DNA from: Fischerella sp. CENA71
GTDB lineage: Bacteria > Cyanobacteriota > Cyanobacteriia > Cyanobacteriales > Nostocaceae
Direction: 5' to 3'
Assembly: GCA_024239075.1 (NCBI GenBank)
Contig: JANBVI010000027.1
Coordinates: 372,001 to 436,000, forward strand
DNA: 64,000 bases
This document shows, one piece after another, positions 1 to 64,000 of the stretch. The notes under the pieces were generated by a model. That model was not told where the DNA came from. It was given only the letters and a program-made list of their open reading frames with translations, and ran no database searches. Position 1 is the stretch's first letter, and every line of letters begins with the position of its first letter. The position numbers and the translations under genes were made by a program.

Positions 1-1
1 A

Positions 2-1099
2 GATATTCTGGTTGGTAAAGTTACTCCTAAAGGTGAATCTGATCAACCACCCGAAGAAAAACTATTGCGAGCAATCTTCGGTGAAAAAGCACGGGATGTC
101 CGCGATAACTCTTTGCGTGTACCCAACGGTGAAAAAGGACGGGTCGTAGACGTACGGATCTTTACCCGTGAACAAGGCGACGAACTACCGCCCGGAGCCA
201 ACATGGTGGTGCGGGTGTATGTAGCCCAAAAGCGGAAAATCCAAGTCGGTGACAAAATGGCAGGACGCCACGGCAATAAGGGGATTATCTCCAAAATCTT
301 GCCAATGGAAGACATGCCCTATTTGCCTGATGGCTCACCCGTCGATATCGTCCTCAATCCCCTGGGTGTGCCTAGCCGGATGAACGTCGGACAAGTATTT
401 GAGTGTCTGTTGGGTTGGGCAGGTCACATCATGGGAATGCGGTTTAAAATTACCCCCTTTGATGAAATGTACGGCCAAGAAGCATCCCGGACGATTGTGC
501 ATGGCAAATTGCAAGAAGCACGGGATGAAACTGGCAAAAACTGGGTATTTAACCCAGATGATCCAGGCAAAATTCTAGTCTATGACGGTCGTACTGGTGA
601 ACCCTTTGATCGACCAGTAACTGTAGGTGTGGCTTATATGCTGAAACTGGTACACCTAGTAGACGATAAGATCCATGCTCGTTCCACTGGTCCATACTCC
701 TTGGTAACTCAACAGCCCTTGGGTGGTAAAGCCCAGCAAGGTGGTCAGCGATTTGGAGAAATGGAAGTGTGGGCATTGGAAGCCTTTGGCGCAGCTTACA
801 CTTTGCAGGAATTGCTGACAGTTAAATCCGACGATATGCAAGGGCGCAATGAAGCACTCAATGCGATCGTCAAAGGTAAAGCCATTCCTCGACCAGGAAC
901 ACCAGAGTCTTTCAAAGTGTTAATGCGAGAATTGCAATCTCTAGGTTTGGATATTGCCGTCCATAAGGTGGAAACTCAAACAGATGGTAGTACCGTAGAC
1001 GTAGAAGTTGATTTGATGGCAGACAATAACGCCCGTCGTACACCTCCACGTCCGACCTACGAATCCCTAAGCCGCGAGTCTATGGAAGAAGAGGAATAG
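2..1099 (+). CDS. rpoB: RNA polymerase beta subunit, C-terminal part (partial)
   Basis: This is the 3' end of the gene for the RNA polymerase beta subunit. The frame is open from the left edge, so the true start lies outside the window; about 365 codons are visible. The active-centre segment [10 protein letters not shown] and the motif [10 protein letters not shown] are present, followed by the C-terminal clamp segment [15 protein letters not shown] that anchors beta to the largest subunit. The visible part has no frameshift. rpoC1 and rpoC2 follow on the same strand, the usual cyanobacterial rpoBC1C2 order, so the three are probably co-transcribed. Identity is certain from the motifs and the context. 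Confidence 0.98.
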
Positions 1100-1135
1100 C
1101 CAATAGTTCATTGTTAAAAAAATGACCAATGTACA

Positions 1136-1155
1136 GACGCGAGGAACATCGCGTC
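1136..1155. repeat. GACGCGA/TCGCGTC hairpin in the rpoB-rpoC1 spacer
   Basis: A 7-bp perfect inverted repeat with a 6-nt loop sits in the 173-bp gap between rpoB and rpoC1. It resembles the GACGCGG-type repeats elsewhere in this window. It has no U-tract, so it is more likely a dispersed repeat or RNA processing site than a terminator. Confidence 0.55.
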
Positions 1156-1272
1156 TCTACTATTGACTCTTGGCCCTTGACTACTGGCTAAAACTAAATA
1201 CTCCTCCCACTAGCACGGTTAATTATGCCCGTGTTGTTTGTGAAGTCATAACTTAAACGCAGCATTAAACAA

Positions 1273-3150
1273 ATGAGAAACGCCCAAACTAATCAGTTTG
1301 ACTACGTTAAAATTGGCTTGGCATCGCCCGAACGTATTCGTCAGTGGGGTGAAAGAACACTACCAAATGGTCAAGTCGTTGGTGAAGTTACTAAACCAGA
1401 GACGATTAACTACCGGACTCTGAAACCAGAGATGGATGGCTTGTTCTGCGAGCGCATCTTTGGTCCCGCAAAAGATTGGGAATGTCATTGCGGTAAGTAT
1501 AAGAGAGTACGGCATCGTGGAATTGTTTGTGAACGTTGTGGTGTAGAAGTTACCGAATCGCGAGTACGTCGTCACCGCATGGGTTACATTAAACTCGCCG
1601 CGCCTGTAGCTCATGTTTGGTATCTCAAAGGTATTCCTAGTTATATCTCCATCCTCTTGGATATGCCCCTGCGGGATGTAGAGCAAATTGTTTATTTCAA
1701 TTCCTATGTAGTTCTTAGCCCTGGTAATGCTGAAACCCTAAGTTATAAACAATTACTTAGTGAAGACCAGTGGCTAGAAATTGAAGATCAGATTTACAGC
1801 GAAGATTCTACTTTACAAGGTGTAGAGGTCGGCATTGGTGCAGAGGCATTACTGCGTCTACTTGCTGATATTAACCTCGAACAAGAAGCTGAAAATTTGC
1901 GCGAAGAAATTACCACAGCTAAAGGTCAAAAACGAGCGAAGTTAATTAAGCGTTTGCGTGTAATTGACAACTTTATTGCCACAGGCTCAAAACCAGAATG
2001 GATGGTAATGGCTGTGATACCCGTGATTCCGCCAGATTTACGCCCGATGGTGCAGCTTGATGGTGGACGCTTTGCAACCAGCGACTTGAATGATTTGTAT
2101 CGTCGGGTAATTAACCGCAATAACCGTCTGGCGCGCTTACAAGAGATATTAGCTCCAGAGATTATCGTTCGCAACGAGAAGCGGATGCTGCAAGAAGCGG
2201 TAGACGCGTTGATTGATAATGGTCGGCGGGGACGGACGGTAGTTGGAGCAAATAATCGTCCCTTAAAATCTTTGTCAGACATTATTGAGGGTAAACAAGG
2301 GCGTTTCCGGCAAAACTTGCTGGGTAAACGGGTAGACTACTCCGGACGCTCTGTAATTGTCGTGGGACCTAAGTTGAATATCCACCAATGTGGTTTACCA
2401 CGGGAAATGGCAATTGAGCTATTCCAGCCATTTGTGATCCACCGCCTGATTCGTAGTGGCATGGTAAACAATATTAAAGCTGCGAAAAAACTTATTTCCC
2501 GGTCTGATCCTAGTGTTTGGGATGTCTTGGAAGAAGTAATTGAAGGACACCCCGTTTTGCTCAATCGTGCTCCGACACTGCACCGCTTGGGTATTCAGTC
2601 TTTTGAACCTATTTTGGTAGAAGGAAGAGCCATCCAGTTACACCCGTTAGTATGTCCAGCTTTTAACGCTGACTTTGACGGAGACCAAATGGCGGTACAT
2701 GTACCTTTATCTCTGGAATCACAAGCAGAAGCACGATTATTAATGTTGGCTTCTAATAACATTTTGTCTCCTGCTACAGGTAAGCCCATCATTACACCTA
2801 GCCAAGATATGGTGTTAGGTTCCTATTACCTAACCGCAGAAAACCCCCACGCTACCAAAGGCGCAGGACGATATTTTGCTTCGTTAGAAGATGTGATTAT
2901 GGCTTTCGATCAGGATCAAGTAGACCTGCACGCCTACATCTATGTCCGTTACGACGGTGAAGTTGAGTCAAGTCAACCGGATCATGAGCCACAAGAAGTG
3001 ACCAAAAATGACGATGGTAGCGTGACTAAGTTGTATAAATACCGTCGAGTTAGAGAAGACGCTCAAGGTAATCTCATTTCCCAGTATATTTACACAACGC
3101 CAGGTCGCGTAATTTACAACAAAGCAATTCAGGAAGCGATCGCAAGTTAG
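1273..3150 (+). CDS. rpoC1: RNA polymerase gamma subunit (N-terminal half of beta')
   Basis: This encodes the gamma subunit, the N-terminal half of bacterial beta' that is a separate protein in cyanobacteria and plastids. The product is 625 residues, the normal size. A zinc-binding cluster (CHCGK followed by CERCG) lies near residues 70-90. The catalytic magnesium loop NADFDGD is near residue 465. The rudder/lid region [18 protein letters not shown] lies before it. Start ATG at 1273 matches the family start [15 protein letters not shown]. No strong Shine-Dalgarno is visible. It lies between rpoB and rpoC2 in the operon. Confidence 0.98.
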
Positions 3151-3264
3151 TCAATTGTCAATTGTTATTGGTCAATTGTCATTAGCTATCACTTTGAACA
3201 ATTGACCATTGACTCTTGACTCTGGACTTTTGACTCTGGACTTTTGACTAAGGACTCTTGACAA
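3151..3264 (+). repeat. Tandem TGAC-type heptamer repeat between rpoC1 and rpoC2
   Basis: The whole 114-bp spacer consists of degenerate 7-10 nt units of the type CAATTGT, TTGACTC and TTTTGACT. These match the short tandemly repeated repetitive (STRR) sequences known from heterocystous cyanobacteria. The repeat runs into the rpoC2 start codon, so the first codons of rpoC2 have repeat-like sequence. Confidence 0.8.
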
Positions 3265-6200
3265 ATGACTAATGACAAAATAATTTTCCGCAATCGCGTC
3301 GTTGATAAAGGTCAACTGCGAAACTTAATTTCTTGGTCGTTTACACACTATGGTACAGCCCGGACGGCTGTGATGGCGGACAAATTAAAAGAATTAGGGT
3401 TCCGCTATGCTACCAAAGCTGGGGTTTCGATCAGTGTAGAAGACTTGATGGTGCCTCCTTCAAAGCGATCGCTCCTCGAAGCCGCAGAAGCAGAAATTCG
3501 CGCCACTGAAGAACGTTACCAACGTGGGGAAATTACGGAAGTAGAGCGCTTCCAAAAAGTAATTGATACCTGGAACGGTACTTCCGAAGCCCTGAAAGAC
3601 GAAGTTGTCACCCACTTCAAAAAGACAAATCCCCTCAACTCCGTGTACATGATGGCATTCTCTGGAGCAAGAGGTAATATTTCTCAGGTACGGCAATTGG
3701 TCGGGATGCGGGGACTGATGGCAGATCCGCAAGGGGAAATCATCGACTTGCCGATCAAAACCAACTTCCGGGAAGGACTCACCGTCACCGAGTATATTAT
3801 TTCTTCTTATGGTGCGCGTAAAGGCTTGGTAGATACCGCCCTCCGTACCGCAGACTCCGGTTATCTCACCCGCCGTCTGGTAGACGTTTCCCAGGATGTG
3901 ATTATCCGCGAATTTGATTGTGGTACTACCAGAGGTATTCCCATCCGGGCCATGACTGAAGGTAGTAAAGTCATGATTCGGCTAGAAACCCGCCTTATGG
4001 GACGAGTAGTAGGGGAAGATGTGGTACATCCAACTACAGGTGAAATAATTGCACCCCGAAATACGCCCATTTCTGATGATCTGGCAAGAATCATCGAAAA
4101 ATCAGGTGTGACTGAAGTCGTTGTGCGATCGCCCTTGACTTGCGAAGCCGCGCGATCGGTTTGTCAACATTGCTACGGCTGGAGTTTAGCCCATGCCAAA
4201 ATGGTGGATTTGGGTGAAGCTGTCGGTATTATTGCTGCCCAAAGTATCGGTGAACCAGGTACGCAGTTAACGATGCGTACTTTCCACACCGGCGGTGTGT
4301 TCACTGGGGAAGTTGCTAAACAAGAACGTGCCGAAATTGATGGTACAATTCGCTTCCCTCGCCGCCTGCGGACAAGACCCTATCGTACCCGCCACGGTGA
4401 AGATGCTTTATATGTAGAAGCCAACAACACTTTGACCTTGGATGCTGGTAACTCAATCACCAAGGAAATTGCTCTTACTCAAGGTTCAACGCTGTACGTT
4501 GTCGATGGACAAAAAGTCAAGCAGGGTCAGTTAATCGCAGAAGTCGCACTTGGCGGACGCACAACCCGTGCTAATACAGAAAAAGCTGTCAAAGACGTAG
4601 CTTCTGACTTAGCAGGCGAGGTGAAGTTTGCCGATGTCGTCGCAGAACAAAAAACAGACCGTCAAGGTAACACCACCACTACAGCCGCCCGGGGTGGTTT
4701 GATCTGGATTTTATCAGGGGAAGTTTATAACTTACCACCTGGTGCCGAATTGGTGGTCAAAGAAAACGATACTGTTGCTACCAATGGTGTGTTGGCAGAA
4801 ACCAAACTCACCACTCAGCATGGTGGTGTGGTGCGTGTGCCAGAAGCAACCCCAGGTAAGTCAACGCGGGAAATTGAAATTATTACGGCTTCTGTAGTTT
4901 TAGATCAAGCTACAGTGACTGTCCAAAGCTCTCAAGGTAAAAATAATTACTTGGTTAGTACTGGTAACAACCAAGTATTCAACCTCAGAGCTACCCCAGG
5001 CACCAAAGTTCAAAATGGTCAGGTAGTTGCTGAGTTAATTGACGATCGCTATCGTACTAGCACTGGTGGAATGCTCAGATACGCCGGTGTAGAAGTCCAG
5101 AAAAAAGGCAAAGCCAAACAAGGTTACGAAGTGGTACAGGGAGGAAGCTTATTATGGATTCCCGAAGAAACCCACGAAGTTAACAAAGACATCTCCCTAT
5201 TATTGGTTGAAGACGGTCAGTATGTTGAAGCTGGTACTGAGGTAGTTAAAGATATCTTCTGCCAAAATAATGGTGTCATCGAAGTTACCCAGAAAAATGA
5301 CATTTTGCGGGAAGTGGTGATTAAGCCCGGAGAACTGCTGATGGTCGATGATCCAGAAGCAGTTATGAGCAAGGATAATACTTTTATCCAGCCTGGTGAA
5401 GAATTGCTGGGGCAAACCTTTAATGAACTACGCTACATTCAGTACGTGGAAACACCAGAAGGTCCAGCTTTATTGGTTCGTTCCGTAGTTGAGTATGCCG
5501 TACCAAACTACCCTGATGTGCCATCTACCACATCCGTGAGTCAGCAAACAGCTCGTTCGATTGAGTTGCGAGCGGTACAACGTTTACCCTACAAAGATTC
5601 TGAACGCGTTAAATGTGTTGAAGGCGTAGAACTGCTGCGAACTCAACTAGTGTTGGAAATTGAGCAAGAAGACGAACAAGACCATACAGCTTCCCCCTTA
5701 GCAGCAGATATTGAATTGGTTGCTGATGCCGATGATCCAGAAATTCAGCGTTTGCAACTGGTAATTTTGGAATCTTTAACAGTTCGTCGAGATATTACTG
5801 CTGATGCTACTCAAGGTAGTACGAATACAACCCTTGAGGTTGAAGACGGACAAACCATTGCTCCTGGTGCAGTAGTAGCACGTACCCAAATTTTGTGTAA
5901 AGAAGGCGGTATCGTGCGGGGCGTCAAAAAAGGTACGGAAGCTGTTCGTCGTTGCTTAGTGTTGCGTAAACAACACGATATGGTGAGGATGACTACTGCT
6001 GTCCAGCCCAAATTTAAGCCGGGTGACTTGGTTGTAGAAGGTACAGAAATTGCTCCAGGAGTCTTTGCTGAAGAATCTGGACAAATCGTAGCAGTGAAAA
6101 AAGTAGAAAATACGGGGGAAACTGGTTCTGACGAATCAGCACTTACTACTCAAAACTACTCTGTCACCATTCGTGTTGGTCGTCCTTATCGCGTCAGTGC

Positions 6201-7311
6201 TGGTGCGATCTTACAAGTAGAAGATGGGGATTTAGTACAGCGCGGTGATAACTTGGTATTGCTGGTGTTTGAACGCGCCAAGACAGGAGACATCATCCAA
6301 GGTTTACCAAGAATTGAAGAACTCCTCGAAGCTCGTAAGCCGAAAGAAGCGTGTATCTTGGCCAAGAGATCAGGAGAAGTCAAAGTCATCTATGGTGATG
6401 GTGATGAAGCGATCGCTGTCAAAGTGATCGAACCCAATGGTGTAGTTACAGATTACCCCATCGGCCCAGGACAGAACCTAGTAGTCACCGATGGGCAAAC
6501 AATCAGTGCGGGACAAACACTCACAGATGGACCTGCTAACCCCCATGAAATCTTAGAAGTCTTCTTTAACCTTGGTTCTGAAGATGGAGTTTATGCCTGC
6601 GCCAGCCATGCTTTGCAGAAAGTACAAACTTTCCTTGTGAATGAAGTGCAACTAGTTTATCAGTCTCAAGGGATTGATATTGCCGACAAACACATTGAAG
6701 TCATTGTCCGACAAATGACGGCAAAAGTCCGGGTCGATGATGGTGGTGACACCACAATGCTACCTGGTGAATTGGTAGAACTGCGTCAAATCGAGCAGGT
6801 AAACGAAGCTATGGCAATTACTGGTGGTGCCAGGGCGCAATATACCCCCGTACTACTGGGTATTACCAAAGCATCGTTGAATACTGATAGCTTTATTTCT
6901 GCCGCGTCCTTCCAAGAAACGACACGGGTATTAACCGAAGCCGCGATCGAAGGTAAATCTGACTGGTTACGTGGTTTGAAAGAAAACGTGATTATCGGAA
7001 GATTGATTCCTGCTGGTACAGGTTTTAATGCCTATGAAGAACCTGGTATAGTCGAAGACTATACTGATTCCTTCAGCAATAGTGTCTTGGATGAAGTTGA
7101 AGATCCATTAGATATGGTGCTGGACGATCGCACAGCCCGTACTTATAACTTAGACTCTCCAACTCTAGGAATGGGAGAAGCTACTTATGGCGGTAGATCA
7201 AAGTCAATTTTGGATGATGATGATTTGATTCCTGATGAAATCAACGATCTGACAGGAGATGACGAAGACGACTACGATGAAGATGATTTCGAGGACGAAG
7301 ACGACGAATAA
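3265..7311 (+). CDS. rpoC2: RNA polymerase beta' subunit (C-terminal half)
   Basis: This encodes the C-terminal half of bacterial beta', including the bridge helix and trigger loop. The product is 1348 residues, normal for cyanobacteria. The N-terminal part begins near [11 protein letters not shown]. The bridge helix/trigger loop region includes [10 protein letters not shown] near residue 130 and [19 protein letters not shown] near residue 330. The segment from about 345 to 980 is the large cyanobacterial insertion (SI3), visible as repeated beta-rich units with VxxGQxVxxGxxxA patterns. The protein ends in an acidic tail rich in D and E. The ATG used here lies within a TGACTAA/TGACAAA heptamer run. 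A terminator follows directly. Confidence 0.98.
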
Positions 7312-7331
7312 ACTGTCGTAGCCATAAATAT

Positions 7332-7372
7332 AAGTGGGGATGTAGCCGAATTCACTACATCCCCACTTTTTG
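7332..7372 (+). terminator. Rho-independent terminator of the rpoBC1C2 operon
   Basis: A perfect 14-bp stem (7332-7345 with 7355-7368, AAGTGGGGATGTAG and its complement) with a 9-nt loop is followed by a T-run. It starts 21 bp after the rpoC2 stop codon. Confidence 0.93.
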
Positions 7373-8484
7373 TTAGCCTGTATATCTATAATTATTTAGA
7401 AAAAACTAAAAATTCCAATTTATGAAACCTGAGTAAAAAGCAAATTTTCTTTTCTATTTTTGCCTTTTCTATTACTATCTTCTACTTATACTCTCAGAAA
7501 AATCTGTGTTGTTAAATTAGTGACAGAAATCCCATGCTCATTTGTAGGAAGATAAATTAAGTATATTTACTCGAAAAATTTTTGGCTCAAGTAATTTGCA
7601 AACACTTGCTGAAAATTGATCTCATCCTTATGAAAACATAAATTTTGATTTGACTAGATAGTCATGGAAAAATCTCACAACCAAATATGAAAATATAACC
7701 CCTTCTACACCTCTATACACGCCAGTCGCTACAACGGAGGAGCCACTGCGGTGGACGGGTTTCCCGGCATAAAGCACGTGGCGTCACGTGGCGTGGAACC
7801 TCCGCAACGCACTGGCTCGGCAACCCCCGCAACGCACTGGCTCCCCTACACCCCCCACCCATTTTCTAGACAGTATTTATGAAAGCCTCTTTATATTTTG
7901 TTTTCACCACTAGAAATACGTTAAAATTAGGTACTCGATAAATTAGTTATCTCATTCACCACCCGTTATCAAGTGGTTGCAATAGCCTGAAATTTAGTGT
8001 GTCCTCAAATGATATCTATTGATAGAGGTAATCAAGTGTGAACAGGTAAACTCTAAAGTTCAAAATATAGACAACCGGGTATTTGTGTCTATATAGTAAT
8101 TTTAGCTACTAAATTAAAAAGATAGGCAAAAAGTATACTCAGAGCCTACTTATGCAATCAAAAGCCGATTAAATGTGAAAACCAACCATATTCCAAATTT
8201 AGGGGTATGACGAATAATAAACTAAGTTAACAATTGGCTTGCTTACCGTTGAGAGCAAATAGCCAAAAATTTCTGAGTCATGCTCAAATAGCCGAAAATC
8301 AACCAGAATAACCATAATTTAGTGGCCTTTGTAAAGAATTTTATGCTACAAACCTTGGAAGTATCAAAAAAATCCAGGTTAAGCTAGAAAAGAGAGTTAG
8401 TGTTAGCTACCCTTCCCCCTTGGGGCAAGAAGCAAAGCTCATTCTCAAGCGGGAATATTTTAAAGTTGGCATTGTCCTTACTCC
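7373..8484. other. Long intergenic region between rpoC2 and hisD
   Basis: About 1.1 kb without a convincing gene on either strand. It is AT-rich except for one GC-rich repeat at 7720-7844. Around 8260-8300 two similar AAATAGCC-AAAAT units occur about 45 bp apart. The 3' end must hold the hisD promoter, but I could not identify it. Confidence 0.7.
7720..7844. repeat. GC-rich dispersed repeat with inner direct and inverted repeats
   Basis: This GC-rich island sits in AT-rich DNA. CCGCAACGCACTGGCTC occurs twice as a perfect 17-bp direct repeat (7802-7818 and 7827-7843). An imperfect inverted copy (CGCCAGTCGCTACAACGGAGG) lies on the left side, with an inner ACGTGGCGTC/ACGTGGCGTG pair. The composition and mixed symmetry fit a small non-autonomous repeat of the kind scattered through Nostocales genomes. 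No coding content is seen. Confidence 0.72.
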
Positions 8485-9786
8485 ATGCTGCGAATCATTA
8501 CTCAGCAGGCAGACGTTAGATCAGAATTACAAAGGATCTGCGATCGCACCAATGACGAACAGGTACTTCATAAAGAAGCAACAGTGCGGGAAGTGTTGCA
8601 AGCGGTGAAGCGCCAAGGTGATAAAGCTGTACTGCATTACACAGAAGAATTTGACCATCAAATTCTCAAACTAGAAGAACTACGGGTTACAGGATCAGAA
8701 ATAGATGCTGCTTATCAACAGGTCTCGAAAGAACTGGTGGAAGCAATTAGATTGGCTTGTCGCCAAATCGAAGCATTTCACCGCCAACGAGTTCCAAAAA
8801 GTTGGGTCAACTTTGAAGATGACGAAGTAGTTCTCGGCAAACGGTATACACCTGTAGATAGAGCAGGAATATACGTACCTGGCGGTCGTGCAGCATACCC
8901 AAGTACCGTGTTAATGAATGCAATTCCAGCCCAGGTAGCCGGAGTACCCCGTATAATTATGGTGACTCCACCAGGAGCCAGTAAAACAATTTACCCATCA
9001 GTGTTAGTAGCCGCCCAAGAAGTTGGGTTGCAAGAAATTTATCGTGTCGGGGGAGCGCAAGCGATCGCTGCTTTAGCCTATGGCACAAAAACAATTCCTA
9101 AAGTTGATGTCATCACTGGTCCAGGTAATATTTATGTAACCTTGGCAAAAAAACTAGTCTATGGCACAGTCGGGATTGATTGTTTGGCAGGAGCAAGCGA
9201 AGTGCTGATTATTGCCGATGAAACCGCAAACCCCGTTCATGTTGCAGCAGATATGCTAGCACAAGCTGAACATGATCCAATGGCAGCAGCAATCTTATTG
9301 ACGACTGATCCAGCTTTAGCTAAGAACGTACAAGTTGCTGTAGAAAGACAACTAATAGATCACCCTAGACGCACCCTTACAGAAAAAGCACTTGCCCACT
9401 ACGGCTTAATTGTGATTGTAGAATCATTACAGGCAGCAGCTGAACTTTCTAACGAATTTGCTCCCGAACATCTAGAGCTAGAAGTTGAAGATCCTTGGGC
9501 AGTGCTACCATGGATTCGTCATGCTGGTGCTATTTTTCTGGGTTACTCCACACCGGAAGCCGTAGGAGACTACATTGCTGGCCCTAGTCGTACCTTACCT
9601 ACCTCTGGATCAGCTCGCTACGCTTCGCCACTAGGAGTTGAAACCTTCCTGAAACATTCAAGTATTATCCAGTACTCACAAACTGCCTTGGAAAAAGTAG
9701 CGGGCGCAATTGATGCGTTAGCAGCAGCTGAAGGTTTACCCTCTCATGCTAATTCAGTCAAACGGCGAACTCAAAAAGAGGAATAA
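8485..9786 (+). CDS. hisD: Histidinol dehydrogenase
   Basis: HisD catalyses the last two steps of histidine synthesis, oxidising L-histidinol to L-histidine with two NAD+. The 433-residue length is normal for the family. Visible family motifs include YVPGGRAAYPSTVLMN, the NAD-binding stretch VGGAQAIAALAYGT, VDVITGPGN, and the zinc/catalytic segment AQAEHDP. The C-terminal part has EFAPEHLE and GPSRTLPTSGSARYASPL. The ATG at 8485 gives the expected N-terminus. The gene stands alone, as his genes usually do in cyanobacteria. Confidence 0.97.
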   Translation: MLRIITQQADVRSELQRICDRTNDEQVLHKEATVREVLQAVKRQGDKAVLHYTEEFDHQILKLEELRVTGSEIDAAYQQVSKELVEAIRLACRQIEAFHRQRVPKSWVNFEDDEVVLGKRYTPVDRAGIYVPGGRAAYPSTVLMNAIPAQVAGVPRIIMVTPPGASKTIYPSVLVAAQEVGLQEIYRVGGAQAIAALAYGTKTIPKVDVITGPGNIYVTLAKKLVYGTVGIDCLAGASEVLIIADETANPVHVAADMLAQAEHDPMAAAILLTTDPALAKNVQVAVERQLIDHPRRTLTEKALAHYGLIVIVESLQAAAELSNEFAPEHLELEVEDPWAVLPWIRHAGAIFLGYSTPEAVGDYIAGPSRTLPTSGSARYASPLGVETFLKHSSIIQYSQTALEKVAGAIDALAAAEGLPSHANSVKRRTQKEE

Positions 9787-9978
9787 ATCATATTGTTGGT
9801 TGTTGATAGTTGATAGCTTGTTAGCCTAACAAACAAGAATTATTAAATTTTCTCCAGACTTTTGACAAAAACCAAATTATGCCATCAAACTTAAAACTTA
9901 AGCCTACATTAACCTTAGTATAATCTTGAAAATCATCAATTTTAATCGCAGGGGTTTGCACTTTTGGAGATACAAGCC

Positions 9979-10404
9979 GTGCTAAAGAATATTTTGGTTG
10001 CTCTAGACTCTTCAGGTATTGCAGAGCGGGTCATTGAGACTTTAAACGATTTAGTATTACCAAAAGACAGCAAGGTTGTCCTTTGTCATGTTTTTCCTCC
10101 CCCTGACTCAGAAATGCAACTAGCTGCTGATCGGCCTCACTCAGATTCCCAAATTCTTTCTTCTTTACAGGTCGAAAAACTATTACAATCCTACCAAACG
10201 CAGTTGCCTGTTGCTAGTGAAATAGAATTAGTCACCGGCGATCCAGCAGAAGAAATAATCCGCCTTGCCAACATTTACAAATCTGATTTAATTGTGATCG
10301 GTAGTCGTGGATTGACTGGTATGAACCGAATTGTTCAAGGTTCAGTCAGTAGTCAAGTAGTAGAAGAAGCTCATTGTTCTGTGTTAGTGGTCAAGCCAAA
10401 GTGA
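9979..10404 (+). CDS. Universal stress protein (UspA family)
   Basis: A small soluble protein of the UspA fold, which binds ATP in many members; its role here is unknown. The N-terminal LKNILVALDSSG and the C-terminal nucleotide-binding motif GSRGLTGMNRIVQGSVSSQVV (G-2x-G-9x-G-S type) are both present. I chose the GTG at 9979 because GGAG lies 9 nt upstream (9966-9969) and the family usually starts two or three residues before NILVALD. A TTG at 9964 in the same frame would add five residues. It is 192 bp after hisD, and no co-transcription is evident. Confidence 0.9.
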   Translation: MLKNILVALDSSGIAERVIETLNDLVLPKDSKVVLCHVFPPPDSEMQLAADRPHSDSQILSSLQVEKLLQSYQTQLPVASEIELVTGDPAEEIIRLANIYKSDLIVIGSRGLTGMNRIVQGSVSSQVVEEAHCSVLVVKPK

Positions 10405-10444
10405 TATAAGCAAGGGAGAAAATAAGCACATTAGCGCCCGATTT

Positions 10445-10668
10445 CGACAGATCATACACAGGAGCGGAAGCATTTGGATAAATGAATGCACACATCAATG
10501 CCGGATCGGAAGTATCAAGCTTACCTTCATCCCACAGACTGATCTCAGGAAAATCTGGCATTCCCATCTGGCGTGCCCACCCCTTACAGTGTATGCGCGC
10601 ACCTCTAGGTTGGGGTTAACTCTCGCTGGCCAAGGCATGTAAAAATCAGGCAGTTCAAAGGGTGGCAT
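10445..10668 (-). pseudogene. Terpene synthase remnant (geosmin-synthase-like N-terminus)
   Basis: The minus strand begins with an ATG at 10668 and reads MPPFELPDFYMPWPAR, then VNPNLE, closely resembling the start of bacterial sesquiterpene cyclases of the geosmin/germacradienol type. After VNPNLE the frame is lost. Adding one base near 10601-10604 restores GARIHCKGWARQMGMPD and then SDPALMCAFIYPNA, again family-like. Similarity stops near 10445, before the DDxxE metal-binding motif, so only about 75 of more than 300 codons remain. It is a dead 5' fragment with a one-base deletion and no 3' part. Confidence 0.8.
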
Positions 10669-10690
10669 TTATACAATTTAATAAAAAGAA

Positions 10691-10734
10691 CTTACAAATA
10701 ATCGTTGTTGTTGTTGTGTAAGATTATTTGTGAG
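10691..10734. repeat. Inverted repeat around a GTT microsatellite
   Basis: CTTACAAATAATC (10691-10703) is matched by GATTATTTGTGAG (10722-10734), an almost perfect 13-bp inverted repeat. A (GTT)4-type tract lies in the loop. It sits just upstream of the dead terpene synthase start, so it could be an old regulatory site or a small repeat. Confidence 0.6.
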
Positions 10735-10957
10735 TTATGGATAACTTCAAGTCAGATGTGTGATGAATCGCGGATTTAAATAAGTACACCTCACCGAACC
10801 AAGAATATCTATGGCTTTTAGCCCAAAGAAATGTCAAGATTGACTTATCCCCTCATCAAAGTAAAACCTTGTCAGGATAATTTCTCTATTTCTGATACTG
10901 GATGAGTCGATTCTAATTTCAGTTGTATGGGATACACTTGCCTGTGGTTAGGTGATC

Positions 10958-13174
10958 ATGCCAAAATCTAAAAAGACTAGCAATCAACAAATTAATTTTA
11001 ACGATACACAATATTACTTAAATCGTGAGTTAAGCTGGATAGAATTCAACAGCAGAGTTTTGCATGAAGCTCTAGACTCACGCACACCCCTTTTAGAACG
11101 TCTTAAGTTTTTGGCTATCTTCAGTTCCAACTTGGATGAGTTCTTTATGGTGCGTGTTGCAGTTTTAAAGCAACAAGTAGAAGCAAAAGTTAGTCAATTA
11201 AGTTTTGATGGTCGCACACCACAACAACAGTTAGATGATATTAGTTTTTTCCTGCGGCCTCTAGTAACTCAACAACATCAACATTTTGAGCAAGTACTAC
11301 GACCTGTATTGGCAAATCACGACATCCATATTTTGGATTATATAGATTTGACAGAAAAACAGCGCAAATATTTAGACAATTATTTTGAAGAACAAGTCTT
11401 TCCTGTTATTACTCCCTTAGCTGTTGACCCTAGCCATCCTTTTCCCTACATTTCTAATCTCAGTTTAAATTTAGCAGTTGTAGTAAAAAATCCAGAAACT
11501 GAAGAAGAATTTTTTGCCAGAGTTAAAGTCCCGAAAGTTTTGCCCCGATTTTTGCCTTTACCGTCAGAGTTAGGAATTCAACGTCATGGCAAACCTGCTT
11601 TGTGGACTGGTGTACCCTTAGAACAAGCGATCGCTCATAATTTAGAATCCCTATTTCCAGGGATGAACATTCAAGAATATCATCCCTTCCGCATTACTCG
11701 TGATGCTGATTTGGGACTAGAAGAAGATGAAGCCGACGATTTGCTAATTTTTATAGAGCAAGAACTGCGAAAAAGGCGAGTTGGTGGTAGCCCAGTTCGA
11801 TTAGAAATTCAATCCCAAACTCCGGAATTCATACGCAATCGATTGTTACAAGATTTGGAATTAACCGAGAGCGATGTCTATGACGTAGATGGACTTTTGG
11901 GACTAAGCGACTTAATGTATTTTATGTCTTTGAGCGTCCCAGCAGAACTCAAAGATTCTCCTTGGCAGTCTGTTGTACCCCCTCGTCTGCAACGCATTCG
12001 AGAAATAAATCTCGCTTCCGAAGCCCTAGAAATAGAAGAAGGCAAAGATTTTTTTGCTGTGATTCGAGAGCGGGATTTACTTGTACACCATCCCTATCAA
12101 TCTTTTTCGGCGTCTGTGGTGCGCTTTATTACCAGTGCTGCCCATGATCCGAATGTTTTAGCAATTAAGATGACTCTTTACCGCACTTCTGGTGATTCAC
12201 CAATTGTTAATGCTTTAATTGCTGCTGCGGAAAATGGCAAGCAAGTATCTGTATTGGTTGAACTGAAAGCGCGGTTTGATGAAGAGAATAATATCTATTG
12301 GGCAAAACGTTTAGAAAGCGTTGGAGTTCATGTCGTTTACGGCTTAGTCGGTTTGAAAACCCACTCTAAAATTGTCATGGTTGTGCGGCGTGAGCAAGAG
12401 CGTATTCGTCGCTATGTTCATATTGGTACTGGAAATTATAATCCCAAAACAGCGCGCTTGTATACGGACTTAGGATTATTTACTTGTCAAGAAGAGTTGG
12501 GAGCAGATGTAACAGATGTATTTAATTTCTTAACAGGATACTCACGGCAAAAATCTTATCGTCAATTGTTAGTTGCACCTGTAAATTTACGCGATCGCTT
12601 TATTGGACTGATCCAAAGAGAAATTGAAAATGCTCAAAAAGGATTTTCCGGGCGTATCGTTGCCAAAATGAATTCCCTTGTCGATCCACAAATTATCTCT
12701 GAACTTTACAAAGCTTCCCGCGTCGGTGTGCAAATCGATTTAATTGTGCGGGGTATTTGCTGTTTACGTCCTGACGTTAAAGATATCAGCGAAAACATTC
12801 GCGTTATTAGTATTGTGGGTCGGTTTTTAGAACACTCCCGGATTTTTTATTTCTATAATAATGGTCAAGAAGAAATTTATATTGGTAGTGCTGATTGGAT
12901 GCCACGGAACTTGGATCGAAGAGTAGAAGTAATTACTCCCATATTAGATCCTGATATTGCTAAAGATTTGCAGGAAATTTTAGGCATCATGTTGGCAGAT
13001 AATCGCCAAGCCTGGGAGTTACAAGCTGATGGCAGTTACATTCAAAGGCGTCCTGGTGAGGATTGTCCAGAAGCTAGTTCGCAAAAAACTCTTATGTCTA
13101 TGGCTTTAAATCCACCAGCGATCGCCTCAAACTTGATGAATTCAAGAAAGAGTTATGTCTATCCTGACAAGTAG
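10958..13174 (+). CDS. ppk: Polyphosphate kinase 1
   Basis: PPK1 reversibly transfers the ATP gamma-phosphate onto long-chain polyphosphate. The product is about 738 residues, normal for the family. The N-terminal signature LNRELSWIEFNSRVL is present, followed by the SSNLDEFFMVRVA segment. The phosphorylated histidine lies in LKTHSKIVMVV, with the following HIGTGNYNPKTA motif. A second conserved histidine is in FLEHSRIFYF, followed by IGSADWMPRNLDRRVE. I prefer the ATG at 10958 with AGG a few bases upstream; an in-frame GTG at 10952 would add two residues. It stands alone between non-coding gaps. Confidence 0.96.
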   Translation: MPKSKKTSNQQINFNDTQYYLNRELSWIEFNSRVLHEALDSRTPLLERLKFLAIFSSNLDEFFMVRVAVLKQQVEAKVSQLSFDGRTPQQQLDDISFFLRPLVTQQHQHFEQVLRPVLANHDIHILDYIDLTEKQRKYLDNYFEEQVFPVITPLAVDPSHPFPYISNLSLNLAVVVKNPETEEEFFARVKVPKVLPRFLPLPSELGIQRHGKPALWTGVPLEQAIAHNLESLFPGMNIQEYHPFRITRDADLGLEEDEADDLLIFIEQELRKRRVGGSPVRLEIQSQTPEFIRNRLLQDLELTESDVYDVDGLLGLSDLMYFMSLSVPAELKDSPWQSVVPPRLQRIREINLASEALEIEEGKDFFAVIRERDLLVHHPYQSFSASVVRFITSAAHDPNVLAIKMTLYRTSGDSPIVNALIAAAENGKQVSVLVELKARFDEENNIYWAKRLESVGVHVVYGLVGLKTHSKIVMVVRREQERIRRYVHIGTGNYNPKTARLYTDLGLFTCQEELGADVTDVFNFLTGYSRQKSYRQLLVAPVNLRDRFIGLIQREIENAQKGFSGRIVAKMNSLVDPQIISELYKASRVGVQIDLIVRGICCLRPDVKDISENIRVISIVGRFLEHSRIFYFYNNGQEEIYIGSADWMPRNLDRRVEVITPILDPDIAKDLQEILGIMLADNRQAWELQADGSYIQRRPGEDCPEASSQKTLMSMALNPPAIASNLMNSRKSYVYPDK

Positions 13175-13333
13175 TTAGACAATTTTATTCCGAAAAATTA
13201 ATATTACTAAATATTAATTTCTCACTAATTTTGGAAAAAATTGAATTTATTCAACCATAGGATAGAGTTAGTTTTTGTAGATATTCTCATAAACTATAAA
13301 GGTTGTTGTGCATTAACTTTATAATTTGTTTGG

Positions 13334-13750
13334 ATGTTAATGTTGTCTTGTGAGTCTTCTACCCTGCGCGTTCTAGTGGTTGATGACCACGAACTGACTC
13401 GCTTAACTTTACAATTAATATTTTCTGCACAAGAAAATATTCAAGTTGTAGGTTTAGCTAGTAACGGTCAAGAAGCCATAGAAATGGTTAAGCGCCACAA
13501 GCCTGATGTAATTATTCTGGACTTGCAAATGCCAATTATGGATGGCTGGATTGCGTCTAGTGAAATTAAAGCTATTGCTCCCAATACTCAGATTATTGCC
13601 TACTCATCAGTGGATGACTCTAAACTTGTTGAAGGAAAAGCAAGAGCTTGTTTAGACGCTGTTTGTAAGAAAGATGTACCTACCACCGAACTAGTTTCCT
13701 TGGTTAGGCAATTAGGTCAAGGGACTATTAATGATACTATTGCTGGATAA
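13334..13750 (+). CDS. Single-domain response regulator (receiver only)
   Basis: A 138-residue CheY-type receiver with no output domain. The acidic pair is in VLVVDDHE, the phospho-acceptor aspartate is in VIILDLQMPIMDG (about residue 63), and the conserved lysine is in AVCKKD. The first 25 residues of the fold resemble NarL-type receivers, but the DNA-binding helix-turn-helix is absent, so it probably acts by protein contact. No histidine kinase gene is adjacent; ppk lies 160 bp upstream. The target is unknown. Confidence 0.88.
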   Translation: MLMLSCESSTLRVLVVDDHELTRLTLQLIFSAQENIQVVGLASNGQEAIEMVKRHKPDVIILDLQMPIMDGWIASSEIKAIAPNTQIIAYSSVDDSKLVEGKARACLDAVCKKDVPTTELVSLVRQLGQGTINDTIAG

Positions 13751-13998
13751 AGGATACAGCCAACACTGTTGGGATTACTAAAGTTGCTCATCAGGGAGTC
13801 GGGAAGCTTGGAAGCGATGGCAAAGAAGTCGGTAGAACCGGAATAGTTGGTTGCTACCGACGTAGTTATTTTTTGTTAGGGTAAATCTTAACAGGGATCA
13901 GGGATTCACTTAGCAGCAAACCCATGATCCATCAGTGTGCATCAGTTGTCGATTTTTTATCCCCTTGTGTGAGCTATTGTCTGGGGGATATGGCTTAA

Positions 13999-14178
13999 TT
14001 AAGATTCAGTATCTGGAAAGGTGCGTCTATATTCATCGATTAATTCATCCATTTCTTCCAAAGCTTGATTCACGTCTATTTTTAAAGTTCCTAAGTTTGG
14101 TTGCTCCAGTAAACTCATTAAATACTCACGCTTGCTTTGAATTTGGGCAATACGTTCTTTGATGGTTTGTGCATCCAT
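13999..14178 (-). CDS. Small conserved-looking protein, 59 residues
   Basis: A short gene beginning MDAQTIKERIAQIQSKREYL and ending RRTFPDTES. The product is strongly helical, charged and free of cysteine, with heptad-like leucine and isoleucine spacing that suggests a small coiled-coil or helical hairpin. I think such small proteins occur across filamentous cyanobacteria, but I cannot name a family. Codon usage looks like a real gene, and the opposite strand gives only a low-quality frame. No strong Shine-Dalgarno is visible. It is divergent from the DUF2854 gene at 14323. Confidence 0.68.
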   Translation of the reverse strand: MDAQTIKERIAQIQSKREYLMSLLEQPNLGTLKIDVNQALEEMDELIDEYRRTFPDTES

Positions 14179-14322
14179 AATTTTTTGCTTCTGTTGAGAA
14201 TATGTTCAAATTCAAAGTTAACTCAAAAAAACAAACACTTTTAACTATTGTCTTCCCTAATCTGTTGGCGATCGCAGATGATAATAAAACTGGTGCTAAG
14301 AAAAAATATTAAAAACTAAGTC

Positions 14323-14871
14323 ATGTTACGCCAAGTTTCTCTGGGAACGCTGGGTTTAACCATCGGTGGTATCTTAACCATCATCGGCTTCATCGCCTAC
14401 GCTAACGATAACGCTACTCTCAATCTCGTGGGATTTTTTTACGGGATTCCGCTGGTGCTAGGAGGATTAGCCTTAAAAGCTAATGAACTCAAACCTGTAC
14501 CCTTCAGTCAAGTTACTACACCAACTGTTTTGGCATTACGCCAGCAGCAAGCAACTCTAACTCAAAATAAAATTCGTCAAGATTTGACTCGTTATTGCTA
14601 TGGTCAAGATGTTCATTTTGATCGTGCTTTATCGTACTTAGGTTTGACTTCTTCAGATCAAGAACTACCAGTGATCACAAGTTTACGAGAAGAAGATATT
14701 AACGGAAATTATGCCTTGATATTAGAATTTGATTCGTCAGTCATACCAATTGATGTGTGGCAGCAAAAACAGGAGAAAATGATCAATTATTTTGGCCCTG
14801 GAGTCGATGTAAAAATCACACAGCCAAAAGAAGATACTATTGAACTAACGCTGATTGCAGATAAACAATAG
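14323..14871 (+). CDS. DUF2854 family membrane protein
   Basis: A 182-residue protein with two membrane helices at the N-terminus (about residues 8-27 and 33-52, with GLTIGGILTIIGFIAYA and LVGFFYGIPLVLGGLALKA). A soluble domain of about 120 residues follows, with FDRALSYLGL and a C-terminal beta-rich part. This matches the DUF2854 family shared by cyanobacteria and plant chloroplasts, whose function I do not know. A 13-bp hairpin follows the stop codon and separates it from the convergent CRR7-like gene. Confidence 0.8.
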   Translation: MLRQVSLGTLGLTIGGILTIIGFIAYANDNATLNLVGFFYGIPLVLGGLALKANELKPVPFSQVTTPTVLALRQQQATLTQNKIRQDLTRYCYGQDVHFDRALSYLGLTSSDQELPVITSLREEDINGNYALILEFDSSVIPIDVWQQKQEKMINYFGPGVDVKITQPKEDTIELTLIADKQ

Positions 14872-14876
14872 TCAAT

Positions 14877-14914
14877 AGTCAATAGTCCAAATGCTTGACA
14901 ATGGACTATTGACT
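14877..14914. terminator. Hairpin between convergent genes, built from an STRR repeat
   Basis: AGTCAATAGTCCA (14877-14889) pairs perfectly with 14902-14914. The stem is made of TCAATAG heptamers. Position between two convergent stop codons suggests bidirectional termination, although the T-tracts are weak. Confidence 0.6.
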
Positions 14915-14919
14915 AAAGT

Positions 14920-15180
14920 TTATTTTTCCAAACGCACTGCATACCATTGCAAATATTTTCCAAGACCAACATCTAGTTCACAACTAGTATCAAGCAAATA
15001 TTTAGCTCTTTTTTCAATAGAATCCAAAGAACGCAGATCAGGTGGTAAATCCTGAGGATTGAGTTGTTGAAGAACATCTGTTAATTTTTCTAATAATTCT
15101 GATGCAGTCAGAAACTGTTCCTCTTGATTTGTTTCTAAAACAACAAAATTATCTTGCTGATACATTAAATTATCTGGCAT
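14920..15180 (-). CDS. CRR7-like protein (chlororespiratory reduction 7 family)
   Basis: An 86-residue protein with the family C-terminus TSCELDVGLGKYLQWYAVRLEK split over its last 22 positions, preceded by ETNQEEQFLTASELLEKL. In plants CRR7 is needed for the chloroplast NDH complex; the cyanobacterial role is presumed similar but is not shown by this sequence. I chose the ATG at 15180 (MPDNLMYQQ) over an upstream in-frame start at 15294, because the extra 38 residues are hydrophobic, unrelated to the family and come from AT-rich intergenic DNA. It is convergent with the DUF2854 gene. Confidence 0.82.
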   Translation of the reverse strand: MPDNLMYQQDNFVVLETNQEEQFLTASELLEKLTDVLQQLNPQDLPPDLRSLDSIEKRAKYLLDTSCELDVGLGKYLQWYAVRLEK

Positions 15181-15606
15181 AAAACTTATCGTATAAATCT
15201 TAAATATAACTATAGCAACGTATAGCAATACTATCTGATTTGTGAATATCGAGAGAGTCAGCCCCCCGAATTCTACCCTACGGGAAGCTAACACAACAAG
15301 GGAACGGTAAGCCAGCCTGTGGGGTGTCTACAAGAAGTCGGAGAGTTTGTTGTTCACAAATGATTTATGAATGCTATGTGAATATGCGTTTGAAGTTTTC
15401 AAAAATAATAGTAATTGCTCGTTTGTAGTTGGGAAATATAGAAATATAAATAGTAACGTTTCCCTACCTTGCAAGTGCGTGATAGGAGTTGCAATATATA
15501 GACGGATTTTGCTTCACACAGGATTTAATTTATGTCAACCGTTGATGTACCACAATTAGTGTGACTATTAAACGCTATTGCTTCTACTTTATATAAAATT
15601 CAACTC
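15181..15606. other. Intergenic region upstream of crr7-like and diguanylate cyclase genes
   Basis: A 426-bp divergent spacer that must hold both promoters. It contains a GC-richer patch near 15250-15345 and a palindromic repeat at 15350-15373 that is listed separately. I found no gene here. Confidence 0.6.
15350..15373. repeat. Palindromic 24-bp repeat, copy 1
   Basis: This matches the reverse complement of 20392-20415 at 23 of 24 positions. The core approximates TTCATAAATCATTTATGAA, a 19-bp palindrome with an 8-bp arm. The copies lie about 5 kb apart in opposite orientation, both next to gene ends or starts. Confidence 0.65.
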
Positions 15607-16626
15607 ATGTTAGGGATAGGGATTTCCAATAAACCTCCTTTGATTCTCGTGGCTGATGACGATACGATCATGCGACTTCTGTTGCGTGAGGCTATGGAGC
15701 AAGAAGGCTACCGAGTAGTCGAAGTTAGTAATGGTAAAGAGTGTTTGGATGCTTATACTGCCGTTAAACCTGATTTAATTTTGCTAGATGCTGTCATGCC
15801 TATCATGGATGGCTTTACCTGCTGTCAGGAATTGATGCAAATACTCAAGAAAAATTTAGTATTAGCACTTGCATCCCTTGATGGCGGATCTGGTTTTAGC
15901 AATAGTTTAATTTCTACATTATGGGATCGCACTCCCATATTAATGATTACAGGATTAGATGATCCTGACTCAGTAGACCGTGCTTTTGAGGCTGGGGCCA
16001 GTGATTTTGTAACTAAGCCGATTCACTGGTCAGTATTGCGGCGACGGGTGAGAAAGCTGTTACAACAAGGACAGGTATATAAACAGTTAGAAGCAGCCAA
16101 TCAAGCTTTGCAGCAACTTGCTCACGAAGATGGCTTAACTGGGCTGGCTAATCGTCGCCGCTTTGATCAATATCTTAATTCTCAATGGTTGGAGTTAGCA
16201 CAGCAGCGATCGCCAATATCATTAATCTTATGTGATATCGATTTTTTTAAACTTTATAACGATAAATATGGTCATCCTACTGGCGATGTATGCTTGCAAA
16301 AGGTGGCAAATGTTTTAAAAAACACAGCCCAAAAATATCAGGATTTAGTTGCACGTTATGGTGGTGAAGAATTTGTTGTGATTTTGCCTTACACTCATGT
16401 TGCTGGTGCAGTTCATGTTGCAGCAGCAATGCAGGCTGGAGTGAGGGAGTTAGAAATATTGCACTCTGGATCTGCTGTTAGTCAGTTTGTAACTCTTAGT
16501 TTAGGAGTCGCTACTATTATTCCTAATTTTGAAACTTCACCTTTAGCTTTGATTGAGGCAGCTGATAAAGCACTTTACCAAGCAAAAGCAGAAGGACGTA
16601 ACCGCATTATTATTAAGCAGATATAG
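15607..16626 (+). CDS. Response regulator with GGDEF diguanylate cyclase domain
   Basis: A 339-residue PleD-like protein expected to make cyclic di-GMP when phosphorylated. The receiver (about 10-150) has VADDD, phospho-acceptor D61 in LILLDAVMP and the lysine in FVTKPI. The GGDEF domain (about 170-339) starts with DGLTGLANRRRF and has RYGGEEFVV with GGEEF at 252-256, so it should be active. The product-inhibition site, normally RxxD, reads KYQD here, so feedback control may be weak. The receiver carries an unusual insertion of roughly 30 residues (about 80-108) before ILMITG. No partner kinase is adjacent. Confidence 0.93.
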   Translation: MLGIGISNKPPLILVADDDTIMRLLLREAMEQEGYRVVEVSNGKECLDAYTAVKPDLILLDAVMPIMDGFTCCQELMQILKKNLVLALASLDGGSGFSNSLISTLWDRTPILMITGLDDPDSVDRAFEAGASDFVTKPIHWSVLRRRVRKLLQQGQVYKQLEAANQALQQLAHEDGLTGLANRRRFDQYLNSQWLELAQQRSPISLILCDIDFFKLYNDKYGHPTGDVCLQKVANVLKNTAQKYQDLVARYGGEEFVVILPYTHVAGAVHVAAAMQAGVRELEILHSGSAVSQFVTLSLGVATIIPNFETSPLALIEAADKALYQAKAEGRNRIIIKQI

Positions 16627-16751
16627 GGGATTGGGGACAAGGGGGACAAGGGAGAAAAGGGAGCAGGAGGGAGAGACGCGGTGACGCGGTGACGCGGTGA
16701 CACAGTGACGTGGAGAATAACCAATGACGAATGACAAGTGACAAATGCCCA
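16627..16751. repeat. Composite STRR repeat, copy 1
   Basis: Three repeat types follow each other: G-rich units (GGGGATT, GGGACAA), three tandem GACGCGGT octamers, then TGACAAA-type heptamers. Much the same composite lies in reverse orientation at 21397-21519. Here it fills the gap between the convergent cyclase and TPR genes. Confidence 0.82.
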
Positions 16752-17807
16752 TTACCTATTATCTAATTTAGCTTTTCGTATCATTTGAGTGAGTCGGTCA
16801 AGTAATCGCACTTCTTGCTTACTGTCTTCTAGTATTTTTGCTACAGTAATAGCCCTTTCATAAAAATTACGGGCGGTTGGGAAATTACCTATTTGCTCGT
16901 ATAACTGAGCATAGGATTCAAAAGATTTTAATTCTTCTTGTCGATTTTGTAATTCTTGAGCTAGGGTTAATCGCTGCTGTAACAAATCAAAAGCACGTTC
17001 ATAGCGTCCCACCGAACCGTGAGCAGTCACTAAACCATCAATAGCTCGTAATTCGTTCACGCGATCGCCACTATATTTTGCAATCCGTAGTGCTGCTCCG
17101 TAAGTCCCGATTGTACCTTGATAATCTCCTGCTGCTAGGTAGGTCTCACCTAAATTATTTAGAGTATTAGCTTCACCGATGGGATCACGAACCTGACGCC
17201 GGAAAGTTAAAGCATTTTCATAAAGTTTGATGGCTTTATTGTAATTTCCTAACCTCGCATTTGCTAGACCCAAATTACTCAAAGATAATCCTTGACCTTC
17301 AAGATTTTTTACATGGCGAGCAATTTCCAGAGCTTCTCTGAGAGTTGGCAAACTAGCAGTGGGTTCGCCTTGTTGCAACAACAGTGTACCTATATTATTC
17401 AAGGCGAAGATTTGACTTTGAAAGTCATGGGTATCACGAGCGATCGCTAGGCGTCGGCGTATGGCGTCTTCTGCTTCTTTGTAACGACCCAATTCGACAT
17501 AACCTCTACCGAGGTAATCATAAATTAAACCCTGGGCATTGAGATCACCAATCGAATGATAAATTGAGAGTGCTTGTAACCAAGACTCGATAGCTTTGTC
17601 AGCTCTACCAGAAGACTGTTGCTGCTGACCAATTCGCATTAAAGTATCTGCTTGATTTGTTGATTGTTGGACTATAGATTTATCTATCTGACGATGGAGT
17701 TGTTCAGTAATATCCGCACCATGTGCCGCTATGGGTTGAAATATAAAACTAGCAACTAAAAAAAGCAAGGAGGAGGGGGAATAAGGTCTCAACTTCCATT
17801 TTTTCAT
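16752..17807 (-). CDS. Secreted or periplasmic TPR protein
   Basis: A 351-residue protein with an N-terminal signal peptide (hydrophobic SSLLFLVASFIFQPIAAHGA near residues 12-31). The rest is tetratricopeptide repeats of about 40 residues each, the spacing of TPR_12-type kinesin-light-chain repeats, with units such as YLGRGYVELGRYKEAEDAI, LNNIGTLLLQQGEPTASL and LNNLGETYLAAGDYQGTI. It should act as a protein-binding scaffold outside the cytoplasmic membrane. It lies 87 bp downstream of a sigma-like gene on the same strand and may share its transcript. The binding partner is unknown. Confidence 0.85.
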   Translation of the reverse strand: MKKWKLRPYSPSSLLFLVASFIFQPIAAHGADITEQLHRQIDKSIVQQSTNQADTLMRIGQQQQSSGRADKAIESWLQALSIYHSIGDLNAQGLIYDYLGRGYVELGRYKEAEDAIRRRLAIARDTHDFQSQIFALNNIGTLLLQQGEPTASLPTLREALEIARHVKNLEGQGLSLSNLGLANARLGNYNKAIKLYENALTFRRQVRDPIGEANTLNNLGETYLAAGDYQGTIGTYGAALRIAKYSGDRVNELRAIDGLVTAHGSVGRYERAFDLLQQRLTLAQELQNRQEELKSFESYAQLYEQIGNFPTARNFYERAITVAKILEDSKQEVRLLDRLTQMIRKAKLDNR

Positions 17808-17894
17808 AAAATTTGGCCGTGAAATTGCGGTTTCAAGAAGAATGTGAAGTAATTTTATTTTTTATACTACCAAACACACATTCTTTAGCGGTTT

Positions 17895-18533
17895 CTACGC
17901 AATAGCAGGTGGCAGTAAATTTTCACCCAAGTAGATAGCACGAATATCTGTTGGTAATTTATCCTCTAGCATACGATAACCTTCTTGGAGAAAATTGGCT
18001 ACTTCGCTGGGGGCGATCGCTTCTCCTTCAGCTTGTAGATAGGCAGCAATTCTGGTTTCGCTCCAGTGAAAGGTTTGAGCCATCAACACCATCAAGCGTA
18101 ATATTGGTGTCATTTGATCTAAAGCTTGTTCTAAATAACACCACAAAGGTACAGAGGTGGCTTTGAGAGAATAATGAATTGCTTCCGTCGGAGGAAGTTC
18201 AATCTCGTTGATACAGCAAGCAGTCTGATCGATAAGCCAATTTTGTAAAGTCAGACTTTCCCTAGCAGATTGAGTACTACCGAGATTAAATCCACCCAAT
18301 TCATAGTAGATATGTCGCCAAGTTAGGGCAAATAGATAATCTGCTTGCACAGGCGATCGCGCCGAATGACGAATCACTGTATAAACTATGGGGCTATAAC
18401 GGCAAAAAATAGCTGTAAAGTATCTTCCCGACTCTGGATGTTGCTGGAACAATCTGACGAGTTCTGGATCAGTGTGATGGAACAGTGACTTCACTAGAGG
18501 GTGATTAGCTTCAGGAAAATGAGGTATTTGCAC
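17895..18533 (-). CDS. Divergent sigma-70/ECF-like factor
   Basis: A 212-residue protein that looks like a two-domain extracytoplasmic-function sigma factor. Residues about 38-85 (FTAIFCRYSPIVYTVIRHSA onward) resemble region 2, and residues about 135-190 (ILRLMVLMAQTFHWSETRIAAYL and following) resemble the region 4 helix-turn-helix. The residues that normally melt DNA are poorly conserved, so it may be a sigma-like regulator rather than a working sigma. No anti-sigma gene is evident; a secreted TPR gene follows. The call is an inference from pattern and would need profile searching. Confidence 0.6.
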   Translation of the reverse strand: MQIPHFPEANHPLVKSLFHHTDPELVRLFQQHPESGRYFTAIFCRYSPIVYTVIRHSARSPVQADYLFALTWRHIYYELGGFNLGSTQSARESLTLQNWLIDQTACCINEIELPPTEAIHYSLKATSVPLWCYLEQALDQMTPILRLMVLMAQTFHWSETRIAAYLQAEGEAIAPSEVANFLQEGYRMLEDKLPTDIRAIYLGENLLPPAIA

Positions 18534-18735
18534 AGTCCGAATCAGCTTATGTTGTTAGAATTAACTTAGCAATAGCAATCTTTAGTAATTAATCGCATAG
18601 TCTGTTGGTGTAAGCCTGTTTTTGAGCTAACACCAAGGCAGGTTAGCACTTGGTACACTAGAAATACAGACTTTATTTAAGTCATAATTTACAAAACAAA
18701 AGCGGCTCCCTTATATATAATTCCCGATTCTGTTC

Positions 18736-19326
18736 ATGTTTATAGCAAGTCTGACATCATTCTTGGTTAATACGTATACTTTTGGCTCTTTTTTGCCTTC
18801 CATACCACTAGATAGCCTTTTTTCTACCCAAGGCATAATGGTGATGCTACTAGCAGCCTACGCTGGCGCCATGTGGATGTTCCTTACCAGTGCGCCAAAG
18901 GTATATACCGTTATGGTGTCGGATTTGGAAATTGCACGACAGTTGTATGAAGGACTCCTAGATTTACCAGCAGCAGAAGTACCGCTACACTACTACTACA
19001 ATTATGAACAAACTATAGGCGCAACAGGAGTTGATCCGCTTTACTTAGGAAGCAGTCCTTCCTTTGCTAACAAAATGTCAAATGGAAGTGAAGGACTTTG
19101 GTATCAACTTAAGAAAAACATTCAGTTGCATGTAATTACAGGAGCTAGTTTAGGCACAAAAAATCAACAACGCCACGTTTGTTTTGATCATGAATGTATG
19201 GAAATGATTTTAATGCGGGTAGAAGTGCGGGGGTTGAAATTCAAAATTCGCAGCAGAAAACCCTTAAACTTTTTGGTCAAAGATTACGAAGGGCGAATTA
19301 TTGAGATGGCTGAAGTAGCGAATTAA
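18736..19326 (+). CDS. Membrane-anchored VOC/glyoxalase-like protein
   Basis: A 196-residue protein with a probable membrane helix near residues 34-52 (MVMLLAAYAGAMWMFLTSA). A domain follows that begins VMVSDLEIARQLYEGLL, the typical first strand-helix of the vicinal-oxygen-chelate fold. HYYYNYEQ follows. I do not see a complete set of metal ligands, so an enzymatic role is unsupported. Function is unknown; it appears to be a cyanobacterial conserved protein. It is divergent from the sigma-like gene and stands alone. Confidence 0.65.
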   Translation: MFIASLTSFLVNTYTFGSFLPSIPLDSLFSTQGIMVMLLAAYAGAMWMFLTSAPKVYTVMVSDLEIARQLYEGLLDLPAAEVPLHYYYNYEQTIGATGVDPLYLGSSPSFANKMSNGSEGLWYQLKKNIQLHVITGASLGTKNQQRHVCFDHECMEMILMRVEVRGLKFKIRSRKPLNFLVKDYEGRIIEMAEVAN

Positions 19327-19580
19327 TCTCTTTCAAAGAGTCAATGTCAATAGTCAATAGTCAATAGTCAAGAGTTATTCTACCCATGTCTTAAATACAA
19401 CATTGAAAATGAGGAGTTATTTTTCTTAGCCACTAAAGTAAGTAAAAATTTTTTCATAATCACTTTTTTCGGAAAATAATAGCTTGCTTCTGTAGAAGAC
19501 TATAGAAGGTTGTTTGGATGTGACACTCAAGTGTTAACCAACCTAAAATAGAGCAAATTTGCAGGAGTAAGCAAAAAAGA
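19327..19580. repeat. TCAATAG heptamer array in the spacer before the Spo0M-like gene
   Basis: Near 19345-19375 TCAATAG occurs in four tandem or near-tandem copies. The rest of the spacer is AT-rich and should hold the promoter of the next gene. Confidence 0.6.
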
Positions 19581-20345
19581 ATGTTAAAAAAAATGTTAGC
19601 AAGCGTTGGTATTGGCGCAGCTAAAGTTGATACACGTATTTTTAACGCTTCGGTTGTTCCTGGTGATGTATTGGAAGGAGAAGTTTACATCATTGGTGGT
19701 GATATAGCTCAGGATATAAATGATATTTATTTGAAGCTTGCTACCGAATACGAGCGGGAAGTTGATGATTCTACCGTTCATGAAGAATGTGTAATGATCG
19801 ATTATCGGTTGCTAGAACGTTTAACTGTCCAGCCTAAAGAAGAAATTGTAGTACCGTTTGCCTTAGAACTACCCTATGAAATGCCTTTGACCATGGGTAG
19901 AACACCAGTATACATCCGCACAGGCTTGGATATTAAGACGGCTATCAACCCTAGAGATAGAGATATTTTAGAAGTTAGACCCCATCCACTGATGGAACGA
20001 GTATTTACAGCAATTGAAAGATTAGGTTTTCATTTGCATAAAGTGGATTGTGAATATACACATGCTTTTGGTGGTTCTTATCCCTTTGTCCAAGAATTTG
20101 AGTTCAAACCTAGCGGAGAATACAGAAATTATCTAGACGAGTTAGAAATCATTTTCCGTTTACATCCAGAAGAATTAGAAGTGTTACTAGAAATTGATAA
20201 ACGCGCCCGTGGTTTTGGAGGGTGGTTAAATGAAGCTTTGGATTTAGATGAGCGGTATGCACGTTTTTATCTGGCAGAATCAGATTTAGATCAGGTAGAC
20301 GTAGAAGCAATGATTGATGATATTCTTCGCAGTCATATTCATTAA
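19581..20345 (+). CDS. Spo0M-like sporulation-control family protein
   Basis: A 254-residue protein of the Spo0M family, an arrestin-like beta-sandwich first described in Bacillus sporulation control. The start MLKKMLASVGIGAAKVDT and the motif VPGDVLEGEVYIIGGD are typical, as is the central PVYIRTGLDIKTAINPRDRD segment. A family-typical C-terminal part follows with GGWLNEALDLDERYARF. In cyanobacteria the function is not known to me. It starts after a purine-rich stretch (GCAGGAGTAAG about 12 nt upstream), which is a good ribosome-binding site. Confidence 0.85.
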   Translation: MLKKMLASVGIGAAKVDTRIFNASVVPGDVLEGEVYIIGGDIAQDINDIYLKLATEYEREVDDSTVHEECVMIDYRLLERLTVQPKEEIVVPFALELPYEMPLTMGRTPVYIRTGLDIKTAINPRDRDILEVRPHPLMERVFTAIERLGFHLHKVDCEYTHAFGGSYPFVQEFEFKPSGEYRNYLDELEIIFRLHPEELEVLLEIDKRARGFGGWLNEALDLDERYARFYLAESDLDQVDVEAMIDDILRSHIH

Positions 20346-20391
20346 TTTTGCTAGATTTTTTGGGAAGGATAACAGGATAGTATTGAGATAA

Positions 20392-20415
20392 CATTCATAA
20401 ATCATTTATGAACAA
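20392..20415. repeat. Palindromic 24-bp repeat, copy 2
   Basis: Reverse-complement partner of the copy at 15350-15373 (23 of 24 match). Here the core palindrome TTCATAAATCATTTATGAA is perfect. It lies 46 bp after the stop codon of the Spo0M-like gene. Confidence 0.65.
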
Positions 20416-20416
20416 C

Positions 20417-20451
20417 CAGAACCCTGACTTATTCAAGACATCCGGGTTCTG
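20417..20451 (+). terminator. Hairpin downstream of the Spo0M-like gene
   Basis: CAGAACCC (20417-20424) pairs with GGGTTCTG (20444-20451) across a 19-nt loop. No U-tract follows, so this is only a possible terminator and may be another dispersed repeat. Confidence 0.45.
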
Positions 20452-20559
20452 ATACCGATTCAAAAAATGTTTGCGACACATTTCAGAATATGAGATGTGA
20501 TTTATCGCGTCTCTACGGAATTCACCTATCGCATTCTTTTTTCAAATTGGTATGACATA

Positions 20560-21396
20560 TCAATTTCCACCTACATTCATAGCAGCCAAAAAAGATTTTT
20601 GGCTAACATCTTTGTAAACAGTATCTAAATATTTCATGGCTAGGTCAGCAGCAGTTAAACTTGCAAGATTTTCCTCTTCTTTAGCAAGAGGAATTGCTCC
20701 TAAAACATCTAACACTGTTTCACTAGTGGATGGCGCAATTACTACTAAAGAAGATTCTAATGGCTCATGATATTGCCAAAAAGATTCTAGATTTAAAGAA
20801 TATTGAGTTTGTGAAACAAATTTTTTATCATCTGGAATTTGGTCTGTTGTGGCTTCAATATTTGCACTACGTAACTGACGTAGATTGCTAATAATTTGCT
20901 CTTTTGTCCGTCCTCGCAATTGAAAGAGTACAAAAGGATCTTCACTAAAGCGATCGCCTAACTGATAGTAAACTGCTGCAATATGTTTACAGGGATTTGC
21001 TTTATCAGGGCAAGAACATCTACTGTGGACATCAGATAGAGTAAAAGGAAATAGCGATATACCATTAGCACTAAAAACTTCTTCTATATTTTGTGGCATT
21101 TCTCCTGCCAAAAGTTTAGCCGCAAAAATTGCTTTTTGAGACATTGTTTCTACTACATAACCCCACTCTTCATCACTAAAAGAGTCAAGAGAAAGAGAAA
21201 CTGTATAAGGTTCTCTTTCGCTACCCTGCACCTTTGCTAATACCTTTGCACTCTCAAACTCAATACTAAGTACATTTCCTTGACGTGCATAGTTTCTACC
21301 ACGTTCCAAACGCTTTTTAAAGCGATAGGAATCTAATAATTCTAGCCACCGTTGTGACCACCATTCTCGACTTGCTTGTAATGTGTAATTTGTCAT
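20560..21396 (-). CDS. SWIM zinc-finger protein
   Basis: A 278-residue protein with a SWIM zinc finger near residues 128-142: CSC, then eight residues later CKH (RCSCPDKANPCKHIAAVYY). SWIM domains bind DNA or protein, and in bacteria they are often encoded beside SWI2/SNF2 ATPases, as here: the helicase gene ends 123 bp upstream on the same strand. The two probably work as one unit in DNA handling, with a substrate I cannot name. The start ATG at 21396 lies at the edge of a TGACAAA heptamer array, and the next codons (MTNYTLQASREWW) look genuine from residue 5 onward. Confidence 0.87.
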   Translation of the reverse strand: MTNYTLQASREWWSQRWLELLDSYRFKKRLERGRNYARQGNVLSIEFESAKVLAKVQGSEREPYTVSLSLDSFSDEEWGYVVETMSQKAIFAAKLLAGEMPQNIEEVFSANGISLFPFTLSDVHSRCSCPDKANPCKHIAAVYYQLGDRFSEDPFVLFQLRGRTKEQIISNLRQLRSANIEATTDQIPDDKKFVSQTQYSLNLESFWQYHEPLESSLVVIAPSTSETVLDVLGAIPLAKEEENLASLTAADLAMKYLDTVYKDVSQKSFLAAMNVGGN

Positions 21397-21519
21397 TGGT
21401 CATTTGTCATTGGTCATTGGTTATTCTCTGCGTCACTGTGTCACCGTGTCACCGCGTCACCGCGTCACCGCGTCTCCCCTTCCCCTCTTGCTCCCTTTTC
21501 CCCCAAATCCCGATCACCT
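21397..21519. repeat. Composite STRR repeat, copy 2
   Basis: Reverse-oriented relative of 16627-16751. It has TGACAAA heptamers next to the SWIM start codon, then tandem GTCACCGC octamers, then a C-rich block. It lies inside a probable two-gene operon and could fold into a GC-rich structure in the mRNA. Confidence 0.82.
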
Positions 21520-24500
21520 TCACTCTGTATCTTCTTCCATCACTGCACTGCGATCTAATAAAAGTAAATTACGAAGTTGATTTGTATCGAGTTCAGTTAA
21601 CCACTCTTCACCTGCACCCACCACTTGTTCAGCTAGTTGCTTTTTACTTTCAATCATGTCATGAATTTTCTCTTCTAAAGTGCCAGTACAAACAAATTTA
21701 TGTACTTGGACATTGCGGGTTTGACCAATACGAAAAACTCGGTCTGTGGCTTGATTTTCTACTGCGGGATTCCACCAACGATCAAAGTGGAAGACATGAT
21801 TTGCACGGGTTAAATTTAATCCTACACCACCAGCTTTGAGTGACAAAATCATGATTGGTGGTCCTTGGGGGTCGTGTTGGAAACGATCAATCATTTCCTC
21901 ACGTTGTTTTTTGCTAGTACTACCATACAAAAAGAATATTTCTCGTCCTAGCTGTTGTTCTAAATAGGGTTTGAGTAGTTTACCCCATTCGGCAAATTGG
22001 GTGAAAATTAAAGCGCGATCGCCTTCTGATAAAACTTCTTCTAACATTTCCTGTAATCGCAGTAATTTACCAGATAACTGCGGTTCCAAGAGAGTTGTTT
22101 TTTTCAAATACTGGGCGGGATGATTGCAGACTTGCTTGAGTTTAACGAGTAAACCTAAAATCATCCCCCGACGCTGAATTCCCTCGGCTGTTTCAATTTC
22201 AGAAAGTGAATCTTCTACTACTTTTTGATAGAGTTCTGCTTGTTCCAGACTCAGACCACAAAAAACATTTATTTCCTGCTTTTCTGGCAAGTCTTGAATA
22301 ATTTCACGGTCACTTTTTAAACGACGCAAAATAAATGGTTGCACTAATGAACGCAATTGATTCAATGAAGAAGTATCCCCATATTTTTCAATTGGCATAG
22401 CAAAGCGTCGTTGGAAGAACTGCTTATTTCCTAAATATCCTGGATTGAGAAAATCCAAAATAGACCAAAGTTCTTGCAGCCTATTTTCTACAGGTGTTCC
22501 CGTTAAAGCAATCTTATAAGTTGCTTCTAATTGCCGCACTGCTTGAGATTGTTTTGCCTCTGCATTTTTAATATTTTGGGCTTCATCTAAAACAATCCCC
22601 TGCCATGAAACAGCTTGTAATGACTTGATATCCCGGTGAATTAGCGCATAACTTGTAATGATTAAATGATGCTTGTTTGCTATTTCTGCAAATGCCTTAC
22701 CTTTAGGGCGTTTATCACCGTGATACTGCCAAACTTTCAGCGTGGGGGCAAATTTTTTAACTTCTCTTTCCCAGTTTCCTAAAACTGAAGTTGGGCAAAC
22801 CAAAAGTGCGGGTTTTTCTAATGCATCTTGTTCTTTTAAATGTAGTAGAAAAGCGATAAATTGGATCGTCTTACCCAGTCCCATATCGTCCGCCAGACAT
22901 GCACCTAAGCCCCAGCGTTCGAGAAATGTCAACCAAGCAACTCCACGCTGTTGATAGGGGCGCAACTCTCCTTGAAAATCGGCGGGTGTAGGTAAAGGTT
23001 CGACTGCTTTGTTATTTGTTAGGGTAGTGATTAACTCTTGCAATGCACCTGATGCTTCAAAGCTAACTACTGGTAATTTTTCAATTGTCTGGGTATCTCC
23101 CGTACTCAGACGTAAAGCATCTTCCAAGGAAAGAGCCATTTGCTCTTTGCGAGATGCAAAAAAGGCTTGGGCTGTTTTGATATCTTGGGGTCGCAATTCT
23201 ACCCATTCGCCGTTAATTTCAACTAAAGGACTATTCAACGCCACCAATCTGTCAAATTCTTTTTTAGAAAGAGTCTGTCCCCCAATTGCCAATTGCCATT
23301 GGAAATTTAGTAAACTTTGTAAACCCAAACGTCCCTGTTTTTGATCTGGTGTTTGGGCAGAAATTTGCAAACCCAGACGGTTCGCCCATCCTTCCCGATT
23401 TGCCAAACTCGCAGGTAAAACTACACCTAAACCATTATCCTCAAGCCGTGCTTTCACCGACTTGATAAATTCGTAGGCTTGGATGGGATTAAGGCGGCAA
23501 GATAGGGGATAACTGGTATCCATGCTGGGTGTGATAACTGGATACAAGCGCGATGCTAATCCCAATCCGCGTAAAAATGTTTCTTGTGGTTGTTTAATAG
23601 TGCGATCGCGATAAACAAAGTTTTCAACTGAATGCTGCCATATTGTTTCTGCATCCACTAAAAATTCTGGATCATCTGGGGCTTGCAAACAATACTCCAA
23701 AGTCCAATCTGTTTCTTCTGACTCTGGCGAATGCAGAACAAAAGCAGTACGAAACAGATTTTTTCCTGCCAGCTGGTATTGTAGCGGCATCGTCCAAGCT
23801 TTTAGTGCCGCTTCTAGTCGTTCCAAACCCATCGATTCAGCGTTGACAGTACCTAGCGTACCCGTTAGAGACTGCAACCACTGCCGTACAGCCGATGGTA
23901 CAGACGCCATTACTCGTGCTTCAAGCACAGTTTGGGAACCAAACATTTCTCTGATTTGGGCATCAATCGTACTATTGAGAAATGCCAGTAATAATTCTTG
24001 TGGTTCTGGTGGGAAATTAACACTTAGTGAGGATTGAGAATTATTCTCTATTTCCCCTTCCCCCTGATATGTCCGACATGCTAATGGCATTAATTGCGAA
24101 AATTTTTCTAGGCGGGTTCCATCCAAAGCACTATCTAAAAGTGCTTGCCACTTGGCAATAAAAGAACCATCTATTTGGCGTTCAAGAGCAGGCAAAAATT
24201 TACATCTGGAGATTAAATCCAAACTCCAACGGGCTATCTGTGACCAAAAGCGTAAATCTCCTCCGACAAAATCATCCTCAACTTTGGCAACACTTAAAGG
24301 TAAAGAAGCCAAAAACTTGACTGCTTCTGTGGGATTGAGACAAAAACCTTCTACTCGCCACGGTTGTAGGTATTGATTAGATGATTTTTTTGAATCTAAT
24401 ATTGCTGAGTGTACCGGATAAATCGCTGTTATTCCCTCGGTTTTGCTTTCTACAAAATCAGTGGGAAAAGCAATGATTGTTTGTGAGGAGGTTGGCAAAG

Positions 24501-24789
24501 TTTGTGTAGTTGTTGTTTTCGCTAGACGCCGCCCTGTTTGCCGAGACGCGATCGCTTGTGTCTCTATGAGTTGCGATGTTGAATTTGGAATTTTAATATT
24601 ACGAGAACTTAGCCACTCGCTTAATTCACTTGGTGCGATCCCATAAGGTAATAGAGGTACTTCTGTTAATGTTTTTGGATCAATATCTGTCCCTAGCGAT
24701 CGCCAAGTCTCTCCCCAAATAAATAAACAGTTACCTTGATTTTGTATTAACCAACTACCGTGTAATATTGCCATTTGCCAATTACTCAA
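21520..24789 (-). CDS. SWI2/SNF2-family helicase-like ATPase
   Basis: A 1089-residue superfamily 2 ATPase of the bacterial SNF2 (HepA/RapA-related) group. The first ~590 residues are the SNF2-associated N-terminal region. The ATPase core follows: Walker A in DDMGLGKTIQF (about residue 636), DEAQ box in VLDEAQNIKN (about 735), motif III in LTGTPVENRLQELWSILDFL, and C-terminal motifs V/VI in LSLKAGGVGLNLTRAN and QATDRVFRIGQ. It is expected to translocate on double-stranded DNA and remodel protein-DNA complexes. Paired with the downstream SWIM protein gene. Whether this acts in repair, transcription recycling or defence cannot be told from sequence. Confidence 0.93.
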   Translation of the reverse strand: MSNWQMAILHGSWLIQNQGNCLFIWGETWRSLGTDIDPKTLTEVPLLPYGIAPSELSEWLSSRNIKIPNSTSQLIETQAIASRQTGRRLAKTTTTQTLPTSSQTIIAFPTDFVESKTEGITAIYPVHSAILDSKKSSNQYLQPWRVEGFCLNPTEAVKFLASLPLSVAKVEDDFVGGDLRFWSQIARWSLDLISRCKFLPALERQIDGSFIAKWQALLDSALDGTRLEKFSQLMPLACRTYQGEGEIENNSQSSLSVNFPPEPQELLLAFLNSTIDAQIREMFGSQTVLEARVMASVPSAVRQWLQSLTGTLGTVNAESMGLERLEAALKAWTMPLQYQLAGKNLFRTAFVLHSPESEETDWTLEYCLQAPDDPEFLVDAETIWQHSVENFVYRDRTIKQPQETFLRGLGLASRLYPVITPSMDTSYPLSCRLNPIQAYEFIKSVKARLEDNGLGVVLPASLANREGWANRLGLQISAQTPDQKQGRLGLQSLLNFQWQLAIGGQTLSKKEFDRLVALNSPLVEINGEWVELRPQDIKTAQAFFASRKEQMALSLEDALRLSTGDTQTIEKLPVVSFEASGALQELITTLTNNKAVEPLPTPADFQGELRPYQQRGVAWLTFLERWGLGACLADDMGLGKTIQFIAFLLHLKEQDALEKPALLVCPTSVLGNWEREVKKFAPTLKVWQYHGDKRPKGKAFAEIANKHHLIITSYALIHRDIKSLQAVSWQGIVLDEAQNIKNAEAKQSQAVRQLEATYKIALTGTPVENRLQELWSILDFLNPGYLGNKQFFQRRFAMPIEKYGDTSSLNQLRSLVQPFILRRLKSDREIIQDLPEKQEINVFCGLSLEQAELYQKVVEDSLSEIETAEGIQRRGMILGLLVKLKQVCNHPAQYLKKTTLLEPQLSGKLLRLQEMLEEVLSEGDRALIFTQFAEWGKLLKPYLEQQLGREIFFLYGSTSKKQREEMIDRFQHDPQGPPIMILSLKAGGVGLNLTRANHVFHFDRWWNPAVENQATDRVFRIGQTRNVQVHKFVCTGTLEEKIHDMIESKKQLAEQVVGAGEEWLTELDTNQLRNLLLLDRSAVMEEDTE

Positions 24790-24930
24790 ATTTTCCCAAT
24801 ATCAAAGCCTTGAATCTTGCTTATTCTCTACTTTTGTGAATTCTGGAATTTTTAAAATTTAAATACTTAGTATTAATAATTATTAAATATAATTAAAAAA
24901 TAAAAATCATCTTAATAAAGTTTATGAACA

Positions 24931-25242
24931 ATGCAGTTACCTCTTTATAAAATTTTAAAAAATGAGATAAAAGTAGAATTAGATGATATACATCCAGAAG
25001 AACAAGAGGAGGTAAGGAAATTACTTAATGTTGTAATTTTAGAAGGACAAACTTATCCCCAAAAACAACCCCTCTCACCATCAGAATTTGCAGCTTAGTG
25101 GTTAAATCAGGATGCTTTTGTCATCAGGACAACAGCTGAATATGCTACACAGCAACCCAAAGAAATATGGGGAGCATTTTATCTCAAACCAAACTTTCCA
25201 GGTCGATGTAGCCATATTTGCAACGCTGGTTTTATTGTACAA
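24931..25242 (+). pseudogene. GNAT acetyltransferase remnant, in-frame stop and 3' truncation
   Basis: From the ATG at 24931 the frame reads MQLPLYKILKNEIKVE and continues for 55 codons to a TAG at 25096-25098. Read through, the same frame goes on with DAFVIRTTA, KEIWGAFYLKPNFPGR and NAGFIVQP, a pattern typical of GNAT N-acetyltransferases just before the acetyl-CoA loop. At about 25245 it runs into a G-rich repeat, and the acetyl-CoA-binding RGxGIG part is missing. The gene therefore has both a nonsense codon and a lost 3' half. It is divergent from the SNF2 gene. Confidence 0.78.
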
Positions 25243-25244
25243 CC

Positions 25245-25436
25245 TGACAAGGGGGGATCGGGGAAAGGGGATTGGGGAATAGGGACAAGGAGGACATATC
25301 AATTCAAAATACCCTTCGGAAACGCCAAGGGCGTACAAAATACCTTCACCAAGCAGCTCCGCGTCTACAAAATTCACGCATTAAGAACTTGTTGCCCAAT
25401 ACCCTTTCCCCTTTCCCCTTTCCCCGATCCCCTTTG
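25245..25436. repeat. Repeat element with G-rich/C-rich terminal inverted repeats
   Basis: GGGGATCGGGGAAAGGGGA (25253-25271) is exactly complementary to 25414-25432, with further G-rich and C-rich tandem units beside each arm. The 140-bp core contains CTTCGGAAACGCCAAGGGCG and no gene. It has the shape of a miniature inverted-repeat element, and its left edge coincides with the break in the GNAT remnant. Confidence 0.68.
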
Positions 25437-25548
25437 TAACGAAATTGTTAATAATGAATTCTGTATACTGCTCAAGCCAGTATTAGATCATAAATGTTAG
25501 GATTGCCACAGAGAGAGAATAGCGAGCATAGTAAGGAAAAAAAACTGA

Positions 25549-27705
25549 ATGGGAGAATTTGAGAAGTCAATATCCTTCGATGGAAGGGATATTCGACTGA
25601 AGGTGGGTTTACTAGCACCCCAGGCTGGTGGATCGGTGTTGATACAATCTGGGGATACGGCAGTTCTAGTTACAGCTACGCGATCAGCAGCCAGAGAAGG
25701 CGTTGATTTCCTGCCCCTCACAGTAGATTACGAAGAAAGATTATACGCAGCAGGTAGAATCCCTGGAGGAATGTTGCGACGTGAAGGTCGTCCACCAGAG
25801 AGAGCAATTCTCACCAGTCGTCTTATTGACCGCCCTTTACGTCCTTTGTTCCCCTCTTGGTTACGGGATGATCTGCAAGTTGTTGCGCTGACTCTTTCTA
25901 TGGATGAGCTAGTACCACCAGATGTGCTAGCTGTTACTGGTGCTTCTATTGCTACCTTGATGGCAAAAATCCCCTTTAATGGGCCTATGGCAGCCGTGCG
26001 CGTCGGTTTAGTGGGTGATGATTTTATCATTAATCCCACTTATGCAGAAATCGAAGCTGGAGACCTGGATTTAATAGTGGCAGGTTCGCCGGAAGGTGTA
26101 ATCATGGTGGAAGCGGGAGCTAATCAGCTACCCGAACGTGACGTTCTCGAGGCGATTGAATTTGGTTACGAAGCTGTGCAAGATTTAATTCAAGCGCAGC
26201 GTGATTTAATAGCAGAATTGGGTTTGGAAATAGTGCATGAAGCACCACCAGAACCTGATCAATCACTGAGTAACTTTATTAGCGATCGCGCTACCGACGA
26301 AATTAAAAAAATCCTCTCACAATTTGATTTCGATAAAACTGAGCGGGATACAGCTTTAGACGCGGTCAAAGAATCCATCGCAACTGCGATCGCGGAACTG
26401 CCAGAAGAAGATCCAATTCGAGTGGCTGCAACCACTAATACCAAAGCACTAGACAATACTTTCAAAGACATCACCAAAAAGCTGATGCGCCGTCAGATCA
26501 TCGAAGATAATGTCCGAGTCGATGGTCGTAAGCTGGATGAAGTTCGTCCTGTTTCCTGTGCAACTGGTTTATTACCCAAGCGAGTCCACGGTAGTGGTTT
26601 ATTCAATCGGGGGCTAACTCAAGTCTTATCTGCTTGTACGCTTGGTACACCCGGAGATGCTCAAAACTTAAACGACGATTTGCAGCAAGACCAAGCAAAG
26701 CGTTACATGCATCATTACAACTTCCCGCCGTTCTCCGTTGGGGAAACCAAACCCCTGCGGGCGCCGGGACGTCGAGAAATAGGTCACGGGGCGCTGGCGG
26801 AAAGGTCTATTTTACCAGTGCTACCACCTAAAGATGAATTCCCCTACGTAATTCGCGTAGTATCGGAAGTGCTTTCTTCCAATGGTTCTACCTCAATGGG
26901 TTCGGTGTGCGGTTCCACGCTGGCTTTAATGGATGCAGGCGTACCAATTCTCAAACCTGTGAGTGGTGCAGCTATGGGTTTGATTAAAGAAGGTGATCAA
27001 GTACGAGTCCTGACAGATATTCAAGGGATTGAAGACTTTTTAGGTGATATGGATTTCAAGGTCGCCGGTACAGATGCAGGGATTACCGCCTTGCAAATGG
27101 ACATGAAAATTAGCGGTTTGTCCTTGGATATTATTTCCCAAGCCGTCAATCAAGCAAGAGGCGCACGCTTGCATATTCTGGAAAAAATGCTCCAGACTAT
27201 TGACCAACCACGCACAGAGATGTCACCTTATGCTCCACGTCTGTTAACGATCAAGATTGATCAAGACATGATTGGTCTGGTGATTGGACCTGGAGGTAAG
27301 ACCATCAAAGGCATCACTGAAGAGACTGGTGCTAAAATTGACATTGAAGATGATGGTACCGTAACTATTTCAGCGGTGGATGAGAACAAGGCCAAGAGAG
27401 CCAAGAGCATCATTCAAGGCATGACGCGGAAGCTGAATGAGGGTGATGTTTACGTAGGCAGAGTCACCCGCATTATACCTATTGGCGCATTTGTGGAGTT
27501 CCTGCCAGGTAAAGAAGGCATGATCCACATTTCTCAACTTGCTGACTACCGTGTTGGTAAGGTTGAAGATGAAGTTGCAGTTGGTGATGAAGTGATTGTC
27601 AAAGTACGTGAAATTGACAATAAGGGTAGAATCAATCTTACTCGTTTAGGTATTCATCCTGAGCAAGCAGCAGCAGCACGTGACCAAGCAACATCAAACA
27701 AATAA
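25549..27705 (+). CDS. pnp: Polyribonucleotide nucleotidyltransferase (PNPase)
   Basis: PNPase degrades RNA 3' to 5' by phosphorolysis and in cyanobacteria also adds heteropolymeric tails. The 718 residues comprise two RNase PH domains (first ~230 residues and about 315-550), with [19 protein letters not shown] in the active second domain. A KH domain ([20 protein letters not shown]) lies near 570-620, and an S1 domain ([20 protein letters not shown]) near 630-700. The start ATG at 25549 is preceded by AGGAAAAAAA. It is monocistronic and convergent with the HlyD-type gene. Confidence 0.97.
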
Positions 27706-27723
27706 AATAGGAGGTCTGGTAGT

Positions 27724-27739
27724 GAGCGCTTAAGCGCTC
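27724..27739. repeat. Perfect 16-bp palindrome GAGCGCTTAAGCGCTC
   Basis: A perfect 16-bp palindrome 19 bp after the pnp stop codon. Related sequences (GTAAGCGCTGAAGC near 54132, GTGAGCGCTCAG near 59730) occur elsewhere in the window, so it belongs to a dispersed palindrome family. Confidence 0.6.
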
Positions 27740-27792
27740 TATCAAAGGACTAGAAAATATAATTGCAGAAGCGATCGCAAACTCAAGAAGTA

Positions 27793-27860
27793 AGCCCGCA
27801 GTTTACTAGCGGGCTAATAGTCTCGGTCTACTCAAAATAGACTTATTAAATAAACTGCGG
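27793..27860. terminator. Bidirectional terminator region with two competing hairpins
   Basis: AGCCCGC (27793-27799) pairs with GCGGGCT (27809-27815). Alternatively CCGCAGTTTA (27796-27805) pairs with TAAACTGCGG (27851-27860). The two structures exclude each other. The region lies between convergent pnp and HlyD-type genes. Confidence 0.65.
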
Positions 27861-27865
27861 TCAAC

Positions 27866-28915
27866 TTACTTCGGAATTACTTTTACAACTGCGGACATAC
27901 CGGGAGTAATGCGCGATTCATAACCTTTAATACTCCCTGGCTCAAACATAATCTTGACAGGAATTCTGCGTATATTACTGGTATTGCTATTAACAGAATT
28001 TCCTGTGTTATTGTTTGACGGAATCAGAGCAATGCTATCTACTTTACCTGCAAAGTTACGACTCGGAAATGCAGCTATTTTGATGTTTACCCTTTGTCCT
28101 GCTTGTATTTTTTCTAACTGGTTTTCTGGAAAATTACCAATAATCCAAGGATCTGGTTGCACGACAGTGAAAAGAGTTTGACCAGGTTCTACTCGTTGTC
28201 CGATTTGGATATTTTTGTTACCTATTTTTCCAGGAACAATAGCATTTATATTGGTGTAGGACAATTGTAGTTCAGCTTTTTTGACCTCTGCCTGTTTTTG
28301 AGCGATCGCAGCCAGTGCAGTTTTATACTGTTGCTCGCTGATATCTCTTTGTTGAGTCGCTTGTGCTTGGAGGAAATTTTGTCTGGCTTGAATATTGCTG
28401 TCTATTGGAAATGGCTGCGATCCTGAAGCTGGAACTGGGACATTTTTAATTTTTTTCTGTGCTAAAGCTGCTTGCTGTTTAGCTAACTCTAAAGATGCTT
28501 TCGCTTGGGCAACAGATACTTGATAATCTTGAGAATCAAGTTTTACTAACAGTGTTCCTGGAGTTACCACTTGATTCTCGTTGACTGGAATTTGGCTGAC
28601 TATCCCTGAGACACGTGCAGTCACAGGGTAAATGTCTGCGGTAATATAGGCGTTATCGGTTTGGGGAAAACTTTGGCTATACTGCCATTGGCGATAAGCG
28701 TAAATTCCGGATGCGATCGCTCCTGCACCTAAAATTACTCCTATTGCCACAATCGGCAGCAGACGACTTTGAGATAGAGGTACTCTTGTTTTGGTATTAC
28801 TATTTGATGCAGCAGGAGTGATAGCTGTAACCTCTTGCTCTTCAACTGGAGTTTTTTGTTCCTCCACTCCTGTAACTTGTTGTGCGTGTTGTTGTAAAGA
28901 ATCTACGCGTTCCAT
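27866..28915 (-). CDS. HlyD/EmrA-type membrane fusion protein
   Basis: A periplasmic adaptor of efflux pumps. A cytoplasmic N-terminus rich in Q and E is followed by one membrane helix (LLPIVAIGVILGAGAIASGIYA over about residues 53-74), then the biotinyl-lipoyl-like half ADIYPVTARVSGIVSQIPV. A coiled-coil hairpin follows with ASLELAKQQAALAQKKIKN, and then the second lipoyl half with IGQRVEPGQTLFTVVQPD. I chose the ATG at 28915 because GAGGG lies 6-10 nt upstream; an in-frame start at 28978 adds 21 unlikely residues. No transporter or outer-membrane gene is adjacent, so its partner must be elsewhere. Confidence 0.88.
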   Translation of the reverse strand: MERVDSLQQHAQQVTGVEEQKTPVEEQEVTAITPAASNSNTKTRVPLSQSRLLPIVAIGVILGAGAIASGIYAYRQWQYSQSFPQTDNAYITADIYPVTARVSGIVSQIPVNENQVVTPGTLLVKLDSQDYQVSVAQAKASLELAKQQAALAQKKIKNVPVPASGSQPFPIDSNIQARQNFLQAQATQQRDISEQQYKTALAAIAQKQAEVKKAELQLSYTNINAIVPGKIGNKNIQIGQRVEPGQTLFTVVQPDPWIIGNFPENQLEKIQAGQRVNIKIAAFPSRNFAGKVDSIALIPSNNNTGNSVNSNTSNIRRIPVKIMFEPGSIKGYESRITPGMSAVVKVIPK

Positions 28916-29254
28916 CTGCCACCCTCTTTTCAGTAATACTTCAAGATTTCTTATTAACAATTGACAACAAATATACAAGTGATTTAATACACTAAGTGCG
29001 AGGAGTAATATTAATCTTATTATATGCTTTTGCCTTATTTTTTTACTCTGAATATTTATTTATATTTTGCTTAATTAACCACTTAATACTAACTTTAATT
29101 AAGTATATTTTGTATATGTTGAGACAGATTGAACATAAATACTTTTAAATCCAAGAACTAAAGTCCTGACTACAAAGTTGAGCGATCGCAATTTTTCATT
29201 ATGATATATATATTTGTGGGATGTTCTAGATAATTCATCCCACAAGAAAAATTA
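28916..29254. other. Intergenic region between queA and the HlyD-type gene
   Basis: About 340 bp, very AT-rich (around 28990-29130). It contains AACTAAAGTCCTGACTAC near 29156, which is related to the palindromic repeat near 35142, and one HIP1 octamer. No gene is seen. Confidence 0.55.
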
Positions 29255-30457
29255 CTATATTGTTGCTTCTGGCAAAATCAACATTGCATCACCAAACGAA
29301 TAAAAACGATATCGAGATGCTATGGCTTCTTGATAAATATTTAATAATCTTTGCCTACCGATTAAAGCACTTACCAACATCAACAAACTTGAACGTGGTA
29401 AATGAAAGTTAGTAATCATACCTTCCACTACCCGCCATTGATAACCAGGATAGATAAACAAATTAGTCTTTCCACAAAATGCTTGCAGTTCACCTTCAGT
29501 TGCAGCTCCTTCTAAAGCACGAACTACCGTCGTACCCACAGCAATAACACGACCACCAGCAGCTTTAGTAGCACGAATTTGTTCTACAGTATTTTGAGGT
29601 ACTTCTATCCATTCTTCATGCATTGTATGGGTAGTGACGTTTTCCACTTCTACCGGACGAAATGTTCCTACACCTACGTGCAATGTTACAAAAGCTTGAT
29701 TAATATTTTGTTCGCGTAACTTTTGTAATAATTCTGGAGTAAAGTGCAGTCCTGCTGTGGGAGCAGCAACCGCTCCTGGATTTTGAGCATATACTGTTTG
29801 ATACTGTTCGTTTTGAGCTTTGCTTGTTGTGATGTATGGCGGTAGAGGTATTTCACCAAATTCATCCAACAATTGCAGCAAAGAAACTTTTTCTGGCAGT
29901 TCAAATTGTAGCAAACGCCCTCCAGTCGCGGTGTCGCTTGCTAGGACAGTCGCTGTTAGAGAATAAGACAGGGGGATGAGGGGAGATACGGACGCGGAGA
30001 GATTTTCTAATCCTTTTTCCGTGTCTTCTTTCCTATTCTTCGGTGTGAAAACAATTTTTGAGCCGCGCTTAAAACGTTTTCCCGGCTTGACTAAGGCTAA
30101 CCAACAGTTATGCTGTCTTTCTTCTAGCAGTAGTACTTCTACCTGTGCTCCTGTTAATTTTTGACCATATAATCGGGCTGGAAGAACTCGTGTATTATTC
30201 ATCACTAGCAAATCCCCCGGACGTAGGATTTCTGGTAAATCTCGAAAGATGTGGTGTTGAGGTGCAATTTCTTTACCTACATTTTGAGAATTTACAACTA
30301 GGAGTCTAGAACTATCTCTGGGAACTGCTGGGTTTTGAGCAATTAATTCGGTTGGTAATTCATAATCGTACCCAGCTAATGAGAGGTCTAGCTCAGAATT
30401 TTCTGGTGTTTGTTTGGATATTAAATGAGAATTTGTTTTTGCGAGTTGTTCCTGCAT
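29255..30457 (-). CDS. queA: S-adenosylmethionine:tRNA ribosyltransferase-isomerase
   Basis: QueA transfers the ribosyl part of S-adenosylmethionine to 7-aminomethyl-7-deazaguanine in tRNA, making epoxyqueuosine. Family motifs include [25 protein letters not shown], split here by position, then [31 protein letters not shown] and [18 protein letters not shown]. The product is about 400 residues, longer than the usual ~350, partly because about 26 residues (ending ENLSASVSP and PLIPLSYS) come from a repeat inserted between VFTPK and LTATVL. The insertion keeps the frame and lies in a loop. The ATG at 30457 is my choice; one at 30493 would add 12 residues. Confidence 0.94.
29958..30045 (-). repeat. 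In-frame GACGCGG-type repeat inside queA
   Basis: This segment breaks the QueA family pattern. On the coding strand it reads GAAGACACGGAAAAAGG, an AT-rich loop and CTCTCCGCGTC. It encodes a peptide containing NLSAS. It shares core, orientation and frame with the copies in yraN, the acylase gene and cobB. Confidence 0.75.
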
Positions 30458-30699
30458 TGAGATTTTAGACTTTCTTAAACAATTTGGTTGCAAATAATGA
30501 GTTCTTTTAGAACTCTAAAGTATTGCCGACAAAATAGAATCTTCGACTTTAAGATAGATAGCATTCAGTACCACTGAAGCAACTATATGAAAATTGGGTA
30601 AACCTCCCTATCTAAAAACGGGGGCTTTTACCCTAGTAAGTTGTGAGTCGCTCTACCAATAATAGAAATGTAGGATTGGCTTTGATCCCAAGCACCAAG

Positions 30700-31089
30700 A
30701 TGGAATACTTGTATTATCTGGCAAATGCCAGTCTCACTCTGAGGGTTGTTCAATACTTGCACGCTAAACCCCAAATACCTGTTTCCTTCATCACCGTAAT
30801 TCATCAAATTGATGGTTGGGTGGTTAGAGTCAAACTGAGAAAACAGGTATCGCCCCAAGAAGATGGTGACATTCGAGCTTTTTTGAATGAATTAGGAATT
30901 AGCTACGAGCCGCCAATGCGAGTACAAATGGCACTTTGGAGCTTAGAGGCAGGTCAGTGTCCTGTTGATGTTATGCGTCGTTATCAGGTTGCTATTGTCT
31001 CTCATGGTAGCCCAGAAAAAGAGGAAATTGAGGCATTTAGACAACAGTTTGTTAGGGGATTAGGTTATTGTCCAGAAACTTTGGCGTAA
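30700..31089 (+). CDS. Conserved-looking protein of unknown function
   Basis: I do not recognise this gene. The product has about 129 residues from the ATG at 30700 (MEYLYYLANASLTLRVV). An in-frame GTG at 30643 would add 19 residues of low-complexity, less plausible sequence. It is soluble, has alternating strands and helices (VSFITVIHQIDGWVVRVKL, then DIRAFLNELGI) and ends RGLGYCPETLA. No enzyme motif is visible. It starts divergently from queA and stands alone before the convergent yraN. Confidence 0.72.
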   Translation: MEYLYYLANASLTLRVVQYLHAKPQIPVSFITVIHQIDGWVVRVKLRKQVSPQEDGDIRAFLNELGISYEPPMRVQMALWSLEAGQCPVDVMRRYQVAIVSHGSPEKEEIEAFRQQFVRGLGYCPETLA

Positions 31090-31250
31090 CCAAATTCAGT
31101 AAACTGTTATCAATTATCAGTTTGAAAAAGTATTAGGTCAGCCTTGAAATATAATTTAGAGTAAAAATTAAAATTGTAGGGGGGTAATTGGTAATTGATA
31201 ATTATTGATATTTGGTGTTATTAACAGAGAATAACTCGTAATAGCCGCTA

Positions 31251-31802
31251 CTATCTGAAATCATCGGCAACATCAAAAGCCGCAGAAATATATTCTTGTA
31301 ATGTTAATTTATACCCTGCTATATACGAGCTAAATAGGTTTTCTTCTTGAAATTTGTCCTTAATAAATTTTGTTGACATTTGACGATAACTAACAATGGC
31401 AACGTCAAATCGACAAGGGTAATCTGCTTGATCAGGGTGTGCTACTAAAAACATCTGTGCTGTACGCCAAAGCTTGACTTGCTTTGATAAGGCGATCGCA
31501 CTTCTTCCCCCCGCATCCCAATTTCTGGGACTGCGGGTTTTTACTTCGACAAACGCCAGTGTTGGAGACGAGAGTACAGAAGACGCGGAGATATTATTAA
31601 CAATTTCTCCCTTGTCCGCGTGTCCTTCGTGTCCCGATCTCTCTGCATCCTCCACATACTGGGCAACAATATCAATTTCTCCCCAACGACAACGCCAGCG
31701 ACGAGCAAGAATTACCCAACCTTGAGATTGTAAGCAATGTGCTACTAGGTCTTCTCCTGCGTTGCCGATATCGAGATAATGGTAAGGAGAATGGTTCGTC
31801 AT
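31251..31802 (-). CDS. YraN-family (UPF0102) nuclease-fold protein
   Basis: A 183-residue protein of the YraN/UPF0102 family, which has a PD-(D/E)XK nuclease fold resembling Holliday-junction resolvases. The motifs [20 protein letters not shown] and FVEVKTRS give the E...D...ExK catalytic pattern. Family members are usually ~120 residues. Here about 30 residues (from [16 protein letters not shown] to NNISASSVL) are a repeat-derived insertion between the GEIDIV strand and the VEVKTR strand, and the C-terminus is also extended. The frame is intact, so the protein may still fold. Its start codon lies only 15 bp from that of the divergent pentapeptide gene. Confidence 0.88.
31560..31657 (-). repeat. 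In-frame GACGCGG-type repeat inside yraN
   Basis: The coding strand reads CACGCGGACAAGGGAGAAATT, split here as CACGCGGACAAGGG plus GAAATTG, then ATCTCCGCGTC. It encodes a peptide with NNISAS. It interrupts the nuclease core between two beta strands without breaking the frame. Confidence 0.78.
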
Positions 31803-31817
31803 TGGTTAAAAGTTACA

Positions 31818-32327
31818 ATGAGTTCTAAGTTGAGCGATCGCATTAAAATAAGCATACTAAGTGTGTTGTTTTTGGCTGTGATGGCTATCACAGTTGCTCT
31901 AGCTTTCCCCGAAAGTGCTGTAGCAATTAACTATAACAACCGAACCTTAGAAGCGGCTGATTTTTCCAAGCAGGATTTAACAGATTCCAGCTTTGACCAT
32001 GCTAATCTTCGCAATAGCAACTTCAGCAATTCCAATTTACGTGGTGTCAGATTCTTTTCGGCAAATTTAACGTCAGTAGATTTCACCGACTCTGACCTCA
32101 GTTATGCCGATTTAGAATCAGCACGAATGACTAAAGCCAATTTGACGAATGCAGTCCTAGAAGGCGCATTTATAACTGGCACTATGTTTAATGGAGCAAC
32201 AATTGATGGTGCAGATTTTACTGATACTTACATCCGTGAGGACATGCTTAAGAAATTATGTGAAGTAGCTAAAGGCACTAACCCAGTCACAGGGCGGAAT
32301 ACCCGCGATACTTTGGCTTGTCCTTAA
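31818..32327 (+). CDS. Secreted or lumenal pentapeptide-repeat protein
   Basis: A 169-residue protein with a signal peptide (about residues 9-36, [19 protein letters not shown], cleaved after AVA). A pentapeptide-repeat beta-helix follows, with A(D/N)Lxx units such as ANLRN, SNLRG, ANLTS, SDLSY and ANLTN. It ends with a short capped segment containing two cysteines (LCEVAKG and TLACP). This matches the layout of thylakoid-lumen pentapeptide proteins; the function is unknown. I chose the ATG at 31818 over one at 31779 because the upstream codons overlap the divergent yraN gene. Confidence 0.87.
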
Positions 32328-32342
32328 TTGTTACTAACTTTG

Positions 32343-32387
32343 GTGTCTTGGTGTCTTGGTGTTTTAACCACAAAGACACCAAGACAC
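32343..32387. repeat. Inverted repeat of GTGTCTTGG units
   Basis: GTGTCTTGGTGTCTTGG on the left pairs with CCAAGACAC-type units on the right across a short TTAA loop. It lies between convergent genes and may act as a terminator. A second copy of the family is at 48211-48274. Confidence 0.7.
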
Positions 32388-32414
32388 GAAGAGAATTCTT
32401 GTGTGATGGGCGGC

Positions 32415-34931
32415 TTAAGGCATTAACTTTAAACTTTTAGCAGTATTACTTACTATATTTTTTTGTTCCCAAAGCATGGGATGATATTCAAACTTGCGCC
32501 AAGGTTGAATCATATCGTCGTAGTGGCGATGAAAAGCATGACCAGATTGTCCAGTCGTTTGAATGGCGACGGAATTATCCCAATTTGCTAAGTCTACAAT
32601 CATCCGCATTGATGGTAAAGAAACTACAGTGTAGTCCTCAGTTGCATTCCACCCAGTTGCATTGACAATAGAACTACCGCCACTACTCGGAAAGGGACCA
32701 CGGTTAAAAAGTGCTTCAACAGGTGCAATACCCGATTTCCCTAAAGTTTGGTTGCGGAAGGTGACAGTATGAAGATTTCCCCAGCGCCAGCGACTTGCAT
32801 CTTTTCCCAAAGTTTGTTCTAGTTCATCTACTGCTTTGGCAAAAGCTTGTTGAAAAATTTGATCACGATTTTCCACTGGAGAGGTTTTTTGATTATCCCA
32901 CCAATTGTTATTAGGTTGTTTCACCAATTGTCTAATGATTTCAAACCCACGACTGCTACCAGTTGATAAATAAGCTTGGGGTAGTTGATCGCTAAATGTA
33001 TCAGCTAAGAGATGTTTCCAAAATGCTGCAAAAATTGCGCCAGCATTACTGTCTTGATGTTGTTGAAAATCCCAATCTACTAGCAAACGTCGTGCTTTTT
33101 CCAAACGATGATCTGATATGGGAATTTGCAGCAGAATAGGCACTATATTTTCGGCAATTAAATTTTTATTATCTGCCTGCATTTTCTGTACATCAGCAAC
33201 TGTAATACCATTCTTTTTTGCTGCGATCATTTCTACAATTCGCTGGGCGCGAAAACCATAATCCCACTCACTAGAAATCAGATAAGGATAATCTTCACCT
33301 ACAGCTGCGTTATTAGCAGTCACGATATAGCCAGACTCTGGATTAAAGATTGAGGGAAGTTTCTCAAACGGAATATATTCTTGCCATTCAAAGTCATCTG
33401 TCCAACCGAGAACGGGATACCGCCCATCTCCAGTTTTGCGAACAGGGATTTTACCAGGCATTTGGTAGCCAATATTGCCATCAATATCAGCGTAAACAAA
33501 ATTTTGTGCTGGTACATCAAAATCTCGTACGCCTGCGCGGAATTCTTGCCAATTTTGACTAAGATTGATTTTGACGATCGCAGATGCCAAGGTTGAAGGT
33601 TCTAAGGCAGTCCATCGCAATGCTAAAGCATAATTTGCTGGTAAGTTAATCCCTGCTGTTTGACGGAAGTTTTTTAAGGGGGCAAATGTGTCAGAAATAA
33701 TTGGCCCGTGGCGAGTGTAGCGGACTGTTTGTGTAACAGATTTGCTACTAGCAACTTGAATATTTTCTGTGAGGAGTTCCATATCAACCCATTTACCATT
33801 AACTTCATATTGATTCGGATTATTTGGGTTGATTTTCTCAATGAACAAGTCCATCACATCTGCTTCTAAATTAGTCACTCCCCAACTAATACGGTCATTG
33901 TGACCAATAATCACCCCTGCCATACTAGGGAAAGAAAATCCTGTCACATCGTAGGGACATGCAGCAGTTTTTGGTAAGCAATGTAAACCAACTTCATACC
34001 AAATAGATGGCATTTGTACACCCAAGTGAGGATCATTGGCGAGGATGGGTTTACCAGTTGCAGTACGTTTTCCTGAGATTACCCAGTTGTTGGAACCTAT
34101 ACCATCGCCTTTACCGAGGGCGAGGGGAGAAGAAAAGGAGGACGCGGAGAACATCAGACGCGGTGACGCGGAGAATCTATTTACATTACTCTCTGTGTCT
34201 CTGCTTCCTCGTGTCCTCGTGTCTTTATTATTCCCTGCATCACCTACAATAACGGGATGATCGACGGGATAGGGAGGAATGAGTTGATCTACTTGTTGTG
34301 ATGTGAGGGTTTTGAGTAGGACACTGCGTTCAATTTCTGTGTCTAGGTTGTCGCCAAGATCGTAGGACATAACTTTGCCCCACGTGAGTGTATGTAAAAG
34401 TTGCCAAGGTTCGGGTTTATATTTGGGGTTGAGCAGTTTTAGGACAGCGTATTCTAAACTTAAGCTGCTATCTTGGTGATTGCCAAGATAAGTATTAATC
34501 CCAGCAGCATAAGCTTGTAGGATATTTTTGGTTTGTGCATCCATTTGCTGTATTTCTGTTTGGGCAACTCGCGCCCATCCCAAGGTACGCAGGAATTTAT
34601 CAACATTCAGCTGCGACTGACCAAACATTTCGGCTAAACGACCAGAACCTATGTGTCGCCAAAAATCCATTTGCCAGAAACGATCTTGAGCATGAATATA
34701 GCCTTGAGCCATAAATAGATCGTGGGTATTCTGGGCATAAATGTGAGGAATTCCTGATCGATCGCGTCGGACTTCAACCTGTGATTGCAATCCTGGTAAT
34801 CTAATTTCGCCGCTTTCTTGCGGCCAGGAATGGTGAATAGTGTAGGCGATCGCACTACTCATGACCAAAATTACAACTAGAATACTAATGCTAATCAATT
34901 TCAAGATTTTGCTTTTAAATAGCTTCTGCAT
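32415..34931 (-). CDS. Penicillin-acylase-family N-terminal nucleophile hydrolase
   Basis: An 838-residue precursor of the penicillin amidase family, whose members cut amide bonds in acyl-homoserine lactones, beta-lactams or related amides. A signal anchor (ISILVVILVMSSAIAY) starts the protein, so it should be periplasmic. The alpha chain has QGYIHAQDRFWQMDFWR. The beta chain begins at the catalytic serine in GIGSNNWVISGKRT (residue 280), followed by LANDPHL. A repeat-derived insertion (about residues 231-270) lies in the spacer that is normally cut out during maturation. The true substrate cannot be told; a role against quorum signals is only possible. Confidence 0.9.
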   Translation of the reverse strand: MQKLFKSKILKLISISILVVILVMSSAIAYTIHHSWPQESGEIRLPGLQSQVEVRRDRSGIPHIYAQNTHDLFMAQGYIHAQDRFWQMDFWRHIGSGRLAEMFGQSQLNVDKFLRTLGWARVAQTEIQQMDAQTKNILQAYAAGINTYLGNHQDSSLSLEYAVLKLLNPKYKPEPWQLLHTLTWGKVMSYDLGDNLDTEIERSVLLKTLTSQQVDQLIPPYPVDHPVIVGDAGNNKDTRTRGSRDTESNVNRFSASPRLMFSASSFSSPLALGKGDGIGSNNWVISGKRTATGKPILANDPHLGVQMPSIWYEVGLHCLPKTAACPYDVTGFSFPSMAGVIIGHNDRISWGVTNLEADVMDLFIEKINPNNPNQYEVNGKWVDMELLTENIQVASSKSVTQTVRYTRHGPIISDTFAPLKNFRQTAGINLPANYALALRWTALEPSTLASAIVKINLSQNWQEFRAGVRDFDVPAQNFVYADIDGNIGYQMPGKIPVRKTGDGRYPVLGWTDDFEWQEYIPFEKLPSIFNPESGYIVTANNAAVGEDYPYLISSEWDYGFRAQRIVEMIAAKKNGITVADVQKMQADNKNLIAENIVPILLQIPISDHRLEKARRLLVDWDFQQHQDSNAGAIFAAFWKHLLADTFSDQLPQAYLSTGSSRGFEIIRQLVKQPNNNWWDNQKTSPVENRDQIFQQAFAKAVDELEQTLGKDASRWRWGNLHTVTFRNQTLGKSGIAPVEALFNRGPFPSSGGSSIVNATGWNATEDYTVVSLPSMRMIVDLANWDNSVAIQTTGQSGHAFHRHYDDMIQPWRKFEYHPMLWEQKNIVSNTAKSLKLMP
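34122..34241 (-). repeat. In-frame GACGCGG-type repeat inside the acylase gene
   Basis: The longest of the four in-gene copies. The coding strand has GACACGAGGACACGAGG, an AT-rich loop and then two TCTCCGCGTC units. It encodes NRFSASPRL and then MFSASS. It ends about 10 codons before the nucleophile serine. Confidence 0.8.
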
Positions 34932-35526
34932 AGTTGATTTCGCAGATGATAAATTTTCAGATTGTTAACATTGTCTGTATTTTCGGTAACTTTGATATAT
35001 GTATATTTGCAGTTTTTCTCAAATATCTTTCTCTAGTATGGTTAAGCTTGGTTACTAAACTTGTAGATTGAATAAAGAAAAAATTAAAAAATAAAATTTT
35101 AAATATTATTAAGCAATTGTACTCATTGTTGTGTTTGTAATGAGGACTAAAGTCCTCACTACAAACTTAAAATAATATGCCAATTGCATAATTCTTGACT
35201 ATTTTGAGCTTTAATTATCCATCAAAGGAATCCAGATAGGATTTTCCCTTTACCTTTTACCTCTCTACCTTAAGAGGTATATGCTCACTGAATTGTTGCA
35301 AATTATTTAGTTAGCAATTTCCAGGTAAAGTTTATTTTCAAACGATGCAAGAAGAATGAAAGTACTGTTAGTCTGTTTATGTAAGAAAAGACTAGTTTGA
35401 CGTTTATTAGAGGTAGATTTTGTTCTTAACAAGTTTTAACAATTGCTGTAGTTAATTAACTGAAAAGATATTGATGAATTATTAAGATTAACTAAAAAAA
35501 TTATATTTATTGTTTTTCTAATTACT
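34932..35526. other. Intergenic region, about 600 bp, AT-rich
   Basis: No gene seen. It contains a palindrome GAGGACTAAAGTCCTC at about 35142-35157 followed by ACTACAAAC, a sequence related to one near 29156. The rest is AT-rich, including the likely promoter of the next small gene. Confidence 0.6.
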
Positions 35527-35886
35527 ATGTTGAACTTCTTGAAGCGAATTGGTAGTCGGAATATGAAACATTACTCTGATGCATGGATTGAAGAATGGTG
35601 TAAAGATAACGGTTGGACAGATTTATTTATTGAGCGCTGTAATAGTTACTGGGCTTTCCCTCCTGGTGCTGTAATGCCAGAACCAATTCCCATGCAAGTT
35701 CTCAGAGTTATTAAAGCCGAAAAAGGATTAACCTGTGAAGAACGTTTTTGGTCACTCACAGCAGTAATTGCAACTATGATTGCAGCTTTTGTGACCTATT
35801 GGTTGAGATGTCCGATACCATTGGTTGCTGCTTTCGCTTTTAATGCGGTGACGGTGGCTCAACTTGAGGTTGAGGATGCGTATTAA
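35527..35886 (+). CDS. Small membrane protein of unknown function
   Basis: I do not recognise this 119-residue protein. It begins MLNFLKRIGSRNMKHYSDAW; the second methionine at 35563 is an alternative start. The N-terminal half is soluble, with WIEEWCKDNGW and SYWAFPPGAVMPEPIP. The C-terminal half has two probable membrane segments (SLTAVIATMIAAFVTYW and IPLVAAFAFNAVTVA). It stands alone before the convergent kinase gene. The coding pattern looks real. Confidence 0.7.
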   Translation: MLNFLKRIGSRNMKHYSDAWIEEWCKDNGWTDLFIERCNSYWAFPPGAVMPEPIPMQVLRVIKAEKGLTCEERFWSLTAVIATMIAAFVTYWLRCPIPLVAAFAFNAVTVAQLEVEDAY

Positions 35887-36006
35887 AGGAGGAGAAAGGT
35901 TAAGGCGTAAAGGGGAAAGAAAAGATTTATTTTTAATTTTATGCTTAGAGGAGGTGCTGCGATCGCAGCACCTTTTGTAATTCTAAATAGCTACGAACTT
36001 TCTGAG

Positions 36007-38181
36007 CTAACGTAGAGGTTTTGGCAGAATTAATTGTATTGGTTTTGATGTTTGAATTGGTTCTACACCAGGTTTTGGCTGAGTTACTACGTGCGGTTTA
36101 GTAAAAATTACATTTGGTTTGATCACTGACAACTGACTTTGGGCTTTATCTCGTGCTTGGATAGCTTGCTGATAATCTGGTTTAATTTTTATCGCTTGAT
36201 TGTAAGAAGCGATCGCTTCTTGATAACGTTGTAAATTGAACAAAGCATTTCCTCTAGAAAACCAAGTTTCGTAGTGTTGTGGGTTGTAACGAGCGGCGCG
36301 ATCATATGAGGCGATCGCTTCTTCATATTTCTGTAAAAGATATAGCGAATTACCCCGGTTATACCAAAGTTGATCATCGTTTCGTTTTAATTTTGCTGCT
36401 TGTTCGTAAGCTGCTACAGCTTCGTTATATTTTTGCATTTGATGGAGCGACCAACCCTTGTTATACCATGCTTGGAAATTATTAGGGTTTAATTCAATAA
36501 ATCTATTAAATGATTCAACTGCTTCTGGATAGCGCTGTAAATTCATCAGAATATTACCTCTTGCTAACCACGCTTGGTAATAATTTGGATTAGTTTGCAC
36601 GGCTTGATCATAGGCTGTCAATGCATCTTGATCACGTTGCATATTCACAAGAGAATTGCCGCGATTAAACCAAGCTTCTGCATAACTTGGTTTGATTTCA
36701 AGAGTTTTATCGTATGCTTTGATTGCCTCTTCGTAGCGTTTTAAATTTTGTAGCGTTTGGGCTTTATTATACCAAGCTTCATAATCATCTTTTTGCAAAT
36801 TAATTGCTTGTTCGTAAGCCGATATTGCTTGATCATACCGCTTTAAACTGCTTAAAGCTTCTCCTTTTGCATTCCAAACTAGGGGAGAGTTATTTTCTAG
36901 TTGTAAGGCTTTATCAAAAGAAGCGATCGCTTCTTGATACCGTCGTAAATCTTTTAATACAAAACCTCTACCTATCCAAGCTTCTAAATAATCCGGCTCA
37001 ATTTGAATTGCTTTGTCATAAGCTGTGAGGGCTGCTTTGTATTCTTTTAATTTACTCAGTGTACTAGCTTGTCCATTCCAAGCTTCAGCATATTCTGGTC
37101 GAATTTTTACTGCTTTTTCATATACTGACAAAGCATCTTGATAACGTTGTAATTCATAAAGTGTATTAGCTTTTTTATATAATTCTGTGGCGTTTACAGA
37201 ATTAATACTATTAATAGTATATATAGCTCCTACAGTTCCCAATCCTAAAATTATCATCCCAGCTAAGATTTTTTTGATAATCTTTCTTTGGGGTTTATTA
37301 TTTGTAATTGATGGTTGATTGTGAACAGGAACATTTAATGCTACTGTTTGCCAGTTGGGATGATGCAAATCTTTTAAAGCTTGTAAAGCTAAAGTTGCTG
37401 ATGAGTAACGTTGACGAAAATCATAACGCACCATTTTATCTAAAAACTGAGCAAATTCCTGACTGACTTCAGTATGATTTTGCCAAATAATTTCATTAGT
37501 TTCTGCGTCTTTTTCAAGTTCTTCAGGAGATAAACCAGTTAGTGCTTGAATCCCAAGAATACCAACAGCATATATATCGCTACTATATTTTGGGCTACCT
37601 TGGGCTTGTTCCCCAGGAAGATAACCAGGAGTACCAATCGCGACGGTAAATGTTGTTTTGTTACTAGGATTAATCACTTGAGTCGTAATTTGTTTGACGG
37701 CTCCAAAATCAATTAAAAATAACTTGCCATCTGGTTCTCTTCTTAGTAAATTATGGGGGTTGATGTCACGATGGATAACTTTCTGTTGATGGACAAAATC
37801 TAAAATTTGTAAAATTTCTTGCAAGAGAGAAATAACTTGAGATTGACTGAGGGGCTTTCCTGGTATGATTTCTTGGCTCAGATCATGGCCTTCAATAAAT
37901 TCTTGTACCAGATAAAATTCTTCGTTTTCTTCAAAGTATGCCAAAAGTTGAGGTATCTGATTGTGTGTACCTAATTTATGTAAAACTTGGGCTTCTGTAT
38001 CAAACAGACGTCTAGCAGTTTGCAGACTTTTTGGATCTGTGACTTGGGGTTTAAGTTTCTTGACAACACATTTAGGATTGCCAGGTAATTGAGTATCATA
38101 AGCGACGAAAGTTTCACCGAATCCTCCTCCTCCCAAATGACTGATAATTTGGTATCTTCCAACAAGTATATTTCCCAGCAT
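36007..38181 (-). CDS. Serine/threonine protein kinase with TPR repeats
   Basis: A Hanks-type kinase joined to TPR repeats. The kinase domain (about 8-275) has the glycine loop LGGGGFGET, lysine 41 in CVVKKLK, catalytic D139 in HRDINPHN, and D158 in DFGAVKQ. A single membrane helix (ILAGMIILGLGTVGAIYT) near 305-325 is followed by about ten TPR units (each ~34 residues, such as AWYNKGWSLHQMQKYNEAVAAY). The TPR part is therefore predicted to be periplasmic and the kinase cytoplasmic. Catalytic-loop residue 141 is N where K is usual. I chose the ATG at 38181; one at 38229 would add 16 residues. Confidence 0.92.
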   Translation of the reverse strand: MLGNILVGRYQIISHLGGGGFGETFVAYDTQLPGNPKCVVKKLKPQVTDPKSLQTARRLFDTEAQVLHKLGTHNQIPQLLAYFEENEEFYLVQEFIEGHDLSQEIIPGKPLSQSQVISLLQEILQILDFVHQQKVIHRDINPHNLLRREPDGKLFLIDFGAVKQITTQVINPSNKTTFTVAIGTPGYLPGEQAQGSPKYSSDIYAVGILGIQALTGLSPEELEKDAETNEIIWQNHTEVSQEFAQFLDKMVRYDFRQRYSSATLALQALKDLHHPNWQTVALNVPVHNQPSITNNKPQRKIIKKILAGMIILGLGTVGAIYTINSINSVNATELYKKANTLYELQRYQDALSVYEKAVKIRPEYAEAWNGQASTLSKLKEYKAALTAYDKAIQIEPDYLEAWIGRGFVLKDLRRYQEAIASFDKALQLENNSPLVWNAKGEALSSLKRYDQAISAYEQAINLQKDDYEAWYNKAQTLQNLKRYEEAIKAYDKTLEIKPSYAEAWFNRGNSLVNMQRDQDALTAYDQAVQTNPNYYQAWLARGNILMNLQRYPEAVESFNRFIELNPNNFQAWYNKGWSLHQMQKYNEAVAAYEQAAKLKRNDDQLWYNRGNSLYLLQKYEEAIASYDRAARYNPQHYETWFSRGNALFNLQRYQEAIASYNQAIKIKPDYQQAIQARDKAQSQLSVIKPNVIFTKPHVVTQPKPGVEPIQTSKPIQLILPKPLR

Positions 38182-38281
38182 TTGGTTTACCCAGTAGAAT
38201 ACGCTACGACCTGATTTTGATCTTGCCACAGTTTTTTGACTGTGGTTAGTAGTTAGTGGATGATGGCTAATAATAATTACT

Positions 38282-38313
38282 CATTACCCATTACCAATTA
38301 CCCATTACCCATT
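38282..38313 (+). repeat. Tandem CATTACC heptamers upstream of the rhomboid gene
   Basis: Four to five CATTACC/AATTACC units in tandem end 8 bp before the ATG of the rhomboid-like gene. The 5' untranslated region is thus largely STRR sequence. Confidence 0.78.
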
Positions 38314-38320
38314 ATTTTCA

Positions 38321-39031
38321 ATGATTCCTATTAGCGATAACCTTTTCATTAGTTCGCGTCAAAAACCGATAATGATTTATTGGTTAATTGGTATGAATAT
38401 TGCTTTATTTTTATGGGAATTTAAGCTAGAAATCAGTGGACAGTTAGGTTTTTTTGTGAATAATTGGGGTTTAATTCCAGCCCAAATGCATGGCGCGATC
38501 GCTAATTTATTTACTGGTAATTCTGCTGCTGGAATATTTGTGTTGTCGCGTTCTGCTTCTTTGTTAACTGCAATGTTTCTTCACGGTAGTTTTAGCCAAA
38601 TTTTGGGTAATTTACTATTTTTATGGGTTTTTGGCAGAAATTTAGAAAATATTCTTGGACATGGAAGATTTTTGGTATTTTATCTGATGTGTGGCGTTCT
38701 GACAGGAATAATCCAAATTCTTGCTAATCCCAATTTGACCGTACCATTGATAGGTGCAAATGGTGCGATCGCATCTGTTTTGGGAGCATATATCTTCAAG
38801 TTTCCGAAAGTTAAAATTGATACTGTTATGCCTCTTTTAGTTATCTTTATACCTATGCAAATTCCAGCAATTTTCTATACAATTTGGTGGTTTGTTCAAC
38901 AATTATTTTATGGGATTGGTAGTTTAAATATTCCTGGTGGTGTCAACCCGCTGAATAGTATTAATTATTGGGCGCAGATTGCAGGGTTTATTATCGGTGT
39001 AACTACCATGAAAAGATTACAACTAAAATGA
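38321..39031 (+). CDS. Rhomboid-fold membrane protein lacking the catalytic dyad
   Basis: A 236-residue protein with about six membrane helices and clear rhomboid motifs: FLHGSFSQILGNLLFLWVFG in the loop/helix 2 region, and the helix 4 and helix 6 regions. The catalytic serine motif GxSG reads GANG (N147), and the catalytic histidine in helix 6 is glutamine (WAQIAGF, Q219). Both members of the dyad are therefore replaced and the protein should have no protease activity, like the iRhom and Derlin pseudoproteases. The frame is intact, so it is probably a functional non-enzymatic protein. It is divergent from the kinase gene. Confidence 0.88.
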   Translation: MIPISDNLFISSRQKPIMIYWLIGMNIALFLWEFKLEISGQLGFFVNNWGLIPAQMHGAIANLFTGNSAAGIFVLSRSASLLTAMFLHGSFSQILGNLLFLWVFGRNLENILGHGRFLVFYLMCGVLTGIIQILANPNLTVPLIGANGAIASVLGAYIFKFPKVKIDTVMPLLVIFIPMQIPAIFYTIWWFVQQLFYGIGSLNIPGGVNPLNSINYWAQIAGFIIGVTTMKRLQLK

Positions 39032-39069
39032 GTATGCATAGACAGCTACCAACCACCAACCATCAATAA

Positions 39070-40707
39070 CTAAAATTTTAAATCATCCAAAGATTCTTCG
39101 ATTTCTAAATCTAAAATTATTTCTTGAACTTTTTTATATTTTGCGAGATTACCTTCTTTATAATATATATCTTTAGCTTTCTGAAAATCTGCGATCGCTT
39201 CTTGTTTATCTCCTAAATCATAACGAGCATTGCCGCGATTATAATAGGCATCGGCATCATTGATATTTATTTTAATCGTTTCTGTATAGTCTGCGATCGC
39301 TCCTTCATAATCTTGGACATCATAACGAGCATTACCACGATTATAATAAGCATCGGCATCATGACCATTAATTTTAATTGCTTGAGTATAATCTGTGATT
39401 GCTCCTTCATAGTCTCCCAATTCTAGGCGAAAGTTACCACGCTTTTTATAAGCAAGAAAATCATCAGCATCAAGCTCACTTTCTTGGACAAAGTCTTCAA
39501 TTTGTTCTTGATAATCGCCAATTTTGATATTTTTAAAATTTATTTTACCTTCTGGCTGTGGATATAACTTGACTAATTGAGTATAATCTTCGATAGCTCC
39601 TTGTTTATCGCCTAAAAAATAACGCACATCAGCACGATTTTTGTATGCGATCGCATCATTAGGATTAATTCTAATTGCCTGAGTATAATCGGCAATTGCT
39701 CCTTCATAATCTCCTAGCTGATAACGTGCTAAACCACTTTTATTATAAGCTTTAATGTATTTCGGATTAATTCTAATTGCCTGGGCATAATCAGCAATTG
39801 CTCCTTCATAATCTCCTACTTGATAACGTGCTAAACCAAGCTTATAGTATGTATCGGCATCATGAGAACATAATTGCAATGCTTCATTATAATTGATAAT
39901 GGCAGCATGAAATTGTCCTTTTCCACTGCATTCATCGCCGAGTTTTATGTAAATTAGATTTAACTCTTCACTTTGAGTATTTATATTTTTAACTGAATCT
40001 AAATGCAGTTTTGTGAATGAAGTGTATGGTTGTTGATAGATTAATTCTGATTTAATATTTTGTTTGTTATTTGTAAATATTTTTTCATTTAGCTGATGAT
40101 TTTTCACATCTTGTAATTGTTCTAAATAACCACGTAAACCACCACCATAAAGTAATTGCTGTATCCCGAAGGAAATTCTGCCAGTTTTCAGCTTAATCAT
40201 TTGAGTTGGCAGAAAACCAGCAAGGAAGAGATGATACTCTGATTGTGCTTCATTGACTTGCTCTTGAATTAAAATGCAAACAACAACTGCATTTTTCTCA
40301 ACTTCTTCGGCACTGATTGACCATCTGACTTTATCAATGTTACCGTAACGAGATTTTACCTCAATCCCAATAGATGGATTAGCTGTCATCGTGAAATCTG
40401 TTTTACCATCTCCGCCAATTCTTTTTTCGTAATCTACTTCTGTTATTAAATCAGCTAGGCGTTCTTTGACAACTTCCTCTCCTAACTTTCCTTTGAGGTA
40501 GCTGATAAAAACATCACGCACTGGTGAAACACGTTTATATTTTTCTGCCATTAGCCAGCAAAAATCTCTAAGGTTTTTTAACCTTTCTCCAGAGATTATT
40601 GTTGTTTCACTATATTGACCCTCTATTTGACAATGCAGCAGACAACCAGATGTTAACCTTTTGATGAAGTCTGATTGAAGCGATCGCAGTACCGTTATCC
40701 AATCCAT
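39070..40707 (-). CDS. PD-(D/E)XK-like domain fused to TPR repeats
   Basis: A 545-residue protein. The N-terminal ~190 residues look like a PD-(D/E)XK nuclease-type fold: GEEVVKERLADLI, then D104 in KTDFTM, then E116 and K118 in GIEVKSR. The C-terminal ~300 residues contain at least seven TPR units (for instance YYNRGNARYDVQDYEGAIADY). I do not know a named family for this fusion, and nuclease activity is only inferred from the motif. It has no signal peptide. It could be a nucleic-acid binding or degrading protein guided by TPR contacts. It is convergent with the rhomboid gene. Confidence 0.78.
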   Translation of the reverse strand: MDWITVLRSLQSDFIKRLTSGCLLHCQIEGQYSETTIISGERLKNLRDFCWLMAEKYKRVSPVRDVFISYLKGKLGEEVVKERLADLITEVDYEKRIGGDGKTDFTMTANPSIGIEVKSRYGNIDKVRWSISAEEVEKNAVVVCILIQEQVNEAQSEYHLFLAGFLPTQMIKLKTGRISFGIQQLLYGGGLRGYLEQLQDVKNHQLNEKIFTNNKQNIKSELIYQQPYTSFTKLHLDSVKNINTQSEELNLIYIKLGDECSGKGQFHAAIINYNEALQLCSHDADTYYKLGLARYQVGDYEGAIADYAQAIRINPKYIKAYNKSGLARYQLGDYEGAIADYTQAIRINPNDAIAYKNRADVRYFLGDKQGAIEDYTQLVKLYPQPEGKINFKNIKIGDYQEQIEDFVQESELDADDFLAYKKRGNFRLELGDYEGAITDYTQAIKINGHDADAYYNRGNARYDVQDYEGAIADYTETIKININDADAYYNRGNARYDLGDKQEAIADFQKAKDIYYKEGNLAKYKKVQEIILDLEIEESLDDLKF

Positions 40708-40886
40708 TGATATTTCTGCGAATCTTTTGATCAGGTGATTCTATCTAAGATATCAAAACTGAACTGACTGTCAAAATAAAACCCCACTCTTATTATCTAA
40801 GTTAAGGGCGGGGTTATGTGATCATAGGCAATTCAACAATCTTTACTTTTGCTAATCCCAAGAAGTTAGCATATTTGTAGATTAAT

Positions 40887-42530
40887 TTAGAATCTGTAAC
40901 CAATTCCTAACATTAGACCAACATCTGTGTCATCTACAAAAGAAGCATTTACAGAACCTGTGATCATAAATTGAGAAGACAAAGGATAATCTACACCCCC
41001 AGTGAGTAACAAACCAATATCAGTGTCATCACCAGTTCCGATAGCTACACCAGCACCCACATAAGGAGCTATAACAGCATCACTACCACCAATATCAGTT
41101 GGTCGGAAAGCAAAGTCAAAAGTGATAGGAACTAGAAAGACCGTATCATCACCAATCACTGCACCTGGTCGGATTGAGAAATTGTTTGTGATCCCAAATT
41201 TACTGGTGACAGCGAAGTTTCCACTGCCAAGAGCCGTATTACCACCTAAACCAATGTTACCAGCAACGGCAATGTAGTTTTTCTTAACTCTAACACCAGC
41301 CTGTTGACCTTCTGGCTTTTGCTCTTGGGCCAATTCCGGTGGAATCAAAACCTGGTTAATGACGTGTACAACACCATTAGTCGCTTTCACATCTGGTTGG
41401 ATGACACTGGCATTATTGACTGCAATTTGATTATTAGCAGTATCAACTTTTACATTGACAGATTCATCTTCCAAAGTTTTGACTTCACCAGATGTCAGTT
41501 TGTTTGCAGGCAGATCACCAGAAACTACGTGATATCTCAAAATCTTGATTAACGTTTCTCTATTTTCTGGTTGCTGCAACTGCTGTAGAACATCTGGAGG
41601 TAAAGCAGCAAATGCTTGGTCTGTAGGAGCAAAAACTGTATAGGGACCTGGTTGTCTTAAAGCATCCGCTAAACCTGCTGTCTTCAACAAAGAAGTCAGA
41701 GTTGTAAAACTACCACTAGACTCAGCAATAGAAACAATATCACCTGTAGTTTGAGGATTACCACCCACGATATAACTTACAGCTGCCACATTGCCAGGTA
41801 ATGGTTGCACTTGTCCAAGTCTCACCAATGCTTGATACAAAAGTGCAGCCGCCTCCGCACGTGTCAAACCCCCTTGAGGATTCAGCGTTTTGACATCAGG
41901 ATAGTTGACAACAATATTGGCTTGTGTTGCTGCTGCCACTTGATTAGTAGCATAAGACGGAATTTGAGCAGCATCTACATAATTAGTAGAAAGAGTTTGT
42001 TCTACAGAGCCACTGGGAGATAAATTGAGTCCACTAGCTACAGCAGTAATCGCATCTGCTTTGGAAACTGTTTGATTCGGCTGAAACAAATTATTCGGAT
42101 AACCTGCCAGAAATCCAGCTTCATAAGCAGCTTTAATTGCAGATGCAGCCCAATAATCAGAAGGCACATCTCTAAAGCCTTCTGGCGGTAGCTGACGAAC
42201 TGGATTTAGTGTAAAAGCTTTTTGGAACATCGCTGCAAGTTCAGCCCTGGTTACGGGTTGATTTGGTCTGAAACTTCCATCTGGAAAACCAGCAATTACA
42301 TTTCTTGCAGCTAAACCTTGAATAAATGGTAACGCCCAGTAATCTGCTGGCACATCAGCAAAGCTAGGAGTCGTTACAGCAGGTGCGGGTGTGGGTGCAG
42401 GTGCTGGAGTTGGGGCATTAACCTGAGCAGATACAGGAGCGGACATTATTATTGGACTTGTCACAGTAGCCATCATTCCTAAAGCTACTAATGCGCTACT
42501 TGTGAACGACCAACTAGATAAACTACGCAT
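40887..42530 (-). CDS. SLH-fasciclin-beta-barrel cell-surface protein
   Basis: A 547-residue exported protein. The signal peptide ends near VSAQV. A proline-alanine linker (APTPAPAPTPAPA) is followed by three SLH domains (FADVPADYWALPFIQ, FRDVPSDYWAASAIK and a weaker third) that bind the cell wall. A fasciclin domain then covers about residues 265-400 (YTVFAPTDQAFAALP, ILRYHVVSGDL, NGVVHVINQVLIP). The last ~130 residues look like an outer-membrane beta-barrel ending in GIGYRF, with C-terminal phenylalanine. I chose the ATG at 42530, which has AGGAGG 8 nt upstream. It may tether the outer membrane to peptidoglycan and mediate adhesion. Confidence 0.87.
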   Translation of the reverse strand: MRSLSSWSFTSSALVALGMMATVTSPIIMSAPVSAQVNAPTPAPAPTPAPAVTTPSFADVPADYWALPFIQGLAARNVIAGFPDGSFRPNQPVTRAELAAMFQKAFTLNPVRQLPPEGFRDVPSDYWAASAIKAAYEAGFLAGYPNNLFQPNQTVSKADAITAVASGLNLSPSGSVEQTLSTNYVDAAQIPSYATNQVAAATQANIVVNYPDVKTLNPQGGLTRAEAAALLYQALVRLGQVQPLPGNVAAVSYIVGGNPQTTGDIVSIAESSGSFTTLTSLLKTAGLADALRQPGPYTVFAPTDQAFAALPPDVLQQLQQPENRETLIKILRYHVVSGDLPANKLTSGEVKTLEDESVNVKVDTANNQIAVNNASVIQPDVKATNGVVHVINQVLIPPELAQEQKPEGQQAGVRVKKNYIAVAGNIGLGGNTALGSGNFAVTSKFGITNNFSIRPGAVIGDDTVFLVPITFDFAFRPTDIGGSDAVIAPYVGAGVAIGTGDDTDIGLLLTGGVDYPLSSQFMITGSVNASFVDDTDVGLMLGIGYRF

Positions 42531-43634
42531 GAACACTTCCTCCTCAACAACACATATCGACAGTTAACAAAACAGAACTTTTACCTTGACTTAGACATGC
42601 AAAATACAATCCTTCTTGCTTTTATTTGTGATGATATCAGTTGATTTTGTAAATTCAAACAGAAGTTTTTGTTTTGACTTCCATTTAATGAAGTTTCATA
42701 ACTATAATGTCCAACATATCAATCAAAAAAACAACATTTCTTAATGTATAAAATTTTCTAATATTTTTTGGCAAATATTCTAAGTATGCTTAGTCAAGGA
42801 GCAGATTTTTGGTCATGATTTGTCAGCTATATTACAAGCCATATCATCAATTGAATATCAGCAAACTAGAAAGTGAGAATGAATCACACTCTCCAGAGTA
42901 GGCAATTGCTTGAGTCAATATTGACCTTTTTATTAATAATACCTGTTTTTGAGCGTCTGAGTCATATATCAAAAGCAAGGAATATATATCTACCGAAAGC
43001 AAGGGATGGTAGATGCTAAATGTCTGTTAAGCTCATAATATGAAGCAAATTGTTCGCTATTCGAGCAGCACAGTGAAATCATAATTAATTTTCCATAACT
43101 TCAAGAGCATACATAATATCAACTTAACTAAAGTCTGTCTTAAAAATAGGTATGAGGCTGTAGGGGTGTAGTGGCGTAGGAAGAATTGTATTTTTATGTT
43201 TGGTTGTAGGATTTTCCCATGACTGAATGTCTTGAAAACAATGAACTTTTAGCAAGAATTCTCTTACCGGAAACGCATTCCCGCTCAAGAATTGGAAATT
43301 AGGGAAAAGATATTCATATCGTTGTTGTAGGCATAGTCGTCCGTGGCGTTCTACCAAATAATAAGCATATTTGTAATGGACGAGTTTTAACTAACAGTGA
43401 CTTGCGATTAAAAAAATCAAAGCATAATAAACTCAACAACTTTCTAACTATATAGTTAGCCCTGACAACACGGTTATATTCATGAATATCGGTGAAAAAC
43501 AATATCCCCGACTTTTTAGAAAAGTCGGGGATTTATGTGTTCAGCTTTTATAAATCAAATACGATCGCTATATTTTAGAGCAATACATCGTAGTTGTTAA
43601 AAAGTGCTTTTCTATCATTACACCTCTAAGATTT
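42531..43634. other. Long AT-rich intergenic region
   Basis: About 1.1 kb without a supported gene on either strand. Short frames exist but have no family pattern. The 5' untranslated region of the SLH gene is at the left end. Near 42990 a CTACC...GGTAG inverted pair is visible. Confidence 0.6.
43503..43532. terminator. Strong hairpin ATCCCCGACTTTT / AAAAGTCGGGGAT
   Basis: A 13-bp stem with a 4-nt loop. T-rich sequence follows on the minus strand. It lies about 100 bp downstream of the small gene at 43635-43817, so it may end that transcript. Confidence 0.65.
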
Positions 43635-43817
43635 TCACTTCTGCTTGAGGTTATAGATGATGGATGGCTGGGTATTGGGAATATTTACGGAAGAGTAATT
43701 AGCAATCACTAACAGAGGCAATGTCAAAGTTAGCAAACCGATCACAGTTCCGATGATGTCTGCCAAACGATGGGAAGATGCATCGGTTGAATTGGCAGAC
43801 TGGCTGTTTGAATTCAT
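43635..43817 (-). CDS. Small single-pass membrane protein, 60 residues
   Basis: A short protein starting MNSNSQSANSTDASSHRLAD, with one hydrophobic helix ([20 protein letters not shown], about residues 21-40). The polar serine-rich N-terminus and positively charged C-terminus (NLKQK) suggest one membrane pass. I do not recognise it, although similar tiny proteins occur in cyanobacteria. It sits alone in AT-rich DNA. The Shine-Dalgarno is weak and no partner is near. A hairpin terminator downstream supports transcription. Confidence 0.6.
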   Translation of the reverse strand: MNSNSQSANSTDASSHRLADIIGTVIGLLTLTLPLLVIANYSSVNIPNTQPSIIYNLKQK

Positions 43818-44780
43818 AAAAAGTTTGTTTGTTCACTTTATTTTGTAATTAGACTCTGACAAATAGAGTCTAGTTACTATTTTAGCTACTTTTTAACTGT
43901 AATTTTTGGAATCGTCAAGATTGTATCTATCTTAATCAAGCTAATTTTGAGTTTTTTGTATATAGCAACAATTGATACTAAATTTTTATGACAAACATGT
44001 TATAACCGTGTAATTATTATTGCTTAACTTTTTATTAACCTATACAATCTCTACATTTCTACATTGTAGTTCAAAGAAATTTCTAGCATCTTAAGAAGAG
44101 AATTATAGACTTAATTTAATTTATGTAATTTTATATACAAAATTTCTGATGGATAAAACTCGAACAAGCTTAAAAAGCTGAATTGAGAGGTTTTTGTTTT
44201 TGTAAATTTACTCAAAAATACACTAATTCAATCATTTCTATATATTTATGTTTATATTTATATTTTTGAGATTAGTCAGTAATAGTACTGAAAAAATGAT
44301 ATTGAGAGCATCTAAGTAATCAATATTTTAAATCCTAAATATACATTGATTATATACAACTATTGTTTAATATTTTGTAATTTACATCAGTGATTTTACC
44401 CAAGAAAAAATAAGTTAAGAGAAAATATTAGATAAACTTGATTTTTGATATTTTGTCAATCTATAAATAGGTAGATAAAAATTATTTCATCTCAAGCAAT
44501 TAATATAGTCGGTACTTCGCAGTCTAATTCTAAACCAGAAATTAGCATAATTATTAGAAACTTGTACTCCACCAAATCAAGTTCACCTAGTTTGCAGTAA
44601 GCACTTCAGTGCTTCTAAAGCGATTTCTAGGTCACTATAAACTTTTAAAATTACACAAATTTGAAAAAAGAATGAGACAAATGAACTGACATAACTCTTA
44701 TGCACCAAAGAGTTTCCCAATCCAAAATCCAAAATGGTATTAGCTTGGCATAGTGCTGGCTTAAGAATAATCTCAAATGA
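43818..44780. other. AT-rich intergenic region
   Basis: Nearly 1 kb of AT-rich DNA with no supported gene. A palindrome-type sequence TAAGCACTTCAGTGCTT lies near 44598. Frames of up to 69 codons lack any family pattern. Confidence 0.55.
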
Positions 44781-44809
44781 AAAAACCGCCACTAGTAAAG
44801 TAGGGCGGT
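44781..44809 (-). terminator. Rho-independent terminator after the DUF362 gene
   Basis: On the minus strand a stem with ACCGCC arms (44785-44790 with its complement at 44804-44809) is followed by six T. It lies about 80 bp after the DUF362 stop codon. Confidence 0.72.
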
Positions 44810-44889
44810 CTGGTTAAGCAATCGGAGGGTATTTTTAGCTTACTCTGGCGGTTTTGAAATTGCTGTAGCAGAATTTGCACTTGTTGTAG

Positions 44890-45861
44890 CTAGCTTCTAA
44901 CATAAGCGCTGATTGGTTCTTTGATAAACTTGATGTAGAGATGTTTGAACGTAGATTTGATGACGCGAGGCATACCAAAATCAATGGAAACTAATTTGTC
45001 TGGTAATCGCCAATCATCTATTTTTAATAACTCAGGATGCAAACAAGGATAATGAATGGCGTTTAGTTCTGGACAGAGTCCTAAACGCATAGATGCAGCG
45101 ACAGTAGGTACTGTTATCGGTGGGACATTAAGTATCTCTACCATAGCTCGATCTAAGGCAAATACATTTGGTGATGCACCTAAAATACCCAATGAACGAG
45201 GTTCGCCACCACTAGGACCATTGCCTTCATGACCGATAATACCGTCTAATATGGTCAGATTGGGGTTAATTGTTCTAGCAGTTTCTACTAACATTTCTCC
45301 GAATCTGTTAGCATCTTTTCCTGCTTCCATGTGCCACCAAGCTTTCATTTTGCCAGGAACGCAACCAAACAAATTTTTTACACCCAATGTCAGCACTAAT
45401 TGAGCATGAGATTTGACTTTGGGTAGATTGATCACTACATCTGCTTCCATTGCTTCTTGGGACAATAGCAGATGGTTGAACTCCTCGCTCACAGTTTGAT
45501 AACGAACACCTTGGAAATCAATTATTGGCAGATTAAGTTCTTCTAAAATCGGTTGATAACCATTGGCTACAGCTACTCCCTTGGCGCTACCGAAAGCAGG
45601 ACTATCGCCTAAAAATGGCTTACCGCCAGCTTCAATTACCATCTGCGCTACTACATAAACTAGTTGCGATCGCGTGGTACACTCTTTGCCAGGACGTGCG
45701 CCTGTAAGCAAATTAGGTTTAAGTAAAACGCGATTCCCTGGTTTGACAAACGCCGCCATTCCTCCAAATGGTTCTAGCAGTGTTTCTAAAGACTTTCTTA
45801 AAATATCTTGTTCGTAAGAATTAGCTCGAATGAAACTAACAGTTGGTGTTTGAGTTTGCAT
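44890..45861 (-). CDS. DUF362 domain protein
   Basis: A 323-residue protein of the DUF362 family (PF04015). Typical motifs are VLLKPNLLTG, a SPAFGSA segment, VINLPKVKSHAQLVLTLGVKNLFG and LDGIIGHEGNGPSGG. The C-terminal ferredoxin-like 4Fe-4S region found in many relatives is absent here. The biochemical role is unknown to me. I chose the ATG at 45861 because the residues upstream of it (IPNPQSPIP and so on) are translated GGGGATT heptamer repeat. The gene follows an aspartase-family gene on the same strand. Confidence 0.87.
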   Translation of the reverse strand: MQTQTPTVSFIRANSYEQDILRKSLETLLEPFGGMAAFVKPGNRVLLKPNLLTGARPGKECTTRSQLVYVVAQMVIEAGGKPFLGDSPAFGSAKGVAVANGYQPILEELNLPIIDFQGVRYQTVSEEFNHLLLSQEAMEADVVINLPKVKSHAQLVLTLGVKNLFGCVPGKMKAWWHMEAGKDANRFGEMLVETARTINPNLTILDGIIGHEGNGPSGGEPRSLGILGASPNVFALDRAMVEILNVPPITVPTVAASMRLGLCPELNAIHYPCLHPELLKIDDWRLPDKLVSIDFGMPRVIKSTFKHLYIKFIKEPISAYVRS

Positions 45862-45868
45862 ATTAGGA

Positions 45869-45897
45869 AAGGGGATTGGGGATTGGGGATTGGGAAT
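45869..45897 (-). repeat. GGGGATT heptamers upstream of the DUF362 gene
   Basis: Four tandem GGGGATT-type units lie 8 bp upstream of the start codon, forming an STRR leader. Confidence 0.78.
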
Positions 45898-45956
45898 CAG
45901 GGAAGGATTAATCACTGATTACCAAGCAACTACTGACCACTAACCAGTAACTATTT

Positions 45957-47372
45957 CTATTCCAAGGGTACAATTTGGCTCATTTGTTCCAGATTTAAAA
46001 CCTCGGCTAATTCTGCTTCACTCATCAGTCCTTTTTCCAGCACAATCTGTCGTAGGGATTTGCCGGTTTCCAAGGATTCTTTCGCCACGGATGCAGCATT
46101 TAAATAACCAATGTGGGTATTTAAAGCTGTTACTAAAGCTAAACTACCTTCTGCATATGCTAAACAACGTTCCTGGTTAGCGGTAATTCCTTGAATGCAG
46201 CGTTGGGTGAGTGCAGCAATGGTGTTACCGAGAATTTCGATACTATGAATCAAGTTATAGGCAATCAATGGCATCATGACATTTAATTCTAATTGTCCTG
46301 CTTGAGCTGCTAGTGCGATCGCACTGTCGTAACCCATGACCTGAAAACACACCATTGATGTCATCTCTGCCATCACAGGATTGTACTTACCGGGCATAAT
46401 CGAAGAACCAGGCTGTACTGGTGGGAGTTGAATTTCTTTTAAACCAGTTTTTGGCCCGGAGTCCATCAACCGCAAATCATGAGAAATTTTGACTAAATCT
46501 TGCGCTATGTTACGTAAAGCACCAGAAACATTGACAAATGGTGCCATACTCTGCATTGCTGCCATGAGGTGAGATGCAGGTTGTAGGGGACTATTAATTA
46601 ATTCTGCCAGAGTTGCTACCACACGGGCGCGATATTGGGGATGAGTATTCATACCTGTACCCGCTGCACTTCCACCCAAACCCAGTACCATTAAGTCACC
46701 ACTAGCGGTGTAAATTCGATTTTGGTGTTCTGTGAGAATCTGCGCCCAAGCGCGAAAATTTTCACCCAAGCGCACCGGAACAGCATCTTGCATGTGAGTT
46801 CTGCCAGAACGGACGATATCTTGAAACTCTGCTGCTTTTGTCTCTAATGTCGCGATCGCTGTTTCTAAAGCTGGATGCAGTGTTCTAGACAATGCCAATA
46901 AACCACCAATTCTAATTGCCGTGGGAATCACATCATTGGTAGACTGTCCGTAATTAACGTGATCATTAGGACTAACACGCTTGTAGTTACCCTTCTCATC
47001 GCCAAGAATTTCTAACGCCCGATTTGCTAGTACTTCATTGACATTCATATGATGAGATGTACCAGCACCCGCTTGATAAACATCTACCACAAACTGATCA
47101 CGGAACTTACCTGCTAGAACTTCATCCGCAGCTTGGATTATTGCTTGACTGACTTCTTGGGGAATACAACCTAGTTCACCATTGACGATCGCAGTCGCTT
47201 TTTTAATTAGGATACAGGCATCTACGTAAGTAGCTAGTGGTTTAATGCCGCTAATGGGGAAGTTTTCTGTGGCGCGTAGTGTTTGAATACCGTAATAAAC
47301 GCTACTAGCAATCTGGCGATCGCCCATCGAATCACGTTCTATTCTGTATTCAGAATCTGTGTGTTGAGTCAT
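45957..47372 (-). CDS. aspA: Aspartate ammonia-lyase/fumarase superfamily enzyme
   Basis: A 471-residue enzyme of the aspartase/fumarase superfamily, which adds or removes ammonia or water across fumarate. The catalytic signature GSSIMPGKYNPVMAE is present, with SGRTHMQDAVPV and AGAGTSHHMNVNEV (the substrate loop), and NDHVNYGQSTNDV. The aspartase reading (aspartate to fumarate and ammonia) is favoured by overall length and the N-terminal RIERDSMGDRQI. The start ATG at 47372 is the only good one. The gene lies upstream of DUF362. Mg or effector control is not visible. Confidence 0.88.
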   Translation of the reverse strand: MTQHTDSEYRIERDSMGDRQIASSVYYGIQTLRATENFPISGIKPLATYVDACILIKKATAIVNGELGCIPQEVSQAIIQAADEVLAGKFRDQFVVDVYQAGAGTSHHMNVNEVLANRALEILGDEKGNYKRVSPNDHVNYGQSTNDVIPTAIRIGGLLALSRTLHPALETAIATLETKAAEFQDIVRSGRTHMQDAVPVRLGENFRAWAQILTEHQNRIYTASGDLMVLGLGGSAAGTGMNTHPQYRARVVATLAELINSPLQPASHLMAAMQSMAPFVNVSGALRNIAQDLVKISHDLRLMDSGPKTGLKEIQLPPVQPGSSIMPGKYNPVMAEMTSMVCFQVMGYDSAIALAAQAGQLELNVMMPLIAYNLIHSIEILGNTIAALTQRCIQGITANQERCLAYAEGSLALVTALNTHIGYLNAASVAKESLETGKSLRQIVLEKGLMSEAELAEVLNLEQMSQIVPLE

Positions 47373-47375
47373 AGT

Positions 47376-47519
47376 TATTTGAGATTTTGGATTTTAGATT
47401 GGGTATAGTTGCTTATAAAAATCAACAACCTAAAATTAAATATTATTTATTGCTATTACCGCAAACGAATTAATCTATCAAATAAATCCAAAATCTAAAA
47501 ATCAAAAATCTCAAATTTC
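47376..47519. repeat. AAAATCY heptamers in the aspA-pgsA divergent spacer
   Basis: Units of ATTTTGG/ATTTTAG near the aspA start and AAAATCT/AAAATCC near the pgsA start face each other across an AT-rich middle. The spacer is thus flanked by inverted STRR arrays. Confidence 0.7.
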
Positions 47520-48032
47520 ATGACTTTACCTAACTGGATTACATTTTCCCGCTTATTAGGCTTACCATTCCTGCTTTATGGTTTATACAACCCGACACCA
47601 ACAGCTAGGTGGGTGTGTTTGGCAATTTTCTTGGTTGCAGCTGGTACTGATTGGCTAGATGGGTACTTAGCGCGAAAACTCAACCAAATAAGTGATTTAG
47701 GTAAATTTCTTGATCCGTTAGTAGATAAATTACTGGTACTTGCTCCCCTATTAGTCTTGATTGAACTACAACAAATTCCGGCTTGGGGAGTATTTTTGAT
47801 ACTAGCACGGGAGTTAGCGATCGCTGGTTGGCGTGTGAATCAAACTACAATTACCGGAGCGAATATTTGGGGTAAACTCAAAACTGTTAGCCAAATCATT
47901 GCGATCGCTCTTTTGATTGCACCATTACCAGAAGTTTGGAGAATTCCCTCTCTCATTGCTTTTTGGGTTTCTGTCACCCTCACCATAATTTCTGGAATGA
48001 TTTACCTGTTACCGCAAACAAAATCAGAATAA
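47520..48032 (+). CDS. pgsA: CDP-diacylglycerol--glycerol-3-phosphate 3-phosphatidyltransferase
   Basis: A 170-residue membrane enzyme that makes phosphatidylglycerophosphate, the precursor of phosphatidylglycerol, the only phospholipid of thylakoids. The CDP-alcohol phosphatidyltransferase motif is complete: DGYLAR, then eight residues, then GKFLDPLVDK, with the two metal-binding aspartates. About five membrane helices are visible. The start MTLPNWITFSRL is family-like. Its last codons overlap the edge of a broken HepT-like gene on the other strand. Confidence 0.92.
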   Translation: MTLPNWITFSRLLGLPFLLYGLYNPTPTARWVCLAIFLVAAGTDWLDGYLARKLNQISDLGKFLDPLVDKLLVLAPLLVLIELQQIPAWGVFLILARELAIAGWRVNQTTITGANIWGKLKTVSQIIAIALLIAPLPEVWRIPSLIAFWVSVTLTIISGMIYLLPQTKSE

Positions 48033-48199
48033 CGATTACGCATATCTTGAGGAACATTTTTCACAGCTTCCCTAATCACTAAAAGGTTAAAAATTACAGC
48101 ATCAAAGATACGTTCATCTGCAACAAACTCTTCAAAAGTCATACCTTGAGTGTAATGCACTATTTTCGTACAACTTGAAACAATATCTTCTAAATACAA
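48023..48199 (-). pseudogene. HepT-like toxin fragment, 5' and 3' truncated
   Basis: The frame reads YLEDIVSSCTKIVHYTQGM, then TFEEFVADERIFDAVIFNL and REAVKNVP, the pattern of HepT (DUF86) proteins. Only about 59 of ~115 residues remain. The RX4HXY motif of the active toxin, which lies in the missing C-terminal part, is absent. There is no proper start codon: a stop precedes it and the upstream sequence is a repeat (48211-48274). No MNT nucleotidyltransferase partner is nearby. This is a dead remnant. Confidence 0.72.
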
Positions 48200-48210
48200 A
48201 AAGTAGAACT

Positions 48211-48274
48211 AGTGTCTTGCTGTCTTGGTGGTTAAAAATCGAGCGTTATTGAACCACAAAGACACTAAGACACT
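48211..48274. repeat. Inverted repeat of GTGTCTTG units, second copy
   Basis: AGTGTCTTGCTGTCTTGG on the left is complementary to the CCACAAAGACACTAAGACACT region on the right (given here as two parts, CCACAAAGAC and ACTAAGACACT). Same family as 32343-32387. It lies between the HepT remnant and the CSP41-like gene. Confidence 0.7.
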
Positions 48275-48291
48275 AAGCTTTTGCAATTGGG

Positions 48292-49227
48292 CTAAACAGA
48301 TACTAGTATTTCTTCATCTACAGAAAAATCAATTTCTGACTTATCCCGTCCTGACACTAAATAATCATTCTCAAAAGAATCTTTTAATCCAGAAATCAAA
48401 TCATACTCAGGTGTCCAATCTAATTGAGTCATGGCTTTATTGACTGAAGCAAAAAAGTGCTGTGTTCGCAGGGGAAATGCTTTACGCTTACCAAAATCAA
48501 ACTTTTTCGGATCGTAATGGACGATTTTAATTTCGTCAGGAGATTTCCCAGCAGCAACACCACAAGCACGGGCTAAACCATCAAATGTGACAAAGCGATC
48601 ACCTGAAATATTGTAAATTTGTCTAACTGCTTGGGAATTACCTAAAACTTTGGTCATTGCTGTTGCTAAGTCTTTGACATGGCCTAGCTGGGTGATATGT
48701 AAGCCATTACCAGGGATCGGAATAGGACGATCGCGCACAATTCTGTCAAAAAACCAAGCTTCCAAATCGTTATAGTTCTGTGGCCCATAAATGTATGTGG
48801 GACGAATAGAAGTAAAGGGAATTCCTTGTTGTGTTAGGTAAGCTTCGGTTTCATGCTTACCCTTGTGGCGACTTTTCGGATCGACTGCATCACCTTCAAT
48901 GTGAGGCATTTGGTCAGATTTGAGGTATACTCCAGCAGAACTCATGTAGACAAAATTTTGTACACGGTCTTGAAAAATTTCTGCAAGTGGTTGAGTATCA
49001 GTAAGTTCCCGTCCATTATTGTCAAAAATGACATCAAAATTCTCTTGAGAAAGTTTTTCTTTTAATAGGGTGGTGTCAGTGCGATCGCCTGTAATTTGTC
49101 CTACACCCTCAACTGGTGCTGGACGATTACCGCGATTAAAAAGTACTACTTCATGTCCTTGTTGCACCAGCAGTTGTGTGAGGTAAACACCAATGAATCG
49201 AGTACCACCCATAATTAGAATTCGCAT
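48292..49227 (-). CDS. CSP41-like NAD-dependent epimerase/dehydratase-family protein
   Basis: A 311-residue atypical short-chain dehydrogenase fold resembling the chloroplast RNA-binding protein CSP41. The Rossmann motif GGTRFIG is at the N-terminus. VYMSSAGVY and RPTYIYGPQNYND mark the middle, and the tyrosine/lysine dyad of true SDR enzymes is not clearly kept. In plastids CSP41 binds and stabilises RNA; the same role in cyanobacteria is an inference. It starts divergently from the GT4 gene with an STRR-rich spacer between. Confidence 0.82.
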   Translation of the reverse strand: MRILIMGGTRFIGVYLTQLLVQQGHEVVLFNRGNRPAPVEGVGQITGDRTDTTLLKEKLSQENFDVIFDNNGRELTDTQPLAEIFQDRVQNFVYMSSAGVYLKSDQMPHIEGDAVDPKSRHKGKHETEAYLTQQGIPFTSIRPTYIYGPQNYNDLEAWFFDRIVRDRPIPIPGNGLHITQLGHVKDLATAMTKVLGNSQAVRQIYNISGDRFVTFDGLARACGVAAGKSPDEIKIVHYDPKKFDFGKRKAFPLRTQHFFASVNKAMTQLDWTPEYDLISGLKDSFENDYLVSGRDKSEIDFSVDEEILVSV

Positions 49228-49261
49228 AAATCCCCAATTTTTATGTCAGTTACTTTTTAAA

Positions 49262-49372
49262 GAGATTGAAGGCTAGGGACAAGGAGGACAAGGGAGACAC
49301 GGGAAGGGGGAGAATAAGACCCAATCCCCAATTCCCAATCCCCAATTCCCAATCCCCAATTTGAGGTTATCA
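49262..49372. repeat. Mixed STRR array (GGGACAA and CCCAATY units)
   Basis: GGACAAGG-type units near 49270-49290 are followed by five or more CCCAATC/CCCAATT heptamers near 49320-49362. It fills the spacer between the divergent CSP41-like and GT4 genes. Confidence 0.78.
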
Positions 49373-49509
49373 GCTTGTGGAACCTATTTTGAGAAGATAA
49401 CGTCTTTTGTTGGATATGGGGCATTTCCCATTTTCAATGACAACGGGAAACTTTTCAGTTAACCTCAATTTCACATGTACTTTTTTTTACCTATTAACTA
49501 AAGTTAGCT

Positions 49510-50649
49510 GTGCCCTTGAAATATGCTTTGGTGCATGAGTGGCTCACACCTAAAGCCACTGGTGGTTCAGAACTAGTAGTGCGAGAAATTCTGAACTCTA
49601 TTGATGCGGACTTATATGCCCTCATCGATTTTGAATCTCGCAATCCAGACAGCTATTTATATAAACGTCAGATTGGTACGACGTTTCTTCAAAACTTCCC
49701 CTTTGCTCATACAGGTGTACAAAAATACCTGCCCTTTTTACCCCTAGCAATTGAACAACTCGATTTGCGTGGGTATGATGTCATTCTTTCTTCATCTCAT
49801 GCTGTTGCTAAAGGAGTTCTCACTTCTGGTGAACAGCTACATATTTGCTATTGCCATAGTCCCATGCGCTACGCATGGGACTTAACTTTTGATTATCTGC
49901 GCCAAAGCAAACTAGGTAAAGGTTTACCTGGTTGGATAACACGATATTTATTACATAATTTACGTATATGGGATGTATTGAGTGCTAATCGTGTTGATTA
50001 TTTTGTTGCTAATTCTCACCATACAGCTCGTCGAATTTGGCGTTGCTACCGACGGAAAGCAACTGTGATTTATCCGCCTGTTAATATCGAAAATTTTGCT
50101 TTTTCACCTGACAAAGAAGACTTTTATCTAACTGTTTCCCGATTAGTTAGTTACAAACAAGTATCTCTAATTGTCAGAGCTTTCAACCAAATGCAAAAAA
50201 AATTAATAGTAATTGGCACAGGCCCAGAAATGAAAAAAATTCGTAAAATAGCAAACTCAAATATACAAATTCTCGGTTGGCAGCCTGATGAGGTTGTAAA
50301 AAAATATATGGCTTATGCTAAAGGTTTTGTATATGCAGCTTGTGAAGATTTTGGCATTGCCTTAGTAGAAGCACAAGCTTGTGGTACGCCAGTCATTGCC
50401 TACGACGCTGGCGGTGCAAAAGAAACAGTACGAGATATCCGCACTTGGGGAGACAAAGGAACGGGTATATTGTTTGAGGAACAAAAAGAAGCGTCTCTGA
50501 TTAGGGCGACAGAAACTTTAGAAGCCTCTTACAGTAAATTAAATCTAGAATATGTCAGATCGCACGCAGAACAGTTTCAAACACAAATCTTTGCCCAGCG
50601 TTACCTAGAATTTTTACAGAGGTGTATCGAAAAAAAATTATCCAAGTAG
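49510..50649 (+). CDS. Glycosyltransferase family 4 (EPS/mannosyltransferase type)
   Basis: A 379-residue glycosyltransferase of the GT4 family, which uses a nucleotide-activated sugar in extracellular polysaccharide assembly. The N-terminal acceptor domain has HEWLTPKATGGSELVV. The C-terminal donor domain has the GPEMKKIRKIA region and the EX7E-type motif in EDFGIALVEAQACGTPVIAYDAGG. The start is GTG at 49510, since no ATG fits. It opens a block of sugar genes (sugar transferase, gmd, fcl) on the same strand, so GDP-mannose or GDP-fucose is a likely donor. Confidence 0.87.
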   Translation: MPLKYALVHEWLTPKATGGSELVVREILNSIDADLYALIDFESRNPDSYLYKRQIGTTFLQNFPFAHTGVQKYLPFLPLAIEQLDLRGYDVILSSSHAVAKGVLTSGEQLHICYCHSPMRYAWDLTFDYLRQSKLGKGLPGWITRYLLHNLRIWDVLSANRVDYFVANSHHTARRIWRCYRRKATVIYPPVNIENFAFSPDKEDFYLTVSRLVSYKQVSLIVRAFNQMQKKLIVIGTGPEMKKIRKIANSNIQILGWQPDEVVKKYMAYAKGFVYAACEDFGIALVEAQACGTPVIAYDAGGAKETVRDIRTWGDKGTGILFEEQKEASLIRATETLEASYSKLNLEYVRSHAEQFQTQIFAQRYLEFLQRCIEKKLSK

Positions 50650-50756
50650 ATGTGAGATATTGTTTTTGCAGAAGCTTTTGGAAAATTGCTCCCAGAAGCA
50701 CCTGCATTTGGCTTTAAGATTGGGACTATGTGTGGTGTGGATTATTAAGGAGTATG

Positions 50757-51590
50757 ATGACTGCCCAGAGCTCACTCCTCTCCGGCAAGCGCTCGCGTAG
50801 CGCATCCGGGACGGGGCGTTCTTTTACAGACAGCCCCTCTTTGCCTGAAAGACGATCGCCATCTGGCGAAGCCAGATTAACGTGGATCGGGCGATCGCGT
50901 GCGTTCTTAAAACGCGGTCAACCAGTAAAGACGCCTATAGTTAAACCTAGAGGTCTGTCCTTTCAGGCTCTCAACGGAGAGTTTACTAAACGACTATTTG
51001 ATATTGTCTTTTCGCTTTCTGTACTAGTCTTGTTTTCTCCCGTCTATTTAATTTTGGCCTTGCTAATTGCTTTAAGCTCAGAAGGCCCAATTTTTTATGT
51101 CCAAGAACGGGTTGGTAAAAACTACAAGCCTTTCAATTGTATTAAATTCCGCACCATGGTAACGAATGCTGATGAAATCCTCATGCAAATGATGGATACA
51201 TCGCCAGAGTTGCGGCAAGAATTTGAAAGCACTTTCAAACTCAAACACGACCCTCGAATTACAATGATCGGTAAATTTTTACGAATTACCAGTTTGGACG
51301 AATTTCCTCAATTTTGGAATGTTCTCAAAGGAGACATGAGCGTTGTTGGTCCACGACCGTTAGTAGCGGAAGAATTACCAAAATATGGTTATTACATTGA
51401 CCAAATATTAACTATCCGACCTGGCATAACTGGATTATGGCAAGTCTCTGGTCGTAATGACATTCCTTATCCTCGACGAGTCCAAATAGACCTGCATTAT
51501 GTGAAATTCCGAAATTTTTGGCTCGATCTATGGATTGTTTTGAAAACGATTCGTGTGGTAATCATACCAAAAGATAACGGAGCTTACTGA
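50757..51590 (+). CDS. Polyprenyl-phosphate sugar-1-phosphate transferase
   Basis: A 277-residue initiating transferase that loads the first sugar phosphate onto undecaprenyl phosphate for exopolysaccharide synthesis. One membrane helix (IVFSLSVLVLFSPVYLILALL split by the window of ~80-100) is followed by the catalytic domain: GPIFYVQERVG, FKCIKFRTM-like FNCIKFRTMV, LDEFPQFWNVLKGDMSVVGPRP and PGITGLWQVSGR. The ATG at 50757 is preceded by AAGGAG. Residues ~13-50 are repeat-derived (SASGTGRSFTDSPS and onward) and are unlike the family; the catalytic part is intact. Confidence 0.9.
   Translation: MTAQSSLLSGKRSRSASGTGRSFTDSPSLPERRSPSGEARLTWIGRSRAFLKRGQPVKTPIVKPRGLSFQALNGEFTKRLFDIVFSLSVLVLFSPVYLILALLIALSSEGPIFYVQERVGKNYKPFNCIKFRTMVTNADEILMQMMDTSPELRQEFESTFKLKHDPRITMIGKFLRITSLDEFPQFWNVLKGDMSVVGPRPLVAEELPKYGYYIDQILTIRPGITGLWQVSGRNDIPYPRRVQIDLHYVKFRNFWLDLWIVLKTIRVVIIPKDNGAY
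50783..50912 (+). repeat. Repeat-derived stretch inside the sugar transferase N-terminus
   Basis: The stretch includes GGCAAGCGCTCGCGTAGCGC, a GC-rich palindromic core, and TCTGGCGAAGCCAGA, another short palindrome, plus GGGCGATCGCG. All of it is translated in frame. It has the look of a dispersed repeat that landed in the poorly conserved N-terminal region. Confidence 0.65.
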
Positions 51591-51602
51591 AAAAGTACCA
51601 CA

Positions 51603-51690
51603 CCTTGATTTCGTGGGTCATTAGCAAAAGCGACTTTCCTCTACACTCACTTCCGGGGTGTAAAGGAAAGTCGCCTTGTCGTAATCAAGG
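51603..51690 (+). terminator. Large nested hairpin after the sugar transferase gene
   Basis: GCGACTTTCC (51630-51639) pairs with 51665-51674. Inside, TACAC pairs with GTGTA. Outside, CCTTGATT (51603-51610) pairs with AATCAAGG (51683-51690). The nested structure starts 13 bp after the stop codon and may be a terminator or processing site; no long U-tract follows. Confidence 0.62.
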
Positions 51691-52048
51691 ATCGTTAGTA
51701 ATCAGTAATGGGAAAACTAATTACCAAATTCCTCACCTCGTTGTGAGCGAGGAGTTGTAATCAATATATTTTGCTGATGATGCCAAATTTATAATTTCTT
51801 CACAATTATACGGATATATAAACTTTCAATAAAAAATTGCAGAAAATATAGACAGCTTCAACAAATTTATTTGTTTGGATGAGGAAAGTTCCTGAAAATA
51901 ATCTAAAATCGGCGTATTTACTGAGGTGAAATAACATAGAAACAAGGAAACTCGTAAGCTTCCCATTGTGCAATTGAGCAAATTACTGCTAAGTTGTACC
52001 AGGTCGCTTGTATAAATAATCATCATAAACGACAAGGGATAATTGAGC
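51691..52048. other. Leader region of gmd
   Basis: About 350 bp, AT-rich, with no supported gene. It must contain the promoter of the gmd-fcl operon. A purine-rich AAGGGA lies 9-15 nt before the gmd ATG. Confidence 0.55.
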
Positions 52049-53128
52049 ATGACGCAACAAAAGCGAGCGTTGATCACTGGTATTACCGGTCAAGATGGTT
52101 CCTACTTAAGTGAATTTTTACTTGAACAAGGTTACGAGGTTCATGGGATTATTCGTCGGACTTCCACCTTTAACACAGACCGCATCGACCATATTTACGA
52201 AGACCCTCACAAAGAAGGAGTGCGGCTGTTTCTTCACTATGGGGATCTGACAGATGGTACTACACTGCGCCGCATCCTAGAAGAAGTCCAACCTACAGAG
52301 ATATATAATTTGGGCGCTCAATCCCATGTAAGGGTCAGCTTTGATGCACCAGAATACACAGTTGATGCAGTGGGAATGGGAACACTGCGTCTGTTGGAAG
52401 CAATTCGCGACTATCAACACCGTACAGGTATTCAGGTGCGTTTCTACCAAGCTGGCTCTTCAGAAATGTTTGGTTTGGTACAAGAAGTACCTCAAAAGGA
52501 AACTACGCCTTTTTATCCCCGCAGCCCCTACGCCTGTGCTAAGGTTTACGCCCACTGGCAAACTGTAAACTATCGGGAATCTTACGGTTTGTTTGCGTGT
52601 AATGGGATACTGTTTAATCACGAATCACCGAGACGGGGTGAAACTTTTGTCACACGTAAAATAACAATGGCTGTAGCTCGCATTTTTGCTGGTAGACAGA
52701 AAAAACTATATATGGGTAATCTGGATGCCAAGCGGGATTGGGGTTATGCCAAAGATTACGTCAAAGCAATGTGGATGATGTTGCAGCAAGACGAACCTGA
52801 CGACTATGTAATTGCCACTGGTGAAACCCACACAGTACAAGAGTTTCTGGAAATGGCGTTTGGTTATGTAAATCTCAATTGGCAAGATTATGTGGAATTT
52901 GACCCACGCTATCTCCGTCCAGCAGAAGTAGACTTGTTGATTGGTGATCCCACAAAAGCCCAGCAAAAATTGGGCTGGAAGCCTTCTGTAACATTTGAGG
53001 AACTAGTTTCCTTAATGGTGGAAGCAGACTTACAAGCTTTAGGTTTGACTTCTCCCAATGGAAAATTAACAAACGCAATTATGGATAATGCTATGATTCG
53101 GCAGGAAGTAGGGGTGCTGCATCTGTGA
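52049..53128 (+). CDS. gmd: GDP-mannose 4,6-dehydratase
   Basis: Gmd converts GDP-mannose to GDP-4-keto-6-deoxymannose, the first step to GDP-fucose. The 359-residue extended SDR has the NAD(P) motif [14 protein letters not shown] at the N-terminus. The GDP-mannose site includes [20 protein letters not shown] and the active-site tyrosine/lysine in [27 protein letters not shown] and [10 protein letters not shown] are diagnostic for Gmd. I chose the ATG at 52049; an in-frame TTG at 52043 would add two residues. fcl follows after 22 bp, so both are one operon. Confidence 0.96.
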
Positions 53129-53141
53129 ACAAGATCCATGA

Positions 53142-54095
<954 letters not shown>

Positions 54096-54247
54096 AAAGT
54101 AAGTAAGTCGCTGTAAAAATTCAATATTTGTAGTAAGCGCTGAAGCAATTACTACAAAATAGTTTACTTTTTTTACATAGTTCGGTTTATTCACGCCGAC
54201 TAATTTAAGGTGGGCGATTTGCCCTATGTAACCAGTAGTTACACTTT

Positions 54248-54274
54248 GACCAAAACTTCTTTGAAGTTTTGGTC
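54248..54274 (+). terminator. Hairpin terminator of the gmd-fcl operon
   Basis: GACCAAAACTTC (54248-54259) pairs perfectly with 54263-54274 around a TTT loop. Only a short T-rich stretch follows (ATTCT). It lies about 150 bp after the fcl stop codon. Confidence 0.75.
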
Positions 54275-54524
54275 ATTCTAGTAAATTATTAAAAAAATCT
54301 CCGCGTCACCGTGTCTCAATATCTCCGCATCGTTTTGCTCGTCAATATGCAACCCGACATGATATAAATTAAAAAATTTAAAAAATTTGAGTATTAACCA
54401 AAATTGAAGCCAAAGAAGATTTTCAGGGATTAAAACTGAATTTTTGCATTGGCGATCGCAATCCAAAGTAGTGTCAAAATTAAAATTTATTAACACTATT
54501 CTCAATGATTTTAGCTTAACAAAT
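54275..54524. other. Spacer upstream of the cNMP-binding gene with CTCCGCGTC repeats
   Basis: Two CTCCGC units (ATCTCCGCGTCACCGTGTC near 54297 and ATCTCCGCATCG near 54321) belong to the same family as the in-gene repeats. The remainder is AT-rich and should include the promoter of the next gene. Confidence 0.6.
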
Positions 54525-54953
54525 ATGCTATCTACCGTTGAACGTTTATTATTTGTTCGCAGAGTACCTATTTTTAAAGAACTACGCGATGATTTTATCG
54601 TTCGCTTGGCTTCTGTCATGGATGAATTATCTTTTCCAGGGAATTACACTATTTTTAATGAGGGAGACGAAGGGCGATCGCTTTATATTGTCGTTTCCGG
54701 TAAAGTCAAAGTTCATATTGGTAAACAACAACTTGCTATTTTTCCCAAAGGCGAATCCTTTGGTGAAATGGCTGTATTTGATGCTCAACCACGTTCCGCT
54801 TCCGCCACAACTTTAGAAGCTTGTGAATGCTTGGAATTGACACAAGGACAACTTTATGAAGCAATTGATGAAATTCCTGAAATAGCCGTAAATATCATTG
54901 GTATTCTCTCTCGGCGAATTCGAGAACTGAACGATAAAATAAATGCGACATAA
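54525..54953 (+). CDS. Cyclic-nucleotide-binding domain protein (no DNA-binding domain)
   Basis: A 142-residue protein made of one Crp-type cyclic-nucleotide-binding beta-roll. The phosphate-binding cassette is GESFGEMAVFDAQPRSASA, in which the RSA arginine and FGE glutamate are kept, so cAMP or cGMP binding is plausible. No helix-turn-helix follows, so it probably works by protein contact. The ATG at 54525 (MLSTVERLLFVRR) fits the family start better than one at 54444. It stands alone beside the IS605-type element. Confidence 0.84.
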   Translation: MLSTVERLLFVRRVPIFKELRDDFIVRLASVMDELSFPGNYTIFNEGDEGRSLYIVVSGKVKVHIGKQQLAIFPKGESFGEMAVFDAQPRSASATTLEACECLELTQGQLYEAIDEIPEIAVNIIGILSRRIRELNDKINAT

Positions 54954-54973
54954 ATGCTTTTTTTAATTGACAC

Positions 54974-55110
54974 TCCCACGGCTAAAAGCGCGTGGGATTC
55001 TTGCTTCATCCAGCCAACTTGTCTAGAGGAGTTTCCCCACCTAGATAGAGGTCGTTCTGTCCACAAGCTTTAGATTCCGTATGCCCTACGGTACTTTTTA
55101 GTCCTTTCGC
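54974..55110 (-). ncRNA. Predicted omega/reRNA guide of TnpB (inferred)
   Basis: Guide RNAs of TnpB are made from the 3' end of tnpB and the element's right end. The hairpin at 54974-54997, downstream of tnpB on its strand, is where such an RNA would end before its guide. I infer only position; the borders are not visible from sequence. Confidence 0.4.
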
Positions 55111-56184
55111 CAATATTTGTCTAGCTGCATTATGGTCACGGTGCATGACTGTTCCGCACTCATGGCATTTATGGGTACGAGTAGACAACGATTTTTTGAC
55201 TCGTGTCCCACAAACTGAACAATCTTGCGATGTGTAGTGTGGTGCAACAGCTATTGCCCAAATATCAAAAACTTTGGCGTAGTAGTCCACCCAATCAGTG
55301 AACAGTGACCATGATGCATCGGTGATAGATTTAGCTAAATGATGGTTCTTGACCATATTTTTTACCTGCAAGTCCTCATAGACTACCAAGTCGTTAGACT
55401 GGACAAGCGCTCTTGCAGTCTTAAGTGCAAAATCTTTACGCTGTCTACTTACCTTGAGGTGTTTTTTAGCTAATTTATTAACAGCTTTACGGCGATTAGA
55501 TGAACATTTTTTACTTTTTGAAACTTTGCGTTGTTTGCGTTTTAAAGATTTCTCACTCTTTAGCAATAGTCTAGGATTCTCGACTGTTTTACCTTCAGAA
55601 TCAGTGTAGAAAAACTCTAAACCTACATCAATTCCAACTTGATTACCGCTATGTTGATGCTGTTCTTTACGCTCAACGTCAACACAGAACTGACAATAAT
55701 AACCATCAGCACGTTTAACTATTCTGACACGCTTAATCTGCTTGATAGAGTAGAAACTTAAGTCACGAGTACCAATTAACTTAAGCTTGCCGATATTAAA
55801 ACCATCACTAAATATGATGTACTTTTTATCAGCAGAGAGCTTGTACCCTGTCGTTTTATATTCTACAGAATGACCCTGTTTTTTGAATCGCGGGAATCCC
55901 TTCTTGCCCGGTTTCTTAGCTTTGCAATTATCGTAGAAACGTTTAATTGCTAACCAAGCTCTATCAGCAGAAGCTTGACGTGCCATAGAGTTAAGTTTGT
56001 CCGCAAACTCAAATTTTTTGGCTAAAACCGCACAAAGTTTTTGAAGGTCATTCTTGCCAACATTTTTATTATCAATCCAGTGTCTTAGAGCTTTGTTGCG
56101 GATAAACAAAGCTGTTCTAATAGCTTCATCTATTGAATTGTACTGACTTTGTTTACCTTTTAACTTAGCTTCTAAAACTAACAT
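55006..56184 (-). CDS. tnpB: RNA-guided endonuclease TnpB (IS605 OrfB)
   Basis: A 392-residue TnpB. The RuvC catalytic residues are all kept: D186 in GIDVGL, E270 in VVYEDLQVKNM and D350 in MHRDHNAARQI. The four-cysteine zinc finger is complete (C322, C325, C340, C343; CSVCG and CHECG). TnpB proteins are ancestors of Cas12 and use an RNA guide to cut DNA at the donor site, which favours retention of the element. The gene is divergent from tnpA. Nothing is truncated. Confidence 0.95.
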   Translation of the reverse strand: MLVLEAKLKGKQSQYNSIDEAIRTALFIRNKALRHWIDNKNVGKNDLQKLCAVLAKKFEFADKLNSMARQASADRAWLAIKRFYDNCKAKKPGKKGFPRFKKQGHSVEYKTTGYKLSADKKYIIFSDGFNIGKLKLIGTRDLSFYSIKQIKRVRIVKRADGYYCQFCVDVERKEQHQHSGNQVGIDVGLEFFYTDSEGKTVENPRLLLKSEKSLKRKQRKVSKSKKCSSNRRKAVNKLAKKHLKVSRQRKDFALKTARALVQSNDLVVYEDLQVKNMVKNHHLAKSITDASWSLFTDWVDYYAKVFDIWAIAVAPHYTSQDCSVCGTRVKKSLSTRTHKCHECGTVMHRDHNAARQILAKGLKSTVGHTESKACGQNDLYLGGETPLDKLAG

Positions 56185-56273
56185 CGCTTCGACCTGTTGA
56201 CGATAAATCTAATATAGTACAACATGGTTGATATGTACAAGCTATTGACCACGGTTTTATTAGAACTTTAAAA

Positions 56274-56669
56274 ATGACAGGCAAATATAGACACAAAACA
56301 ACTTCCGTCACTTTAATTAATTATCATTTTGTTTGGATTCCTAAAAGACGCAAAAAAGTGCTTGTTGGAAATGTTGCTAAACGACTTGAAGAATTGCTGT
56401 ATGAAAAAACAAAAGAGCTAGATTGCGAAATCATAGCTCTTGAAATCATGGAAGACCATGTACACTTATTTCTTTGTTGTCCACCAACTTTAGCGCCCGA
56501 CCAAATAATGTTTAGACTGAAAGGGTTTACATCCAGAGTACTTAGACAAGAATTTCCGCATTTATTAAAGCTTCCATCAATGTGGACTAGAAGCTATTTT
56601 TGTAGCACTGCTGGAGATCCTTCTAGTGAAACAATTAAGAGATATATTGCTAACCAAAAGACAAGATAG
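56274..56669 (+). CDS. tnpA: IS605-family Y1 transposase TnpA
   Basis: A 131-residue HUH single-strand transposase. The metal-binding pair is H62 and H64 in DHVHLFL, and the nucleophile is Y124 in IKRYIANQ. The start MTGKYRHKTTSVTLINYHFVW, shortened here to the first residues MTGKYRHK, is normal. It excises and inserts the element as single-stranded DNA by recognising end hairpins. It is complete and paired with tnpB. Confidence 0.94.
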   Translation: MTGKYRHKTTSVTLINYHFVWIPKRRKKVLVGNVAKRLEELLYEKTKELDCEIIALEIMEDHVHLFLCCPPTLAPDQIMFRLKGFTSRVLRQEFPHLLKLPSMWTRSYFCSTAGDPSSETIKRYIANQKTR

Positions 56670-56782
56670 ACTGCACCTAAAGGTGCAACGCATTCATCCC
56701 ATGTCTAAAGGACGGGATTCGTCGCTGTGCGACTATCCCTCATGGGCTTTCTGCTTTAATCACTGTAACTTCTACAACAAGT

Positions 56783-58249
56783 CTACTCACCCAAACAACA
56801 TCTTAAAAATCTTTGGGCAATTTCTGGGGAAGCACCCCAATGCATATGAATATAAGAGGCGTGAAGATTGAGATGTGGTAAATTAGACCCCCATCCTTCA
56901 CACCCTGTAAATTCTTCATTATCAAAGCGATAAGTTTGAAATAGTGGCTGTTCAAAATTGGACATTAAATAGGAACGATGAAACTCATGTCCATAAACTG
57001 TTGTTCCTGCATTTGCTAACAAACTATCTTGCAGAACAACAGCGCGGCGATATCCTAAAGTTAAACGTCCACTCATAACTGCGGTTGTAGGTAACACTCC
57101 CACCATCGACCAAGATTTACCTGCAAAATCGATAACTTGCTCACACAAATACATCAACCCACCACACTCAGCAATTGTTGGCATTCCCGCCAAAATAGCT
57201 GTTTGAATTGCTGCTTTGACAACAGTATTTTCCGCAAGTGCCTGGGCAAATACCTCTGGAAACCCACCCCCAAAATACATACCTTGGACTCCTTCTGGTA
57301 GCCCAGAATCTTCTAAGGGACTCCAGAAAACCAACTCTGCACCCAGTTTTTGTAACAAGTCGAGATTGTCTTGGTAGTAAAAATTAAAAGCGCGATCGCG
57401 TGCCACAGCAATCTTGATAGAAGAAGACGCGCAGAGGTTGGGACGCGGCGACGCGGAGAAATTGTTAGTAACATCCCCGCGTCCCTGTGTCACCGTGTCC
57501 CCGTGTTCTTCTATTCTCAGCAACGGTAACAACCTCTCCCAATCAAAGCAAGTGTCACCCAAATCAGCAAATCGCTCAATCAAAGCATTGAGTTCGGGAA
57601 GTTCAACTGTGGGTACTAAACCGAGGTGGCGATCAGGAATGGTAATATTATCTTGGCGACGCAGTACACCAAGAATTGGTAATTGTAGGCGTGTAAGAGA
57701 ATTTTCGAGCAATTGTAAGTGGCGATCGCTACCCACACGATTTAAGATTAATCCGGCTATTTTAATTCTGGGATCAAAAGAACTATAACCGTGAGCGATC
57801 GCAGCAACAGAACCAGACAAGCGACTGCAATCAATCACTAATATTACAGGTAAATCTAACAGTCTTGCTATATGAGCAGTACTGGCATAATCAGTCATTT
57901 GCCCCATGTCATTGGTTATTTGTTCTTGCTGTTTTGTCAATGACAAATGACTAGTGACTAATGACGAAACTCCATCAAACAACCCCATCACGCCTTCGAT
58001 AAGAGCATAATCCATACCTTGGCTGTGACAAGTAAAACACTGCTGTACGTACGTTTCTGAAGTTAAAATCGGGTCTAAATTTCGACAAGCACGTCCAGTC
58101 ACATGCTGATGAAACATCGGATCTATATAATCCGGCCCGACTTTGAAAGATTGTACTTGGTGCGATCGCCGACACAAAGACGCTAGCAGGGTGAGTGTGA
58201 TTGTTGTCTTACCCACCCCGCTACGTTCTCCTGCAATAACTAAAGCCAT
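56783..58249 (-). CDS. cobB: Cobyrinic acid a,c-diamide synthase
   Basis: An amidotransferase that converts cobyrinate to its a,c-diamide in cobalamin synthesis, using ATP and glutamine. The N-terminal P-loop is GERSGVGKTT, followed by KVGPDYIDPMFH. The glutamine amidotransferase half has YFGGGFPEVFA, the nucleophile cysteine in AECGGLMYL, and the final histidine in SYIHMHW. It has 488 residues, longer than usual because of two repeat-derived insertions, one in the P-loop domain (about 93-120) and one in the linker (about 245-277). The stop codon is about 35 bp from the IS605-type element. Some close relatives are called CbiA. Confidence 0.93.
   Translation of the reverse strand: MALVIAGERSGVGKTTITLTLLASLCRRSHQVQSFKVGPDYIDPMFHQHVTGRACRNLDPILTSETYVQQCFTCHSQGMDYALIEGVMGLFDGVSSLVTSHLSLTKQQEQITNDMGQMTDYASTAHIARLLDLPVILVIDCSRLSGSVAAIAHGYSSFDPRIKIAGLILNRVGSDRHLQLLENSLTRLQLPILGVLRRQDNITIPDRHLGLVPTVELPELNALIERFADLGDTCFDWERLLPLLRIEEHGDTVTQGRGDVTNNFSASPRPNLCASSSIKIAVARDRAFNFYYQDNLDLLQKLGAELVFWSPLEDSGLPEGVQGMYFGGGFPEVFAQALAENTVVKAAIQTAILAGMPTIAECGGLMYLCEQVIDFAGKSWSMVGVLPTTAVMSGRLTLGYRRAVVLQDSLLANAGTTVYGHEFHRSYLMSNFEQPLFQTYRFDNEEFTGCEGWGSNLPHLNLHASYIHMHWGASPEIAQRFLRCCLGE
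57418..57520 (-). repeat. In-frame GACGCGG-type repeat in the cobB linker
   Basis: The coding strand reads GGGGACACGGTGACACAGGG, then GACGCGGGGATG, an AT-rich loop and TTCTCCGCGTCGCC. It encodes NNFSASPRPN and CASSS. It lies between the P-loop domain and the amidotransferase domain. Confidence 0.8.
57888..57970 (-). repeat. In-frame TGACAAA-type STRR insertion in the cobB P-loop domain
   Basis: Units of CATTGAC, TTGTCAT and TTAGTCACT are read as SLVTSHLSLTKQQEQ and ITNDMGQMTDY. Relatives have a short GxxxTA loop here before STAHIARLLDLPV. The frame is preserved. Confidence 0.75.
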
Positions 58250-58256
58250 AGCAATT

Positions 58257-58320
58257 TTAGATTTTAGATTTTAGATTTTAGATTTTATACGCAATCCAAA
58301 ATCCAAAATCCAAAATACAA
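58257..58320. repeat. Inverted AAAATCY heptamers between opcA and cobB
   Basis: Four tandem ATTTTAG units (58257-58287) face AATCCAA units (58294-58318). The arms can pair into a long, AT-rich hairpin. Confidence 0.82.
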
Positions 58321-59688
58321 TTACCCATTCCCTAATTTAAGTATTTGTCCTATAACTGCGAGGCTTTCTTCAAACAGCGCTTCGTTTCCCCAACGTTGTA
58401 CTTGTTGACTCAACAAAACTTCGGCTTTTTGTTCGGAAAGGGAAGTTACCTGCTGGAATAATCCAGCAGATTGGGCGCCACCTTGGGTTTCCATCCGCAT
58501 ACAACCGCCAGTTTCCGTACAGATTACAGTACCGCAGTTGGCTTGGGGATTGGTAGAACTTAAGCGTAAAGCGATCAAGTCTCCTGGAACTTCGCCCACA
58601 TCAGCCACAGGAACTCCAGCTAATTCCGCTTCTACTTGCCGTTGGTTATCGGTGCTAAAGCTGACGCGGGTAATATCATAATCATCGCTTTCTTTTTGAT
58701 AAGAAACCGGACGCCAATTCAAACGACTTGCTAACCAACCTAAAAAGAGTAACGCCTGTGTGGAGTTACCTTTTTCGTAATCAATATTTACTTTGTCAAT
58801 CTCAATCAATGCGGCGCGACGTTGGGGTGGATCGTAAGCTTCTGCCGTCAATTCTTGCCATCCAGAGAGGCGACGCCAGTTTAAGTCAGCTACAGGCACA
58901 CCATTTTCCACTAATGCTTGTAGGCTGAGTAAATCTGTTTCTGGCTTGTTAAAGTTGCAAGAATCTACAATCACATTATTGCATACTGCCGCCAACCGTT
59001 TGAATAAACCGTTGTTGGCGTCTGGCGTGGCTTTCCACCACAAAAACTTAGGTAAACCGCCAATCGTTAATGCTGGTATCATACCGCCAATCCGTTCTAA
59101 GGCGGCGGCAGTTCCGGTGAGGGTAATGTATTCACAACACACCAGAGTGTTGGATGCACCTTTTTGAATGGGACAGTAGGCAGAGACTTGTGCTTTCACA
59201 CCTTCGTCTTCTCCGACTACTGGTAAAAGAGTAATAATCCGACAGGGGTTACGCAGAGCAATTTCGTCTGCAATTCTGGGACTTTTGGCATCTAACCCAT
59301 AGGATGCAGCGCCATTATCTGTGGTTCCACTCTTGTAACGTTTGGCAACTTCTTCCCGCAACAGAGTCAAAGTTTCCTCTGTAGCTGTTCCAGTTTCTGC
59401 CAACCCGTACTTTTTCTGTACTTCTCTTAGTGCTGCTTGGGTTTGCGGACCAGGGATACCATCAATTGGGCCATTGTAAAATCCCAAAGCAGCGAGTAAA
59501 TGTTGGGTTTCTTCCGATTCGTAAACCACTAAAGTAAATGTGGTTGCTCTTGTGGCTGCCGGAAGTGTACCATCTTCGCCAGCAATGCCGTAACTTTGCC
59601 AAATTTGGCTAAGTTCCGCTTCAATATCTGTAAGCGAAACATCCTTGGGAGCCTGTAGTGAAAAAATAGTAGGAGCTTGGGGAGTCAT
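58321..59688 (-). CDS. opcA: OpcA, glucose-6-phosphate dehydrogenase assembly/activator protein
   Basis: OpcA is required for activity of cyanobacterial glucose-6-phosphate dehydrogenase, and is best studied in Nostoc. The 455-residue protein starts MTPQAPTIFSLQAPKDV. A peptidoglycan-binding-like domain (about 55-110; LGFYNGPIDGIPGPQTQAALREV) follows. The OpcA region has RNPCRIITLLP, KFLWWKATPD, NNVIVDSCNF and the C-terminal part with NCGTVICTETGGCMRMETQGG. It follows zwf on the same strand with a repeat-filled 172-bp spacer. Confidence 0.95.
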   Translation of the reverse strand: MTPQAPTIFSLQAPKDVSLTDIEAELSQIWQSYGIAGEDGTLPAATRATTFTLVVYESEETQHLLAALGFYNGPIDGIPGPQTQAALREVQKKYGLAETGTATEETLTLLREEVAKRYKSGTTDNGAASYGLDAKSPRIADEIALRNPCRIITLLPVVGEDEGVKAQVSAYCPIQKGASNTLVCCEYITLTGTAAALERIGGMIPALTIGGLPKFLWWKATPDANNGLFKRLAAVCNNVIVDSCNFNKPETDLLSLQALVENGVPVADLNWRRLSGWQELTAEAYDPPQRRAALIEIDKVNIDYEKGNSTQALLFLGWLASRLNWRPVSYQKESDDYDITRVSFSTDNQRQVEAELAGVPVADVGEVPGDLIALRLSSTNPQANCGTVICTETGGCMRMETQGGAQSAGLFQQVTSLSEQKAEVLLSQQVQRWGNEALFEESLAVIGQILKLGNG

Positions 59689-59860
59689 AAGAATAATTTT
59701 GGATTTTGGATTTTGGATTTTGAACTTCGTCGTGAGCGCTCAGTCGAACGATTTTGGATTAGGATTTTAGATTTTGGATTGTTGTTGGTTGTTGGCTGTC
59801 AAAAATAACTTTTAACCAGTCTCTTCCAATCTAAAATCTAAAATCTAAAATCTAAAATCC
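59689..59860. repeat. AAAATCY/ATTTTGG heptamer arrays between zwf and opcA
   Basis: Left-hand ATTTTGG units (59697-59722) and right-hand AAAATCT units (59829-59858) lie in inverted orientation about 110 bp apart, with GTGAGCGCTCAG in the middle. The pattern resembles the other STRR spacers of this operon. Confidence 0.82.
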
Positions 59861-61390
59861 TTAGAGTCTGCGCCAACGGCGACCATCTCGGTTAATCAAC
59901 AATTCCGCTTCCACGGGTTCCCAAGTTCCTGCTTCATAATGGGGAATGGTTGTTGGATCTGCGGGTGCATCCCACACAGAAAGGGCTGGTGTGACAACCT
60001 GCCAAGCGGCCTCTACTTCGTCCCCCCGTGTAAACAATGTTTGATCGCCCATCATACAATCTAGAAATAGGCGATCGTAGGCATCAGAAGTTGCGGTGAT
60101 GCCAAAGGAACCATAACTAAAGTCCATATCAACCGAACGAGTCCGGAAATCTGCTCCAGGCATTTTGACTTCAAACCGTAGAGAAATACCTTCATTCGGC
60201 TGAATCCGCATTGCTAAAATATTGGCATTCATCTGTTGGGCTGCGGATTGAAACATCCGAGAAGGAACTTCGCGGAAGTGGATAGAAATCTCGCTAACTT
60301 TTTTTGGCATTCGCTTACCCGTACGCAGGTAAAAGGGAACTCCTTGCCAGCGCCAGTTGTCAACCAGGAATTTCATCGCTACGTAAGTAGGTGTAGTCGA
60401 GTTGGGATTAACTCCTGGTTCTTCTCTATACCCAGGTACCGGCTTACCTTTCATCCAGCCTGCGCTGTATTGCCCACGTACAGCCGAAAGATTTAAATTA
60501 TTGACATCAGCTAAACGTGTAGCTTGCAGTACTTTTACTTTCTCTGTACGGATACTATCTGCATCCATGGCGTTGGGAGCTTCCATTGCTGTCAAGCAAT
60601 AAAGTTGCATCAAGTGATTTTGCAACATGTCCCGCAGGGCGCCAGAGCTTTCATAGTAGCCAGCCCGGTCTTCTACTCCGACGGTTTCAGCTACGGTAAT
60701 CTGGACATGGTCAACAAAGCGACGATTCCATAACGGCTCAAAAATAGCATTGGCAAAGCGAAATACTAGTAAATTTTGAACTGTATCTTTACCTAAGTAA
60801 TGGTCAATGCGGTAGACTTGTTGTTCTTTACAATATTTCTGCACTACTAAGTTCAGACTTTTAGCCGAAGCCAAATCTCGACCAAAGGGTTTTTCAATGA
60901 CTAGACGATGTTTGTAGGGATCGTCGAGCATTCCCCCGGTTCCTAGTTGTTTAATTGCTTCTGCAAAGAAGTTTGGCGCTACAGAAAGGTAGAACATTCG
61001 GTTTCCTCGTGTTCCCCGTTTCTCGTCTAACTCCTGCAAAAAAGTCTTGAGTTTATGGTAATCTTCGGGCTTATCGATATTACCAGAGCAGTAAAATAAT
61101 CCTTGAGAAAAGTTCTGCCAGAGTTCCTCTGGACCGACACCGCCATGAACCTCTTCCATGCCTTTTCGCATTTGTTCGCGGAAGTATTCATGGCTCCAGT
61201 CCCGACGTGCTACGCCAACAATGGTTGTCTCTGGTGGAATGCGTCTCTCGCGTCTTAATTTATATAGTGATGGCACAAGTTTGCGCCAAGTAAGGTCTCC
61301 AGAAGCACCAAAGATGACTATAATTTGGGGTTCGGCCATCCCTTGCTGTTGCAGACCGACCCGCAAAGGATTTTCTAGCAGACTGACCAT
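59861..61390 (-). CDS. zwf: Glucose-6-phosphate 1-dehydrogenase
   Basis: G6PDH oxidises glucose-6-phosphate to 6-phosphogluconolactone and makes NADPH, the main electron source of heterocysts and of dark metabolism. The 509 residues have the Rossmann motif [12 protein letters not shown] and the active-site signature RIDHYLGKD, where the last residue is D instead of the usual E. I chose the ATG at 61390 ([12 protein letters not shown]); one at 61498 would add 36 residues of translated repeat. OpcA is encoded directly downstream, and tal upstream. In cyanobacteria this enzyme is redox-controlled through cysteines that OpcA helps to read. Confidence 0.96.
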
Positions 61391-61419
61391 AGGAATTCTG
61401 AATTTTAGGTTTGAGATGT

Positions 61420-61520
61420 TGGATTGGGGAGCGGGGATTAGAAAGAATTTTGGATTTTGGATTTGCGATTTTGGATTAGATTTCAATCTAAAATCCAAAA
61501 TCTAAAATCTAAAATTTCTT
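61420..61520. repeat. Inverted AAAATCY arrays between tal and zwf
   Basis: ATTTTGG units (61449-61474) and AAAATCT/AAAATCC units (61489-61515) face each other with only about 12 bp between. The structure can form a long hairpin inside the operon transcript. Confidence 0.83.
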
Positions 61521-61540
61521 GTCCTCCTTGTCCCTTATTC

Positions 61541-62686
61541 TTATACTGGGGACAACTGCTTGACTTTGTTTTCTAAAGAATTCATTAAGGATTGGAAGGG
61601 CTTGACAAATTTGTCGATTCCCTCTGTAAGCAGTTCGTCCATCACTGCGTTGATGTCGATGTTCACGTCTGGATCTTTGAGGTTTTCGATCAGGTTGTAA
61701 GCCTCCTCTACGTCTGTTTCCACTCGGTTAGCGACATGGCAGTGATCAGCACAAGCTTCGATGGTTGCTGGTGGTAAGGTATTAACAGTATCCGGGCCAA
61801 TCAACTCATCAACATACATCACGTCGCTGTATTGGGGGTCTTTGGTGCTGGTGCTAGCCCACAGCAGGCGCTGCACTTTTGCACCTTTGGTCGCCAAAGC
61901 TTGCCAACGATCGCTTTGTACAATCTTTTTATATTCCTGATAAGCAATCTTTGCGTTAGCGATCGCTACTTTTCCTTTAATTGCTTTTAGCTTGGCTTCA
62001 ACATTGAGATCATCAACGCCTTTGGCTAACTTGGCATCAATTTTACTGTCAATATTGCTGTCAATTCGGCTGAGGAAGAAGCTAGCTACAGATGCGATTT
62101 TGCTGATATCTTTACCTTCTGCTGCTCGTTTCTCTAAGCCGCGAATATAAGCCCAAGCTGTGTTGATATAGCTTTCTACGGAGAACAGCAGTGTGATATT
62201 GACATTGATTCCTTCGGATATTACCTGCTCAACTGCTGGCAAACCGGATTCTGTGCCAGGAATTTTGATCATGACGTTTTCCCGGCCAATTTCTTGAAAG
62301 TAACGACAAGCCTCAGCAATTGTGGCTTCGGTATCATGAGCTATTGTTGGTGGTACTTCTATACTGACATAACCATCCAACCCATTTGAGGCTTCGTAAA
62401 CTGGTCGTAAAATATCACAAGCATCACGGATATCTTGAAATACCAGTGATTCATAAATTTTGTAAGTTGGTAATCCTGCTTTAATTCCAGCTTCGATATC
62501 TTGGTCATAAATGGCATTATTTGCGATCGCTTTTTCAAAAATAGTGGGATTGGAAGTAATACCACAAATACCTTTATTTTCCACCAAATCTTTCAATTCA
62601 CCAGACTTAATAATGTCACGGGTCAAATTATCCATCCAGATACTTTGACCATAATTTTTTATCTCTAATAAATGATTTGTCGTCAT
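61541..62686 (-). CDS. tal: Transaldolase
   Basis: Transaldolase moves a three-carbon unit between sugar phosphates in the non-oxidative pentose phosphate pathway. The 381-residue product is of the longer TalA-like type. The Schiff-base lysine lies in NVMIKIPGTESG, and VNITLLFSVESY and LLWASTSTKDP are family motifs. ATG at 62686 has AGGAGGG seven to thirteen nt upstream, a strong ribosome-binding site; an in-frame start at 62731 would add 15 residues. It lies between fbp and zwf in the operon. Confidence 0.95.
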   Translation of the reverse strand: MTTNHLLEIKNYGQSIWMDNLTRDIIKSGELKDLVENKGICGITSNPTIFEKAIANNAIYDQDIEAGIKAGLPTYKIYESLVFQDIRDACDILRPVYEASNGLDGYVSIEVPPTIAHDTEATIAEACRYFQEIGRENVMIKIPGTESGLPAVEQVISEGINVNITLLFSVESYINTAWAYIRGLEKRAAEGKDISKIASVASFFLSRIDSNIDSKIDAKLAKGVDDLNVEAKLKAIKGKVAIANAKIAYQEYKKIVQSDRWQALATKGAKVQRLLWASTSTKDPQYSDVMYVDELIGPDTVNTLPPATIEACADHCHVANRVETDVEEAYNLIENLKDPDVNIDINAVMDELLTEGIDKFVKPFQSLMNSLENKVKQLSPV

Positions 62687-62796
62687 ATTTTTTCCCTCCT
62701 GCTTATTCTCTTTGCTAGAGAAATTTTCCAACCTAGTTAGTTGTTGGTTGTTGCTTATTTCCCATTAACCACCAACGACTAACCCTTACAACTAAA

Positions 62797-63849
62797 CTAA
62801 TGACCGTTTTGAATAAAAGACTCTACCTTCGCCACATCCTCTCTACTACCAATAATCAGAGGTGTACGTTGATGTAATTTCTTTGGTACCACGTCCAAAA
62901 TGTTTTCATGTCCGGTTGTTGCTCGACCACCTGCTTGCTCGATCAAAAAAGCAAGGGGAGCTGTTTCATAAAGTAAGCGTAGTTTACCTTCTGGTTTTTG
63001 AGCAGTTCCAGGATAGAGAAACACACCGCCTTGAATTAACACCCTGTGGACATCGCTCACCATTGCCCCGCTGTAACGAGCAGTATAACCTTCTGTACGA
63101 TGAACGTAACGGATATATTCCCGAATAGATTCATCCCATTGCCAAAAATTCCCCTCGTTCACGCTGTACACCGGACCATGGGTAGGAATCTGAATATTCT
63201 CTTCAGTAAGGATAAACTCTCCTAAACTAGGATCAAGGGTAAAGGAATGAACGCCCCTTCCTATAGTATAGACCAGCATCGTACTGGGACCATACAGGAT
63301 GTATCCAGCAGCAATTTGTTTGCGTCCGGCTGCTAGCAAATCTTTTGCTGTACCATCAATATCTTCCCCTTCCTGTTGACGAATTGAGAAGATGGAACCC
63401 AAGCTCAAATTAATATCAGTGTTAGATGAGCCATCAATTGGGTCATACAGCAAAGTGTAGCGGCCAATGGGACAGTTTTCGGGAATATAGTATGGATTTT
63501 CCATTTCTTCAGAAGCCAAGCGACATACTAACCCGCTTTGCTTAAATACCGCGATAAATACGTCATTGGCGTACACATCCATTTTTTTCACAGATTCGCC
63601 CTGGACGTTAGTCTCACCTGTAAATCCGAGAACACCTTCCATTAAACCAGCGCGACTGAGATGACGGGCAATGAGTTTGCCAGCCAAGCCAATACGATTC
63701 ATCAGCGCACTTAAATCCTGTGCTTGTGGCGAAAAAGTCTGGAGTTGTTGCAGGACGTGACGGGATAAAGTAGTACAATCACGATCTAAGCTGCGGTTTG
63801 TTGTAGCGTCTTTGATGGACTGCTCTAAAGATTCTGCTGCTTTAGTCAT
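62797..63849 (-). CDS. fbp: Fructose-1,6-bisphosphatase class 1
   Basis: This enzyme hydrolyses fructose-1,6-bisphosphate for gluconeogenesis and sugar recycling. The 350-residue protein has [20 protein letters not shown] at the metal site and [15 protein letters not shown], the class 1 signature. The ATG at 63849 has GGAGG (63859-63863 on the plus strand as CCTCC) 9 nt upstream. It is the first gene of the fbp-tal-zwf-opcA cluster known from Nostoc. The last 150 bp of the window, upstream of it, should contain the main operon promoter, but I could not locate clear -35/-10 boxes. Confidence 0.96.
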
Positions 63850-64000
63850 TATCTTTGTCCTCCATAGCAATTAGCTATTTACTGGGTTGCTCCCGTGCCT
63901 TGCAACTTGTGGTTGCTGCCTCTATCTTAGAAAGTTAATTTGACAATTCAGATGTGACTTTAGACAAACTAAAGAAATTAACCTTTTATCAGCCTCAATC

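Follow-up and report, generated by a model that had tools for sequence, protein, structure and literature searches.

Hairpin-type repeats that lie in frame occur in dozens of unrelated genes of Fischerella sp. CENA71, a larger scale than the four cases recorded by the first-pass annotation of the window, i.e., the whole 64,000-nt stretch of DNA analysed here. With a probability of roughly 0.6, we consider these inserts to be repeat-born hairpins that are tolerated in permissive protein loops, where a filter that is probably one of charge acts on the reading frame and the repeats turn over.

In-frame inserts in the window and across the genome

The four inserts in queA, yraN, a penicillin acylase gene and cobB have been found where they had been annotated, with frames open throughout, and the assigned gene identities are upheld by Pfam (Table 1). 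The QueA insert has been delimited by alignment with 20 relatives, among which Nostoc spongiaeforme shows the shortest loop. In YraN, the relatives' type of GACAAGGGA unit is also present in the purine arm, and the acylase insert is located just upstream of the G-S-N-N-W motif. The proposed common core GACACGG is exact in queA and cobB only, the versions in yraN and the acylase being GACACGA or GACACGC, and the peptide N-[FIL]-S-A-S ascribed to all four reads N-R-F-S-A-S in the acylase.

Table 1. Host genes, in-frame inserts and further repeat copies (positions refer to the window).
Feature	Positions	Strand	Remarks
queA (S-adenosylmethionine:tRNA ribosyltransferase-isomerase)	29255..30493	-	ORF; PF02547, 460 bits
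QueA in-frame hairpin insert, 26 residues	29960..30037	-	core TCTCCGCGTC 29991-30000; borders by eye
yraN (UPF0102)	31251..31802	-	ORF; PF02021
YraN in-frame hairpin insert	31560..31657	-	core TCTCCGCGTC 31582-31591; borders from first-pass annotation
Penicillin acylase family protein	32415..34931	-	ORF; PF01804, 849 bits
Acylase in-frame hairpin insert	34122..34241	-	cores TCTCCGCGTC 34141-34150 and 34165-34174; borders from first-pass annotation
cobB/cbiA-type gene (CbiA domain and GATase_3)	56783..58249	-	ORF; PF01656, PF07685
CobB in-frame hairpin insert, interdomain linker	57418..57520	-	core TCTCCGCGTC 57450-57459; borders from first-pass annotation
Pyrimidine-unit-only copy	54298..54330		scored non-genic by the criterion used; overlaps 3' end of 113-aa ORF (54278-54619, minus strand)
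One-arm octamer array, family D3	21417..21489		between ORFs 20560-21396 and 21520-24789; also within opposite-strand 161-aa ORF 21354-21839, which overlaps ORF 21520-24789
One-arm octamer array, family D5	16654..16716		between ORFs 15607-16626 and 16752-17807

The whole-genome search for the core, which had been suggested as a check, returned 230 occurrences of TCTCCGCGTC versus 12 of a reversed control pattern, and chance is thereby excluded. Well within long open frames lie 66 of the 120 clusters examined, spread over 59 proteins, 54 of which match a Pfam family (including PEP carboxylase (PEPC), MutS2, RecG, RecJ and PriA); site L045, which lies in a WD40 protein, proved to match by chance and has been removed from the final site counts. 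The element is a quasi-palindrome in which a purine-rich arm of tandem 8-base units is followed by an AT-rich loop and a complementary pyrimidine-rich arm, and one octamer unit together with a recurring loop is shared by numerous unrelated genes within a single genome and also occurs intergenically. When ORF pairs flanking non-genic copies were inspected for genes broken by the repeat (5 of the 11 listed same-strand pairs), none of the five was recognised as a split gene, the families differing in four and one side lacking a family in the fifth. Generality across octamer-rich genomes is counted against by G229 and G118, where the octamer is hardly present in genes (2/56 and 3/32 sampled clusters), although the G229 PEPC nonetheless bears an insert of this type.

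Reading frame, orientation and charge

Of 51 genic sites, 49 have the first sense motif in phase 1 (27/28 in a first set; 22/23 in a second, drawn from other contigs); the phase shares predicted from codon usage in coding sequence are 0.305/0.153/0.542. The use of the same frame in unrelated genes, first seen in four cases, is thus borne out genome-wide; exceptions amount to 5 of 70 sense occurrences, and in the genome G294 to 3 of 10, all within one protein. Phase is looser for the antisense motif GACGCGGAGA, which is in phase 0 in 13/18 and 5/15 in two counts. Selection for a readable frame, as had been suggested, accords with this constraint, but readability alone fails to explain the choice, because 19 of the 37 first-set sites have an alternative sense frame that is open yet hardly used. 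The preference may in part be built into the element itself, since among 13 non-genic two-arm views the used-type frame is open in 10 and the others in 6 and 5.

The common orientation of the four inserts, in all of which TCTCCGCGTC indeed lies on the coding strand (with two copies in the acylase), carries little weight, as a purine-loop-pyrimidine palindrome is purine-first on both strands. Orientation has been judged from the loops as the sole measure, and the genic counts of 5 forward and 0 reverse for the A-type and of 4 and 2 for the D-type are too small for a decision. A purine-to-pyrimidine scan at a strict threshold (0.83) overlooked most of the octamer inserts, so that a relaxed threshold was adopted; among L077-L150, purine-first versus pyrimidine-first cases then numbered 25 versus 3 (0.78) and 45 versus 17 (0.75), counts that include many queA and yraN orthologues and are consequently not independent.

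The used frame differs from its open alternatives in net charge: -1.10 versus +6.20 in the first set, where it is lower in 20/20, and -0.65 versus +5.04 in the second, where it is lower in 20/23, giving 40 of 43 for both sets. In other Nostocales, the used frame is lowest in only 17 of 25 purine-to-pyrimidine inserts, no better than the background of random coding segments (563/772), and support for a charge filter is accordingly confined to this genome and G294. Hydropathy has been discarded as the determinant, as it did not clearly separate the frames, one of these comparisons comprising two genomes.

Probable repeat turnover in the occupied loops

The inserts had been described as segments that relatives lack, which holds for some distant species only; in close species these loops are likewise filled, often by another repeat. 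Alignment of homologues places long yraN inserts in all six close relatives (L071-L076), and in queA the same six exceed the loop length of Nostoc spongiaeforme, L073 and L074 by a few residues only. The assignment of the insert places to loops and domain borders agrees with their position where relatives vary in length. Fourteen sites could be aligned with G294, and all 10 genic ones hold an insert there, 3 of them with another unit type. Unit types at the compared sites have been judged by eye; at MutS2 site 1, genomes of the same genus show an 8-, 7- or 9-base type. MutS2 site 2 carries the octamer insert in G000 and G294 and an ordinary Pro/Ala-rich linker in G291, G292, G293 and G299; the linker is partly replaced, with no target-site duplication evident by eye at this one site. 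A repeat-like peptide is also present there in G298 and G008, so that the insert cannot be dated as clearly as the comparison within the genus would suggest.

Such changes of repeat type may tentatively be taken further, to protein loops acting as repeat slots, in which hairpin inserts would be rewritten in place instead of being re-inserted, with both arms swapping family. Breakage provoked by the hairpin, followed by repair from other copies, would offer a route, and the loops of core enzymes would come to be written in the repeat dialect current in each lineage. This rather speculative scheme fits the intergenic site L032, where by eye G000 and G294 have a similar loop but differ in both arms, and the mixed units within one arm of yraN and of the intergenic site L053 (also by eye).

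It is improbable, in our judgement, that no insertion took place and that hypervariable loops grew by replication slippage of their own low-complexity sequence. The relatives' loops are variable at the insert places in all six genes compared, their lengths ranging from 6 to 65 residues in queA and from 7 to 68 in yraN, and the mixed arm of L053 would suit slippage as well. Yet an identical unit and a recurring loop in many unrelated genes and between genes speak against this origin, as does MutS2 site 2, where two genomes in a closely related group of six have the octamer insert, and slippage alone would not be expected to produce two complementary arms.

Hairpin pairing and possible function

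Two-arm hairpins are more frequent in genes (31/36) than outside (18/36; Fisher P 0.002), and arm pairing is better than in arm-shuffled controls in 19 of 31 orthologous inserts (36 attempted, 5 dropped as the anchor was not found; criterion, no more than 10 of 200 shuffles pairing equally well). Both observations would be expected if an mRNA hairpin or a peptide loop were useful, e.g., in translation pausing or expression tuning, as would the purine-first polarity kept across many Nostocales in the loops of queA (40/52) and yraN (54/70), with the opposite polarity in 0 and 0. Nevertheless, the host proteins are unrelated, only one of the four window inserts pairs clearly better than its shuffles, and inserts vary among close species and can be nearly absent, as that of PEPC in G293. 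The polarity may be inherited by descent, and loops without evident repeats share it. Covariation of the arms across species has not been established, with only 17 of 30 inserts pairing better within themselves than the cross-species mean. Taken together, we hold a selected function to be unlikely. Removal of the hairpin before or during translation, by splicing or ribosomal bypass, might be suggested by its shape and its occurrence in housekeeping enzymes, but is highly improbable, as it would free frame and length, whereas the phase is constant and the acylase insert of G294 is shorter than that of G000 by exactly 24 nt; nor did Rfam at gathering thresholds (29000-58500 of the window) report an RNA family at the four inserts.

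Relation to known repeat systems

One reading frame across host genes is a defining feature of Rickettsia palindromic elements, and the small dispersed repeats of cyanobacteria treated by Elhai in 2008 are reportedly very small mobile repeats of Nostoc. By its features, rather than by membership, the present element appears to work like the Rickettsia elements and like intragenic REPs. The former are palindromic repeats that enter unrelated genes in frame, encode a conserved peptide and occupy sites that, by prediction, the protein can accommodate (PMC10969869); the analogy, already drawn from the four cases, is a good one, as the 66 sites in 59 proteins share in-frame placement in unrelated genes and one frame. 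Differences lie in the cyanobacterial host, in the occupation of the same loops by several repeat families, and in the tandem 8-base units of variable number in place of one element of ~150 bp (PMC10969869).

Intragenic REPs of the GTAG and CGTC families are palindromes in coding regions for which flexible linkers or loops have been suggested as locations; replication and repair genes host many of them, and dimers or groups, with 20-30 encoded residues, make up more than half (PMC3733652). The present palindromes likewise lie inside coding regions, with replication and repair genes among the hosts. REPs are described as terminally tagged single stems of 5-13 bp, the GTAG type being tied to RAYT genes, and for CGTC repeats the results name five phyla without cyanobacteria, while the abstract includes cyanobacteria for both superfamilies (PMC3733652). 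Unlike REPs and REPINs, the element here has no single short GTAG- or CGTC-tagged stem, its arms being tandem octamers of variable number. A RAYT partner has been sought among the two Y1_Tnp (PF01797) genes of the genome; both are IS200/605-like by size and by eye, the octamer motif is absent from the 1.1 kb around each, and no transposase partner is evident between them.

The initial remark that no named cyanobacterial equivalent was known has to be revised, given the published relatives: STRRs are hairpin-forming short tandem repeats between genes, usually with 7-bp units (PMC2670836), and the G-rich heptamers of Nostoc PCC 7120 are 68% intergenic with a notable intragenic share (PMC4692102). 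Short tandem G-rich units, some of them hairpin-capable, are common to all, but the main tandem unit here is 8 bp instead of the usual 7. Codon phase, charge and the swapping of repeat types at one site do not appear in the relevant passages of these accounts (PMC2670836, PMC4692102). Enterobacterial RU elements are small repeats whose open frames add peptide to annotated genes, though as fixed, MITE-like units of 103, 127 and 168 bp they differ from variable octamer arms (PMC2759123).

Implications

According to the preferred reading of tolerated, frame-filtered hairpins, copies would arise and spread through the genome by some mechanism, and genic copies would persist only in permissive loops or linkers and without frameshift or stop. 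The retained frame would mostly encode a near-neutral peptide, with a Gly/Asp/Glu/Arg arm followed by Ser/Ala/Pro, presumably translated as a flexible loop, and an occupied loop would keep turning over as units are gained or lost and as one repeat family gives way to another.

A single bacterium appears to have dozens of housekeeping proteins that each hold tens of repeat-derived residues. This amounts to a replicated natural experiment on the kinds of new peptide that a folded protein will accept, with many hosts, one element, comparable frames and species of the same genus that carry different peptides in one and the same loop. It makes testable how repeats become protein and whether charge is a route of selection on new protein segments. 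It is also a warning that such loops in cyanobacterial proteins can mirror the repeats of the genome and not the function of the protein.

Octamer Inserts in the Genes of Fischerella sp. CENA71

The four inserts described for queA, yraN, the penicillin acylase gene and cobB in the window have been confirmed, and their host genes are sound. Of the features that the first-pass annotation ascribed to them, a shared GACACGG is exact in only two of the four, and the peptide N-[FIL]-S-A-S does not hold for the acylase, whose insert reads N-R-F-S-A-S. In the element, a purine-rich arm of GACACGGG-like units is followed by an AT-rich loop, estimated by eye at roughly 12–18 bases, and then by a pyrimidine-rich arm made up of TCTCCGCG-like units. 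As the reverse complement of the element is likewise purine-first, the common orientation of the four inserts provides no independent evidence.

A whole-genome search for the core has yielded 230 matches of TCTCCGCGTC in the 7.47-Mb genome vs 12 for the reversed control. The DNA around 98 of the 100 first-listed places (loci L001–L070 and the window) contains 73 clusters, 37 of which have been classed as genic, i.e., lying at least 60 codons inside an open frame of at least 170 codons. One of these, in a WD40 protein (L045), has been rejected as a chance match and excluded from the combined counts. With a second set from other contigs (L410–L444; 48 clusters, 30 genic), 66 genic sites among 120 clusters have been obtained, distributed over 59 proteins. 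A Pfam family could be assigned to 54 of these; at the thresholds used none was found for L051, L417, L429, L431 and L436. By domain, the hosts include PEP carboxylase, PurL, RsmB, RecG, RecJ, RecO, MutS2 (with two inserts), PriA, a CobN/Mg-chelatase subunit, PutA, acetyl-CoA synthetase, pyruvate:ferredoxin oxidoreductase and several histidine kinases. At 4 of 67 sites (L045 included), the insert precedes a histidine kinase D-x-G-x-G box by no more than 40 residues, so paralogues use a similar place. Several hosts act in DNA replication or repair (RecG, RecJ, RecO, MutS2, PriA, an SNF2 helicase), and such hosts have likewise been remarked on for intragenic REPs (PMC3733652).

Both arms are present in 31/36 genic vs 18/36 non-genic clusters of this genome (Fisher P 0.002). 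Arm pairing beyond composition (at most 10 of 200 shuffles equally good) has been observed for 19 of 31 orthologous inserts, but for only one of the four in the window, and pairing across species is not clearly weaker than own pairing (17/30). Further features are collected in the table.

Locations of nested repeats and of neighboring features in the window
Feature	Location	Strand	Remark
Second repeat, with TPGATTGGTPATHWL-like reading (DNA ACGCCAGGTGCTACAAC...)	L061, about 4000–4060		nested in frame within hairpin insert
Same type	L432, about 2900–3040		nested in frame, different gene
Same type	G294 (same-genus genome), counterpart of L034 insert		nested in frame, different gene
Y1 (IS200/IS605-like) transposase gene	window 56274–56669	+	directly adjoins cobB 3' end; PF01797 match 56307–56657
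NsiR4, nitrogen stress-induced RNA 4	window 44783–44846	−	Rfam match
Direct repeats, 102-base spacing	window 36187–39852		within two ORFs; presumably tetratricopeptide repeats

Reading Frame and Peptide Charge

The same reading frame noted for the four inserts is borne out genome-wide: the first sense motif, counted once per site, stands in phase 1 (xTC TCC GCG TCx) at 49 of 51 sites (binomial P 2e-21 vs one third, and 1e-7 vs 0.65, a value that allows roughly for stop codons in the alternative frames), and all sense occurrences taken together do so in 65/70. In G294 phase 1 holds for 7/10 motifs, the remaining three all lying in one protein. The antisense motif is less fixed, with phase 0 in 13/18 (first set) and 5/15 (second set), where six of the ten outside phase 0 sit in one array. 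Among alternative frames of the first set, +1 is open at 18/37 sites and +2 at 2/37.

The mean net charge of the encoded peptide is −1.10 in the used frame vs +6.20 in open alternatives for the first set (used frame lower in 20/20), and −0.65 vs +5.04 for the second (20/23). Random coding segments of other Nostocales, 772 in all, have their lowest charge in the used frame in 563 cases, the gap being smaller (−0.3 vs about +2.4). Purine-to-pyrimidine inserts of those species (17/25) do no better than this background, while the genome under study gives 13/14 and G294 11/12. Consequently, charge is likely a filter on frame in this lineage, neither proved nor general.

Distribution and Probable Turnover

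The octamer is patchy in the order, with a match in 248/291 genomes and many copies in few; counts within the genus are 230, 152, 69, 29 and 20. In two other octamer-rich genomes, G229 and G118, only 2/56 and 3/32 sampled clusters are genic, which counts against the generality of intragenic octamers. G118 holds the motif 932 times, its sampled clusters being mostly one-arm, non-genic arrays.

The genome is of Fischerella type, its best named queA matches being Fischerella and allies. The inserts had been described as lacking in relatives, which the homologue alignment qualifies: for queA, yraN and the acylase, the loop holds the same type of repeat in some close relatives (for queA and the acylase, in Fischerella PCC 9431) and different repeats in others, the F. 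thermalis acylase not being comparable there. At MutS2 site 1 (by eye; compared without G299, where the anchor was not located) the octamer occurs in the genome under study and G292, a GGGGATC-type heptamer in G294, a GGGGACAAG-type repeat in G293, and a mixture with a further element in G291. The site 2 octamer insert is shared with G294 and absent from G291, G292, G293 and G299; a repeat-like peptide is also found in G298 and G008. Of 14/73 clusters alignable with two G294 blocks, all ten genic sites carry an insert, three with another unit type (yraN, L034, MutS2 site 1; by eye), and the acylase insert differs by exactly 24 nt; at the non-genic sites the unit has changed in 2/4, one of which (L032) has a similar loop with both arms changed. 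Further elements are nested in frame inside purine repeats, SHCVARVSRVVARGV in G292 cobB (L209) and EETLRVDAQAASHRV in G291 mutS2 (L184).

Across 81 surveyed loci, in-frame loops have been located in 53 (queA) and 71 (yraN). Those of at least 24 nt run from purine- to pyrimidine-rich in 40/52 and 54/70, the opposite in none of either, a polarity that may be shared through descent among related species. The CobB linker of G299 (L212) contains a pyrimidine-first repeat read PPLVPPLTKGRGWG, of opposite layout.

The literature compared, other than the main paper on cyanobacterial repeats (Elhai 2008), describes intragenic palindromes from Rickettsia (PMC10969869), enterobacteria (PMC2759123) and REP-bearing genomes (PMC3733652), and intragenic heptamers in Nostoc PCC 7120 (PMC4692102); a set of inserts in cyanobacterial proteins that is both constrained in frame and subject to exchange of repeats has not been found in it.

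The two Y1 transposase genes found in the genome resemble IS200/605 members, and no flanking octamer occurs in the stretches examined around each. The observation of intragenic hairpin repeats is real and strong. The acylase shows a unit difference of 24 nt and one loop can hold different repeats, differences that may reflect either re-insertion or rewriting in place.
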